Shown in pieces: positions 1-64,000 of a stretch of 64,000 nucleotides of DNA (within the stretch, counting starts at the first letter, position 1; each line of letters begins with the position of its first letter). A program made the translations under genes and the position numbers. The stretch covers positions 51,352-115,351 of the forward strand of contig CAJQUW010007257.1 in NCBI GenBank assembly GCA_907163375.1, read 5' to 3'. The DNA comes from Prostheceraeus crozeri (Eukaryota; Platyhelminthes; Polycladida; Euryleptidae). Below the pieces are notes generated by a model that was given only the letters and a program-made list of their open reading frames with translations, had not been told where the DNA came from and ran no database searches.

Positions 1-3000
1 GATTTACTAGTTTGCAAGTTAGACTCAGCATTCTACTAGTTGTAATTGAAAATATCGTTTCAACAGTTTACAGATTAAAATAAAGTTTCAATAGTGTGTA
101 TGATGGAAATAAAGTTTAAGCGCTTTGTGCGTTAGAAATAAAGTTTCAGCCGTTTACAAGTTAAAAATAAAGTTTCAACAGTGTGCACGTTAGAAATAAA
201 GTTTCAACAGTTTACAAGTTGAAAAATAAAGTTTCAACAGTGTGTACGTTAGAAATAAAACAAAGTTTCAACCGTTAACAAGTTAAAAATAAAGTTTCAG
301 ATGAAAATAAAGTTTCAATAGTGTATATGATGGAAATAAAGTTTAAGCGCTTTGTGCGTTAGAAATAAAGTTTCACCAGTTTACAAGTTAAAAAATAAAG
401 TTTCAATAGTGTGTACGTTAGAAATAAAGTTTCAATAGTGCGTATGTTAAGAATAAAGTTTTATCTGTTTGTATGTTGGAAATAAAATGAAGCTTCGCCA
501 GTTTACAAGTTAAGAATAAAGTTTTATCAGCTCGTATGTTAGAAATATAATGAAGTTTCACCAGTTTACAAATTAAAAATAAAGTTTCAATAGTGTGCAC
601 GTTAGAAATAAAGTTTCAACCGTTTGCAAGTTAAAAATAAAGTTTCAACAGTGTCTACGTTAGAAATAAAGTTTTATCTGTTTGTAAAGTACGATCGTAG
701 GATTTACTAGTTTGCAAGTTAGACTCAGCATTCTACTAGTTGTAATTGAAAATATCGTTTCAACAGTTTACAGATTAAAATAAAGTTTCAATAGTGTGTA
801 TGATGGAAATAAAGTTTAAGCGCTTTGTGCGTTAGAAATAAAGTTTCAGCCGTTTACAAGTTAAAAATAAAGTTTCAACAGTGTGCACGTTAGAAATAAA
901 GTTTCAACAGTTTACAAGTTGAAAAATAAAGTTTCAACAGTGTGTACGTTAGAAATAAAACAAAGTTTCAACCGTTAACAAGTTAAAAATAAAGTTTCAG
1001 ATGAAAATAAAGTTTCAATAGTGTATATGATGGAAATAAAGTTTAAGCGCTTTGTGCGTTAGAAATAAAGTTTCACCAGTTTACAAGTTAAAAAATAAAG
1101 TTTCAATAGTGTGTACGTTAGAAATAAAGTTTCAATAGTGTGTATGTTAAGAATAAAGTCCTATCTGTCTATATGTTAGAAATAAAACGAAGGTTCACCA
1201 GTTTACAAGTTAAGAATAAATTTTTATCTGCTTGTATGTTAGAATTAAAACAAAGTTTCACCAGTTTACAAGTTAAAAAATAAAGTTTCAATAGTGTGCA
1301 TGTTAGAAATAAAGTTTCAATAGCGTGTATGTTAAGAATAAAGTTTTATCTGTTTGTATGTTAGAAATAAAATGAAGGTTCATCAGTTTACAAGCTAATA
1401 ATAAAGTTTTATCTGTTTGTATGTTAGAAATAAAACAAAGTTTCAACCGTTAACAAGTTAAAAATAAAGTTTCAGATGAAAATAAAGTTTCAATAGTGTA
1501 TATGATGGAAATAAAGTTTAAGCGCTTTGTGCGTTAGAAATAAAGTTTCAGCCGTTTACAAGTTAAAAATAAAGTTTCAACAGTGTGTACGTTAAGAATA
1601 AAGTTCTATCTGTTTATATGTTAGAAATAAAACGAAGGTTCACCAGTTTAGAAGTTAATAATAAAGTTTTATCTGTTTGTATGTTAGAAATAAAACAAAG
1701 TTTCAACCGTTAACAAGTTAAAAATAAAGTTTCAATAGTTTTCAAGTTAAAACTAATGTTTCAATAGTGCGTATGTTAAGAATAAAGTTTTATCTGTTTG
1801 TATGTTGGAAATAAAATGAAGCTTCGCCAGTTTACAAGTTAAGAATAAAGTTTTATCAGCTTGTATGTTAGAAATATAATGAAGTTTCACCAGTTTACAA
1901 ATTAAAAATAAAGTTTCAATAGTGTGCACGTTAGAAATAAAGTTTCAACCGTTTGCAAGTTAAAAATAAAGTTTCAACAGTGTCTACGTTAGAAATAAAG
2001 TTTTATCTGTTTGTAAAGTACGATCGTAGGATTTACTAGTTTGCAAGTTAGACTCAGCATTCTACTAGTTGTAATTGAAAATATCGTTTCAACAGTTTAC
2101 AGATTAAAATAAAGTTTCAATAGTGTGTATGATGGAAATAAAGTTTAAGCGCTTTGTGCGTTAGAAATAAAGTTTCAGCCGTTTACAAGTTAAAAATAAA
2201 GTTTCAACAGTGTGCACGTTAGAAATAAAGTTTCAACAGTTTACAAGTTGAAAAATAAAGTTTCAACAGTGTGTACGTTAGAAATAAAACAAAGTTTCAA
2301 CCGTTAACAAGTTAAAAATAAAGTTTCAGATGAAAATAAAGTTTCAATAGTGTATATGATGGAAATAAAGTTTAAGCGCTTTGTGCGTTAGAAATAAAGT
2401 TTCACCAGTTTACAAGTTAAAAAATAAAGTTTCAATAGTGTGTACGTTAGAAATAAAGTTTCAATAGTGTGTATGTTAAGAATAAAGTCCTATCTGTCTA
2501 TATGTTAGAAATAAAACGAAGGTTCACCAGTTTACAAGTTAAGAATAAATTTTTATCTGCTTGTATGTTAGAATTAAAACAAAGTTTCACCAGTTTACAA
2601 GTTAAAAAATAAAGTTTCAATAGTGTGCATGTTAGAAATAAAGTTTCAATAGCGTGTATGTTAAGAATAAAGTTTTATCTGTTTGTATGTTAGAAATAAA
2701 ATGAAGGTTCATCAGTTTACAAGCTAATAATAAAGTTTTATCTGTTTGTATGTTAGAAATAAAACAAAGTTTCAACCGTTAACAAGTTAAAAATAAAGTT
2801 TCAGATGAAAATAAAGTTTCAATAGTGTATATGATGGAAATAAAGTTTAAGCGCTTTGTGCGTTAGAAATAAAGTTTCAGCCGTTTACAAGTTAAAAATA
2901 AAGTTTCAACAGTGTGTACGTTAAGAATAAAGTTCTATCTGTTTATATGTTAGAAATAAAACGAAGGTTCACCAGTTTAGAAGTTAATAATAAAGTTTTA

Positions 3001-6000
3001 TCTGTTTGTATGTTAGAAATAAAACAAAGTTTCAACCGTTAACAAGTTAAAAATAAAGTTTCAATAGTTTTCAAGTTAAAACTAATGTTTCAATAGTGCG
3101 TATGTTAAGAATAAAGTTTTATCTGTTTGTATGTTGGAAATAAAATGAAGCTTCGCCAGTTTACAAGTTAAGAATAAAGTTTTATCAGCTTGTATGTTAG
3201 AAATATAATGAAGTTTCACCAGTTTACAAATTAAAAATAAAGTTTTAATAGTGTGCACGTTAGAAATAAAGTTTCAACCGTTTGCAAGTTAAAAATAAAG
3301 TTTCAACAGTGTCTACGTTAGAAATAAAGTTTTATCTGTTTGTAAAGTACGATCGTAGGATTTACTAGTTTGCAAGTTAGACTCAGCATTCTACTAGTTG
3401 TAATTGAAAATATCGTTTCAACAGTTTACAGATTAAAATAAAGTTTCAATAGTGTGTATGATGGAAATAAAGTTTAAGCGCTTTGTGCGTTAGAAATAAA
3501 GTTTCAGCCGTTTACAAGTTAAAAATAAAGTTTCAACAGTGTGCACGTTAGAAATAAAGTTTCAACAGTTTACAAGTTGAAAAATAAAGTTTCAACAGTG
3601 TGTACGTTAGAAATAAAACAAAGTTTCAACCGTTAACAAGTTAAAAATAAAGTTTCAGATGAAAATAAAGTTTCAATAGTGTATATGATGGAAATAAAGT
3701 TTAAGCGCTTTGTGCGTTAGAAATAAAGTTTCACCAGTTTACAAGTTAAAAAATAAAGTTTCAATAGTGTGTACGTTAGAAATAAAGTTTCAATAGTGTG
3801 TATGTTAAGAATAAAGTCCTATCTGTCTATATGTTAGAAATAAAACGAAGGTTCACCAGTTTACAAGTTAAGAATAAATTTTTATCTGCTTGTATGTTAG
3901 AATTAAAACAAAGTTTCACCAGTTTACAAGTTAAAAAATAAAGTTTCAATAGTGTGCATGTTAGAAATAAAGTTTCAATAGCGTGTATGTTAAGAATAAA
4001 GTTTTATCTGTTTATATGTTAGAAATAAAACGAAGGTTCACCAGTTTACAAGTTAATAATAAAGTTTTATCTGTTTGTATGTTAGAAATAAAACAAAGTT
4101 TCAACCGTTAACAAGTTAAAAATAAAGTTTCAATAGTTTTCAAGTTAAAACTAATGTTTCAATAGTGCGTATGTTAAGAATAAAGTTTTATCTGTTTGTA
4201 TGTTGGAAATAAAATGAAGCTTCGCCAGTTTACAAGTTAAGAATAAAGTTTTATCAGCTCGTATGTTAGAAATATAATGAAGTTTCACCAGTTTACAAAT
4301 TAAAAATAAAGTTTCAATAGTGTGCACGTTAGAAATAAAGTTTCAACCGTTTGCAAGTTAAAAATAAAGTTTCAACAGTGTCTACGTTAGAAATAAAGTT
4401 TTATCTGTTTGTAAAGTACGATCGTAGGATTTACTAGTTTGCAAGTTAGACTCAGCATTCTACTAGTTGTAATTGAAAATATCGTTTCAACAGTTTACAG
4501 ATTAAAATAAAGTTTCAATAGTGTGTATGATGGAAATAAAGTTTAAGCGCTTTGTGCGTTAGAAATAAAGTTTCAGCCGTTTACAAGTTAAAAATAAAGT
4601 TTCAACAGTGTGCACGTTAGAAATAAAGTTTCAACAGTTTACAAGTTGAAAAATAAAGTTTCAACAGTGTGTACGTTAGAAATAAAACAAAGTTTCAACC
4701 GTTAACAAGTTAAAAATAAAGTTTCAGATGAAAATAAAGTTTCAATAGTGTATATGATGGAAATAAAGTTTAAGCGCTTTGTGCGTTAGAAATAAAGTTT
4801 CACCAGTTTACAAGTTAAAAAATAAAGTTTCAATAGTGTGTACGTTAGAAATAAAGTTTCAATAGTGTGTATGTTAAGAATAAAGTCCTATCTGTCTATA
4901 TGTTAGAAATAAAACGAAGGTTCACCAGTTTACAAGTTAAGAATAAATTTTTATCTGCTTGTATGTTAGAATTAAAACAAAGTTTCACCAGTTTACAAGT
5001 TAAAAAATAAAGTTTCAATAGTGTGCATGTTAGAAATAAAGTTTCAATAGCGTGTATGTTAAGAATAAAGTTTTATCTGTTTGTATGTTAGAAATAAAAT
5101 GAAGGTTCATCAGTTTACAAGCTAATAATAAAGTTTTATCTGTTTGTATGTTAGAAATAAAACAAAGTTTCAACCGTTAACAAGTTAAAAATAAAGTTTC
5201 AATAGTTTTCAAGTTAAAACTAATGTTTCAATAGTGCGTATGTTAAGAATAAAGTTTTATCTGTTTGTATGTTGGAAATAAAATGAAGCTTCGCCAGTTT
5301 ACAAGTTAAGAATAAAGTTTTATCAGCTCGTATGTTAGAAATATAATGAAGTTTCACCAGTTTACAAATTAAAAATAAAGTTTCAATAGTGTGCATGTTA
5401 GAAATAAAGTTTCAATAGCGTGTATGTTAAGAATAAAGTTTTATCTGTTTGTATGTTAGAAATAAAATGAAGGTTCATCAGTTTACAAGCTAATAATAAA
5501 GTTTTATCTGTTTGTATGTTAGAAATAAAACAAAGTTTCAACCGTTAACAAGTTAAAAATAAAGTTTCAGATGAAAATAAAGTTTCAATAGTGTATATGA
5601 TGGAAATAAAGTTTAAGCGCTTTGTGCGTTAGAAATAAAGTTTCAGCCGTTTACAAGTTAAAAATAAAGTTTCAACAGTGTGTACGTTAAGAATAAAGTT
5701 CTATCTGTTTATATGTTAGAAATAAAACGAAGGTTCACCAGTTTACAAGTTAATAATAAAGTTTTATCTGTTTGTATGTTAGAAATAAAACAAAGTTTCA
5801 ACCGTTAACAAGTTAAAAATAAAGTTTCAATAGTTTTCAAGTTAAAACTAATGTTTCAATAGTGCGTATGTTAAGAATAAAGTTTTATCTGTTTGTATGT
5901 TGGAAATAAAATGAAGCTTCGCCAGTTTACAAGTTAAGAATAAAGTTTTATCAGCTTGTATGTTAGAAATATAATGAAGTTTCACCAGTTTACAAATTAA

Positions 6001-6383
6001 AAATAAAGTTTCAATAGTGTTCACGTTAGAAATAAAGTTTCAACCGTGTGCAAGTTAAAAATAAAGTTTCAACAGTGTCTACGTTAGAAATAAAGTTTTA
6101 TCTGTTTGTAAAGTACGATCGTAGGATTTACTAGTTTGCAAGTTAGACTCAGCATTCTACTAGTTGTAATTGAAAATATCGTTTCAACAGTTTACAGATT
6201 AAAATAAAGTTTCAATAGTGTGTATGATGGAAATAAAGTTTAAGCGCTTTGTGCGTTAGAAATAAAGTTTCAGCCGTTTACAAGTTGAAAATAAAGTTTC
6301 AACAGTGTGCACGTTAGAAATAAAGTTTCAACAGTTTACAAGTTGAAAAATAAAGTTTCAACAGTGTGTACGTTAGAAATAAA

Positions 6384-6464
6384 TGAAAGTAAGAACTTCA
6401 TCGTATGAGTATTCAAAGCATGTTTTGTAAATCAAATGTGTATAGTCCTGACATGATAGAATCG
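6384..6464 (+). repeat. 80-bp non-satellite block inside the array, copy 1
   Basis: A block starting GAAAGTAAGAACTTCATCG and ending GACATGATAGAATCG interrupts the satellite. It recurs at 7321-7397, partly at 7561-7600, and in element 2 at 40692-40772 and 40906-40986 plus the mirror arm. It has no ORF. Confidence 0.85.
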
Positions 6465-7320
6465 TGTTAGAAATAAAGTTTCAGCCGTTTACAAGTTAAA
6501 AATAAAGTTTCAACAGTGTGTACGTTAGAAATAAAGTTTTAGCTGTTTATATGTTAGAAACAAAACAAAGTTTCACCAGTTTACAAGTTAAAAAATAAAG
6601 TTTCAATAGTGTGCATGTTAGAAATAAAGTTTCAATAGCGTGTATGTTAAGAATAAAGTTTTATCTGTTTGTATGTTAGAAATAAAATGAAGGTTCATCA
6701 GTTTACAAGCTAATAATAAAGTTTTATCTGTTTGTATGTTAGAAATAAAACAAAGTTTCAACCGTTAACAAGTTAAAAATAAAGTTTCAGATGAAAATAA
6801 AGTTTCAATAGTGTATATGATGGAAATAAAGTTTAAGCGCTTTGTGCGTTAGAAATAAAGTTTCAGCCGTTTACAAGTTAAAAATAAAGTTTCAACAGTG
6901 TGTACGTTAAGAATAAAGTTCTATCTGTTTATATGTTAGAAATAAAACGAAGGTTCACCAGTTTACAAGTTAATAATAAAGTTTTATCTGTTTGTATGTT
7001 AGAAATAAAACAAAGTTTCAACCGTTAACAAGTTAAAAATAAAGTTTCAATAGTTTTCAAGTTAAAACTAATGTTTCAATAGTGCGTATGTTAAGAATAA
7101 AGTTTTATCTGTTTGTATGTTGGAAATAAAATGAAGCTTCGCCAGTTTACAAGTTAAGAATAAAGTTTTATCAGCTTGTATGTTAGAAATAGAACAAAGT
7201 TTCAACCGTTAACAAGTTGAAAAATAAAGTTTCAATAGTGTGCACGTTAGAAATAAAGTTTCAACCGTTAACAAGTTGAAAAATAAAGTTTCAACAGTGT
7301 GTACGTTAGAAATAAATTAA

Positions 7321-7397
7321 AGTAAGAACTTCATCGTATGAGTATTCAAAGCATGTTTTGTAAATCAAATGTGTGTAGTCCTGACATGATAGAATCG
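7321..7397 (+). repeat. 80-bp non-satellite block, copy 2
   Basis: Near-identical second copy of the block at 6384-6464, flanked by satellite units on both sides. Confidence 0.85.
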
Positions 7398-7560
7398 TGT
7401 TAGAAATAAAGTTTCAGCCATTTACAAGTTAAAAATAAAGTTTCAACAGTGTGTACGTTAGAAATAAAGTTTTACCTGCTTGTATGTTAGAAATGAAATA
7501 AAGTTTCACCAGTTTACAAGTTAAAAAATAAAGTTTCAATAGTGTATACTTTAGAAATAA

Positions 7561-7608
7561 ATGAAAGAAAAGAACTTCATTGTATGAGTATTCAAAAATA
7601 CTTCCATC
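7561..7608 (+). promoter_or_regulatory. Partial 80-bp block forming the 5' flank of the 7609 gene
   Basis: The first half of the 80-bp block (AAGAACTTCATTGTATGAG) is present and runs directly into the ATG at 7609. This suggests the block began as 5' flanking or leader sequence of this gene and was later amplified in the satellite. Any promoter activity is inferred; no TATA box is obvious. Confidence 0.4.
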
Positions 7609-8754
7609 ATGAAGAATAAAAATCAGAAAGCTTATGAGTTTACTATCTATCATTGGAGTGGGAGACAGTTCATCCGCTTTCATTCTTTTACTAAAGGTCT
7701 TACGCTGAGGTTGGATAGTGAATTCTATCCACATCTTGGTTTTGGTCATGGACTACATCTAACGTCAATTGCTACTGCAAATGTTAAAAAAGTTTATTCA
7801 AATCGAATCAACAAATTTCATTATAGATTTAAAATATTTGATGAAGATGTTGTAAAATGCGAAGAACGCATCATTTTGAAAAAGCGTGGTGTTCAACCTT
7901 TATCACTTATTGAGTTAGTAAAACGATGGAATGAGACTGTGGGTAAGAAGTATGGAGAGAAAATTATGGCGGACAAAAATAAGTTGGTTATTCAGAAATA
8001 TAATGACAAACTTACAGTTTATTTCTCTCCAACCTTGCGTCATTTTGTAAGACATTATACACCTATTATTGGAAGCGGTGTGGTGTATGCTTCTCATGAA
8101 TATCACACTAAAGCTGATTCAGTTAATGATGAATGGTGGGTGGACATCTATGGCGATCGCATCAAGAAAATTTACCAGTCTTATGAAGAATCTAAAGTTG
8201 CTATCAATATAATGCCGCGTCTATATCATACAGTTGAAAGCTTCATTCATGTAGTAAATCCGTATATACAACAGAAGTTGAAGCATGTGATGAAAAGTAA
8301 ATATGATGTAAAGACACACCACATTTCGTTTTCAATTGAAAATCAACGCGTTGTTCTGAGACTGGGTGATGACATTCAATGTCAAATGAGTAAAAATTTG
8401 AAAAAACTCTTTGGCTTTTCAATGCTACAAACTGTGTTTGCTGCTGCGCATACGATTGGTATAGAAACACCAATGACACTTGATAAACATAAACAGCACC
8501 TTTACATTCAAAGTGATTTGATTCTACCTATTTCTGTTGGTGAGAAAAAAGAATACATTTTACGTGATTTCATTCATGATAAAGACGCTTCATATGGAAT
8601 AGTCGAGAAGATGTTTGAATCTATTTTCTATCATCCCGTCGTCAAACAAACTATACCCTCTATTGCTATCAAAATTACCAATGGTTTACAAGAGTGCATC
8701 CACGTGAAAGATACTAAATCCCTCATAACGTTAGTGTTTCGGAAAACAAAGTGA
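7609..8754 (+). CDS. Polinton-associated protein, possibly a virion component
   Basis: Open frame of 381 codons starting at an ATG next to the partial 80-bp block. The protein has no signal peptide or membrane segment. It looks like two related halves: residues about 100-155 (QPLSLIELVKRWN, then LVIQKY and LTVYF) and about 204-381 (MPRLYHTVESFIHVV, FSIENQRVVLRL, LFGF, LILPISVG, FRKTK). The second half has the layout of a C-terminal domain I associate with uncharacterised invertebrate Polinton or adintovirus-type proteins: a helix, beta strands around an LGF-like turn, then a Y-hPV...I.I strand and a final VTL-F-R strand. That comparison is from memory of the pattern and is weak. A minor-capsid role is one guess. 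It is the only gene between the satellite and the polymerase and is transcribed toward the polymerase 3' end. Confidence 0.5.
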   Translation: MKNKNQKAYEFTIYHWSGRQFIRFHSFTKGLTLRLDSEFYPHLGFGHGLHLTSIATANVKKVYSNRINKFHYRFKIFDEDVVKCEERIILKKRGVQPLSLIELVKRWNETVGKKYGEKIMADKNKLVIQKYNDKLTVYFSPTLRHFVRHYTPIIGSGVVYASHEYHTKADSVNDEWWVDIYGDRIKKIYQSYEESKVAINIMPRLYHTVESFIHVVNPYIQQKLKHVMKSKYDVKTHHISFSIENQRVVLRLGDDIQCQMSKNLKKLFGFSMLQTVFAAAHTIGIETPMTLDKHKQHLYIQSDLILPISVGEKKEYILRDFIHDKDASYGIVEKMFESIFYHPVVKQTIPSIAIKITNGLQECIHVKDTKSLITLVFRKTK

Positions 8755-8848
8755 AGTCTTTATACAACATTTATTGAAATATGTACATGAATGTGAAGCA
8801 ATAGACTTTATACAACATCCACTGAAAATATATACATGAGCGCACTTC

Positions 8849-8854
8849 AATAAA
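8849..8854 (+). terminator. Polyadenylation signal for the 7609 gene
   Basis: AATAAA lies 95 bp after the stop codon, inside a diverged two-copy direct repeat (CTTTATACAACAT at about 8759 and 8805). Confidence 0.5.
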
Positions 8855-8917
8855 CATTGCTATATACAAAAAGTCTTTTTACTTCGTGAAGGGTGGAAAT
8901 ATACAGGGATAGGAAAA

Positions 8918-9030
8918 ATGTCTTTCAGTGGAAAAGTCATCACATGGGGAATGTACAGATGTGGACACATATTCACAAGGAAAAAACAATCTCATGCGAT
9001 ACATAAAACAACAATGTTTATCTACAGAAA
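8918..9030 (+). pseudogene. Inverted relic of the polymerase 5' end
   Basis: On the + strand, TGTGGACACATATTCACAAGG and flanks read CGHIFTRK followed by a His-rich stretch. This matches the first zinc finger of the polymerase gene (CGHIFTRKRD, encoded on the minus strand near 12780), at DNA level too (GAATGT-GA-TGTGGACACAT-TTCAC-AGG). A TCTTTCAG just upstream matches the polymerase splice acceptor at 12856. One base is missing within the finger, so it is dead. It lies in inverted orientation beside the polymerase 3' end and points to a past inverted second copy. Confidence 0.7.
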
Positions 9031-9059
9031 TCAACATCAAAATACTAAGTTAAGGATGA

Positions 9060-12000
9060 TTATGCTAAGACGTCTCCTGAATGTGGTAGTGTGAGTTTAA
9101 TTCTTTTGGGTGGTGGTATGTTTGTGTCAGGATGTCCATGTGGAAGAGATATGTTGTGTTCTAACCAGCACCTCTTATCCTCCCATGCTGAAAGCGCCCG
9201 TTTCCTAAAAGTATGAGTTTTGATCTCATGCGACTTAGATTTTAAGATTGTCATATTGACAAACGTTATATTTTTATTTCTATAGGCTTTCCTGAAATTC
9301 TTATGTTTCATGTTAGAGACCAATGATCTTGATATGCCTTTAGCGCGCTTAATGCTATCATCACTATCCTTTAATTTCATACTGTACATTTTTGGACGGA
9401 GGAGAATCATTTCATCTATTTCCTTCCCTGCTGTCTCATCCTTAAAGCGGCCAAGTTTTGCCTTATTTTTGATGGAGTAGAGTGGGTGATCAGTAGGATA
9501 ATTTGATGTATCAAAATATCTTTCTAAAGATTTTCCTACTTCATTGAAATTTAAATCTTTTTGAGTGGTAATACCTAAGAAGAAACTATCTGTATCGCCA
9601 CCCAACAAACGAACCTCTTTTACGAGAGGACATGGTTTTAGTATTTTATAAAAGAGTTGGTACATTTCAAGCTTAGAGTAATCTAGTACAGCTTGACCAA
9701 TATAGATGGGCTTGCACAACTCAACTTCAGATTTTATCATTTTAACACCTACAAGGTCCTCATCGATAATGTCTCTATCGATGAATAGAGGTGATGAGAC
9801 CAATTTCTTAAATTTTGTAACATCATTGACTAGTTTATAGTTTACACGTTTTCTAACATCCTCCATCGTCTTACCAAATAGACTGTTGTTCTTATATTTA
9901 TAAAAATCTTTTTCAAAATTATTTTGGGCTAGTGCACGTTTCTGTCTGTTGCTATCAATATATGGTTTGAGGAAGGCTTTCTGTCTAAATTTAATAATGC
10001 GGTGAACTCTTTTTAAAATCATACCATTTCTAAATAAAATTTTAAGATGCTAAAGTGGACTAGATAGTTTTCTTTATCATACTGGGTGAGTAAAAGTTTG
10101 CGGCAAGGCTTATAGTCGGGTTGACCGCATGATTCTAAATCTTTATGAAATTGTTTCATAAAGTCGGAAAACATATCTTTGGTCACTTCACCTGATTCGG
10201 GTGCGAGTGGAAAATCTACGGTTTTATGTTTAATATTATTTGGATAGATTAGATCTATCTCAAAATAATATCCCCAATCACCTTCATCTGGAATTGCTAG
10301 TATGTTAGAAGGGTTGGAGAAATGTTGAATTTCACTATCATCTAACCAGCTAAACTCAGAGTGAGGGAGTGGTTTGGATAGTGAACTACCATATAAATTA
10401 TTTTGGTCATAATACTTAAGATGAGTCTGATCATCGCCTACTAATTTTGATTTTAACCTATGTTTATTTACAAATGTGAGACCACCGCGAATTCCTCGCT
10501 CAAATAAATTATACATCTCTGGATCTTGTAAGAGATGAATGGTCTCACCAGTCATTTTAAAAGCAGACTTAAATGACATGGCTGGCAGACTCACAAAGTG
10601 GACGGGATCTAACTTATCTTCTTCTAATGCCACTCGTCGAAACTCCTGAAATACATCAGCCAGCAAAAATACATCTAACTTAAGATAGGCAATCATATAT
10701 TCACCAAATGTATGGCAGTCAAATTTTATCCATGCATCTTGTGCATGATCATAATCTTCGGTCTTACATTCTGCGCCGGTCAAATCATTTTTAAATTTAT
10801 CTATGGGTGGAAGAGAAGTCTCACCGAGTTTACTAATCGCATCAAAATATGCATATGGAAAGACTCCTTTCCGTGTGATGACTTCATCGGTTAGATTTGG
10901 ATATTGTTTCTTAAGATTTTGTGTTAGTGGAAGCGACTTTAGATTTTGTACGAGGGAGGCCAGTGATGCAGTCATAAATTGGTAGGAATCTAAAAATTTT
11001 ATATCAAAATAGACCGTCTTATTTTCTTTAGTTTTGTCGACAGGCACTTTTGCTGTCATGGCCATAAACTTCTCTCTCGTTTGTGCTATTACATCAAGCT
11101 TCCACTCTTTCATTTGACCTAAACCTCCTTTTATTATCATATGGCTATCGTAGCCCTTGAAATTATGGAAAATGACGGGTAATGTACGCCGTTTCATCCT
11201 CAGCGAAAAATTGCATTTTGAACATAGTGCGTTTCTAAATTTACCAGTGATGTGATCATGGTCGCGCACTTTCTTAATCTTATCATCATCAAATGTTTTC
11301 CTACATTTGGGGCAAACGTTGCAACTATCAAATTTTGATTTATCATCTGCTGTCATATGCAATGATCTGCGATAGAGTTCACCATCATACTTTTGCTGAC
11401 ATTTTACAGCCTGTTCGAGGAATTGTAGGAAATGGTAAATACAATCCTCACCTTGCCAGACGCGCATTTTATTTTGCCTACCCCTAAAGTGATCACGCCA
11501 TACTTCATAGCAGGAAATGGCTGCTGCTCGATGGGTGTTATCATCGATATAGCATTCGATGTCAGCATAGATGACACGAAGAGGACTTAGTTCATCGCCA
11601 TTCTCTCTATATGAAAACTCCTTATCTTTGGGCATGCGCTCCATTTGCAGTTTACCTCGCTTACACCATTCGTAATGAGTTTCAAATTTGTTTTTACTCC
11701 TAAAGTTCCGAATACATCTGTCGCAGTAATATAACTCTCTACTAGAGTTTTCTAAGTGGTGGTATAAGCGAGAGATTTTGGGAATGCCGCAGTAGTGCCA
11801 TTCCTCACTATCATCCTGTTTTACTAATAACAGGTTTACTGTACGTTCATAACAACTCGAACGCGAGTTGTAGCGCACACCCTTCAATCCTTTTTCCCAA
11901 ACATGGAGAACTATTTTAATGTTGTTCAATTTTTCAAATTTTTCTATATCTTTAATTTTCATATCGTCACTATTACAGTCATCGAAGTTTAATTCATTCT

Positions 12001-13045
12001 CCCACTGTTGATACTTACTCTTGCGGTATCGGCTATTCTGTACATCATTATAGTGGAGAATGGAGAGGACAGCATATTTAAAACATTGCGATTCACAATC
12101 TACAGAAATGACTGCTGTTTTATTTTTTAAACTTTTCGGAAGTTTAAAGGAGCCTCGTCCAGAGTAGTTCTCTAATAAAGTGATTTTAAATAAGGCGGAC
12201 TGAATGCCGTCAAAAATGAGACCACTATCGCGCTCGTTAAATTTATCAATATTTAATTTTAATCCTTGGATGTGAAAATTTATCCAAGACTCATAGTCTA
12301 CAACCTCGGTTGCAGGAGAGGAGGGTATGTGAAACTCCAACCTCTCTATTATTTGTCCAGTATGGTGGTCGATTTTTACATATTTTATTTTAAGATAGAT
12401 GAGCGCCTTCATTCTAAAATTGTCTAAATTGTTGAAGAGCGCTTCTATCAATGATGAATTTTGATGAAACCATTCCTCAAAGTTAGCAATGGTTTCTGAG
12501 GAGTCCATCTGGTAGTTCCTCACTAAATTATTTATGGACACTTCAGTGAGTCGGATAGAGGAGGTGCTGTTAGTATAACTATCGTCACTGTGTGTATGTT
12601 GAAGTCTGTGCGAAGATAGTTCAAAACGTGTCTCGAAAGACTGAATGCATAAATCGCAAGAAAAGGAGACATCGTTAACAGAATCATCCCTACCTTCGGA
12701 GATTGATGCCGGCTTAGGTCTACAAACACCTCGCTTGATGTGTCGGATGAGATCACGCTTCCTCGTGAAGATGTGTCCACAGTCAGCACATTCCCGATCG
12801 TTGCATTCCCGCGACAATGTTGATATGGACTCGCACGAGATGGAACTGGTATCACCTGAAAGAGAAATCATTCTTTCATCTCTGTTCAAGTCTCAGTGTA
12901 TTGTTACAACCTACCTTGACTCAACAACTCTAAACTTTCCTCGAGAAGGGAGGGCGTTGGTGATGAAGTTGATGCCTGAAATTGAGGAAAATGCTATTAG
13001 CCACACGTCTGAGGGAGATGAGTGAAGAAATTTTCAACTTACCAT
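9060..13045 (-). CDS. polB: Protein-primed-type family B DNA polymerase, spliced, with one frameshift
   Basis: Replicative polymerase with 3'-5' exonuclease. Order seen from the main 956-codon frame (12889-10019): a C2HC finger (about residues 34-56), a second finger (about 78-100), a CFKYAVL region (about 265), a third finger (about 388), Exo I YADIEC (about 437), an HNH/endonuclease VII-like CxxC...DHDHITGKFR segment (about 525-560), Exo II FHNFKGYDSH (about 573), Exo III YLKLDVFLLADVF, LPAMSF, and motif A YYDQNNLYG. The next frame (10022-9060) continues with motif B FGKTMEDVRKR, motif C GGDTDSFF, KRAKGI and a C-terminal ALSAWEDKR. The two frames meet in a 4-base overlap at 10019-10022, which fits a single-base loss there. 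The first coding exon is only the ATG (13045-13043), then introns 12976-13042 (67 bp) and 12856-12914 (59 bp), both with GTA...CAG ends and in phase. The break could be real decay or a sequencing error. Confidence 0.9.
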
Positions 13046-13308
13046 TTCAACGAAATCAAGTTTAAGGTTGATACTTCTACAAGATAGAGACTTCACTCAA
13101 ATTTGGAATTCACTTGTACGCCTCAAATAATAACAGAATTCGCTAGAGAACACTTCACTTATACGTCTCAAAGACAGAGTGAAATGATACGAATGTCACT
13201 TTGCATATATACTTTCATATTCATCATTCATTGGCTGTTCATTCTGATTGGTTGCTTGTTGATACTTCAGAATTAGAAAACATTTCAAAGTCATTATTCA
13301 CAGTCAAC
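13046..13308. promoter_or_regulatory. Bidirectional promoter between polB and the 13309 ORF
   Basis: The divergent genes are 263 bp apart. On the minus strand TATAAG (13157-13162) lies about 110 bp before the polB ATG. On the + strand CATATATAC (about 13203-13211) lies about 100 bp before the ATG at 13309. ATTGG occurs at about 13230 and 13247, a CCAAT-box-like feature on the minus strand. Confidence 0.5.
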
Positions 13309-13755
13309 ATGACAAGCCCTCCGACCACACCAAACACAAAATTCTCTTCTCCATGCTCAACATCCAAGGCGCTCGTTGCACCAAACGCTCCAACGAAGGG
13401 GAAGGTAGAGAAGGTGTACCGACTGGACAATATCAGAAAGTTGTCATTACCAGCGGACAACGAAGAGAGTGTATGTGAGAAGGAGTGTCCCGACTTAACA
13501 GGCGTGAGGTGGAAGTATCTCCAGTACGATACTGACGATGTGATGGAGATCACCAGCACGAAATTCCTCCACCAATTATGGGAGTGGTACACCCCTAACT
13601 CCCAGCCACGAACTATGGCAGAGTGGGAGTATATTGACAAAGTGAGGCTCGCAGTGGAAGAACGATTAAAGCAACTGAACTGTTTTTGTTATGTATGTGA
13701 AGTCAGACTCTGGGACGATATTGATGATGAAGACCTTTTGAAATACATGCCATAA
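13309..13755 (+). CDS. Small acidic protein of unknown function
   Basis: 149 residues from the ATG at 13309 (MTSPPTTP). The frame is open further upstream to 13201, but that part overlaps the TATA region and has no promoter before it. The N-terminus is Ser/Thr/Pro-rich and probably disordered. The C-terminal half looks folded: WKYLQYDTDDVMEITS, LWEWYTP, WEYIDKVRLAVEERLKQL, a CFCYVC cysteine cluster and an acidic DDIDDEDLL end. It lies divergent to polB and shares a promoter region with it, so it may be expressed with the replication gene. AATAAA follows the stop at about 13756. Not recognised. Confidence 0.6.
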   Translation: MTSPPTTPNTKFSSPCSTSKALVAPNAPTKGKVEKVYRLDNIRKLSLPADNEESVCEKECPDLTGVRWKYLQYDTDDVMEITSTKFLHQLWEWYTPNSQPRTMAEWEYIDKVRLAVEERLKQLNCFCYVCEVRLWDDIDDEDLLKYMP

Positions 13756-13899
13756 TAAATTTTTATTTCATATTATCTTTGCTTTCATACTGACTTACTT
13801 GAATGGGGCTTCAGTGGATGATTTAACCATGTATACTTTTTCATTTGGAAATAGTAGCACACTTAGTTTAACTTGCGATTCTTATAACATTTCATATGG

Positions 13900-14607
13900 A
13901 TGATAATGGTAGATGAAATAGTGTCAAATAAAATTAAGATAGCTTACACTTCTGATACAGGGATAGCAATCGACTGCGATCCATGTGTAAAGAGCTTGTT
14001 AGACTACGGAAGAGAGAAGTGTGTTATGTTGCGTGTGGCGCGTGAGTGTCCTCCCATTTCATTCCATTCATCAATTCGTCTCATTGATAGAGACAGGTAG
14101 AACTCATGGTTCTCATAACGTATGCAATGGAAAGTTTTAGGCAACCTTCGACAGTTGGCTAAATGTCGCCCTGGCGCGAATGCATACTACGTTGAGACAG
14201 AGGCAATCACTTGCAAACATGACGCAGAGAGGTTTAACAAGATTGACCATTGCCGAATGTCCCTTGCGGTATACATAGCTACGGGTTTCACCGCCGCCCT
14301 TTACAGGAACGCCCGTCGAAAGGAAGTATTACACCGAACTTCATTTGCAACGTTCAAGTTGACTGATAGCAGATTCAACTTAATGATAGTATTCGCCAGT
14401 CCGAAGACTGCCCAGGGCAAACCGCGAGGAGGTTCTATCATGTCTTGCCCCATGGTGGCCCTTAAGAGAGCCGATGGTTCGTTCTCGGGGTGTGTGGTAG
14501 GGACTCAGGCTTGCTGTTTCGACTGCGGCTCCGGCAACGGGGCGGGTGGTCGCTTCTCTTGGATGTCTGTAAAGAAAGAAGTAGTGAGTTATCATCTTAC
14601 ATATTAA
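13900..14607 (+). pseudogene. Gene B, element 1 copy (frameshifted, stop lost)
   Basis: Homolog of the intact copies in element 2. The first part starts at ATG 13900 (MIMVDEIV) and keeps IAYTSDTGIAIDCDPC, but one extra T in CATTTCATTCCATTC (about 14060) shifts the frame, so it ends in RLIDRDR. The second part, in the frame starting at 14122, keeps RQLAKCRPGANAYYV and KLTDSRFNLMIVFASP. The stop used in element 2 just after DGSFSG is changed here, so the frame runs on antisense through exon 2 of gene A to 14607. Function unknown. Confidence 0.65.
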
Positions 14608-15677
14608 TTTAGTCATTTTTACTTACAGATCTTCTCGGACGCTTCCTCATAAAGGAAATTCGAGATCGGATCACGATGATCGAAGGTGAAGTGTAGACAC
14701 TCCACCCCTTTCTTCACCCGAGAGTAGCATTTCTCCCCTCTTCCACGCTCGTACAAGAGAGGAGTTTCTGCTACTCTCCCCTTTCTAATAGGGATGTGCA
14801 GACGACTGGAACGCAACCTTCGATCGCGATCCACCAGCTGCGCCGAACGGTGCAGCTCGTGGTTCGTCTCGACCACCTTAGCCATCTGCACACGGAGTCT
14901 CTCCACTTCCTCCTTCAACCTTCGTATCTCCTTCTCCCTACTTTCCCTCTCTGCTAGTAAAGCCTCTTCTCTGGCTTTCCCCTCGAGAGTCTTGAGCCTC
15001 TCCTGCTCCAACTCGCCATCCCGCTCGCTTAATCTCTCCTTCACCTTCTTCATCTCTCCGGCCACGTTCTTTAGGTCCTCATACTTTGCCTTGTATGAGA
15101 AGGCCTCCTCCTTCAACTTATCCACCTCTTTCTTTAGTCTATCCCGTTCGGCGATCACCGGCGGGCGCTTGACAAAATTGCGACATTGTGTTGCAATTCC
15201 ACTCGCAGTTACGGCTGTAGGGGTCTCGCGATCGAGGTCGACGTCCTCGATAAGTTGCGACTCTAGCTCTCCCTCCTCCTCCTCACTATCGCTGCTGGTC
15301 AGCGAGCTCTCGCTACTAAGTGAGGATACAGCGGCAATCGCTTCAATGGCGGATTGTAGCTCAGTGGCCTCAGTGGTGAAGAGTGAACTCCGTTCTTGCT
15401 GGTTGGCAGATTGTAGCTCCAAAGAGCGGAGCTCAGTGGCGAAGAGTGAACTCCGTTCTTCTTCGCCTACTTCGCTTGTTTGACACTCGCTGTGTTGTGA
15501 GTGCCAATCCTCCAGCCGCTCACTTAAGCGACTGACTTTGTGGGCTCCGCAATAGTAGCGAGCGACCCCTATCTGTCTCTTGTTAGTGCAAGCGTGCTTC
15601 TTGAAGGCGTCAGCTCGGAATACCTTCCGGCATTGACACAGTTTGAAACTGGTCTTCATATTATTGTATTTCGGCAT
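14505..15677 (-). CDS. Gene A, element 1 copy: zinc-binding, coiled-coil protein
   Basis: Exon 1 is 15677-14627 and exon 2 is 14566-14505, joined across a 60-bp intron (14567-14626; GTAAGT donor, TTTACAG acceptor), about 370 residues. The N-terminus has a conserved Cys/His set (KLCQCRKVF, FKKHAC, YYCGAH, WHSQHSEC) that looks like a zinc module. A Ser/Glu-rich acidic middle follows, then FVKRPPV and a long heptad coiled coil (about residues 175-275, Glu/Lys/Leu/Arg-rich), an SSRLHIPI segment and a C-terminal CYSRVKKGVECLHFTFDH. The ATG sits 2 bases after a splice acceptor. It is intact, unlike the left-arm copy in element 2, and converges with gene B. Nearest gene to the transposon end in all three copies; not recognised. 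Confidence 0.8.
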
Positions 15678-15679
15678 TT

Positions 15680-16714
15680 CTGAAACGAAAAACGGAAAAC
15701 AATGATTTACACTTAGTGAGGAATGATAGATTTAAGTGTAGTGAGTGGCACTCGATCCCGTCAACAGCCCGAAGGCCTTGTACTGATCACTAGGGAAGTG
15801 AGAGATCTTCCCCGATACCCGTTATTTACAGCTTAAGACATCATTGTCACTGCCCCGAAGTGGTAACAGCAACGCCGAGTCAAAGGTAGTGAACAGTAGC
15901 TGGGATCTAACCCCTCAAAGCTGCCTTAGACTTAGTTAAATTTGAAATCTGATAGCAGATTTGAACTCAGCATACTTGAAAACCTTGAGGAAACATTCCA
16001 AGTCATTGCTTTGATCAGCTTGATAGCAAGCCGTAGAGAGCTTGATTCACCAGCGTTTTGCAATGGAGATGTTTAGAGGCCACCCATGACAAGATAGCTA
16101 AGACTCAACCGATTGGCGTTCAAAGTGCTACGTTGAGAGCTGTGTCAAATGCCCAACATGAGACATGAGTTGTCCCAGCGGTTACGGTCTCAAATATGAC
16201 ACATTCCCTTGCCACACTTATCACTACGGCATCGTCCGCCGTCCCGAAGGAACACCCTGTCAGTGGAATATTACAGCAAAACTCTCCGTGTCTTGCTCGC
16301 TTTCAGTGAAAAGCCGCTTATATCATGAGAAGACTGGTTCAGACATCATTAAAAATGCTTTCATTGACTTCAGCAGGGTCGAAAACCCCAGAAAACCTCC
16401 AAAACTAGTGAATTTAAATTTTTCAACTTTTTAGCACTACTTATGAAATTTTATAAGTAGTCCATCACTTAGGGCAGGTCAATAGCGACCGAACCTTTTT
16501 TGAATCAAGTCAAACAGACTTGTAGAAGCAAAGTTACAAGCCTTTAAAGTTTTGGAGTCTTTTATGGCCTGGAGACGAAGGCCATCTCCTGGCGAACCTC
16601 TAAGTCTGACGCCTTAGCTGATATCAGCAATGAAATTTTCTAAGTCGGTTTCTTACAGAAACTCGGGATTTGGAATGTCCGAAGCTATCATCGGAGTTCA
16701 GAGAGACGACTTAC
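15680..16714 (-). other. Leader intron of gene A, element 1
   Basis: Donor CG|GTAAGT at 16714 and acceptor TTTCAG at 15680, two bases before the gene A ATG, length 1035 bp. The same intron in element 2 is 697 bp, and most of it aligns between the elements. Part of the length difference is the 15985-16387 block. Confidence 0.7.
15985..16387. other. 403-bp block present only in element 1, flanked by GAAAACC
   Basis: Both arms of element 2 run straight from CATACTTGAAAACC to CCAGAAAACC. Here 403 bp separate the two sides, with GAAAACC at 15978-15984 and again at 16381-16387. The ends show no inverted repeats. It may be an insertion with a 7-bp duplication or a deletion in element 2 by microhomology. 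A short open frame inside (from 16165) has no recognised product. Confidence 0.6.
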
Positions 16715-16762
16715 CGTTGACAATCGCTCTCGTCTTAATGACATCTCACTGTCAGTTCCCAG

Positions 16763-16797
16763 CTTATATAGTGTGTGGCGATCAGCTGATGACGTAA
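16763..16797 (-). promoter_or_regulatory. Gene A promoter, element 1
   Basis: On the minus strand a TATATAAG box (16763-16770) lies about 50 bp before the leader-exon donor. Just upstream is TTACGTCATCAGCTG (16783-16797), which combines a CRE/ATF-like TTACGTCA with an E-box CAGCTG. The same block is kept in both arms of element 2. Confidence 0.7.
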
Positions 16798-16899
16798 TAC
16801 CCATCATCCAAACACTAAAAATCCCGTCTATCTCCGGTTCTAGTGCTCCGATTGAGCTGGAAATACACCATTTCCATGTAGAATTTGACGCTAAATCCG

Positions 16900-19800
16900 A
16901 ATCTGGCCTCCGTTTTCCCATCCGATGCTTCGTTTTGGCTCTACAGTAGGCAGCCATCGCAAAAATTCTAACTGTCGTTTTTCCGAAAAATGTTGAAAAT
17001 TTTTCTCTCCGATTGACTTGAAACTCACCATACAGATAGAAAATTTCACGCTGATTCCAAATCTGAAATCCGTTTTCCAATCCGATGCTTCGTTTTGAAG
17101 CTACAGCCCAAAACGTCCCAAATTCTAACTCTGTCGTTTTTTACCAATGTCCCAAAATCTTAAATGGCGTCTCACATCTAAACGAAGACAGATAGGAACA
17201 AGCCGATTCTTTCAGTGAATTTGTCTCACTCTTAGCTTTCAAACGAGCTATGGCACGACAAAATCCGTTCACTGGAAGCCAAAATCGAAGCAAGCTGTCC
17301 AGAGGGGGGGGAGTCAGCGAAATTTTTCTCTCCGATGGCGTTCAAATTCACCATACAGATAGAGAATTTCACGCTGATTCCAAATCTGAAATCCGTTTTC
17401 TCATCCGATTCTTCGTTTGGGCGCTACACACCAAAACGTCCCAAATTCTAACTCTGTCGTTTTTTACCAATGTCCCAAAATCTTAAATGGCGTCTCACAT
17501 CTAAACGAAGACAGATAGGAACAAGCCGATTCTTTCAGTGAATTTGTCTCACTCTTAGCTTTCAAACGAGCTATGGCACGACAAAATCCGTTCACTGGAA
17601 GCCAAAATCGAAGCAAGCTGTCCAGAGGGGGGGGGAGTCAGCGAAATTTTTCTCTCCGATGGCGTTCAAATTCACCATACAGATAGAGAATTTCACGCTG
17701 ATTCCAAATCTGAAATCCGTTTTCTCATCCGATGCTTCGTTTGGGCGCTACACACCAAAACGTCCCAAATTCTAACTCTGTCGTTTTTTACCAATGTCCC
17801 AAAATCTTAAATGGCGTCTCACATCTAAACGAAGACAGATAGGAACAAGCCGATTCTTTCAGTGAATTTGTCTCACTCTTAGCTTTCAAACGAGCTATGG
17901 CACGACAAAATCCGTCCACTGGAAGCCAAGATCGAAGCGAGCTGTCCAGAGGGGGGGGGGACGTCAGCAAAATTTTTTCTCTCCGATTGACTTGAAACTC
18001 ACCATACAGATAGAGAATTTCACGCTGATTCCAAATCTGAAATCCGTTTTCCAATCCGATGCTTCGTTTTGAAGCTACAGCCCAAAACGTCCCAAATTCT
18101 AACTCTGTCGTTTTTCGCCAATGTCCTAAAATTTTAAATGGCGTCTCACATCTAAACGAAGACAGATAGGAACAAGCCGATTCTTTCAGTGAATTTGTCT
18201 CACTCTTAGCTTTCAAACGAGCTATGGCACGACAAAATCTGTCCACTGGAAGCCAAAATCGAAGCGAGCTGTCCAGAGGGGGGGGGGAGTCAGCGAAAAT
18301 TTTTTCTCTCCGATTGAGCTGGAAATATACCATTTCCATGTACAATTTGACGCTGAATCCGAATCTGGCCTCCGTTTTCTCATCCGATGCTTCGTTTTGG
18401 CTCTACAGTAGGCAGCCATCGCAAAAATTCTAACTCTGTCGTTTTTCGAAAAATGTTGAAAATTTTTTCTCGCCGATTGCCTTGAAACTCACCATACAGA
18501 TAGAGAATTTCACGCTGATTCCAAATCTGAAATCCGTTTTCCAATCCGATGCTTCGTTTTGAAGCTACAGCCCAAAACGTCCCAAATTCTAACTCTGTCG
18601 TTTTTCGCCAATGTCCCAAAATCTTAAATGGCGTCTCACATCTAAACGAAGACAGATAGGAACAAGCCGATTCTTTCAGTGAATTTGTCTCACTCTTAGC
18701 TTTCAAACGAGCTATGGCACGACAAAATCCGTTCACTGGAAGCCAAAATCGAAGCAAGCTGTCCAGAGGGGGGGGGAGTCAGCGAAAATTTTTCTCTCCG
18801 ATGGCGTTCAAATTCACCATATCGATAGAGAATTTCACGCTGATTCCAAATCTGAAATCCGTTTTCCAATCCGATGCTTCGTTTTGAAGCTACAGCCCAA
18901 AACGTCCCAAATTCTAACTCTGTCGTTTTTCACCAATGTCCCAAAATCTTAAATGGCGTCTCACATCTAAACGAAGACAGATAGGAACAAGCCGATTCTT
19001 TCACTGAATTTGTCTTACTCTTAGCTTTCAAACGAGCTATGGCACGACAAAATCCGTTCACTGGAAGCCAAAATCGAAGCAAGCTGTCCAGATGGGGGGG
19101 GGGGGGGAGTCAGCGAAATTTTTTTCTCCGATGGCGTTCAAATTCACCATACAGATAGAGAATTTCACGCTGATTCCAAATCTGAAATCCGTTTTCTCAT
19201 CCGATGCTTCGTTTGGGCGCTACACACCAAAACGTCCCAAATTCTAACTCTGTCGTTTTTTACCAATGTCCCAAAATCTTAAATGGCGTCTCACATCTAA
19301 ACGAAGACAGATAGGAACAAGCCGATTCTTTCAGTGAATTTGTCTCACTCTTAGCTTTCAAACGAGCTATAGCACGACAAAATCCGTCCACTGGAAGCCA
19401 AGATCGAAGCGAGCTGTCCAGAGGGGGGGGGACGTCAGCAAAACTTTTTCTCGCCGATCGACTTGAAACTCACCATACAGATAGAGAATTTCACGCTGAT
19501 TCCAAATCTGAAATCCGTTTTCCAATCCGATGCTTCGTTTTGAAGCTAGAGCCCAAAACGTCCCAAATTCTAACTCTGTCGTTTTTCGCCAATGTCCCAA
19601 AATCTTAAATGGCGTCTCACATCTAAACGAAGACAGATAGGAACAAGCCGATTCTTTCAGTGAATTTGTCTCACTCTTAGCTTTCAAACGAGCTATGGCA
19701 CGACAAAATCCGTCCACTGGAAGCCAAAATCGAAGCAAGCTGTCCAGAGGGGGGGGGGAGTCAGCGAAATTTTTTTCTCTCCGATTCAGCTGGAAATATA

Positions 19801-19955
19801 CCATTTCCATGTACAATTTGACGCTGAATCCGAATCTGGCCTCCGTTTTCCCAACCGATGCTTCGTTTTGGCTCTACAGTAGGCAGCCATCGCAAAAATT
19901 CTAACTCTGTCGTTTTTCGAAAAATGTTGAAAATTTTTTCTCGCCGATTGCCTTG
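16900..19955. repeat. Subterminal minisatellite with G-runs, element 1
   Basis: Imperfect units of about 325 bp. Each has TCACGCTGATTCC, CCGATGCTTCGTTT, TAACTCTGTCGTTTT, ACGAAGACAGATAGGAAC, GCACGACAAAATCC and CTGTCCAGA followed by 7-14 G and GTCAG. G-runs start near 17302, 17623, 17949, 18278, 18769, 19091, 19417 and 19748. Repeated short open frames inside (ending near FCRAIARLKAKSETN on the minus strand) reflect the unit and lack gene signals. The array resumes after the LINE at 24016. Confidence 0.9.
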
Positions 19956-19961
19956 AAACTC
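19956..19961 (+). repeat. LINE target-site duplication, left copy
   Basis: AAACTC, repeated at 24016-24021 on the far side of the LINE; removing the LINE restores the minisatellite unit TTGAAACTCACCATAC. Confidence 0.8.
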
Positions 19962-20394
19962 GTCCGTCTTTGTGGGGCAGTGCGATTTTCTGTTTTTCTG
20001 CCGTTGTTTGGTCACTGTTGCTATAATTTTTGGTACCATCAGCATCGTGGCATCAGGCTCTTTGTCTTGGTGTTGTCAGTTTTTCTGTCTGGGAAGCGGA
20101 TTTTTGTCGATGGGCTATTTTCAGTAATTGCGTTCCTAAATGATCATTGCTTAGTGTGATTCGTTGATCCGCGTGAAAGTTGCAGCCGCTGCAGTGTATT
20201 CTTCTTATTGTCCTTATTGTTCGCGTCAAGCTACGGTCTGGATTGTCAGCCGTCTACACTAACCTTGTAACACTGGTATTGTCAGTGCATTCCCTTGTCA
20301 GCTGATTTCGTCAATTGTAGAAAGAATTTCTGTCCAAATTTTCTTTGATTATTGATTTTTTGTGACGTCATTCTTATTTACGTCAGGACGTCGT

Positions 20395-21156
20395 ATGAAA
20401 GAAACAATGACTGACAAAACACCTAAGGGAGTTCGTACGCGATCTGGCTCTTCGTCAACAATAACGCTGAACGACATAAAATCTCTTATTGACGGTCACG
20501 TGAAAGATTTATCCAGCAAAATTGACGAAACACGTGATGGTATCGTCGCCTCTTTGAGGGACGAAATCTCTCAAATCCGTCAGACTGTTGTAGAGCTCAG
20601 TCTATCTTTACAAGAAATCAAAGATGAGAACAAGCAATTGAAGTTACGAAACAAAGAAATAGAAGACGAAATGTCAGACTTGAGGTCCAAACAATTTGAA
20701 GCTATAGAAGTAACAATGAACGAAATAATTGAAAGAGATAGACGGAAAATGAATGTGATGATTTCAGGTATTACAGAGTCTACTTCTAATGCTCTGGATG
20801 CTCGTAGAGAACATGACCTTTCAAAATGCGAGCAACTACTGACTACACTGGATATTGACGGCTCCGATGAGATAGAAAATGTTCACAGAGTTGGCAAGCA
20901 GAAAGATGGGAAAAGCAGGCCCATGAAGGTAGTTTTCAAGAGCATCAAAGCAAAAAATATGCTCCTTAGGAAAGCTAAGAACTTGCGAGCTTTTCCTAAT
21001 TATACGGGTGTCTTCATCAACGCCGATAGAACTCAGTGCCAGCAAGTATTGTTCAAGAAATTAAGAGAAGAAATGAAGAGTCGTAGAAGTAAGGGTGAAG
21101 ATGTCGTAATTTTCCATGATCGCGTCATTCAAAGGAATCAAATTCAAAATTTTTGA
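20395..21156 (+). CDS. LINE ORF1 RNA-binding protein
   Basis: About 253 residues from the ATG at 20395. A coiled coil (ISQIRQTVVELSLSLQEI through EDEMSDLRSK) is followed by an L1-ORF1-like RRM and C-terminal domain: RRKMNVMISGITES, ENVHRVGK, RPMKVVFKS, NADRT and FKKLREEMKSRR. Such proteins form trimers that coat LINE RNA. The stop overlaps the start of the ORF2 frame, so ORF2 may be reached by reinitiation or a shift. The frame looks intact. Confidence 0.8.
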   Translation: MKETMTDKTPKGVRTRSGSSSTITLNDIKSLIDGHVKDLSSKIDETRDGIVASLRDEISQIRQTVVELSLSLQEIKDENKQLKLRNKEIEDEMSDLRSKQFEAIEVTMNEIIERDRRKMNVMISGITESTSNALDARREHDLSKCEQLLTTLDIDGSDEIENVHRVGKQKDGKSRPMKVVFKSIKAKNMLLRKAKNLRAFPNYTGVFINADRTQCQQVLFKKLREEMKSRRSKGEDVVIFHDRVIQRNQIQNF

Positions 21157-22268
21157 ATCCATTTTTTAGTACTCGCTTATGTAAACCCATTAAAGCAACG
21201 AGTGTTGAACCTAATGTAGATGACGTGTGGCTACTTCTGTGTAATGCCACCTCTCTTTTTTACAAACTTGATGAGCTACGAATTCTTTGTTCTGTTTATA
21301 AACCTACCTTCATTTGTATAACCGAGACATGGCTGTCTTCTAACATCGAAAGTGACCTTGTAAACATTGATGGATATGTACTTTTCCGCAATGATAGGGG
21401 TGATGATACTTCAGACGAACGTCGTGGTGGTGGTACGTTAATTTACGCCTCTCATCAAGTCTCTCCAGCTGTTGTTTCTATTGAACATGAGAAGCCGAAA
21501 GGCATTGACTACACAATCATGAGTTTCAAAAGTTCGAATAAGCTGTGCTTTCTGATTTGTACATATGTTCCACCTGGTCTTCCTGTTGATCAGATAAATT
21601 GTTTCAAACATTTTATTGTGAGCATTTTTGATGATATTTTGTGTTCCTTACCTGATGCTGACATTTTTGTGTGTGGGGATTTCAATCGGTACGATTCTTC
21701 GTTTTTGACGACAAACTTCAATCTATCCAATATTGTTAATGAGCCTACGTTTGGTGACAACATCTTAGACAAGTTTTTCTGTAGTGAAACAAACTCAATC
21801 GGAGATTTTTTGTCTGCTACGGCTCCCCCACTTGGTAGTGCAACGAACCTTCACAAAATTGTATTAATTTCTGTTAAACGTCCTGTACGTAATGTCAATA
21901 ACCATTTTCATGAAGTGCTCGACCTACGAAGATCAAATCTTGATAAATTTCAATCTGTTATGTCTGAAGTAGACTGGACAAGAGTTATGGAATCGAGTGA
22001 TGTGAATTATGGCTTAGATGCCTTCTACAACATTCTGAAAGATGCAATCTCATGCATACCTGTATCAATAGTGAAATTTTCCGCAAGAACAAAACCTTGG
22101 GTCACTCCGGTGTTGCTTGAACTAATAAATAAACGCTGGAAAGCTTATCGCAACTGCAACTGGATGGTATATGAACATTATAAGGAGAAAATACGAACGG
22201 AAAAATCAAATCCAAAAGAATTTGGAGTTCAAATATGTGCAAATCACCAAAGGGTGTGTGGTCAGTAG
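21153..22268 (+). CDS. LINE ORF2, endonuclease part
   Basis: AP-endonuclease-like (EEP) domain: LLCNATSL, CITETWL, RRGGGTLIY, CGDFN. The usual SDH near the end appears only as NLH (GSATNLHK), so the nuclease may be impaired. There is no ATG near the start; the frame opens with TTG at 21153, overlapping the ORF1 stop. The frame ends at 22268 and the RT continues in another frame, so a frameshift separates them at about 22230-22260. Confidence 0.8.
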   Translation: MNPFFSTRLCKPIKATSVEPNVDDVWLLLCNATSLFYKLDELRILCSVYKPTFICITETWLSSNIESDLVNIDGYVLFRNDRGDDTSDERRGGGTLIYASHQVSPAVVSIEHEKPKGIDYTIMSFKSSNKLCFLICTYVPPGLPVDQINCFKHFIVSIFDDILCSLPDADIFVCGDFNRYDSSFLTTNFNLSNIVNEPTFGDNILDKFFCSETNSIGDFLSATAPPLGSATNLHKIVLISVKRPVRNVNNHFHEVLDLRRSNLDKFQSVMSEVDWTRVMESSDVNYGLDAFYNILKDAISCIPVSIVKFSARTKPWVTPVLLELINKRWKAYRNCNWMVYEHYKEKIRTEKSNPKEFGVQICANHQRVCGQ

Positions 22269-23857
22269 TTAATGACATTCGAGGAAAAAATGAGGACAAC
22301 TCAGTAAACAAGATCATTTCACTATTTACTTGTGCCAACGAAGCAGTCAATTACATAAATCACAGTTTTGCCGACTCTTTTGGAAAAAGTGAGCCGTTCC
22401 CAATTCTCTCAACAGATAACTGTGCGATGCATCCCATTTGTAATGAATCACAAGTTTTTGAACTGCTTAGCACGTTGAAGACAAATAAATCGCCAGGTAG
22501 TGATGGCATAATTCCCTTGTTATTGAAAGTTTCCGCAAATTCATTGTACCAACCACTGTGTCATATTTTCAATCTTTCTTTTAAGACCGGTGTTTTCCCC
22601 GATTTTTGGAAAATCGCAGACATTTGTCCTATTCCCAAAACGCACCCAATAAAGAGAGACAATTTGAGACCGATATCATTGTTGCCTATTGTAAGTAAGC
22701 TCTGTGAACATGTTGTTCTGAAACGATTCTATGAGGACTTGATTAAAAACTATGATGATTGTCAATTTGCCTACAGACCGTACTCGTCAACAGTGTGTGC
22801 TTTAGTTGTCACTCATGACATAATTTGTAAATTTTTGGAAGAGACCGAAGTCATTGGTGTGCGTATACTCACTTTTGATATGACTAAGGCATTCGATTGC
22901 ATTCCCCACCATCTTCTTTTGGGTCGAATTTCAAAAATGTCTATTAATGATTGTAATGTTTTTGTCAATTGGTTGAACAGCTACCTTTGTAATCGCAAAC
23001 AGCGAGTGAAATTGGGTCAAAACAGGAGTTCTATGTTGTATGTGACAAGCGGTGTTCCTCAGGGATCAAAACTTTCTCCCCATCTTTTTTCTCTATATAT
23101 GTCAAGCTATAAGCCCCGTCATATTTCTGTAAGAGTTGTGAAGTACGCTGACGATGTCACATTAGTCATTCCTGTGTATCGCAATGTAAATGACCTAGAC
23201 ACTGTTTCTTCTGAAATTTGTAATTTTAAGGATTGGTGTTTTCTCAATCAAATGCATGTCAACAGCAGTAAATCCAAGGTTCTCAATGTCAATTTTTCGA
23301 AATTCCTTTTACATCCTGTCCAACATATTCAGAATGTAACGGAGATGAAAATTTTGGGTTTGTTTTTTAATGACAGGCTTACATGGTCAAGACATTTTGA
23401 TCATATAATATCGAATGTTTCCAAGCGATTGTATGTCCTCCGTATTTTGAAAGAAGTTCTGAATCACGACCAACTGTTGATCGTTTATAATTCCATCGTC
23501 CGATCTATTATAGACTATGCTTCACCTGTTTTTGTCAATCCTGGTGTTACGCTGGATCACAAATTGTTGCTTTTCTGTAAAAGAGCTTTTCGCATTATAC
23601 ATGGATTTGATGTTCGCTCTTGTTACAGGTGCTCAATGTTGGATATTTCAGATCGAAGAAACATGCTGGCGCAAAGACTGTTCAGGCAATCCCTTTCGAA
23701 CAATCGACACATTCTCCATGACCACCTACCTACTGCATCTGATCGTAGTCAAAGACTCATACTGCCACATATTAAGACAACACGTAGACTGAATTCCTTC
23801 TTAGTCTCAAGTGCCATGTTGTACAATGCTTCTCTGGTTTCGTCCGAACAATCATGA
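22235..23857 (+). CDS. LINE ORF2, reverse transcriptase part
   Basis: Non-LTR RT of 540 codons in a frame that overlaps the endonuclease frame by 34 bases. Motifs in order: KTNKSPGSDGI, NLRPISLLPIVSKLCE, LTFDMTKAFDCIPHHLL, SGVPQGSKLSPHLFS, VVKYADDVTLV, and LGLFFNDRLTW. The C-terminal connection domain ends in LNSFLVSSA. The catalytic YADD is intact. WSVVNDIRGKN near the start is the normal linker after the endonuclease, so the frame break is probably a mutation. Confidence 0.85.
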   Translation: MCKSPKGVWSVVNDIRGKNEDNSVNKIISLFTCANEAVNYINHSFADSFGKSEPFPILSTDNCAMHPICNESQVFELLSTLKTNKSPGSDGIIPLLLKVSANSLYQPLCHIFNLSFKTGVFPDFWKIADICPIPKTHPIKRDNLRPISLLPIVSKLCEHVVLKRFYEDLIKNYDDCQFAYRPYSSTVCALVVTHDIICKFLEETEVIGVRILTFDMTKAFDCIPHHLLLGRISKMSINDCNVFVNWLNSYLCNRKQRVKLGQNRSSMLYVTSGVPQGSKLSPHLFSLYMSSYKPRHISVRVVKYADDVTLVIPVYRNVNDLDTVSSEICNFKDWCFLNQMHVNSSKSKVLNVNFSKFLLHPVQHIQNVTEMKILGLFFNDRLTWSRHFDHIISNVSKRLYVLRILKEVLNHDQLLIVYNSIVRSIIDYASPVFVNPGVTLDHKLLLFCKRAFRIIHGFDVRSCYRCSMLDISDRRNMLAQRLFRQSLSNNRHILHDHLPTASDRSQRLILPHIKTTRRLNSFLVSSAMLYNASLVSSEQS

Positions 23858-23938
23858 CCTACTTACTTTTGTTACTTTTTGACTTTATCTTCTTAGATTA
23901 CTTGATATTTGTGTTATATTAGTGCTGTATATGTGTGT

Positions 23939-23966
23939 GCACCTCCGCGATTCTCATTGGAGGTGC
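23939..23966 (+). other. LINE 3' stem-loop
   Basis: GCACCTCC and GGAGGTGC form an 8-bp perfect stem with a 12-base loop, about 35 bases before the ATTC tail. In related LINEs such 3' hairpins are recognised by the RT. Confidence 0.7.
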
Positions 23967-24015
23967 CAGAATTGTAATTTGTTTTCCAAATATACGCTAA
24001 TTCATTCATTCATTC

Positions 24016-24851
24016 AAACTCACCATACAGATAGAGAATTTCACGCTGATTCCAAATCTGAAATCCGTTTTCTCATCCGATGCTTCGTTTTGAAGCTAGG
24101 GCCCAAAACGTCCCAAATTCTAACTCTGTCGTTTTTCGCCAATGTCCCAAAATCTTAAATGGCGTCTCACATCTAAACGAAGACAGATAGGAACAAGCCG
24201 ATTCTTTCAGTGAATTTGTCTCACTCTTAGCTTTCAAACGAGCTATGGCACGACAAAATCCGTTCACTGGAAGCCAAAATCGAAGCAAGCTGTCCAGAGG
24301 GGGGGGGAGTCAGCGAAAATTTTTCTCTCCGATGGCGTTCAAATTCACCATAGCGATGCAGAATTTCACGCTGAATCCGAATCTGGCCTCCGTTTTCTCA
24401 TCCGATGCTTCGTTTGGGCGCTACATACCAAAACGTGCCAAATTTTAACTCTGCCAAAATTTTGAAGAAACATTTTTTCTCGCCGATTGACTTCAAATTC
24501 ACCATACCGATGCGGAATTTTACGCTGATCACGAATCTAAAGTCCGTTTCACCATTCCACCACGCCAACCTAGACGGTCGCCCACGTCAACCTAGACGGT
24601 CGCCCACGTCAACCTAGGCGGTCGGCCACGTCAACCCATACGAGACCAACACATCCGAGTCTCACACTCTGTCGTTTTCGAGGGGGGGGAGGGGGAGGGG
24701 GGGAGTCAGCGAACATCTTGTGAACGTGAACCAACCTGGCCGGCACACCACGACAGACCACAACCTCTGTCGTTCCAGAGGGGGGGAGGGGGAGGGGGAG
24801 GGGAGGGGGAGGGGGGCGCGCCGGTCGGGTGTTTGTCACTTTCTTACTACT
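24016..24851. repeat. Terminal part of element 1: minisatellite remainder and G-rich end
   Basis: The minisatellite resumes at 24016 and ends in three copies of a 22-bp unit (GGTCGCCCACGTCAACCTAG, about 24570-24640) and two G-rich blocks, CGAGGGGGGGG at about 24679 and a larger one at 24779. The last 30 bp match the end of element 2. Confidence 0.8.
24779..24818 (+). other. G-rich block close to the transposon end
   Basis: Seven or more G-runs of 4-7 bases separated by single A, about 33 bp before the terminus. Several runs of at least three G make this a candidate intramolecular G-quadruplex. Element 2 has only single G-runs at the matching place. Confidence 0.6.
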
Positions 24852-24857
24852 ATGGTG

Positions 24858-26659
24858 GCAAAAGCTGGTGTTTTTCACCATGTTTTTACCGGTTTTTACC
24901 AGGTGGTGAAAACCAGGGTGGTTTTTACCGGCCAACCCTGGTTCAAATTCATTTTTCTAGGAAAAACGGATCACTTCTCATGCAGAAAATTTCAAACCTG
25001 CTTATACAGCACATTCTACTCTATCAGTTAGTTCTCTAGCATCGGAACTTATTGAATTGGATGCGTCTTTACTCACCGAGTGGAAATTGGCGTGTCTCAA
25101 CAGTAGCAATGAAAGTTTATACATGAGAGCTATCCACAGCTTTTAGTTGCAAATAATCGGAGAAAACTTAATTTACGACTTTCGATTTACACAGCCACAG
25201 CTTGCTAAGTCTTGAGTATAGTTAACTGACATTTTTGTACGAATTTTGTGTCTCTTCTGAAAGCTTTGAACAACTTTAGCACCACCTACTTATTTGAGAA
25301 ATAACATGCAACTCTATCGAACCATGTAGCTTTCACGCAACAGTTTTACTGATAGAGCAAACGAATGCAGACATTTTCCTCATCGTCACATGGTTAGAAA
25401 TTTAGCAACCGTTAGGGAATTGTTTTATATGGCATACTTTTGAATTTAACTTGACTATGAATTTCTAACTATGAATTTGACTTCGCATGTTTGGGTAGTA
25501 GGCCTAGCAGATCTTTTTGAAAATTGTGCTATAATTCAAATCAGATATACTTGTACGCGTGTAGATATATATAAATTGAGGTCAAGTATGCAATGTAAGC
25601 AGATGACGGTAACTGATCGGATATCATTTTTAAGTTTCTTTGCGTAGAAACCTATGTGGCCGTTATAGACCAGCCTGGAGCAAATGTATTTTTTCAATTT
25701 CAAGCACAGATGTTTTTCTCGCAGAATGTCAAGATATAAATACAAATATGAGGACAATTTTAGAAATTCAAAAATACATATACAGATACCTTTTTTCTCT
25801 TTGACACATGTGATATTAAGCAAGCAGCCCCGACCTTGCTCGTTAATTATATATTATGTAATCTACACATATATATGTAATAACACATGTCTTATTTTTT
25901 TCACTGCCAAAGTTGTACGTCATTCATGCAAGAGTGTTGCTTATTCAGGGTCGCCTCTTACCTATGTATTGTCTAATGTTTTGTTGATTTTGCACAAAAT
26001 TGCACCCTATCAGAATCTACATGATTCGTGAATTAAAAACAAACTGGCTCTTCAGAATTGTGTGTTTGTGCATTGTATAAGCTTAGTAGGCCTATAGTAT
26101 TAGTGCAGGCCTACTACTTAATTAGTTGCATTTAGGCTAGATTTGACATGAGCCTCTCATTCAATTTTATTCATTTTTTGCATTTATTTTTGAATATCTC
26201 TTTGTATTTTTGTGTGTACATATTTTTGTTATTTTATCTTTACATGTTTTTTATTGAAAGAAATACAGTAAGTATTATTATAAATATGCAATAAGTAACG
26301 CCTTCAGTGAAGCGTGTGCCCTTTTGACAAACCAGCTGCAGCTAATGACTACTTGATTCTGTTCGCCCTACATGTACTGATATGTATGAGTACACTGACA
26401 TGTATCACCACATTGCTAGCTGCCTGATGATGTGAGACGAACGCTTCGGTGAAACATATCGCAAAGACCTCTGTCTTTCCAAATATAAATCGATTCGACT
26501 ATTTTCTCGGGCAGAAGTATGTCAGAAGTATGTCTTCTATCGATTGTTGCTGGTACTGGATTTTTGTGAATTTATATTGGTTCTATTACGCTTATCTTAT
26601 GCAGAGGTGACCGCCAGCAAATATTTTGGTAGGAACTTATGCCTTATATTTTGGTATAC
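24858..26659. other. AT-rich intergenic DNA
   Basis: No gene recognised. It contains one member of a dispersed repeat (25060-25350) and AGGCCT-rich tracts near 26090. Short open frames here look random. Confidence 0.6.
25060..25350 (+). repeat. Dispersed repeat, copy 1
   Basis: Shares GATTTACACAGCCACAGCTTG, GAACAACTTTAGCACCACC and GAGAAATAACATGCA with 59200-59470 at moderate divergence. Family unknown. Confidence 0.7.
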
Positions 26660-27310
26660 CTGGATAGCTGCCATTTCATCCAATATCAGGAATCATCAGC
26701 AGCCTAGTTAACATCTCTCATCATCGACACAACTCCGCCATAGAATAACGACCATGCCCGGGTAAATTTGATATTTGCAATCAGCAAGTTAGTGAAATTT
26801 CGACGGATGTTCATTAAATGGCACTTAAACCACACTACTGACAAGTCGCCTAAGTTAGTGCGCCTGAATAAATCAATAAATGCTGCTTTTTGCAAACGCT
26901 ATGTAGCTAGAATAATCAAATATTGAGTTGCATCTTTATTCGAAAAATAGAACCTGACCTGAATAGTTGCCATTTCATCCAATATCAGGAACCATTATTA
27001 GGCGATTTGTCAGTAGTGTGTTTTAAAGTGATATTTAATGAAAACGCCTTTGACGGATATCACTTTGTATATAAAGAATAACACCAAGGTATTCATGATG
27101 ACCCGATGTATTTCGCCGGTTCTAGACATGGGACACACCGGAATGAATGCTGACAGAAGCGCAGTGAACATCGTTATAGGTTAACACGTGACAAGAAGTA
27201 AAAATGAAATCTAAGGTAGAAAATAAAGTCAATGTGGATAATACTGATAGACAGAGTGCAGAGATATACATATAAAAGCACAAAAAAGGAGGAAGAAGCT
27301 AAAGAAGTCA

Positions 27311-27620
27311 CCAAGGCAGCAGTAAGCTAATGACAGTTTCTTTTTGAATGCACAAGTCAGGTTGTTTTACACTGATAAAAAGTGCTTCCAAGGCACACAA
27401 ATGCAGTCTACCGCGACATCTCCTCAACACAGTAAAGCATGACTTGCCTGGCTTTGATGGGGTACATTGCTGTAAATGACGAGTGATGGCGCTTGCAGCT
27501 TTGGAACGTCAGTCCCCGTTCAGCAACCACCGTGGCACATGTTCGGAAATCCTTTGAGATAGTCTCCTTTCTGTCCGACCGACATACTTGCTACCGCAAG
27601 TACAGTTGAACTGGTACAGT
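27311..27620 (-). pseudogene. GIY-YIG endonuclease remnant, left arm
   Basis: Minus-strand translation gives CTCGSKYVGRTERRLSQRI and HVPRWL, the usual GIY-YIG start, then an in-frame TGA, then KAASAITRHL, FTVLRRCRGR and LFISVKQPDLCIQKE, its usual end. One nonsense codon breaks it. Confidence 0.65.
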
Positions 27621-27714
27621 AAGTTAGATTCGGCGTCCAGTGACTAAACCACTCTTGTGCCAGAATCCCAAAGGTAGAATCCCATTGGACGCCGAATCTA
27701 ACGTACTGTACCAG

Positions 27715-27924
27715 TACCAGTACTGTTCCAAAGCTGCAAGCGCCATCACTCGTCATTTACAGCAATGTACCCCATCAAAGCCAGGCAAGTCATGCTTTAC
27801 TGTGTTGAGGAGATGTCGCGGTAGACTGCATTTGTGTGCCTTGGAAGCACTTTTTATCAGTGTAAAACAACCTGACTTGTGCATTCAAAAAGAAACTGTC
27901 ATTAGCTTACTGCTGCCTTGGTGA
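27715..27924 (+). pseudogene. GIY-YIG endonuclease remnant, right arm
   Basis: Plus-strand copy of the C-terminal part (KAASAITRHL through LDLC-type ending and SLLLPW). The N-terminal YVG part is absent here because the loop side is shortened. Confidence 0.65.
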
Positions 27925-28310
27925 CTTCTTTAGCTTCTTCCTCCTTTTTTGTGCTTTTATATGTATATCTCTGCACTCTGTCTATCAGTATTATCCACAT
28001 TGACTTTATTTTCTACCTTAGATTTCATTTTTACTTCTTGTCACGTGTTAACCTATAACGATGTTCACTACGCTTCTGTCAGCATTCATTCCGGTGTGTC
28101 CCACGTCTAGAACCGGCGAAATATATCGGGTCATCATGAATACCTTGGTGTTATTCTTTATATACAAAGTGATATTTAATGAATACCCTCATAAATTTCA
28201 CTAGTTTGTTATTGCAAATTTGAAATTTGCCCGGGCATGGCTTGAGAGATGTGAACTAGACCTGCTGATGATTCCTGAAATTGGATGAAATGGAGGCTAT
28301 TCAGGCTTGT

Positions 28311-29951
28311 TCCCATTTTTCGACTGAGCATGCCACTCAATATTTGATTATGTATACATCGTGTTTGCAGCAAGCAGTATTTATTAATTATGACAGGCGC
28401 ACTAACTTTGGCGATTTGTCAGTAGTGTGTTTAAAGTGATATTTAATGAATGCCCATCGAAATTTCACTAACTTGATTGCAAATCCTAAAAAAGTCACTT
28501 AATTTTTAGCGCATAGGAGAAATGGCATTTTACTATGTCAGTTTCTGAAAGAGCATGATACTAAGTGGAAAATATTCTTTTCAATGAAGATTTAGGTTCT
28601 AAAAGTTGTCTCCGTGCGTGTTAGTTCACATTGCAATAATGCTAGTCATTTCACCACACATTAATCCAAATATCATATGTATTGTCATGTAACCGACTAT
28701 CATCTGAAGGAAATGCTCTTTTCGAAACATTCTGCCACAAAATGTGCAAAAGCCATTCCAAATTCTTAATTTTTGTGTTCAGTATGAAAGTGAGTTGGCT
28801 GAGATCGATTATTATTACTTTTGTAAAATGTCCCATCAATTGAAACAAATCTGACAAGAAACTCATACATATTCTTGAGGTCATGATTCTTTATCTTCCA
28901 TAAGGTGCACAATTTGCGTGCTGTCCATATCATTTTTTGTCTATTTGTACACTTTTAGCGCACATTTTCAATTTATCTACGGTACATCATTATTGCAATA
29001 ATACGTATTGTAAAAAACCATTTCATGAAAATAAATGATTTTTAGAGACAATGTTGCATTCATATATTAACTAAATTAGAATACTTGCTCACTTTCTCTT
29101 TTCAAAAACATGATGCTTACAACATTCATGGATGACTGATAACTACACTTGACGCTTAAAATCATTTAAATCATGCTATCGATACGAGTATTGGTTCATA
29201 AATGAATGGGATATTGGATGAGATGAATGTAGTATTCATTTTGATGATGTGTTAAACTTCTTGAATCGCTTGACTTACTATTGATATTAGTCAAATGGAA
29301 ATACTCTTCTGAGAGCATTTATGCTCGCCTATATTTTGACGTATATTTCATTTTTCCAACCCACTACTTAGACATCAAATTTTTCGTTTGAGTAAAAGAA
29401 GCGATGTTGAAATAGTGTCATGTGGTGGATAACATGCAGATATTCAAAGATACAAACATTTAACATTTTGCATCTTCAGATGGCACCGCATATACCACAT
29501 GGGCATTAAGTAGCCTATCATAGTATATTTGACGACAACAGATGACCTTTTGTCCCAACAAGTAATTAAATGTAACATTGATTTTGCTAAAGAATGTACA
29601 TTGTACAGCAGGGCTTCCAAAACTCCGGACCGTGGCATCATGTTCACGGAATGCAGTGATCGCGTGATGTGCACGGTACATGTGATTTCCTTGTAGTTGA
29701 TCAATCATGCTTGATCTGCTATTTAGGATGTGAGTCACCACTTCCTATAATTCCCAGAAAACGAGGTTTTGGCTCAGTTTTGCAATCCTTTATAACGATT
29801 AGTATCTCTCTATCGACTAAAATCACTTAAATTTACTTAAAAGTCGCTTAAATTTATATTTTTTGAAGCAGGCTTCCGAGCATTATTCCGCAAAATGCCT
29901 TGCTGAATGTATTTAAATGACGATTGGTGTATGTCATCAAATTATGTAGAA
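28311..29951. other. AT-rich intergenic DNA
   Basis: One more diverged piece of the Penelope-associated repeat occurs at about 28390-28470 (GGCGATTTGTCAGTAGTGTG). Otherwise nothing recognised. Small overlapping minus-strand frames at 29444-29741 have no supporting motif. Confidence 0.6.
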
Positions 29952-29957
29952 GGCCTG
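29952..29957 (+). repeat. Target-site duplication of element 2, left
   Basis: GGCCTG directly before AGTAGTAAGG; an identical GGCCTG follows the right end at 51921-51926. Six bp is the size made by Polinton integrases. Confidence 0.9.
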
Positions 29958-29999
29958 AGTAGTAAGGAAGTGACAAACACCAGATAGCGCAAGATGGCC

Positions 30000-32160
30000 G
30001 CCATCGCTGAGTCCCCCCCCCTCTGGAACGGCAGAGTGTCGTGGTCGGCCGCCGTGGTGCTTCGGGTCTGAGTCCCCCCCCTCTGGAACGATAGAGTGTC
30101 GGTCGTGGTGGACTTGGGCGACCGCCAGGATTAGTCTTGAGGCTATAGTGTGTGATGTTTTTGGTGCAATCTGCTGAACGTTGGGTTGTAAAATGGGTTG
30201 TTTCGAGTGGAAGGAGTGGTCGGATGAGAAAACGGAGGTCGGATTCGTATTCAGCGTGAAATTCTGCATCGGTAGGGTGAGTTTCAAGGCAATCGGTGAG
30301 AAAAAATTTTCAACATTTTTCGAAAAACGACAGAGTTAGAATTTGGGACGTTTTGGTGTGTAGCGTCAAAACGAAGCATCGGATGAGAAAACGGAGATCA
30401 GATTCGGATTCAGCGTGAAATTCTGCATCGCTATGGTGAGTTTCAAGTCAATCGGAGAGAAAAAATTTTCGGCTGACGTCCCCCCCCCTCTGGACAGCTT
30501 GCTTCGATTTTGGCTTCCAGTGGACGGATTTTGTCGTGCGATAGCTCGTTTGAAAGCTAAGAGTGAGACAAATTCAGTGAAAGAATCGGCTTGTTCCTAT
30601 CTGTCTTCGTTCAAAAGTTAGAGCGGTTACAAGATTTTAGGTCGGAGCTCGCTTACCTGAAAAATCCTAAGTGTCAGAGTGACTTTGTATGGGTAAAATT
30701 TTGAAAATTTTCCAAAGTGTGGAATTTCGACCTGGGACCGTCACCAAAACATTTTTCATCAAATTTTGAAATTTCACTGACGTCCCCCCCCCTCTGGACA
30801 GCTTGCTTCGATTTTGGCTTCCAGTGGATGGATTTTGTCGTGCGATAGCTCGTTTGAAAGCTAAGAGTGAGACAAATTCAGTGAAAGAATCGGCTTGTTC
30901 CTATCTGTCTTCGTTCAAAAGTTAGAGCGGTTACAAGATTTTAGGTCGGAGCTCGCTTACCTGAAAAATCCTAAGTGTCAGAGTGACTTTGTATGGGTAA
31001 AATTTTGAAAATTTTCCAAAGTGTGGAATTTCGACCTGGGACCGTCACCAAAACATTTTTCATCAAATTTTGAAATTTCACTGACGTCTCCCCCCCTCTG
31101 GACAGCTTGCTTCGATTTTGGCTTCCAGTGGACGGATTTTGTCGTGCGATAGCTCGTTTGAAAGCTAAGAGTGAGACAAATTCAGTGAAAGAAACGGCTT
31201 GTTCCTATCTGTCTTCGTTCAAAAGTTAGAGCGGTTACAAGATTTTAGGTCGGAGCTCGCTTACCTGAAAAATCCTAAGTGTCAGAGTGGCTTTGTATGG
31301 GTAAAATTTTGAAAATTTTCCAAAGTGTGGAATTTCGACCTGGGACCGCCACCAAAACATTTTTCATCAAATTTCACTGACCTCCCCCCCCCTCTTGACA
31401 GCTTGCTTCGATTTTGGCTTCCAGTGGACGGATTTTGTCGTGCGATAGCTCGTTTGAAAGCTAAGAGTGAGACAAATTCAGTGAAAGAATCGGCTTGTTC
31501 CTATCTGTCTTCGTTCAAAAGTTAGAGCGGTTACAAGATTTTAGGTCGGAGCTCGCTCACCTGAAAAAATCCTAAGTGTCAGAGTGACTTTGTATGGGTA
31601 AAATTTTGAAAATTTTCCAAAGTGTGGAATTTCGACCTGAGACCGTCACCAAAACATTTTTCATCAAATTTTGAAATTTCACTGACGTCCCCCCCCCTCT
31701 GGACAGCTTGCTTCGATTTTGGCTTCCAGTGGACGGATTTTGTCGTGCGATAGCTCGTTTGAAAGCTAAGAGTGAGACAAATTCACTGAAAGAATCGGCT
31801 TGTTCGTATCTGTCTTCGTTTAGATGTGAGACGCCATTTAAGATTTTGGGACATTGGCGAAAAACGACAGAGTTAGAATTTGGGACGTTTTGGGCTGTAG
31901 CTTCAAAACGAAGCATCGGATGGGAAAACGGAGGCCAGATTTGGAATCAGCGTCAAATTCTTTATCTGTATGGTGAGTTTCATGTCAATCGGAGAGTTTC
32001 AAGTCAATCGGAGAGAAAAATTTTCAACATTTTTCGGAAAAACGAGTTAGAATTTTTGCGATGGCTGCCTACTGTAGAGCCAAAACGAAGCATCGGATGG
32101 GAAAACGGAGGCCAGATTCGGATTCAGCGTCAAATTCTACATGGAAATGGTGTATTTCCA
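30000..32160. repeat. Subterminal minisatellite with C-runs, left arm
   Basis: Five units of about 300 bp, each with a C-run followed by TCTGGACAGCTTGCTTCG (runs near 30480, 30784, 31086, 31386 and 31688), plus two terminal C-runs near 30015 and 30076 followed by TCTGGAACG. Reverse-complement relative of the element 1 array. Confidence 0.9.
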
Positions 32161-32220
32161 GCTCAATCGGAGCACTAGAACCGGCGATAGACGGGTTTTT
32201 TAGTGTTTGGATGATGGGTG

Positions 32221-32255
32221 TTACGTCATCAGCTGATCGCCACACACTATATAAG
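32221..32255 (+). promoter_or_regulatory. Gene A promoter, left arm
   Basis: TTACGTCATCAGCTG (32221-32235; CRE-like plus E-box) and TATATAAG (32248-32255), followed about 46 bp later by the leader-exon donor. Same layout as element 1. Confidence 0.7.
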
Positions 32256-32301
32256 CTGGGAACCGAGAGAGACTTGTCATTAAGACGAGAGATTGTCAAC
32301 G

Positions 32302-32998
32302 GTAAGTCGTCTCTCTGAGCTCCGATGATAGCTTCGGACATTCCAAATCCCGAGTTTCTGTAAGAAACCGACTTAGAAAATTTCATTGCTGATATCAGCT
32401 AAGGCGTCAGACTTAGAGGTTATCCAGGAGATGGCCTTCGTCTCCAGGCCATAAAAGACTCCAAAACTTTAAAGGCTTGTAACTTTGCTTCTACAAGTCC
32501 GTTTGACTTGATTCAAAAAAGGTTCGGTCGCTATTGACCTGGCCTAAGTGACAGACTACTTATAAAATTTCATAAGTAGTGCTAAAAAGTTGAAAAATTT
32601 AAATTCACTAGTTTTGGAGGTTTTCTGGGGTTTTCAAGTATGCTGAATTCAAATCTACTATCAGATTTCAAATTTAACTAAGTCTAAGGCAGCTTTGAGG
32701 GGTTAGATCCCAGCTACTGTTCACTACCTTTGACTCGGCGTTACTGTTACCACTTCGGGGCAGTGACAATGATGTCTTAAGCTGTAAATAGCGGGTATCG
32801 GGGAAGATCTCTCACTTCCCTAGTGATCAGTACAAGGCCTTCGGGCTGTCGACGGGATCTAGTGCCACTCACTACACTCAAATCTATCATCTCACTAAGT
32901 GTAAAATCATTCTTTTCCGTTTTTATAAACTAGGAATCAATCGTTTGCTATCAAACGTTTACGGAATTATAATCATTGTTTCCCCCTTTTCACTTCAG
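32302..32998 (+). other. Leader intron of gene A, left arm
   Basis: Donor CG|GTAAGT at 32302, acceptor CACTTCAG ending at 32998, length 697 bp. The gene A ATG follows at 33002. Confidence 0.7.
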
Positions 32999-33001
32999 AA
33001 A

Positions 33002-34335
33002 ATGGTTAACTACAATAATGCCAAGACGGCTTTCAAGCTCTGCGTTTGTGCAAAGATTTTTCGTAGTGACGCCTTCAAGAAACACTCTTGTGTAAATAAG
33101 CGAATGGTAGGGGGCATTCGATACTTTTGCAGCAGCCATAATGCATCTCGCCTTGTCGAGACGTTACCGGAGTGGCATGCGAAGCATAGCAGCTGCAGTC
33201 AACCAGAGCTGACTGAGGAGGCGAAGCAAAGTCTCTTCAGCTCAGAGTTAAAAGCTCTGGAGACTCAGTGCGCTGTCGAGGCTATCGCGTCACCAAAGCC
33301 TCCCTCATCTAGTGCACCAGCAAAGGCTCTCTCACCCACCCCGATTCTGGAGACTCAGTGTGCTGTCGAGTCTATCGCGTCAGCAGAGGTTCCTTCATCT
33401 AGCGTGCCAGCAAAGGCTCTCTCACCCACCCGATTGAGTCTTCTCCGAAGTCGAGTAAATCCTCCTCCTCCTCTAGCGATGAGTCGGCTACTAGTAGCAG
33501 CGACAGTGAGGAAGAGGAGGAGGAGGAAAAAGGCTCGACGAAGGCTGACCTAGTCGAGAGTGTCTACCTCGATAGCGAGGTAGAGGCGGTGAGGGAAGTT
33601 GACCTCGATAGCGAGGTGCAGCCGGCTAAGTTATCGAGCAGTGGTGGGATTGCGGCTCAATGTCGCAACTTCATTATGCGCCCACCACTGGTCGATAACT
33701 ATGACAAGTTGAAGAATGAGTTGGAGGTGTGGAAGAGGGACTGTTTCTTCTATAAAGCGAGTTCCGAGAACCTCTCGCGAGTCACTCAGGAGCTCAAGAA
33801 GACTCAAGCTAGTCTTTTTGAGAAAGAAGGAGAGCTCGATCGCGAGAGGTTCTCGCACCTCGCTAGTAAGGCTAGAGAAGAACAGCTCCTGATCGAGAGA
33901 GAGAGTCAAGAGAAGGAGTTGAGAAAGATGAGGGAGGAGTTGGAAGGGCTGCGAAAGCAGTTGGGGAAGGTGGTGGCGACTAATCAGGAGCTGCACCAAC
34001 AAGTGATGAGTAGCAGTACTCGACGATCAAGTCGCCTCCACATTCCCCTAGATAAGAAAGGACATGTGCCCGCAAGACCGCTCCTCTGTGAACGTGGCAG
34101 AGACTAAATGTGTTACAGCAGGGCTAAAAAAGGTATCGAATGCCTTCATTTTACATTCGACCATAAGGAGGCAATCACAGGATTCCTGTTCGAACCACGT
34201 CCGGAGAAGATCTGTAAGTTAAAACAAGTAACTTAGAGTTCAAGATGATAACTAACAACTTCTTTCTTTACAGATATCAAAGAGAAGCGTCCACCTGCTT
34301 CCGTCAACGAGCCGGAGGCGAAGCGGCAAGCTTGA
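33002..34335 (+). pseudogene. Gene A, left arm copy (frameshift and nonsense)
   Basis: Compared with the right-arm copy, one C is missing in the CACCC run at about 33430, which ends the first frame at 33553, and a nonsense TAA at 34105-34107 follows CERGRD. The N-terminal Cys/His module (KLCVCAKIF, FKKHSC, YFCSSH), a Ser/Pro-rich repeat (KALSPTP, twice), the coiled coil and exon 2 (34274-34335, after a 60-bp intron at 34214-34273) are otherwise recognisable. Confidence 0.85.
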
Positions 34336-34352
34336 GACCCATATTTTTTCAA

Positions 34353-34942
34353 TCATCCCGAGAATGAACCATCGGCTCTCTTAAGGGCCACCATGGGGCA
34401 AGACATGATAGAACCTCCTCGCGGTTTGCCCTGGGCAGTCTTCGGACTGGCGAATACTATCATTAAGTTGAATCTGCTATCAGTCAACTTGAACGTTGCA
34501 AATGAAGTTCGGTGTAATACTTCCTTTCGACGGGCGTTCCTGTAAAGGGCGGCGGTGAAACCCGTAGCTATGTATACCGCAAGGGACATTCGGCAATGGT
34601 CAATCTTGTTAAACCTCTCTGCGTCATGTTTGCAAGTGATTGCCTCTGTCTCAACGTAGTATGCATTCGCGCCAGGGCGACATTTAGCCAACTGTCGAAG
34701 GTTGCCTAAAACTTTCCATTGCATACGTTATGAGAACCATGAGTTCTACCTGTCTCTATCAATGAGACGAATTGATGAATGGATGAAATGGGAGGACACT
34801 CACGCGCCACACGCAACATAACACACTTCTCTCTTCCGTAGTCAAACAAGCTCTTTACACATGGATCGCAGTCGATTGCTATCCCTGTATCAGAAGTGTA
34901 AGCTATCTTAATTTTATTTAACACTATTTCATCTACCATCAT
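34353..34942 (-). CDS. Gene B, left arm copy, unknown function
   Basis: Two frames: a start part (MMVDEIVLNKIKIAYTSDTG, IDCDPCVKSL, ARECPP) and a second part (RQLAKCRPGANAYYV, CKHDAERFNKIDHC, LYRNARRKEVLH, KLTDSRFNLMIVFASP, ending DGSFSG). A 44-bp segment with GTAGAA at its 5' end and TTTTAG at its 3' end lies between them; removing it keeps the frame and removes the intervening stop. This suggests a very small intron and a protein of about 180 residues. The Cys/His residues may bind metal. The gene is convergent with gene A, 17 bp between the two stop codons. Confidence 0.6.
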
Positions 34943-34966
34943 CACCCATATGAAGTGTCATAAGAT

Positions 34967-35570
34967 TTACAAGTTAGACTAAGCGTTCTACTATTTGTAA
35001 ATGAAAGATATAGTTTCACCAGTTTACAAGTTAAAAATAAAGTTTCAATAGTGTGTACGTTAGAAATAAAGTTTTAGCTGTTTGTATATCAAAAACAAAG
35101 TTTCAAGAGTTTACAAGTTAGACTAAGCGTTCTACTATTTGTAAATGAAAGATATAGTTTCACCAGTTTACAAGTTAAAAATAAAGTTTCAATAGTGTGT
35201 ACGTTAGAAATAAAGTTTTAACTGTTTGTATATCAAAAACAAAGTTTCAAGAGTTTACAAGTTAAAAAATAAAGTTTCAATGGTGTATACGTTAGAAATA
35301 AAGTTTTAGCTGTTTGTATATCAAAATAAAGTTTCAAGAGTTTACAAGTTAGAAATAACGTTTCAATAGTGTATGCGTTAGAAATAAAGTTTTAGCTGTT
35401 TGTATATCAAAATAAAGTTTCAAGAGTTTACAAGTTAGAAATAAAGATTCAATAGTGTGTATGTTAGAAATAAAGGTATAACTGTTTGTAAAAATAAGAT
35501 CGCAAGATTTACTAGTTTACAAGTTAGACTAAGTGTAAATTAAAATAAAATTATAACTGTTCACGAGTTA
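34967..35570 (+). repeat. Short AT-rich satellite block, left arm
   Basis: The same family as the 1-7602 array, with GTTAGAAATAAAGTTTTAGC and GTTTACAAGTTA halves and the marker TTACAAGTTAGACTAAGCG. It separates gene B (minus) from the D and C genes (plus). Confidence 0.9.
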
Positions 35571-35872
35571 AAGCGTTGATGCAACGATGAACAATTAATA
35601 AGCTGAAAAGTTTTAGATTCACTTTAACATTACCATATGTTTACAGATAGAAATGTATCACAGCAAAGCTACTTCATGAGTTAGTTTGCCAGGAGTGTAT
35701 CATCTCAAACTTTTACTCCGTCGTTGAAATTTCATGACGACTTTTTGCTAGACGAAAGTTAACACCAGAGGAGCGCAGGGGTGGGTGGCTTAAAATACGC
35801 CTACAGCACTGAGAGAGTTGGAGTGCATGAGCTATGTACATTCTTTTGACGACGAGAGGAGCGATTTAGCCG
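35571..35872. other. Upstream region of ORF D, left arm
   Basis: About 300 bp without repeats. CTTAAAATACG at about 35788 corresponds to CATAAAATACG in the right arm, a possible TATA box. An alternative short frame opens at ATG 35827 (MSYVHSFDDERSDLADG) and runs 50 codons in another frame. Confidence 0.4.
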
Positions 35873-36265
35873 ATGGCGCAGGTAGTTTCCCAGAGCATGG
35901 AGGACATTGTTTAGGTGACTCTAAGGACGTATGTCGAGCTGCCTTCAGTGATAGGCTTCCAACTCATGATGAATGATGATATGCTTACGACCTACATTCA
36001 ACCATTGGTGTATGCCCACACCCTCCCCCACAACGAGCTTGTCTGCCACATTGTATTCATGAGTGTGGCTCAAAGTAGGAAATTGATTGATGAGACTTTG
36101 CTGAAATATCCAAGGCGCGTATTCAAGCATGGTCGCCTACTGTTGGAGTATTATTATCAATGGCGCGACGACACACATTTGCCCACCCGTGTTTTACCAC
36201 ACCTATCAACGGAAGAATACAATAGAGCTTTAGTCGAGACGGTGAAAGGAGACGATGAGCGCTAG
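35873..36265 (+). CDS. ORF D, left arm, unknown, 5' end unresolved
   Basis: From the ATG at 35873 (MAQVVSQSMEDIV) an in-frame TAG (35912-35914) precedes a clean stretch of 116 codons ending in TAG at 36263-36265. This stretch has VELPSVIGFQLM, HNELVCHIVFMSVAQSR, FKHGRLLLEYYYQW and HLSTEEYNRAL, and looks like a folded helical protein. Its real start may be an internal ATG (35966) or a spliced or shifted 5' part. Both arms carry the same structure. Not recognised. Confidence 0.4.
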
Positions 36266-36354
36266 CGGGTGAATGAAGCATCGGTGAGAGTGGGAATCAA
36301 CTTGATGCTATTCTCCAATGAGGATTGTTGTCTAATGAGAATCAAGCATTCCTT

Positions 36355-36362
36355 TATGAATA
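36355..36362 (+). promoter_or_regulatory. Gene C TATA box, mutated in left arm
   Basis: TATGAATA here; the right arm has TATAAATA at the mirror position (45708-45715). It lies about 100 bp before the gene C ATG. Confidence 0.6.
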
Positions 36363-36460
36363 GAGAGCCTTCCACAGTGAGAATCATTCCATCGTTGAAT
36401 CGTACAAGTGGCGGACGCACATTCTCTCTCTCTACATCCCTGTTATATTATCCAACTAAA

Positions 36461-37235
36461 ATGGTAAGTCGCTACTTTCCTCCCTCTCCTCCCTTGAACG
36501 TAAACTTAATACAATCTTTTTTATTTTCAGGCATCTTCTACATCTGCTGCACTAGTAGGACAAAATGGTGGCCAGACGTTACAAGGTTCGCTACAATCAG
36601 ATCATCTACAGCTGAGACCAGTGGAAGAAACAACAAAGGTACATAATCCTACACCGCTACAGCGTAAATTTAAACAAGTCTTGCGTCATGAGGATCACAG
36701 CGTAGTACTGCGAACGGGAATGCTCCCTTCCACTGATGTGAAGATATTGAGCAATCAGTATGGGGATTACATACTCATCCCCGTGAGTCCGTACATTCGC
36801 CACCAACTTGACATTATTGAAGAGTACATAACATTAAATATGGACATTCCTACTCCTCTTGCTCAAGAGTGGAAGGCGAGAGATGAAAAGGATACTCCCT
36901 ATAGAAGGATTTGGGATGGCAATCAAATTTGCCTACCATTATCACATTGGTGTAGTTATTATAAAAAGGATGGAGATCAATCAATACCCATCAGATGTGA
37001 TGAGCTCGGAGAAGGTACTTGGGATATCATTTTCAAAGTGAATGGACTATATTATGGTCAGCACAAGGATAACAAAATAGCCTCTCTCTCGATATACACT
37101 GAATCCATCCTATATATTCCAAAACCACCCAGCGTAGATGACATTATTGACGAAATCCTTAACGGGGATGGTACGAAGCGCAAGTCGGGCAAGAATGCTA
37201 CTTCCAAACGCAAGTCAAGGAAAGAGAATTGCTAA
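36461..37235 (+). CDS. Gene C, left arm: spliced, possible DNA-binding protein
   Basis: The first coding exon ends exactly at the ATG (36461-36463), then a 67-bp intron (36464-36530, GTAAGT...TTTTCAG), then exon 2 from 36531 (ASSTSAALVGQ) to 37235, about 236 residues. The same ATG|GTAAGT design is seen in polB. The core has YGDYILIPVSPYIRHQLD, WKARDEKDTPYRRIWDG, ICLPLSHWCSYY, GTWDIIFKVNGLYYG and SILYIPKPPSVDDIIDEIL, with a basic tail (KRKSGK, KRKSRKENC). A GTWDIIFKVNGLYY beta segment followed by a PPSVDD tail reminds me of viral single-stranded-DNA-binding proteins with an OB fold; this is weak. The basic tail suggests nucleic-acid binding or nuclear import. Confidence 0.65.
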
Positions 37236-37269
37236 TCCTTTCCTAACTCTACCCTATGACAATTCGCTT

Positions 37270-37395
37270 ATGTGCTTTGAGTGTCGTGGACGTGGTCTTA
37301 TTAGATACATTTTACTTCTTCGTTGCCATCATATCATTTGTGTATTTTGTCGTGAAAAGCATCGATGTAATTCTTCATTTTGTGATATGTTATAG
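37270..37395 (+). CDS. Small Cys/His ORF, left arm
   Basis: 41 codons with CFECRGRGL, LRCHHIICVFC, HRC and FCDML, i.e. CxxC...CHH...CxxC...C, like a small zinc ribbon or half RING. It may be an exon joined to neighbouring gene C or to the exonuclease gene, since it has no promoter of its own. Identical in both arms. Confidence 0.35.
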   Translation: MCFECRGRGLIRYILLLRCHHIICVFCREKHRCNSSFCDML

Positions 37396-37446
37396 AACGT
37401 TTCCTTAGATGTGTAATTTACGTTTTAGGCTTCTATCATCATTTTT

Positions 37447-37977
37447 ATGGATTGTGAAGGTGAACCTGTGCAGGAGCTCAGTGCTATTGCTATGAACAAT
37501 TGGACATATCAGATTGTTAGTGTCTATCATCAACATGCCAACTGCGATCCCAATGTTGATCAATGGGCGAGAAAACACATTCATGGACTTAATCTGAAAT
37601 ATTTGCAAGACTATGGCTTTTCTTGTGAGACTGCTCTTCTTATTGACTTTAAACGATGGTTAGCTGCTTTCAATGTTATACGCATTTTTTGTAATAATCC
37701 TGGTAAGGAGAGGAAAGTATTTCCCAATCTAGTCATTAATGATATTTTGCTCCCACCTTGGGATAGTAGAGTGAATCAACACTATCATGAAGTCACGAAA
37801 CGTTTTAAGGATTTGTGTGTTCCTATTTTGTCAGTTCGTTGTAGTAGCTACGTACATAACCAATGCTTCTTTCCTCCTTACCTCAACACTGCCAAAGTCC
37901 TATATGGTTATCATTGCTCGCTATATGACAGTTACCAGCTGTATCTATTTTATCTGTTTCAAACCATTGATTTGTAA
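37447..37977 (+). CDS. DEDDh-type (DnaQ-like) exonuclease, left arm
   Basis: 176 codons. Exo I is DCE at residues 2-4 (MDCEGEPVQEL); a KHIHGLN motif at 43-49; a possible Exo II FCNNPGKE with Glu88 in the acidic place; Exo III HCSLYDS with His156 and Asp161 (HxSxxD). These fit a DEDDh 3'-5' exonuclease fold, with a non-standard Exo II. The frame is open upstream to an acceptor-like TTTTAG (37428), adding a hydrophobic IIIF that would complete the first beta strand, so a 5' exon is likely. It could act in replication or processing of DNA ends; the role is inferred. Confidence 0.65.
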   Translation: MDCEGEPVQELSAIAMNNWTYQIVSVYHQHANCDPNVDQWARKHIHGLNLKYLQDYGFSCETALLIDFKRWLAAFNVIRIFCNNPGKERKVFPNLVINDILLPPWDSRVNQHYHEVTKRFKDLCVPILSVRCSSYVHNQCFFPPYLNTAKVLYGYHCSLYDSYQLYLFYLFQTIDL

Positions 37978-37999
37978 TGCATGCTTGTTACAGTTATTC

Positions 38000-38005
38000 A
38001 ATAAA
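38000..38005 (+). terminator. Polyadenylation signal after the exonuclease gene, left arm
   Basis: AATAAA 22 bp after the stop, before a non-repeat stretch and the satellite, whose units each add another AATAAA on this strand. Confidence 0.5.
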
Positions 38006-38135
38006 TGTTATTATGCGAAGAGTTGTTGTTATCATGCAACGGATGGGTTAGATGAAGGGTGATCATATCTTTTTCAAATGACTGTGAAACATTGATTTCC
38101 ATGATGAAGATTTAAACAGTTAGATTTGATGACGA

Positions 38136-40984
38136 ATAAGATTTACTAGTTTGCAAGTTAGACTAAGCGTTCTATTATTTGTAAAAAAAAGATATAGTTT
38201 CAACAGTTTACAGATTAAAAATAAAGTTTCAATAGTGTATGTGTTAGAAATAAAGTTTAAGCTGTTTCTATGTTAGAAATAAAATAAAGTTTCAAGAGTT
38301 TACAAGTTAAAATTAAAGTTTCAACAGTGTGTACGTTAGAAATAAAGTTACATCTGTTTGTAAAAATAAGATTGCGGGATTAAATAGTTTGTAAGTTAGA
38401 CTAAGCGTTCCACTATTTGTAAATGAAAGATATAGTTTCAACAGTTTACAGATTACAAAATAAAGTTTCAATAGTGTATATGTTAAAAATAAAGTTTAAG
38501 CTTTTTTTGTGTTAGAAATAAAATAAAGTTTCAACCGTTAACAAGTTAAAAATAAAGTTTCAGATTAAAATAAAGTTTCAATAGTGTGTATGATGGAAAT
38601 AAAGTTTAAGCGCTTTGTGCGTTAGAAATAAAGTTTCAACAGTGTGTACGTTAAGAATAAAGTTCTATCTGTTTATATGTTAGAAATAAAATAAAGTTTC
38701 ACCAGTTTAAAAGTTAAAAATAAAGTTTCAATAGTGTGTATGTTAGAAATAAAGTTTCAATAGTGTGTATGTTAAGAATAAAGTTTTATCTGTTTGTATG
38801 TTAGAAATAAAAAAAAGTTTCAACCGTTAACAAGTTAAAAATAAAGTTTCAGATTAAAATAAAGTTTCAATAGTGTGTATGATGGAAATAAAGTTTAAGC
38901 GCTTTGTGCGTTAGAAATAAAGTTTCAGCCGTTTACAAGTTAAAAATAAAGTTTCAACAGTGTGTACGTTAAGAATAAAGTTCTATCTGTTTATATGTTA
39001 GAAATAAAAATAAAGGTTCACCAGTTTACAAGTTAAGAATAAAGTTTTATCTGCTTGCATGTCAGAAATGAAATAAAGTTTCACCAGTTTAAAAGTTAAA
39101 AATAAAGTTTCAATAGTGTGTATGTTAGAAATAAAGTTTCAATAGTGTGTATGTTAAGAATAAAGTTTTATCTGTTTGTATGTTAGAATTAAGACAAAGT
39201 TTCAACCGTTTACAAGTTAAAAATAAAGTTTCAATAGTTAACACGTTAAAAATAAAGTTTCAATAGTGTGTATGTTAAGAATAAAGTTCTATCTGTTTAG
39301 ATGTTAGAAATAAAAATGAAGGTTCACCAGTTTACAAGTTAAGAATAAAGTTTTATCTGCTTGCATGTCAGAAATGAAATAAAGTTTCACCAGTTTAAAA
39401 GTTAAGAATAAAGTTTCAATAGTGTGTATGTTAAGAATAAAGTTCTATCTGTTTATATGTTAGAAAAAAAATGAAGTTTCGCCAGTTTACAAGTTAAGAA
39501 TAAATTTTATCTGCTTGTATGCTAGAAATGAAATAAAGTTTCACCAGTTTACAAGTTAAAAAATACAGTTTCAATAGTGTGTATGTTAGAAATAAAGTTT
39601 CAATAGTGTGTATGTTAAGAATAAAGTTTTATCTGTTTGTATGTTAGAAATAAAACAAAGTTTCAACCGTTAACAAGTTAAAAATAAAGTTTCAGATTAA
39701 AATAAAGTTTCAATAGTGTGTATGATGGAAATAATATATAAGCGCTTTGTGCGTTAGAAATAAAGTTTCAGCCGTTTACAAGTTAAAAATAAAGTTTCAA
39801 TAGTGTGTATGTTAAGAATAAAGTTCTATCTGTTTATATGTTAGAAATAAAATGAAGGTTCACCAGTTTACAAGTTAAGAATAAATTTTATCTGCTTGTA
39901 TGTTAGAAATAAAATAAAGTTTCACCGATTTACAAGTTAAAAAATAAAGTTTCAATAGTTAACACGTTAAAAATAAAGTTTCAATAGTGTGTATGTTAAG
40001 AATAAAGTTCTATCTGTCTGTATGTTAGAAATAAAATGAAGGTTCATCAGTTTCCAAGTTAAAAATAAAGTTTTATCTGTTTGTATGTTAGAAATAAAAC
40101 ATAGTTTCAACCGTTAACAAGTTAAAAATAAAGTTTCAATAGTTTGCGAGTTAAAACTAATGTTTCAATAGTGCGTATGTTAAGAATAAAGTTTTATCTG
40201 TTTGTATGTTAGAAATAAAATGAAGCTTCGCCAGTTTACAAGTTAAGAATAAAGTTTTATCAGCTTGTATGTTAGAAATAAAATGAAGTTTCACCAGTTT
40301 ACAAATTAAAAATAAAGTTTCAATAGTGTGTACGTTAGAAATAAAGTTTCAACCGTTTACAAGTTAAAATAAAGTTTCAACAGTGTCTACGTTAGAAATA
40401 AAGTTTTATCTGTTTGTAAAGTTTGATCGTAGGATTTACTAGTTTGCAAGTTAGACTCAGCATTCTACTAGTTGTAAATGAAAATATCGTTTCAACAGTT
40501 TACAGATTAAAATAAAGTTTCAATAGTGTGTATGATGGAAATAAAGTTTAAGCGCTTTGTGCGTTAGAAATAAAGTTTCAGCCGTTTACAAGTTAAAAAT
40601 AAAGTTTCAACAGTGTGTACGTTAGAAATAAAGTTTCAACAGTTTACAAGTTGAAAAATAAAGTTTCAACAGTGTGTACGTTAGAAATAAATGAAAGTAA
40701 GAACTTCATCGTATGAGTATTCAAAGCATGTTTTGTAAATCAAATGTGTATAGTCCTGACATGATAGAATCGCGTTAGAAATAAAGTTTCAGCCGTTTAC
40801 AAGTTAAAGATAAAGTTTCAACAGTGTGTACGTTAGAAATAAAGTTTTAGCTGTTTATATGTTAGAAACAAAATAAAGTTTCAACAGTGTGTACGTTAGA
40901 AATAAATGAAAGTAAGAACTTCATCGTATGAAAATTCAAAGCATGTTTTGTAAATCAAATGTGTGTAGTCCTGACATGATAGAA
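38136..40984 (+). repeat. AT-rich satellite array, left arm
   Basis: Same 29-31-bp units and markers as 1-7602 (GATTTACTAGTTTGCAAG at 38140 and 40433), but units are more varied. It contains two 80-bp blocks (40692-40772 and 40906-40986). AATAAA is on the + strand, the strand of the incoming genes. Confidence 0.95.
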
Positions 40985-41022
40985 TCAAATGAACTTGACA
41001 AACGCGTTGAACTTGACAAATG
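40977..41022. other. Centre of the palindrome
   Basis: 46 bp between the arms. It has two direct copies of GAACTTGACAAA (40991-41002 and 41009-41020) separated by CGCGTT, with an 8-bp AACGCGTT palindrome at 41001-41008. The arms begin within the 80-bp block on both sides. Confidence 0.85.
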
Positions 41023-41029
41023 TGTCAGG

Positions 41030-43934
41030 ACTACACACATTTGATTTACAAAACATGCTTTGAATTTTCATACGATGAAGTCCTTACTTTCATTTATTTC
41101 TAACGTACACACTGTTGAAACTTTATTTTTCAACTTGTAAACTGTTGAAACTTTATTTTGTTTCTAACATATAAACAGCTAAAACTTTATTTCTAACGTA
41201 CACACTGTTGAAACTTTATCTTTAACTTGTAAACGGCTGAAACTTTATTTCTAACGCGATTCTATCATGTCAGGACTATACACATTTGATTTACAAAACA
41301 TGCTTTGAATACTCATACGATGAAGTTCTTACTTTCATTTATTTCTAACGTACACACTGTTGAAACTTTATTTTTCAACTTGTAAACTGTTGAAACTTTA
41401 TTTCTAACGTACACACTGTTGAAACTTTATTTTTAATTTGTAAACGGCTGAAACTTTATTTCTAACGCACAAAGCGCTTAAACTTTATTTCCATCATACA
41501 CACTATTGAAACTTTATTTTAATCTGTAAACTGTTGAAACGATATTTTCATTTACAACTAGTAGAATGCTGAGTCTAACTTGCAAACTAGTAAATCCTAC
41601 GATCAAACTTTACAAACAGATAAAACTTTATTTCTAACGTAGACACTGTTGAAACTTTATTTTAACTTGTAAACGGTTGAAACTTTATTTCTAACGTACA
41701 CACTATTGAAACTTTATTTTTAATTTGTAAACTGGTGAAACTTCATTTTATTTCTAACATACAAGCTGATAAAACTTTATTCTTAACTTGTAAACTGGCG
41801 AAGCTTCATTTTATTTCTAACATACAAACAGATAAAACTTTATTCTTAACATACGCACTATTGAAACATTAGTTTTAACTCGCAAACTATTGAAACTTTA
41901 TTTTTAACTTGTTAACGGTTGAAACTATGTTTTATTTCTAACATACAAACAGATAAAACTTTATTTTTAACTTGTAAACTGATGAACCTTCATTTTATTT
42001 CTAACATACAGACAGATAGAACTTTATTCTTAACATACACACTATTGAAACTTTATTTTTAACGTGTTAACTATTGAAACTTTATTTTTTAACTTGTAAA
42101 TCGGTGAAACTTTATTTTATTTCTAACATACAAGCAGATAAAATTTATTCTTAACTTGTAAACTGGTGAACCTTCATTTTATTTCTAACATATAAACAGA
42201 TAGAACTTTATTCTTAACATACACACTATTGAAACTTTATTTTTAACTTGTAAACGGCTGAAACTTTATTTCTAACGCACAAAGCGTTTAAACATTATTT
42301 CCATCATACACACTATTGAAACTTTATTTTTAACTTGTTAACGGTTGAAACTTTGTTTTATTTCTAACATACAAACAGATAAAACTTTATTCTTAACATA
42401 CACACTATTGAAACTTTATTTCTAACATACACACTATTGAAACTTTATTTTTTAACTTGTAAACTGGTGAAACTTTATTTCATTTCTAGCATACAAGCAG
42501 ATAAAATTTATTCTTAACTTGTAAACTGGCGAAACTTCATTTTATTTCTAACATATAAACAGATAGAACTTTATTCTTAACATACACACTATTGAAACTT
42601 TATTCTTAACTTTTAAACTGGTGAAACTTTATTCTTAACTTTTAAACTGGTGAAACTTTATTTCATTTCTGACATGCAAGCAGATAAAACTTTATTCTTA
42701 ACTTGTAAACTGGTGAACCTTCATTTTTATTTCTAACATCTAAACAGATAGAACTTTATTCTTAACATACACACTATTGAAACTTTATTTTTAACGTGTT
42801 AACTATTGAAACTTTATTTTTAACTTGTAAACGGTTGAAACTTTGTCTTAATTCTAACATACAAACAGATAAAACTTTATTCTTAACATACACACTATTG
42901 AAACTTTATTTCTAACATACACACTATTGAAACTTTATTCTTAACTTGTAAACTGGTGAACCTTTATTTTTATTTCTAACATATAAACAGATAGAACTTT
43001 ATTCTTAACGTACACACTGTTGAAACTTTATTTTTAACTTGTAAACGGCTGAAACTTTATTTCTAACGCACAAAGCGCTTAAACTTTATTTCCATCATAC
43101 ACACTATTGAAACTTTATTTTAATCTGAAACTTTATTTTTAACTTGTTAACGGTTGAAACTTTGTTTTATTTCTAACATACAAACAGATAAAACTTTATT
43201 CTTAACATACACACTATTGAAACTTTATTTCTAACATACACACTATTGAAACTTTATTTTTAACTTTTAAACTGGTGAAACTTTATTTCATTTCTAGCAT
43301 ACAAGCAGATAAAACTTTATTCTTAACTTGTAAACTGGTGAACCTTTATTTTTATTTCTAACATATAAACAGATAGAACTTTATTCTTAACGTACACACT
43401 GTTGAAACTTTATTTTTAACTTGTAAACGGCTGAAACTTTATTTCTAACGCACAAAGCGCTTAAACTTTATTTCCATCATACACACTATTGAAACTTTAT
43501 TTTAATCTGAAACTTTATTTTTAACTTGTTAACGGTTGAAACTTTATTTTATTTCTAACACAAAAAAAGCTTAAACTTTATTTTTAACATATACACTATT
43601 GAAACTTTATTTTGTAATCTGTAAACTGTTGAAACTATATCTTTCATTTACAAATAGTGGAACGCTTAGTCTAACTTACAAACTATTTAATCCCGCAATC
43701 TTATTTTTACAAACAGATGTAACTTTATTTCTAACGTACACACTGTTGAAACTTTAATTTTAACTTGTAAACTCTTGAAACTTTATTTTATTTCTAACAT
43801 AGAAACAGCTTAAACTTTATTTCTAACACATACACTATTGAAACTTTATTTTTAATCTGTAAACTGTTGAAACTATATCTTTTTTTTACAAATAATAGAA
43901 CGCTTAGTCTAACTTGCAAACTAGTAAATCTTAT
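41030..43934 (-). repeat. AT-rich satellite array, right arm
   Basis: Mirror of 38136-40984 with about 71 bp net extra. AATAAA is on the minus strand. It holds 80-bp block copies at about 41023-41096 and 41256-41340. Confidence 0.95.
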
Positions 43935-44064
43935 TCGTCATCAAATCTAACTGTTTAAATCTTCATCATGGAAATCAATGTTTCACAGTCATTTGAAAAA
44001 GATATGATCACCCTTCATCTAACCCATCCGTTGCATGATAACAACAACTCTTCGCATAATAACA

Positions 44065-44070
44065 TTTATT
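44065..44070 (-). terminator. Polyadenylation signal after the exonuclease gene, right arm
   Basis: AATAAA on the minus strand, mirror of 38000-38005. Confidence 0.5.
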
Positions 44071-44092
44071 GAATAACTGTAACAAGCATGCA

Positions 44093-44623
44093 TTACAAAT
44101 CAATGGTTTGAAACAGATAAAATAGATACAGCTGGTAACTGTCATATAGCGAGCAATGATAACCATATAGGACTTTGGCAGTGTTGAGGTAAGGAGGAAA
44201 GAAGCATTGGTTATGAACGTAGCTACTACAACGAACAGACAAAATAGGAACACACAAATCCTTAAAACGTTTCGTGACTTCATGATAGTGTTGATTCACT
44301 CTACTATCCCAAGGTGGGAGCAAAATATCATTAATGACTAGATTGGGAAATACTTTCCTCTCCTTACCAGGATTATTACAAAAAATGCGTATAACATTGA
44401 AAGCAGCTAACCATCGTTTAAAGTCAATAAGAAGAGCAGTCTCACAAGAAAAGCCATAGTCTTGCAAATATTTCAGATTAAGTCCATGAATGTGTTTTCT
44501 CGCCCATTGATCAACATTGGGATCGCAGTTGGCATGTTGATGATAGACACTAACAATCTGATATGTCCAATTGTTCATAGCAATAGCACTGAGCTCCTGC
44601 ACAGGTTCACCTTCACAATCCAT
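44093..44623 (-). CDS. DEDDh-type exonuclease, right arm
   Basis: The 176-codon frame is identical in protein to the left-arm copy, with the same DCE, HIHGLN and HCSLYDS motifs and the same acceptor-like TTTTAG upstream. No change separates the two copies, in contrast to gene A, which suggests recent duplication or selection. Confidence 0.65.
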   Translation of the reverse strand: MDCEGEPVQELSAIAMNNWTYQIVSVYHQHANCDPNVDQWARKHIHGLNLKYLQDYGFSCETALLIDFKRWLAAFNVIRIFCNNPGKERKVFPNLVINDILLPPWDSRVNQHYHEVTKRFKDLCVPILSVRCSSYVHNQCFFPPYLNTAKVLYGYHCSLYDSYQLYLFYLFQTIDL

Positions 44624-44674
44624 AAAAATGATGATAGAAGCCTAAAACGTAAATTACACATCTAAGGAAACGTT

Positions 44675-44800
44675 CTATAACATATCACAAAATGAAGAAT
44701 TACATCGATGCTTTTCACGACAAAATACACAAATGATATGATGGCAACGAAGAAGTAAAATGTATCTAATAAGACCACGTCCACGACACTCAAAGCACAT
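44675..44800 (-). CDS. Small Cys/His ORF, right arm
   Basis: Mirror of 37270-37395, identical in sequence: CFEC, CHHIICVFC, HRC, FCDML. Confidence 0.35.
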   Translation of the reverse strand: MCFECRGRGLIRYILLLRCHHIICVFCREKHRCNSSFCDML

Positions 44801-44834
44801 AAGCGAATTGTCATAGGGTAGAGTTAGGAAAGGA

Positions 44835-45609
44835 TTAGCAATTCTCTTTCCTTGACTTGCGTTTGGAAGTAGCATTCTTGCCCGACTTGCGCTTCGTACC
44901 ATCCCCGTTAAGGATTTCGTCAATAATGTCATCTACGCTGGGTGGTTTTGGAATATATAGGATGGATTCAGTGTATATCGAGAGAGAGGCTATTTTGTTA
45001 TCCTTGTGCTGACCATAATATAGTCCATTCACTTTGAAAATGATATCCCAAGTACCTTCTCCGAGCTCATCACATCTGATGGGTATTGATTGATCTCCAT
45101 CCTTTTTATAATAACTACACCAATGTGATAATGGTAGGCAAATTTGATTGCCATCCCAAATCCTTCTATAGGGAGTATCCTTTTCATCTCTCGCCTTCCA
45201 CTCTTGAGCAAGAGGAGTAGGAATGTCCATATTTAATGTTATGTACTCTTCAATAATGTCAAGTTGGTGGCGAATGTACGGACTCACGGGGATGAGTATG
45301 TAATCCCCATACTGATTGCTCAATATCTTCACATCAGTGGAAGGGAGCATTCCCGTTCGCAGTACTACGCTGTGATCCTCATGACGCAAGACTTGTTTAA
45401 ATTTACGCTGTAGCGGTGTAGGATTATGTACCTTTGTTGTTTCTTCCACTGGTCTCAGCTGTAGATGATCTGATTGTAGCGAACCTTGTAACGTCTGGCC
45501 ACCATTTTGTCCTACTAGTGCAGCAGATGTAGAAGATGCCTGAAAATAAAAAAGATTGTATTAAGTTTACGTTCAAGGGAGGAGAGGGAGGAAAGTAGCG
45601 ACTTACCAT
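44835..45609 (-). CDS. Gene C, right arm: spliced, possible DNA-binding protein
   Basis: ATG at 45609-45607 directly followed by a 67-bp intron (45540-45606), then exon 2 from 45539 to 44835. The protein is the same as in the left arm. This copy has an intact TATAAATA box (45708-45715), so it is the better candidate for expression. The features described for the left copy (beta-rich core, basic tail) apply. Confidence 0.65.
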
Positions 45610-45707
45610 TTTAGTTGGATAATATAACAGGGATGTAGAGAGAGAGAATGTGCGTCCGCCACTTGTACGATTCAACGATGGAATGATTCTCACTGTGGAA
45701 GGCTCTC

Positions 45708-45715
45708 TATTTATA
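45708..45715 (-). promoter_or_regulatory. Gene C TATA box, right arm
   Basis: TATAAATA on the minus strand, about 100 bp before the ATG. The left arm has TATGAATA. Confidence 0.65.
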
Positions 45716-45804
45716 AAGGAATGCTTGATTCTCATTAGACAACAATCCTCATTGGAGAATAGCATCAAGTTGATTCCCACTCTCACCGATGCTTCATTCA
45801 CCCG

Positions 45805-46197
45805 CTAGCGCTCATCGTCTCCTTTCACCGTCTCGACTAAAGCTCTATTGTATTCTTCCGTTGATAGGTGTGGTAAAACACGGGTGGGCAAATGTGTGTC
45901 GTCGCGCCATTGATAATAATACTCCAACAGTAGGCGACCATGCTTGAATACGCGCCTTGGATATTTCAGCAAAGTCTCATCAATCAATTTCCTACTTTGA
46001 GCCACACTCATGAATACAATGTGGCAGACAAGCTCGTTGTGGGGGAGGGTGTGGGCATACACCAATGGTTGAATGTAGGTCGTAAGCATATCATCATTCA
46101 TCATGAGTTGGAAGCCTATCACTGAAGGCAGCTCGACATACGTCCTTAGAGTCACCTAAACAATGTCCTCCATGCTCTGGGAAACTACCTGCGCCAT
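45805..46197 (-). CDS. ORF D, right arm, unknown
   Basis: Mirror of 35873-36265 with the same two in-frame TAG codons. The upstream TATA-like CATAAAATACG (about 46275) is better than the left-arm version. Confidence 0.4.
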
Positions 46198-46499
46198 CGG
46201 CTAAATCGCTCCTCTCGTCGTCAAAAGAATGTACATAGCTCATGCACTCCAACTCTCTCAGTGCTGTAGGCGTATTTTATGCCACCCACCCCTACGCTCC
46301 TCTGGTGTTAACTTTCGTCTAGCAAAAAGTCGTCATGAAATTTCAACGACGGAGTAAAAGTTTGAGATGATACACTCCTGGCAAACTAACTCATGAAGTA
46401 GCTTTGCTGTGATACATTTCTATCTGTAAACATATGGTAATGTTAAAGTGAATCTAAAACTTTTCAGCTTATTAATTGTTCATCGTTGCATCAACGCTT

Positions 46500-47104
46500 T
46501 AACTCGTGAACAGTTATAATTTTATTTTAATTTACACTTAGTCTAACTTGTAAACTAGTAAATCTTGCGATCTTATTTTTACAAACAGTTATACCTTTAT
46601 TTCTAACATACACACTATTGAATCTTTATTTCTAACTTGTAAACTCTTGAAACTTTATTTTGATATACAAACAGCTAAAACTTTATTTCTAACGCATACA
46701 CTATTGAAACGTTATTTCTAACTTGTAAACTCTTGAAACTTTATTTTGATATACAAACAGCTAAAACTTTATTTCTAACGTATACACCATTGAAACTTTA
46801 TTTTTTAACTTGTAAACTCTTGAAACTTTGTTTTTGATATACAAACAGTTAAAACTTTATTTCTAACGTACACACTATTGAAACTTTATTTTTAACTTGT
46901 AAACTGATGAAACTATATCTTTCATTTACAAATAGTAGAACGCTTAGTCTAACTTGTAAACTCTTGAAACTTTGTTTTTGATATACAAACAGCTAAAACT
47001 TTATTTCTAACGTACACACTATTGAAACTTTATTTTTAACTTGTAAACTGGTGAAACTATATCTTTCATTTACAAATAGTAGAACGCTTAGTCTAACTTG
47101 TAAA
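46500..47104 (-). repeat. Short AT-rich satellite block, right arm
   Basis: Mirror of 34967-35570, between ORF D and gene B. Confidence 0.9.
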
Positions 47105-47127
47105 TCTTATGACACTTCATATGGGTG

Positions 47128-47717
47128 ATGATGGTAGATGAAATAGTGTTAAATAAAATTAAGATAGCTTACACTTCTGATACAGGGATAGCAATCGACT
47201 GCGATCCATGTGTAAAGAGCTTGTTTGACTACGGAAGAGAGAAGTGTGTTATGTTGCGTGTGGCGCGTGAGTGTCCTCCCATTTCATCCATTCATCAATT
47301 CGTCTCATTGATAGAGACAGGTAGAACTCATGGTTCTCATAACGTATGCAATGGAAAGTTTTAGGTAACCTTCGACAGTTGGCTAAATGTCGCCCTGGCG
47401 CGAATGCATACTACGTTGAGACAGAGGCAATCACTTGCAAACATGACGCAGAGAGGTTTAACAAGATTGACCATTGCCGAATGTCCCTTGCGGTATACAT
47501 AGCTACGGGTTTCACCGCCGCCCTTTACAGGAACGCCCGTCGAAAGGAAGTATTACACCGAACTTCATTTGCAACGTTCAAGTTGACTGATAGCAGATTC
47601 AACTTAATGATAGTATTCGCCAGTCCGAAGACTGCCCAGGGCAAACCGCGAGGAGGTTCTATCATGTCTTGCCCCATGGTGGCCCTTAAGAGAGCCGATG
47701 GTTCATTCTCGGGATGA
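47128..47717 (+). CDS. Gene B, right arm copy, unknown function
   Basis: ATG at 47128 (MMVDEIV). A likely 44-bp intron at 47321-47364 (GTAGAA...TTTTAG) joins two frames in phase 1; its last three bases are the TAG that would otherwise end the first frame. Product about 180 residues with IDCDPC, ECPP, KCRPGANAYY, CKHDAERF and SRFNLMIVFASP. The stop at 47717 is followed 17 bp later by the stop of gene A on the other strand. 44 bp is short for a metazoan intron, so two separate small ORFs remain possible. Confidence 0.6.
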
Positions 47718-47734
47718 TTGAAAAAATATGGGTC

Positions 47735-49069
47735 TCAAGCTTGCCGCTTCGCCTCCGGCTCGTTGACGGAAGCAGGTGGACGCTTCTCTTTGATATCTGT
47801 AAAGAAAGAAGTTGTTAGTTATCATCTTGAACTCTAAGTTACTTGTTTTAACTTACAGATCTTCTCCGGACGTGGTTCGAACAGGAATCCTGTGATTGCC
47901 TCCTTATGGTCGAATGTAAAATGAAGGCATTCGATACCTTTTTTAGCTCTGCTGTAACACATTTCGTCTCTGCCACGTTCACAGAGGAGCGGTCTTGCGG
48001 GCACATGTCCTTTCTTATCTAGGGGAATGTGGAGGCGACTTGATCGTCGAGTACTGCTACTCATCACTTGTTGGTGCAGCTCCTGATTAGTCGCCACCAC
48101 CTTCCCCAACTGCTTTCGCAGCCCTTCCATCTCCTCCCTCATCTTTCTCAACTCCTTCTCTTGACTCTCTCTCTCGATCAGGAGCTGTTCTTCTTTAGCC
48201 TTACTAGCGAGGTGCGAGAACCTCTCGCGATCGAGCTCTCCTTCTTTCTCAAAAAGACTAGCTTGAGTCTTCTTGAGCTCCTGAGTGACTCGCGAGAGGT
48301 TCTCGGAACTCGCATTATAGAAGAAACAGTCCCTCTTCCACACCTCCAACTCATTCTTCAACTTGTCATAGTTATCGACCAGTGGTGGGCGCATAATGAA
48401 GTTGCGACATTGAGCCGCAATCCCACCACTGCTCGATAACTTAGCCGGCTGCACCTCGCTATCGAGGTCAACTTCCCTCACCGCCTCTACCTCGCTATCG
48501 AGGTAGACACTCTCGACTAGGTCAGCCTTCGTCGAGCCTTTTTCCTCCTCCTCCTCTTCCTCACTGTCGCTGCTACTAGTAGCCGACTCATCGCTAGAGG
48601 AGGAGGAGGATTTACTCGACTTCGGAGAAGACTCAATCGGGGTGGGTGAGAGAGCCTTTGCTGGCACGCTAGATGAAGGAACCTCTGCTGACGCGATAGA
48701 CTCGACAGCACACTGAGTCTCCAGAATCGGGGTGGGTGAGAGAGCCTTTGCTGGTGCACTAGATGAGGGAGGCTTTGGTGACGCGATAGCCTCGACAGCG
48801 CACTGAGTCTCCAGAGCTTTTAACTCTGAGCTGAAGAGACTTTGCTTCGCCTCCTCAGTCAGCTCTGGTTGACTGCAGCTGCTATGCTTCGCATGCCACT
48901 CCGGTAACGTCTCGACAAGGCGAGATGCATTATGGCTGCTGCAAAAGTATCGAATGCCCCCTACCATTCGCTTATTTACACAAGAGTGTTTCTTGAAGGC
49001 GTCACTACGAAAAATCTTTGCACAAACGCAGAGCTTGAAAGCCGTCTTGGCATTATTGTAGTTAACCAT
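47735..49069 (-). CDS. Gene A, right arm copy, intact
   Basis: ATG at 49069, exon 1 to 47857, 60-bp intron 47797-47856, exon 2 47796-47735, about 424 residues. Order: Cys/His module (KLCVCAKIF, FKKHSC, YFCSSH, WHAKHSSC), two Ser/Pro repeats (ETQCAVE, KALSPTP), a Ser run and an acidic stretch, FIMRPPLVD, a long coiled coil (about residues 245-345), SSRLHIPL, CERGRD, a cysteine segment CYSRAKKGIECLHFTFDH and a basic tail. It is longer than the element 1 copy in the Ser/Pro part. As the end-proximal gene in all copies it may be an architectural or end-binding protein; that is inference. Confidence 0.8.
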
Positions 49070-49072
49070 TTT

Positions 49073-49769
49073 CTGAAGTGAAAAGGGGGAAACAATGATT
49101 ATAATTCCGTAAACGTTTGATAGCAAACGATTGATTCCTAGTTTATAAAAACGGAAAAGAATGATTTTACACTTAGTGAGATGATAGATTTGAGTGTAGT
49201 GAGTGGCACTAGATCCCGTCGACAGCCCGAAGGCCTTGTACTGATCACTAGGGAAGTGAGAGATCTTCCCCGATACCCGCTATTTACAGCTTAAGACATC
49301 ATTGTCACTGCCCCGAAGTGATAACAGTAACGCCGAGTCAAAGGTAGTGAACAGTAGCTGGGATCTAACCCCTCAAAGCTGCCTTAGACTTAGTTAAATT
49401 TGAAATCTGATAGTAGATTTGAACTCAGCATACTTGAAAACCCCAGAAAACCTCCAAAACTAGTGAATTTAAATTTTTCAACTTTTTAGCACTACTTATG
49501 AAATTTTATAAGTAGTCTGTCACTTAGGCCAGGTCAATAGCGACCGAACCTTTTTTGAATCAAGTCAAACGGACTTGTAGAAGCAAAGTTACAAGCCTTT
49601 AAAGTTTTGGAGTCTTTTATGGCCTGGAGACGAAGGCCATCTCCTGGCTAACCTCTAAGTCTGACGCCTTAGCTGATATCAGCAATGAAATTTTCTAAGT
49701 CGGTTTCTTACAGAAACTCGGGATTTGGAATGTCCGAAGCTATCATCGGAGCTCAGAGAGACGACTTAC
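49073..49769 (-). other. Leader intron of gene A, right arm
   Basis: GTAAGT donor at 49769, TTCAG acceptor at 49073, 697 bp, mirror of 32302-32998. Confidence 0.7.
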
Positions 49770-49815
49770 CGTTGACAATCTCTCGTCTTAATGACAAGTC
49801 TCTCTCGGTTCCCAG

Positions 49816-49850
49816 CTTATATAGTGTGTGGCGATCAGCTGATGACGTAA
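49816..49850 (-). promoter_or_regulatory. Gene A promoter, right arm
   Basis: TATATAAG (49816-49823) and TTACGTCATCAGCTG (49836-49850) on the minus strand. Confidence 0.7.
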
Positions 49851-49929
49851 CACCCATCATCCAAACACTAAAAAACCCGTCTATCGCCGGTTCTAGTGCT
49901 CCGATTGAGCTGGAAATACACCATTTCCA

Positions 49930-51880
49930 TGTAGAATTTCACGCTGATTCCAAATCTGAAATCCGTTTTCCAATCCGATGCTTCGTTTTGAAGCGACAGC
50001 CCAAAACGTCCCAAATTCTAACTCTGTCGTTTTTCGCCAATGTCCCAAAATCTTAAATGGCGTCTCACATCTAAACGAAGACAGATATGAACAAGCCGAT
50101 TCTTTCAGTGAATTTGTCTCACTCTTAGCTTTCAAACGAGCTATCGCACGACAAAATCCGTCCACTGGAAGCCAAAATCGAAGCAAGCTGTCCAGAGGGG
50201 GGGGAGGTCAGTGAAATTTGATGAAAAATGTTTTGGTGACGGTCCCAGGTCGAAATTCCACACTTTGGAAAATTTTCAAAATTTTACCCATAGAAAGTCA
50301 CTCTGACACTTAGGATTTTTTCAGGTAAGCGAGCTCCGACCTAAAATCTTGTAACCGCTCTAACTTTTGAACGAAGACAGATAGGAACAAGCCGATTCTT
50401 TCACTGAATTTGTCTCACTCTTAGCTTTCAAACGAGCTATCGCACGACAAAATCCGTCCACTGGAAGCCAAAATCGAAGCAAGCTGTCCAGAGGGGGGGG
50501 GAGGTCAGTGAAATTTGATGAAAAATGTTTCGGTGGCGGTCCCAGGTCGAAATTCCACACTTTGGAAAATTTTCAAAATTTTACCCATACAAAGTCACTC
50601 TGACACTTAGGATTTTTTCAGGTAAGCGAGCTCCGACCTAAAATCTTGTAACCGCTCTAACTTTTGAACGAAGACAGATAGGAACAAGCCGATTCTTTCA
50701 CTGAATTTGTCTCACTCTTAGCTTTCAAACGAGCTATCGCACGACAAAATCCGTCCACTGGAAGCCAAAATCGAAGCAAGCTGTCCAGAGGGGGGGGACG
50801 TCAGTGAAATTTCAAAATTTGATGAAAAATGTTTTGGTGACGGTCCCAGGTCGAAATTCCACACTTTGGAAAATTTTCAAAATTTTACCCATACAAAGTC
50901 ACTCTGACACTTAGGATTTTTCAGGTAAGCGAGCTCCGACCTAAAATCTTGTAACCGCTCTAACTTTTGAACGAAGACAGATAGGAACAAGCCGATTCTT
51001 TCACTGAATTTGTCTCACTCTTAGCTTTCAAACGAGCTATCGCACGACAAAATCCGTCCACTGGAAGCCAAAATCGAAGCAAGCTGTCCAGAGGGGGGGG
51101 ACGTCAGTGAAATTTGATGAAAAATGTTTTGGTGACGGTCCCAGGTCGAAATTCCACACTTTGGAAAATTTTCAAAATTTTACCCATACAAAGTCACTCT
51201 GACACTTAGGATTTTTCAGGTAAGCGAGCTCCGACCTAAAATCTTGTAACCGCTCTAACTTTTGAACGAAGACAGATAGGAACAAGCCGATTCTTTCACT
51301 GAATTTGTCTCACTCTTAGCTTTCAAACGAGCTATCGCACGACAAAATCCGTCCACTGGAAGCCAAAATCGAAGCAAGCTGTCCAGAGGGGGGGGGGACG
51401 TCAGCCGAAAATTTTTTCTCTCCGATTGACTTGAAACTCACCATAGCGATGCAGAATTTCACGCTGAATCCGAATCTGATCTCCGTTTTCTCATCCGATG
51501 CTTCGTTTTGACGCTACACACCAAAACGTCCCAAATTCTAACTCTGTCGTTTTTCGAAAAATGTTGAAAATTTTTTCTCACCGATTGCCTTGAAACTCAC
51601 CCTACCGATGCAGAATTTCACGCTGAATACGAATCCGACCTCCGTTTTCTCATCCGACCACTCCTTCCACTCGAAACAACCCATTTTACAACCCAACATT
51701 CAGCAGATTGCACCAAAAACATCACACACTATAGCCTCAAGACTAATCCTGGCGGTCGCCCAAGTCCACCACGACCGACACTCTATCGTTCCAGAGGGGG
51801 GGGGACTCAGACCCGAAGCACCACGGCGGCCGACCACGACACTCTGCCGTTCCAGAGGGGGGGGGACTCAGCGATGGCGG
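49930..51880. repeat. Subterminal minisatellite with G-runs, right arm
   Basis: Five G-run units (near 50197, 50495, 50792, 51091 and 51394) plus two terminal runs near 51797 and 51856 (CCAGA, G-run, ACTCAG). About 193 bp present at the start of the left array is missing here at 49931. Confidence 0.9.
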
Positions 51881-51920
51881 CCATCTTGCGCTATCTGGTG
51901 TTTGTCACTTCCTTACTACT

Positions 51921-51926
51921 GGCCTG
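51921..51926 (+). repeat. Target-site duplication of element 2, right
   Basis: GGCCTG, identical to 29952-29957. Confidence 0.9.
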
Positions 51927-52570
51927 TGTAACTTCAAGATAATTCTGCTTAATATGTATTTTGCTATTAACTTAACACAATTTATAACTCCGACTCATCG
52001 TTAATACTTAACATTTGCTCATTTTTATCACGTAACTCTTAAATAGGGCGCAAAGCGTCAGAGGACAGCTTCGCAATGAGAATGATGTGTGACGCCGCAT
52101 AAGGTTCTAAATATTGCAATAATGATATTGCTTACTGTCCACTAGATACATTGTATACTGTATAATACATAGTCACTGAATATGAGCAAAGAAAGTAAGA
52201 AGAAATCATAATAATAAGTGCATATTATATTAAGCGCTTTCGATAAATATAAAAACTATAAAAAAATAAACTATAATCATTAGACAGTGTCATTTACAAA
52301 AGGATTCGAAATAATCCTGCACTGAAAGTTGTATACATTCAATTTACATAACAATGAAGATTAAGTAAAACATTATGCATACATACTGAAATCGATGCAT
52401 TGGACTATAGGAAATTAACATAACCAAGAATGGGTTAAGTTCATGACAGGAACAAGTCACTTACATACTCTCTCATGACGCACAACGAGGGCCTGAACCG
52501 CTTCAATAAATGGTCTCTGTGATCTTAGCTTAAGGCACATTTCTACAATATGCAACAACAGAGAAATAGG
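51927..52570. other. AT-rich intergenic DNA
   Basis: No gene or repeat recognised. Confidence 0.5.
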
Positions 52571-52618
52571 ACTTGCTCCTGTGTCCGGAGAATAGACTGC
52601 AATCTATTCCCCGGACAC
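52571..52618. repeat. Imperfect hairpin
   Basis: CTCCTGTGTCCGGAGAATAGA and TCTATTCCCCGGACACAAGAG pair around a short CTGCAA loop, immediately left of the foldback element. Confidence 0.8.
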
Positions 52619-52621
52619 AAG

Positions 52622-52897
52622 AGTAAATAAATTCTATTTTGTTACTACCTGATCCATTTTGTTGCGGCTGCGCTGATTAGAATTGTTTGCTTCATTTTTC
52701 ATAATAATGCAAACTTTTAACCGAAAATCTGAATTTTGTCTTTTCGGAAATCTGATTGTGAAGCTGGCCGAGCCACTTTTCAATCTTAAACAATCCTCAT
52801 CCCCTTGCTAAGCTACATTGTTAAGAGAAATGAAGCATACATTTGTGATCAGCGCAACAAATTGGATCAGGTAGTAACAAAATGAAATTGGTTTACT
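52622..52897. mobile_element. Foldback/MITE-like element
   Basis: Inverted arms of about 50 bp (TTTTGTTACTACCTGATCC at 52637 and its complement ending at 52882, with diverged outer extension AGTAAA...TTTACT). The 170-bp centre has no ORF. No clear target duplication was seen, so the class is unknown. Confidence 0.65.
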
Positions 52898-55703
52898 GCG
52901 TCTGTTAGCGAGACAAAGAAATTGGTTCCGCGGGGTGGTTCCGCGAACTTCTTACACCTCGCCAATATTGCTTGGTCACGCACTGTAAATGAACGCAACG
53001 AGGTTCAAGATAAGTGATTTATGTACACCTGACACAATTAATTCAAAGGAACAATATCTAGAAGGGCTCAACAACAAAATAGATTGAAAAATAATCAAAT
53101 CAAAAGGTATTTGTGACAAAGTAATTTCATTCATTTTTCCCCTATTCCCAGTGAAGTCCAATCAGGCAGCTTTTCATTATTGCAAATAAAACGCGTTCTT
53201 AGATGTCCAAAACATCTGCGTACACTCATCATTATACCTCATCACAATAAGATGTGCCATTCGCTTCATGGAGACATCTGCTTGGTTGCCTAATCCAGAT
53301 GGTGTCGTAAAAATCAGTGGGGTGAAGGATGCTTTCGTAACTTGAATAATACGATTTTAATAATTTCGCTTCTTTTCAGCTTCGTGTTTTGTTATTGCTT
53401 CATGATAATTCTTTTTCAAATGCAGTGTATGATGAAGAGTGGGGATTGGTTACTGTAATGACAAAGAAGCATTTATCAAATGTCCCCAAACTCTTCGAGC
53501 AGAAATGTCCAGTCTAGCTCGATCATCAAAAATCCCTGATTGAATAAATAGATCATTATCCATGGGAATCAATTCTGGTTCTATTGTCACATTGTTGCAT
53601 ACAGCACTCAGGAGTTCGGCAACAACATCCCGACCTAGATTACGGCGTTGAGAAATACATCCACCTAATTCACAATTCAATGAGTGATTGGTATCATTTC
53701 CTTCTCCACAACCACAATAAGACGAGATATTTGATGTTGGTCAATTCATTTTTGTTCAAGGAATATCCAAGAGATTTTATAGGGAGAGCTGATAAACAAG
53801 AGCTAACAGATCCCTTTTCTTTCAGAAATTCAAGGGTCCGTTTCATTTTCACATCTATTGAATTTGATACATCAATCAACTCACATTTGAATTTCAATTC
53901 TTTTCATCTTTTCATAATGACATAGTGCGTCTTACTTTAACTGTGTCAAAGTCCCGAAACGCTTTATCTTGATTGATTATCACTGAAATCAGATATTCAA
54001 GTTACTTTTTTTTGAAGCCTCGTATTCTGAATCGACTGTGATTTCCTGTTATAGCAGGGATAAATTTGGCTCTAATCACATCTTCATTGACTAATTTACC
54101 AAACGTTCGGGTTTTAATTGTTTCTTTTCTAAAACATATGCTGGTGCAGCATATACCAAAGGAAGAGCCCATCATTGACACTGCTTTCAAAATCATGAAG
54201 AATATGACATATGAAAACATCATGAATAATAGAATGACTCAAAACAATGTCACCACAATCTGCACATTACTGTGCATGACAGTCAACATCTAGACATCAT
54301 TCGGTTTCAGGCAGTCTCTGTAATGATACAATGCTATACCAGATCGTACGGAACGCTGGAATCTTTCGGAATGAACGCTGGATAGGCCTATATTTTCAGA
54401 TACTGGACTATGAGATTCCTATAAGACAGTGAGATGGGCTATGACATATTCACTATGAAATTCCGGATTCTCAGATCGCGAGAAATGAGATTCTGTGGTA
54501 TTAAACTGACTTCACATGAACCTCAATCATCTATTATTTTCGTCACTGTTTCATATTTTTTCACATCAGTGCATCAGGAAATGCATTTTAATTTAATTAT
54601 GCAGTCTTGATTTTCAAAATGTTTCAATTTCATCACTTAGAAATTCGGAGTTTGAAATGAATTGAATAATTGATAAATTGAATGATAATAGATAATTGAT
54701 AAATAGAATTTTTGCATCAGCCTCTTTAAAATGCGGATGCTTTTCGAGTAAAGATGTCTTTATCTCGTCGCTCATCTGATGTATTCCATTTACTGAATCA
54801 TCAGAGTTCATATACCTCATCGCCTGGGAAACTTTGACCCTCATCAGAAGACGATAGCTTTGTTTTTCAATACCTGCATTTCTTAAATTTCATTTGACGT
54901 GTTGTTTTTTTAGGCTCATTTGTTTCAGATAATATCGATCTTAGATTACCATTTTTCAATTTTTCTATTCTTGTGGATGATTATTTTGCATTGTCTCTTG
55001 GTTTTGATTTAAAACTTTGTTTTTGTGGCATCAATGATATACATATATGCAAAACCAACATTGAAAGACTTTGCTATGCTGTTTTGTATCTGAATAAGTT
55101 GATCATGCGAGTCATTTAATTGATAGACGCATTACCAGCCTTAACTCTGGAAGGTTGGAGCATTTTCTTCTTTCACCCTGATATGCCATTATATGCATTG
55201 CGGAGAGTAATTTTAATGTCATCCTCAACAACACAATTTCCTCATTTGATGCCGTTTCCGGGGTGATGCTGTTGCTGCTCATTAATTGATGCACGTATCA
55301 AATTGATATTCTACGATTGATTTTGTATCAGTCCATTCACGTGCCTGTCTTACAACCGAATCGATGGTCTCATCTGAACATGTCATATCGAACCGAAAGT
55401 AAGAAATAATATCATTCAAAAATTTAGTTGATATAGTAACTTGTCATTTCAATCACTTTAAATCATTAAATTCATTTGATTTGAGATGTTGCCTTCTTCC
55501 CTCACTCTTTGAGGTAAATTCTATGTTGCAAGTTGGAAAATGACGGCTAGGGCATGGACTCATCCATATAGAACATATTAGTAATATCTCTAGGAGTCCA
55601 TGGCTTGGGAATGTCTACTTATTTTCTAGATCTATGATGCAATTATTTCAGAAAATGACAAATTGTACGCTGTGTTAAGCTTCGCATATCTTTCGATGTT
55701 GAA
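52898..55703. other. AT-rich intergenic DNA with weak remnants
   Basis: Several short frames without promoter or splice support. The minus strand at 54614-54844 (SDDSVNGIHQMSDEIKTSLLEKHP) resembles a spacer segment of retroelement proteins but is too short to classify. Confidence 0.4.
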
Positions 55704-55988
55704 ATGTTGAACCGCAACATACCGATTTGCGAGAGAAAGTCGCAAAAGAGAAGTAAAAAAACTCATAAGTCAAAAATTTCGTTCAACTGCGCACTCTTCG
55801 GCAGAATTGCCAAGGACGGATATGGCATTCCCTCTTTGGATAGCGATGCTCAATCTCTGGAAGAAGAATATCTGTCGTTGCTCGATCCTCCCTGGTCTTC
55901 TTCACTAGACGAGAACCGATTTCTTTCGCAAATTCAATTACGGATGGACTCTGCTGCCATCGTCTCCATGCAGAAAGGGATCAAGTAG
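55704..55988 (+). CDS. Hypothetical small ORF
   Basis: 94 codons with a basic N-terminus (KSQKRSKKTHKSK), then FNCALFGRIAKDGYGIPSL and an acidic, Ser-rich part. Composition is protein-like and it has a run of charged residues, but no known motif. It could be one exon of a larger gene. Low confidence. Confidence 0.25.
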   Translation: MLNRNIPICERKSQKRSKKTHKSKISFNCALFGRIAKDGYGIPSLDSDAQSLEEEYLSLLDPPWSSSLDENRFLSQIQLRMDSAAIVSMQKGIK

Positions 55989-57239
55989 AAGTTAGGAGTC
56001 AGGTCTACATATTTTGCTAACTAGAGTTCTTCTGTATCAGTTTCTGCTTTAATCGCAACGTGTGACGTTAATGTGATGTAGCTGGGCGACATGGTGTATC
56101 GGCAAGTAAAGTCACAGTTCGCCTTTCCTTCCATGAAGGTTTGCCATCTTATGTGGAAACTCCCGGAGGCTGCAAGATGGCAGGAAATCCACTGGATACC
56201 AAGGCTCGTCGAAAAAGGTCATTGGACTCTTAATGATGCTGTCAGCAGGCAGCAATGAAGATATACATGTATTATCTTTCAAATGACAACCTAAAAATCG
56301 TCGGTGCGAACCGCCAGATGTTCGTAGACAAAAAAATTAAGAAATAAAGATACCGCCAGAAATATAAAGACAGAAGTAATGAATGGAATGAATTAATACC
56401 TTTTGCATAAAATACTTTACCATGTGTACGCTACTTATAGATGCTATGCTAGAGATGCTTAGAAAGCCTACGATAATTGGCCTAAAATGCAAACTGGGCA
56501 GCCTAATAGCCTAATTGCTAGAGGAGTAGGGAAAACAAGCCAAGCTTTGTATATCTTGTACATGTATTTGGTTTCTTACACAGCAGGGCGTGAAATCGAT
56601 AGCGTAGTATCATAATATGTCATATGTAAATTCAAATATCAAAATAATGCTTAATTAGTGTAAGCGATTAAGTCATATCATGATAAAAAATTAACTTCGG
56701 ATAGCTCGTCATGTTAAATACGTCGTATATCAATACTCGTCATTTTAATATTATCAATACAAAAATTAGATGCTGACCGACTAAGGATGGTAAAGCAGAG
56801 AGCAGACATGTAATGAACGTGCCGCTATCCTCCACCGTGACCCGTAGAGTTTGAATTGTAAGGATAAATTATTGACTTTTGATCTTTCAAGAGAACAGGA
56901 AAGCACGAATATGCTGAAACATGGGCCGAATTCTGCTTCCTATAGTAAAAGTATCTGTGTTCGACACATACTTCACATTTCTAAATATGCAATTCTTAGT
57001 TCTGGACTAATGTATATTTTAGAACCATGCAATAATTTACAGATCGGTCAAGAAAAACATGGAATCAAAGAGTCTTTTTACTTCTCTATTGCATTCGATT
57101 GACGGTACATAGATGATCATTAAATCTGCTTTTATAGTTCATTTACAATTGGTGCATGTAAGTTGAGTTGTCGACTGTTTCATTCATGCGTCAGTTGTTC
57201 ATGACCACTTCCTTTGTACCGGTACATACATGTAGTTGC
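55989..57239. other. AT-rich intergenic DNA
   Basis: No gene recognised; short frames such as 56851-57102 lack support. Confidence 0.5.
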
Positions 57240-57944
57240 TTATTGCTCTTCTTCATCATTACCTTCGTCTTTCTCATCACCTTCATCTTCGTCATCGCCG
57301 TCTTCCTCATGATCACCTTTACGGTCATCGTCACGATCGTCATCACCTCTGCGTCTACGACGACTTCCAGCGCCACGTTCCATCTGCTTCCGTCGTTCTA
57401 TTTGTTCCATTTCGAGTAAAAGGCTTTGGATTTGTTCTTTCTTTTCTTGAGCACAACACATGACTGGAGAAACTGCGTTGGTTGCATCATCGAAACTATG
57501 GTATAACTCTTCCTTTGCTTTTTCGAGATCCGACTTGATTCCATCAATCTCAGTCTTGTTTGACTTCATATCATTTGCCTTTTTCAATGCACTTGCCGCT
57601 CCTGCTACCCGAACCAGCTTTCTGGGAGCATCGAGCAGCACACGGAAGAAGATTTGTGTATTTCTTTCCGCAACATCACATGTATCGTTCTTGCATGGCC
57701 ATTTTCGTTCAGGATGTTCCAGTTGCTTATTGAAATCCAAGAAATTGATCAATTTGAATGCCAATTGAAGTTCTTCTTGACGTCCACCGTGACCGCCTCG
57801 ACCTCCTCTGGAGCCGCCATCTGGACCGCCTTTTCCTTTTTGACGAGTGTGAGAGCCACCGTTAGATGGCTGAGTGGAATTGGAAGCACTGAGACATATC
57901 GCGCACGATATGACCAGAATGAGAAGTCCCAAGAAGTATTTCAT
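57240..57944 (-). CDS. Secreted Gly/Arg-rich protein with acidic tail
   Basis: 234 residues from the ATG at 57944. A clear signal peptide (MKYFLGLLILVISCAICLSA) comes first, then a Gly-rich basic stretch (GGSRGGRGGHGG), a central helical region (LAFKLINFLDFNKQLEHP, WPCKNDTC, IFFRVLLDAPRKLVRVAGAA, a coiled stretch to MCCAQEKKEQIQ), then RRRRRGDDD and a long Asp/Glu/Gly/Lys tail. A TTTCAG acceptor lies 5 bases before the ATG, so a 5' leader intron is likely; a longer frame to 57995 has no signal peptide at its start. Tail composition suits an extracellular, possibly mineral- or matrix-binding protein, but no family is recognised. This looks like a host gene. Confidence 0.7.
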   Translation of the reverse strand: MKYFLGLLILVISCAICLSASNSTQPSNGGSHTRQKGKGGPDGGSRGGRGGHGGRQEELQLAFKLINFLDFNKQLEHPERKWPCKNDTCDVAERNTQIFFRVLLDAPRKLVRVAGAASALKKANDMKSNKTEIDGIKSDLEKAKEELYHSFDDATNAVSPVMCCAQEKKEQIQSLLLEMEQIERRKQMERGAGSRRRRRGDDDRDDDRKGDHEEDGDDEDEGDEKDEGNDEEEQ

Positions 57945-58232
57945 TTTACCTGAAAGCGATGAAACAATATCATAATACACAGATGTTTTTAGCATTTGAT
58001 GTATAGAAATGTTTAGAGATTATTGAGTTTATGTAATTACAAGCATTATTCTAATTGCTTGTAAAGAGAGTGCATGATTTCGTATAATCAAGGATTTGAA
58101 AGCAATCTCATCTTTTGCTTTCATGTCATTACTCGGCCTGTGCATTGGTGTAATTTGATATCTTATCTGAAATTTTTAGAAAGATACTAGCAAATTTCTG
58201 AATAAAGCGAAAAGAAATTGCGATTTCAAATA

Positions 58233-58982
58233 TACTGCCTGACAAAAAACCTTAACACTGATCATTACTAATCAATGGCAGCTGTTAAATTTCTAGGCCG
58301 ATCTTACTCCCAAACAAATTTCTATGTGACCTCTCTAGCATAGCCATATATATCGTTGATCCTTTTACAGAGGATCAACGTTTGGATAAGTTTAAACCTC
58401 GCTTAATTGCAAGATTTATTGTCTTTTTGACATAAGTCGTAGCGGCATGATGAAGCACGGAGATGAATTCGCAGAATGTGTGGCTATTGGAATGGTTCGC
58501 TGCGTTCGCATGCGTAATGTTTGTAAAGAATTGAATGTATCACATGTAGGCTATCTATTAGGAATTGGTGGGTGTGTTGGTGTAAAGAAGGAAAAGTTAC
58601 AAGACAAAAAGAAGTTGCAAGACCATGGTTAACAAATAGAGTCACATACCTGAAGCTGATGATTGCAGCAAAGAGAAATGATGGTTTCAGAGCGTTTCGT
58701 ATGAAGCAATAGGCTGCAATAGGCTGCCCCATGTGTTAACTGGTGTTAACAGCTTTCGAAAGGTTGGTTGAAGAGCAACGGGAAGTCATTGAGCATGATA
58801 GATCGGATGAACTCTACGAACAATAGATTTTGAGCTTGCATTAATACCAGGAGGGCCATGCAGGTTGCTAGATATGTGTGACATAAATTTTTATTATCTA
58901 AACATATAGATTTGATACTATTTCATTAATGAAAGTGATGTTCCTGCAATTCTAAGTGTTGAAATTTTTTTGTCACGCAGTA
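58233..58982 (+). mobile_element. Tc1/mariner-type element, internally deleted
   Basis: Termini TACTGCCTGACAAAAAA and, at the other end, the complement of TACTGCGTGACAAAAAA, with TA on both outer sides (58231-58232 and 58983-58984). At 750 bp it is about half of a full Tc1. The ends and the TA target are diagnostic of the superfamily. Confidence 0.85.
58447..58715 (+). pseudogene. Tc1 transposase N-terminal remnant
   Basis: A broken reading with MVRCVRMRNVCKELNVSH (first helix-turn-helix) and, after stops, VTYLKLMIAAKRNDGFRAF (second DNA-binding part). The DDE catalytic part is missing. Confidence 0.6.
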
Positions 58983-59199
58983 TATGATACAATGCTCTAG
59001 AGATTCATATGCGTGTGGGTTAGTCTAGAGCGGACATAATACTATCTCAGCCATTGTATGCAATGGTAGCAAGCAATGGATGGAGATTGACATAGACATT
59101 CATTTCTCTTTGGCCGATCTCTTTGGCATCTCTCTTGTTGTCATGCTATTATCTAATCAAATCTATTCAACAAGCTAGGCTACTTTTTCATAAGAACTC

Positions 59200-59470
59200 C
59201 TGTATGTACTCACCAAATGGAAGAATTGGAATACTTCAACAACCGTCGGAGACGCTTATATAAATCAGAGATCCTGCAGTTTTTTATCGCAAATACTCGA
59301 AACAAGCATTAATTTATGACTTTAGATTTACACAGGCACAGCTTGCTGAATATTGGACATCATTGACTGACGTTTCTGTACGAAAGTTTCTTCCCTTCGA
59401 AGTCTTGAACAAATTTAACACCACCAACTGATTTGCGAAATAACATGCATTGTCTGGCAATAAACAAATA
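59200..59470 (+). repeat. Dispersed repeat, copy 2
   Basis: Diverged match to 25060-25350 (GATTTACACAGGCACAGCTTG, TTTAACACCACCAACTGATT, GCGAAATAACATGCA). Confidence 0.7.
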
Positions 59471-60580
59471 TTTTCCTGCGAATGTCTGTCTATTGCTTAA
59501 AAGTCTAACTGAAAATGATTTTTTATGTTTGTGATATTGTATGCAAGATTATAGACAATTATGAAGAAGGCGTGTTTCACTTCAATTCTTCTGACATTAG
59601 TCAATTGATAAAATCTGTCAGATATTGTTTAAAATAAAATCAGAAATTAGAGTATAAATTTGAATATCGTAGCTGTATTGCAGTAGTATATTACTGTAGC
59701 CATATTACTGTAATCAGTATCCAGTTGCTGACACATTAGTTGCAATTACTATAAATCAATTCTGCTTCTTAAATTGTGACGACCATCTAGTCTACATTTT
59801 TATATCACAGCCTCAACATGCTTCTACTTAAACATAATTTCGATTTCCCTCGTCTGGTTCTCTTTCTCGATGGTGCTTCTGATGCAAATCTCCATTTAAT
59901 TGTCTCCAATTACTTCATCGTTGCATTTGAATGGTTAGTCCATGTCAATAATTCCGAAATCACGTGACCAATGCCAGTGTTAGGGTAAATCCATCTTATA
60001 TAACAAAAGTGTCTTTTGTCTGGAAAATCCTTAGTTCTGAACCAAATGTCACAACTTTTTTTCATTTTGATCGCTAGGATCTATTCTTTACGGTCATGAT
60101 AAATTCAAATCAATCTAACAATGTTTTCTTCGTGAAAAATTTAGCTCAAGGCAGAAAAAGTGCCGAAAAGCCCGTCCCAAGCATGGGTATTTTATCTTCG
60201 GGAAGAAATTTCGTTGTCTCCTTAAAATATACAAATTAGTTGTGTATCATCAGAAAGCGTATGAACCGGACTTTTGGCTAAACAATAATTTAGGATTGCA
60301 TTAACATTGATTTGGGACTTTTTTCCAATTAGCCTTAGTCCTCCAGAAATTGTCATCTGACCGGTACCATGTTTTTGTCTTCGCAGCTTAGAAATGATCT
60401 TTTTAATGTACTTTATTTATACGACGAAATGCATCATTCAAGTTGTCGCACCAAAAGGAAAAAAATCAACTACCGGTATGTCATCATCACAATTCAGCAA
60501 TTGTGAATTTAAAATATGTCGTGCATTCGTTTGACCGGACTTTTCTGATTCTTCTCAAAATTTCAATTTGTTGCTGAAAC
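59471..60580. other. AT-rich intergenic DNA
   Basis: Nothing recognised. Confidence 0.5.
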
Positions 60581-60584
60581 AAGG

Positions 60585-60695
60585 TTGGGTCCACTCTTGG
60601 GTTTTGGGTAGTCTTGGGGGGGGGTACCCAAGAATCTTGGGGTGGGAACCCAAGAGCTTGGGTAACCCCCAAGAGTGAGAACCCAAGAGTAAAGA
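60585..60695. repeat. CCCAAG/CTTGGG low-complexity palindromic cluster
   Basis: Many short direct and inverted copies of CTTGGG and ACCCAAGA around a G9 run; can fold into several hairpins. Confidence 0.7.
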
Positions 60696-61585
60696 AATTG
60701 ACCATGAATGATCATTTGCGGTTTTCCTGGAAAAATTCTGCCTACTTATATGACCACATCATGTCATAGCAAGTCATCTACATGTAAGCTTGCATACATG
60801 TAAATGTAAATATGTAACCTGTTTCAACCTCACGATTGGTCTTTCTATGATAAAACTGTGCTATCATCAATTTTGATATAGACCTACCGTAAATGTCTAT
60901 TTGATAGGTTGTTTAATTAGCTTTTTTAAACTGTGCTTTGATTACCTATAGCTTCCTTGTAAATTTAATCCATTAAGCATGTTGTGTTAGACAGAATTTT
61001 GTATATATCATTTTGCGTGGAATAAAACAAATAATACATGTAAAAATGCAATGCATTAAACCAATACCTGTATAAAGCTCATGCTGTTGAATTGGTAGCC
61101 TACAACTATTGTAGATAACTTGCTTCACATAGCCTCTTGCCTTGAAAGTTAAAAACTTTGGCCTATATTGTTTATTTTATTATTAGTCTACCTGTATTAG
61201 AAATAGGAAGGTATCGGTATCAATTAATGCAGTGACATTCTTTGATGATTGCTTCTTGCGATTAGTAAAAATATCGTTGCATCTATATTTGTGCTATTTT
61301 CATCTTATACGAGGCCTATGTTATGTGTGTTTCGTTTCTCGATCAGACATGTTGCAAGGAATGTAGCTTAGTCATGCATGTTGTTCTAATTAGGAAATTA
61401 TTGGGCTGTAGATGTAAACAGGGATGATGATATTGAGCCCAGAGATAATATATGCCAATAATTAAAACTTTTAGCTGAATATTGATTGATATGGCCTCGA
61501 TTCCGCAATCGCAAATTCATGTAATAAATAGTAATCAATATGAACATTAGATACATATTAGTAGTGAAAACTGTGCCCTACTTGC
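60696..61585. other. AT-rich intergenic DNA
   Basis: Nothing recognised. Confidence 0.5.
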
Positions 61586-61716
61586 GACGGATAGGTACAT
61601 GGATGGGTACATGTAAAATTTAGTGTTATCAATAGGTACATGGATAGGTACATGTATAATTCAGTGTTATCAATAGGTACATGGATAGGTACATGTATAA
61701 TTCAGTGTTATGAATA
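61586..61716 (+). repeat. 41-bp tandem repeat
   Basis: About three units of AATAGGTACATGGATAGGTA plus CATGTATAATTCAGTGTTATC; AGTGTTAT recurs at 61622, 61663 and 61704. Confidence 0.85.
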
Positions 61717-62037
61717 GGAACAAGTATGAGATCTGTTTTACTGGATAGGTACATGTATTTGGTACACTCGGTTGAGTACACTGTGTTTCGGAACGTCTAT
61801 GATCGAACTTGTGTGGTTTGGTTCTGAGCACTTGGGTACATACCGATGGACGTCCGTTGTTTGATTTTGAATGGGTTTGCTCAATTGCGACTATTGTGAC
61901 AATCATTTTAAATGTAGCACTATTTAGATGTGAAACTTTAATGTGCAGCTATGATTTAGTTGCTCCCCAATAAGAAAACCAATTCCAGAACTATGTTTAA
62001 AATTAAAAAGACAAGAGATTTACAATGTAAGTTTAAT

Positions 62038-62328
62038 TTAAGCATGAAAAATAAAGGATGGGTACAGATCACGTCCCTCAGGCGACTCCATGATCTTTAG
62101 GAAGTCATCACACCATTCATGAAATGTTTTATTGTTGCTAAAGTCATGGTCACACTCGTGTACCGGACACTTCACTGGTAGTCCACTCCGCCTTTGAAGT
62201 GCTGACACAGTCAAGGTTTTCCACAGGGCCACTTTGCAGCCGCAACAGAGATGCATGGTCATGTCCAACTGACCTCCCATAATGACTTGGCTGTCATTTT
62301 GAAAATAAAATAGTGGTTTTGAGGACAT
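62038..62328 (-). CDS. Small Cys/His protein, divergent pair member
   Basis: 96 residues from the ATG at 62328. It has MHLCCGCKVALWKTL, PVKCPVHECDHDF and FHEWCDDFLKIM. The CCxC...CxxHxCxH pattern suggests a zinc site. A TATAAAGG box lies about 58 bp before the ATG on the minus strand. No family recognised. Confidence 0.55.
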   Translation of the reverse strand: MSSKPLFYFQNDSQVIMGGQLDMTMHLCCGCKVALWKTLTVSALQRRSGLPVKCPVHECDHDFSNNKTFHEWCDDFLKIMESPEGRDLYPSFIFHA

Positions 62329-62385
62329 GCTTCTTGTTATGGAACGTTGAGGATAAGTACTTAACAGTTTTGGAACAATGACATC

Positions 62386-62470
62386 CTTTATATAGTTATA
62401 TATTCTTTAGGGAAGTTCGGTACCTCTCTGATTGGCTGTTAGGATTTCCTTCGTTTAAAAAGTATATAAG
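62386..62470. promoter_or_regulatory. Divergent promoters with two TATA boxes
   Basis: TATAAAGG on the minus strand (62386-62393) and TATATAAG on the plus strand (62463-62470) lie 69 bp apart. The second is the same octamer as the gene A TATA box. An ATTGG (CCAAT complement) lies between them at about 62431. Confidence 0.65.
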
Positions 62471-62551
62471 TCCGAGGTTTGTACCAATTCTTATCAAAGG
62501 TTCTAATCCTCACGTTTACAAGTTGCAATTATTTTAAATCTACAAGTCATA

Positions 62552-62737
62552 ATGGATCGCAAACAGGAAGCCGCAGTTGAGAACGGTACTGCTGATCGTA
62601 CCACTTCGCCAGTGGAACGTACCAATACACCTCCCCAATCTCCGATGGAGCGATCGACAACACAAAACGAGCCGGTGGTGTTCACCCAAGCCCCTGCATC
62701 GCCCGACTACTCGAGTGATGAAGATAATGACGTATAA
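62552..62737 (+). CDS. Small Pro/Ser/Thr-rich acidic ORF
   Basis: 61 codons from MDRKQEAA to SSDEDNDV, 82 bp after the TATATAAG box. Low-complexity and probably disordered. It is separated from the next ORF by one in-frame TAA and three codons, so both may be one gene with a nonsense change, a read-through pair or a bicistronic RNA. Confidence 0.5.
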   Translation: MDRKQEAAVENGTADRTTSPVERTNTPPQSPMERSTTQNEPVVFTQAPASPDYSSDEDNDV

Positions 62738-62746
62738 ATCGAGACG

Positions 62747-63013
62747 ATGCGTCACATGAATAAGAAGTCCATGCGAACGCCACTTTATGGAAGGGTCACG
62801 GTCAAAGTGAAGAACGCCCCGAAAAAGTACCACACCAAACGGGTCTTCATGCGAATGGAGCCGAACGAGCGGAACCTCACAACAGCTCTCGAATTTTCGG
62901 TCATCGACCTTGATACACCACGTCGCTGTCCCTGTGCGCCCAAAAAGACCAGGATCCATGTGCAAGTGGACTTGAAAAAACTTGTACCCTTTCCTTACCT
63001 TGATGACATTTAG
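62747..63013 (+). CDS. Small basic beta-rich protein, same frame as upstream ORF
   Basis: 88 codons (MRHMNKKSMRTPLYGRVTVK). Alternating strands: RVTVKVKNAPKKY, RVFMRMEPNE, TALEFSVIDL, RCPCAPKKTRIHVQV. No known domain recognised. AATAAA follows at 63196. It shares frame with the 62552 ORF. Confidence 0.5.
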   Translation: MRHMNKKSMRTPLYGRVTVKVKNAPKKYHTKRVFMRMEPNERNLTTALEFSVIDLDTPRRCPCAPKKTRIHVQVDLKKLVPFPYLDDI

Positions 63014-63249
63014 TGTGTTTTTTCTTAATCTCTTCATTTAATATTCATTTGTATATATGAACAGACTTGTTTTATCATTTCACAAATCGGTCTTCAATTA
63101 AGGTCTAAATGGGAAAGGGGAATAACTATCTACAATTAATGATGTTCAATAACTGAATTGAAACAAAAAAATCAAATATGAAGACTTCAACTTGAAATAA
63201 ATAGAAACATATAACTTTTAAAGAAACAGTTATGTTGTTAATTTTAAAA

Positions 63250-63590
63250 TGGTTGTAGCAGTCCAGGATGATATCATACATGTGTCATACACGACACCAT
63301 AAGAATGAGAATGAAAAGACCTTTCGAATGATATAAGGTATGCACCTATTCGATGGGAAAATCCTAGTTGTATACAACTTTATGCAAGCAGACAAATGGT
63401 AGATTTTTAAATTCACTAAGTTTTTAGCCATTCCTTTAAAGACATGTAGCTCTCTAGTTATATGTCATAAATGTGTCATACAATACACCATTAGAATCCG
63501 CATAAAAAGAGCATTCGAATGATATATTGTATGTACACATTTGATGAAAAATCCTAGTTGTATGCATCTGTATGCAACTTGAAAAATTCC
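63250..63590 (+). repeat. Two tandem units of about 190 bp, diverged
   Basis: TGTGTCATAC, ACACCAT-AGAAT, CGAATGATAT and ATCCTAGTTGTAT occur in the same order at about 63278-63372 and 63470-63562. Confidence 0.75.
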
Positions 63591-63748
63591 AAGTTTTTTT
63601 ACAAAAATGACTAAGTTTACAAATTTTCAAAGTTAAAGTTTTACAACTAAAAATGACCATAATATACAAACCTCTACACTTGACCTTGACCTTAGACCTG
63701 ACCTTGACCTTTGACCTACATACACTTCATACACGGCGGGGGGGGCCT

Positions 63749-63845
63749 CAAAATTTCTCGGGCGCTCAGCGCCCTCGAAATTTTTCGGATTATAGGGTAA
63801 ATAAATTTTCGAGTGCGCTTCGCGCACTCGAAAATTTCTTTACCC
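63749..63845. repeat. Two adjacent hairpins
   Basis: First: AAAATTTCTCGGGCGCT and AGCGCCCTCGAAATTTT (about 63749-63784). Second: 24-base arms at 63795-63818 and 63822-63845 with a TTC loop and one mismatch (core TTTTCGAGTGCGC). Confidence 0.85.
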
Positions 63846-64000
63846 ATGGCTTCCCCGTGCCATAGATACTCTTCTTGCTTCCCAAACCCTAACCCTAACC
63901 CATGGGTTCCGGGTGCCATAGATACTCTTCTTGCTTCCCTAACCCTAACTCTAACCCATGGGTTCCGGGTGCCATAGATACTCTTCTTGCTTCCCTAACC
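63845..64000 (+). repeat. 56-bp tandem repeat with CCCTAA motifs, continues past window
   Basis: CATGG recurs at 63845, 63901 and 63957. Each unit has GCCATAGATACTCTTCTTGC followed by two or three CCCTAA or CTCTAA copies, the metazoan telomere motif in C-rich orientation. Confidence 0.85.

What the first reader, a model, noticed from the sequence alone, without database searches (positions are those of the whole stretch)
29958..51920. A Polinton-like transposon that is almost a perfect 22-kb palindrome
Seen: matching AGTAGTAAGG/CCTTACTACT ends, a perfect GGCCTG duplication, and two full-length inverted arms with a 46-bp centre, both carrying the same gene set. Known: Polintons have terminal inverted repeats of usually hundreds of bp to about 1 kb, 6-bp target duplications and protein-primed PolB; other protein-primed linear genomes (adenoviruses) can give palindromic defective forms. 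Inference: this is an integrated palindromic, defective-type genome, mobilised by PolB and integrase from elements such as element 1.
Basis: partly seen in the sequence, partly recalled or inferred. Interest (0 to 1): 0.88.

Follow-up and report, generated by a model that had tools for sequence, protein, structure and literature searches.

The report
Palindromic Polinton satellite transposon family
The 22-kb mirror-image element is one copy of a young family of virus-like jumping DNA whose two halves stay matched to each other, as if each new copy passes through a folded hairpin, and it seems to live off normal relatives that carry the copying and inserting genes.

Summary
Window 29958-51920 is a mobile element with two inverted arms (10,740 aligned bases, 42 substitutions), a 46-bp centre, AGTAGTAAGG/CCTTACTACT ends and a perfect GGCCTG duplication. 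An empty site with one GGCCTG exists on another contig of the same assembly.

It is not a one-off defective genome. All 8 further centre loci I fetched (of 39 listed) are palindromes. The genome holds 268 exact intact centres (248 asymmetric, 10 + 10 symmetric) and 982 half-centres. The common centre has no spacer: it is a hairpin-forming dyad with a 4-nt asymmetry. The window's 46-bp spacer is a variant.

The arms tend to evolve together. On average, arms of one element differ less than like arms of different elements (3.4 against 7.9-9.4 substitutions per 2.66 kb; permutation p 7e-5), and both arms carry the same allele of a terminal gene in 7 of 7 testable elements, yet the asymmetry beside the dyad persists. 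A self-complementary hairpin replication intermediate explains this best.

In the pieces examined the palindromes lack PolB, integrase and other core genes, which same-ended elements carry. The family is best read as a non-autonomous Polinton satellite. Hairpin replication and trans-mobilisation are inferred, not shown.

The parts
29952..29957 (.). Left copy of the 6-bp target duplication GGCCTG
   Evidence: single copy in the empty site
29958..51920 (.). Whole palindromic element
29958..40978 (+). Left arm, 11,021 nt
40979..41024 (.). 46-bp centre, a variant of the family's spacer-less asymmetric dyad
41025..51920 (-). Right arm, 10,896 nt, 99.61% identical to the left arm over aligned columns
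51921..51926 (.). Right copy of GGCCTG
30473..31820 (+). 304-bp tandem array in the left terminal region
50074..51404 (-). 297-bp tandem array in the right terminal region
32792..34107 (+). Gene A, left arm, split over two reading frames (ORFs 32792-33553 and 33403-34107)
47834..49279 (-). Gene A, right arm, 481-codon open frame; coiled-coil-like by eye, no Pfam family above cut-off
36510..37235 (+). Gene X, left arm (241 codons)
44835..45560 (-). Gene X, right arm (241 codons), identical protein
37429..37977 (+). ORF Y, left arm (182 codons), found in all 17 palindrome pieces
44093..44641 (-). ORF Y, right arm
38185..40913 (+). 29-bp-unit A+T-rich tandem arrays, left arm, next to the centre
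41086..43883 (-). 29-bp-unit tandem arrays, right arm
1..24851 (-). Right part of element 1, a separate PolB-bearing Polinton with TSD ATGGTG; continues left of the window to C6038:25475
9060..12892 (-). PolB of element 1, broken into two ORFs in this copy

Best explanation
The element belongs to a family of non-autonomous, whole-length palindromic satellites of a recently active Polinton lineage. SHOWN: it is integrated with a 6-bp duplication; it is multicopy with one common dyad centre; its arms tend to evolve in concert; the core genes tested are absent from the pieces examined; non-palindromic elements with the same ends carry such genes. INFERRED: the helper's protein-primed PolB starts at the shared terminus and displaces a 22-kb strand. 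Because that strand is self-complementary, it snaps back into an 11-kb hairpin whose open end is a normal origin. While it is a hairpin, mismatch repair (or re-copying from one strand) makes the two arms alike, except for the few unpaired bases beside the loop, which escape repair. PolB then copies round the loop to give the 22-kb duplex palindrome, which the helper's integrase inserts. After insertion the arms drift independently, and host repair often removes or alters one side of the unstable dyad, as in the window copy.
For: Family: 40 of 40 scored centre loci match the centre on both strands; 8 of 8 fetched further copies are palindromic. Exact centres: 248 a/b, 10 b/b, 10 a/a. Half-centres 982 and ends 1006, control 0 in both. 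Concerted arms: within-element mean 3.4 substitutions against a-a 9.4 and b-b 7.9, permutation p 7e-5; among 61 convergent gene X pairs 41 have identical scores; of the 37 with an arm below 556.4 bits 18 are identical, shuffle maximum 6 in 20,000; one stop of the same kind in both arms at C6884 and at C12241 (positions not compared); gene A allele the same in both arms in 7 of 7 testable elements although their gene X can be identical. Loop escape: centre-flank haplotype equal in 13 of 15 loci while 248 of 268 exact dyads are asymmetric; a natural centre (L010) folds as ssDNA at -31.8 kcal/mol, z -11.3, with the asymmetry as a bulge. Satellite: PolB, INT, ATPase-like, protease-like, cap428, mid367 and mid232 found in 0 of 17 palindrome pieces, gene X and ORF Y in 17 of 17; same-ended elements carry PolB or INT. 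Mobility: perfect 6-bp TSD in 12 of 13 testable elements; empty site.
Against: No extrachromosomal hairpin or 22-kb linear form has been seen. The concerted arms could come from ordinary gene conversion. The concert is not universal: of 18 arms in the gene X test the partner arm is strictly nearest for 7, tied for 8 (mostly zero distances) and not nearest for 3 (one arm each of C13643, C12873 and C8061); within-element distances run from 0 to 14. Two of the 8 further copies have less similar arms with gaps counted (C10300 94.0%, C8061 91.7%). At C8061 only one arm carries a stop in gene X. Persistence of the asymmetric loop could be selection rather than escape from repair. The window's own centre folds only weakly (z -2.1, 6 of 200 shuffles as good). 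A second empty site (C1146) was sought and not found; its flanks are repetitive. That the helper acts in trans rests on shared ends only. The centre searches favour palindromes by design.
Confidence: 0.6

Rival explanations
1. Chromosomal gene conversion: the palindrome arose once and is copied as a unit; after insertion the arms convert each other, as in the large palindromes of the human Y chromosome (recalled).
For: Explains shared substitutions within an element and pairs of equal scores, and also why some pairs are not homogenised.
Against: Copies whose gene X arms have no substitutions between them (020b, 024a/b, 026a/b, 030a/b) differ in gene A allele, yet each is homozygous for it. Conversion of a divergent block of 1-2 kb in every copy with no accompanying divergence would have to be very fast. 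Conversion should also have made most centres symmetric, but 248 of 268 exact ones are a/b.
Confidence: 0.2
2. Repeated formation: palindromes are made anew, again and again, by fold-back of a half-length precursor at one hairpin-prone site, so the arms are alike because they are freshly made.
For: Gives matching arms and one shared centre at once. One-sided half-centres followed by sequence I did not identify exist (L066, L068).
Against: I have no half-length precursor (none was specifically searched for). The same 4-nt asymmetry in 248 copies must then pre-exist in the precursor's hairpin end, which makes this nearly the hairpin model.
Confidence: 0.13
3. Single origin with independent arms: one palindromisation, then plain copying of the 22-kb unit with no exchange between arms.
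For: One shared asymmetric centre; 3 of 18 arms are nearer to another element than to their partner.
Against: On average arms of one element are closer to each other than like arms of different elements, p 7e-5; gene A alleles concordant in 7 of 7.
Confidence: 0.04
4. Assembly artefact (hairpin reads or mis-joined haplotypes).
For: Large palindromes are a known weak point of assembly (recalled).
Against: The two flanks differ and carry one duplication outside the arms; the arms differ by 42 substitutions and 16 gap events; an empty site exists; the same structure occurs at many loci.
Confidence: 0.03

Closest known systems
Polintons / Mavericks (vertebrate set in PMC8097293; passages seen)
   Same: 6-bp target duplications; (AGT)2//(ACT)2 ends; relatives with family-B polymerase and rve integrase.
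   Different: There intact elements have TIRs of 46-1,447 bp (mean 402) and seven or eight conserved ORFs. Here the inverted repeats take up the whole element and no core gene was found.
Foldback-like transposons, e.g. Galileo (PMC4168063; passages seen)
   Same: Very long terminal inverted repeats.
   Different: Galileo is a P-superfamily element with 7-8-bp duplications. Here the ends and duplications are Polinton-type, and the arms carry genes found in a Polinton relative.
AAV snapback genomes (PMC8235507; abstract and section 3.1 read)
   Same: Self-complementary subgenomic molecules that fold on themselves.
   Different: Particle genomes of a parvovirus population; nothing read there makes them a genomic family. 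Here hundreds of integrated loci share one centre.
Poxvirus concatemer junction / flip-flop hairpin ends (PMC8956199; abstract and passages seen)
   Same: An imperfect inverted repeat that is a duplex junction in one state and a mismatched hairpin in the other.
   Different: Poxviruses have a resolvase and two hairpin ends. I identified no resolvase here (not specifically searched for), and only one hairpin end would exist.
Yeast killer-plasmid hairpin/palindrome forms (Kikuchi 1985; only the title seen in a reference list; content recalled), Streptomyces long palindromes and adenovirus palindromic DNA (recalled)
   Same: Protein-primed linear replicons that yield palindromes and hairpins.
   Different: Laboratory or deletion products, as recalled; not a multicopy integrated transposon family.

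Membership tests
Polinton/Maverick (as non-autonomous member) | 6-bp target site duplication | tested here: met
   Window GGCCTG; perfect in 12 of 13 testable elements, including 3 of the 4 known to have a palindromic centre (window, C662, C1146; C674 5 of 6 bases). C1191 untestable (contig end); C14126 (one end) and C9726 (neither end) lack the exact end motif and were dropped
Polinton/Maverick (as non-autonomous member) | Terminal inverted repeats with AGT-type ends shared with a coding family | tested here: met
   AGTAGT.../...ACTACT at the window element and at elements with PolB, INT or the coding middle piece; motif reported in PMC8097293
[quoted passage not shown]
   0 of 17 palindrome pieces. 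Present in related elements: motifs (consensus recalled); homologues with PF03175; Pfam itself finds no polymerase domain in the 1270-aa copy. Protein priming itself not tested
Polinton/Maverick (autonomous) | Retroviral-type integrase | tested here: not met
   0 of 17 palindrome pieces. Present in element 1 left arm, PF00665 4.9e-10, and in L036
Polinton/Maverick (autonomous) | Packaging ATPase, capsid-maturation protease, capsid proteins | tested here: not met
   0 of 17 for the L036 candidates. In L036 the labels are themselves weak: A32 0.026, C48 protease 0.001, both below cut-off; 428-aa protein no Pfam match
Foldback element | Inverted repeats over most of the length | tested here: met
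Hairpin-ended replicon | Covalently closed hairpin molecule | not testable with these tools
   needs DNA from the organism
Hairpin-ended replicon | Imperfect dyad able to form a mismatched hairpin | tested here: met
   canonical centre: (first sequence); the window's own variant folds only weakly

The most novel reading that the evidence does not exclude
The free form is an 11-kb hairpin replicon with one protein-capped open end and one covalently closed end; the 22-kb palindrome is its integrated dimer. The conserved 4-nt asymmetry is the unpaired part of its hairpin end, passed on as a structure. This would be a protein-primed virus-like satellite with a hairpin telomere that colonises a eukaryotic genome.
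Probability: 0.22. Interest if true: 0.93.

Novelty: new variant of a known kind. Interest (0 to 1): 0.8.

Why it matters
It turns a supposed by-product (palindromic defective genomes of protein-primed replicons) into a heritable, successful transposon family, and it gives sequence-level evidence, readable in any good assembly, about how integrated Polintons replicate. A survey with a TIR ceiling (100 bp-8 kb in PMC12220804; passages seen) would miss such elements, so they may be commoner than thought.

Tried and rejected
Palindrome as a unique event: rejected. Shared 46-bp centre: rejected. Two Polintons inserted head to head: rejected, because no inner termini were seen and there is only one outer duplication. 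Element 1 as direct parent: its right half shares 30220-32924, 34198-35012 and the 29-bp arrays with the palindrome, but the gene X/ORF Y region 35600-38100 has no match in its right half, L017 or L018, and only its first 121 bp match L019. Gene X function: no Pfam, NCBIfam or PDB match and one PHROG match at E 0.04; six relatives at 46-88% identity, on contigs without names, and none in viral contigs. ORF Y: no Pfam match. PF00665 search of the genome: 150 hits scored of 21,684 candidates; I could not tie them to these elements. C1146 empty site not found. Literature listings searched for palindromic Polintons: (listings read, up to 20 papers each; none describes such a family; the library holds open-licence papers only). 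The adintovirus listing was not followed up. In one search the second sequence, meant to be the window's centre, was mistyped by me; its result is withdrawn and replaced, which reads the window itself.
Full report
1. THE OBSERVATION. The window is the last 64 kb of contig C6038 (G000:C6038:51352-115351) in a 2.05-Gb assembly of 14,165 contigs; the organism was not identified. Element 29958-51920 has inverted arms of 11,021 and 10,896 nt around a 46-nt centre; 10,740 columns align with 42 substitutions and 16 gap events. GGCCTG flanks both ends. Joining the flanks in silico and searching the assembly finds C6287:37858-38098 at 99%, with a single GGCCTG. The insertion is therefore real, and it is absent from another contig of the same assembly. 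That contig is probably the other haplotype, but I did not compare flanks beyond 281 bases; a second, 87% match lies elsewhere on C6287.

2. A FAMILY. The 461-bp terminal probe has 2,263 candidate sites, of which 40 were scored. A 251-bp centre probe has 892 candidates; all 40 scored loci, the window included, match on both strands, i.e. are palindromic at the centre. This probe favours palindromes. I fetched 8 of the 39 other loci over 10 kb on each side: all 8 are palindromes. Arm identity with gaps counted, for the largest block of each: 99.78% (C13643), 99.17% (C12873), 99.84% (C11061), 99.65% (C10362), 94.0% (C10300), 99.53% (C8253), 91.7% (C8061), 99.68% (C8050); several have arm-specific gaps between blocks.

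3. THE CENTRE. In the copies first read (L010-L016) the dyad is ...AATCAAATGAACTTGACAAACG|CGTTTGTCAAGCTTGATT..., with no spacer and a 4-nt asymmetry ('a' and 'b' halves) 11 bp from the dyad. As single-stranded DNA, 78 nt of L010 fold at -31.8 kcal/mol, z -11.3, with the asymmetry as a bulge; 68 nt of the window's variant fold at -9.1, z -2.1, with 6 of 200 shuffles as good. Whole-genome exact counts: 248 a/b, 10 b/b, 10 a/a (symmetric patterns are hit once per strand). Half-centres number 982, control 0. Of the 100 half-centre rows listed, 68 form 34 pairs (31 a/b, 2 b/b, 1 a/a) and 32 are unpaired. I fetched 20 centres: 2 symmetric ones and 18 of the 32 unpaired. Of those 18, 8 still have a recognisable second half (L051, L053, L054, L060, L061, L063, L064, L065) and 10 have lost it. 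Of the 10, L058 runs into terminal-type tandem repeat and L062 into the 3' end of gene X, several into the 29-bp array, and L066 and L068 into sequence I did not identify (my reading of the printed sequences). One-sided loss beginning near the dyad is what repair of an unstable palindrome would give. My pattern required one intact half, so this is not an unbiased sample.

4. ARMS TEND TO EVOLVE TOGETHER. (a) In 2,660 bp around gene X, nine elements (18 arms): within-element mean 3.4 substitutions (3, 8, 0, 0, 1, 0, 14, 0, 5); a-a between elements 9.4; b-b 7.9; a-b between elements 8.7; permutation p 7e-5. C10300 and C8050 arms each differ by at least 4 from every other element but by 1 and 0 from each other. 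Not all arms behave so: the partner is strictly nearest for 7 of 18 arms, tied for 8 and not nearest for 3. If the palindrome arose once and the arms were independent, within-element distance could not be the smallest on average. (b) Gene X protein search: 150 hits scored of 14,106 candidates, on 87 contigs. They form 61 convergent pairs within 20 kb (median spacing 7.9 kb), no same-strand pair, one divergent pair, and 28 hits left over. Scores are identical in 41 of 61 pairs. Of the 37 pairs with at least one arm below 556.4 bits, 18 are identical, against a maximum of 6 in 20,000 shuffles. Both arms at C6884 carry one TAA and both at C12241 one TGA (positions not compared); at C8061 only one arm carries a TAG. 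(c) Gene A occurs as two alleles, A (window) and B (element 1), 43% identical as proteins. Both arms have the same allele in 7 of 7 elements testable on both arms: A in the window, C13643 and C10362; B in C11061, C10300, C8253 and C8050. C12873 has neither allele in either fetched arm; C8061 is B on one arm, the other not covered. Gene X arms of C11061, C10362 and C8253, and one arm of C13643, have no substitutions between them, so the alleles became homozygous without measurable divergence in gene X. (d) The 25-nt haplotype beside the dyad is equal in both arms in 13 of 15 loci where the script read both. The exceptions are one private substitution in L065 and the window, whose motif is cut by its centre variant. 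So the arms are alike right up to the few bases at the hairpin tip, which are not.

5. THE HELPERS. The 24-nt end motif has 1,006 exact copies, control 0. In the 100 rows listed I count 18 convergent pairs, 18.2-30.4 kb apart, 15 of them 21.8-24.4 kb. Three of the 18 (C662, C674, C1146) contain an exact half-centre. The middles of three others (C236, C276, C132) are non-palindromic, coding and 98.8-99.8% alike. PolB: 48 loci were scored of 34,334 candidates, and 45 have no stop in the match. One natural 1270-aa copy has family-B exonuclease and polymerase motifs (consensus recalled). Pfam gives it only Endonuclease_7 above cut-off, but some of its homologues at about 54-61% identity carry PF03175. 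Element 1 (C6038:25475-76202; TSD ATGGTG) has inverted arms of several kb and an integrase domain in its left arm (PF00665, 4.9e-10). Locus L036 (C8440, TSD GTCAAA) shows, inward from the same end: gene X, ORF Y, a basic protein with a weak adenovirus protein X match, an ATPase-like protein, integrase (85-92% identical to that of element 1, in two frames, with a chromodomain), a 428-aa protein that may be a capsid protein, and an Ulp1/adenain-like protease (labels weak except integrase and chromodomain). Of the proteins tested, only gene X and ORF Y are in the palindromes: 17 of 17 pieces against 0 of 17 for each of seven core candidates (the pieces other than the window reach 10 kb from each centre, so the outermost part of longer arms was not seen). 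Gene X dN/dS against L036 is 0.068/0.264 and ORF Y 0.012/0.130, one pair each, with no correction for lineage, so these genes have been under constraint in at least one lineage.

6. TARGET DUPLICATIONS. Perfect in 12 of 13 testable elements; C674 5 of 6; C1191 ends at the contig end; C14126 and C9726 were dropped because one end and both ends lack the exact motif. A second empty site (C1146) was not found.

7. MECHANISM. What is shown: a mobile palindrome family, arms that tend to match, an unmatched loop, no core gene found. What is inferred: the hairpin intermediate and supply of PolB and integrase in trans. A self-complementary strand displaced by protein-primed replication can snap back; the hairpin exposes the normal origin; heteroduplex repair homogenises the arms and spares the loop. 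This one step accounts for observations 3 and 4 together. Gene conversion in the chromosome accounts for 4a and 4b, but poorly for 4c and for 248 asymmetric against 20 symmetric centres. The similar total length of palindromes and coding elements (about 21-24 kb) may reflect a packaging or replication limit; PMC8097293 suggests a constrained size in vertebrate Mavericks (passage), but this was not tested here.

8. NOVELTY. Components are known: Polintons, foldback-type repeats, snapback satellites, hairpin ends. A heritable, multicopy, whole-length palindromic Polinton family was not in the listings searched. I rate it a new variant of a known kind.

Searches were made to check the draft. They replaced a mistyped fold, gave the arm-by-arm neighbours, compared the two gene A proteins directly and tested gene X against the left half of element 1.

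Noticed in passing
L018:4995-6677 (element 1 left arm) and window 14619-15731: In element 1 the integrase ORF (561 aa) ends in the same 255-aa tail (99.2%) as the gene A protein of its other arm, so the inverted repeat boundary lies inside both genes and makes a fused integrase. L036's integrase ends in a chromodomain instead.
   Followed up: partly
L017:7227-9605: 793-aa ORF with reverse transcriptase and a weak GIY-YIG match, Penelope-like in make-up (class recalled), within the span of element 1.
   Followed up: no
window 20356-23857: Non-LTR retrotransposon-like insertion (RVT_1, 7e-25; class recalled) in the right terminal region of element 1.
   Followed up: no
window 27057-28175: A small separate near-palindrome: arms of 451 bp, 99% complementary, 217 bp apart.
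   Followed up: no
window 63842-64000: Contig end in a 56-bp satellite that contains CCCTAA telomere-type repeats.
   Followed up: no
G000:C1154:69392-69416 and 71356-71380; L066, L068: A third half-centre type (AATCAAACTTGACAAACGCG) followed by sequence I did not identify; at C1154 two such halves point outward 2 kb apart. Could be an older or precursor form.
   Followed up: partly
L003 (G000:C9729:1502-2518): Two terminal regions face each other about 95 bp apart, so two element ends lie close together.
   Followed up: no
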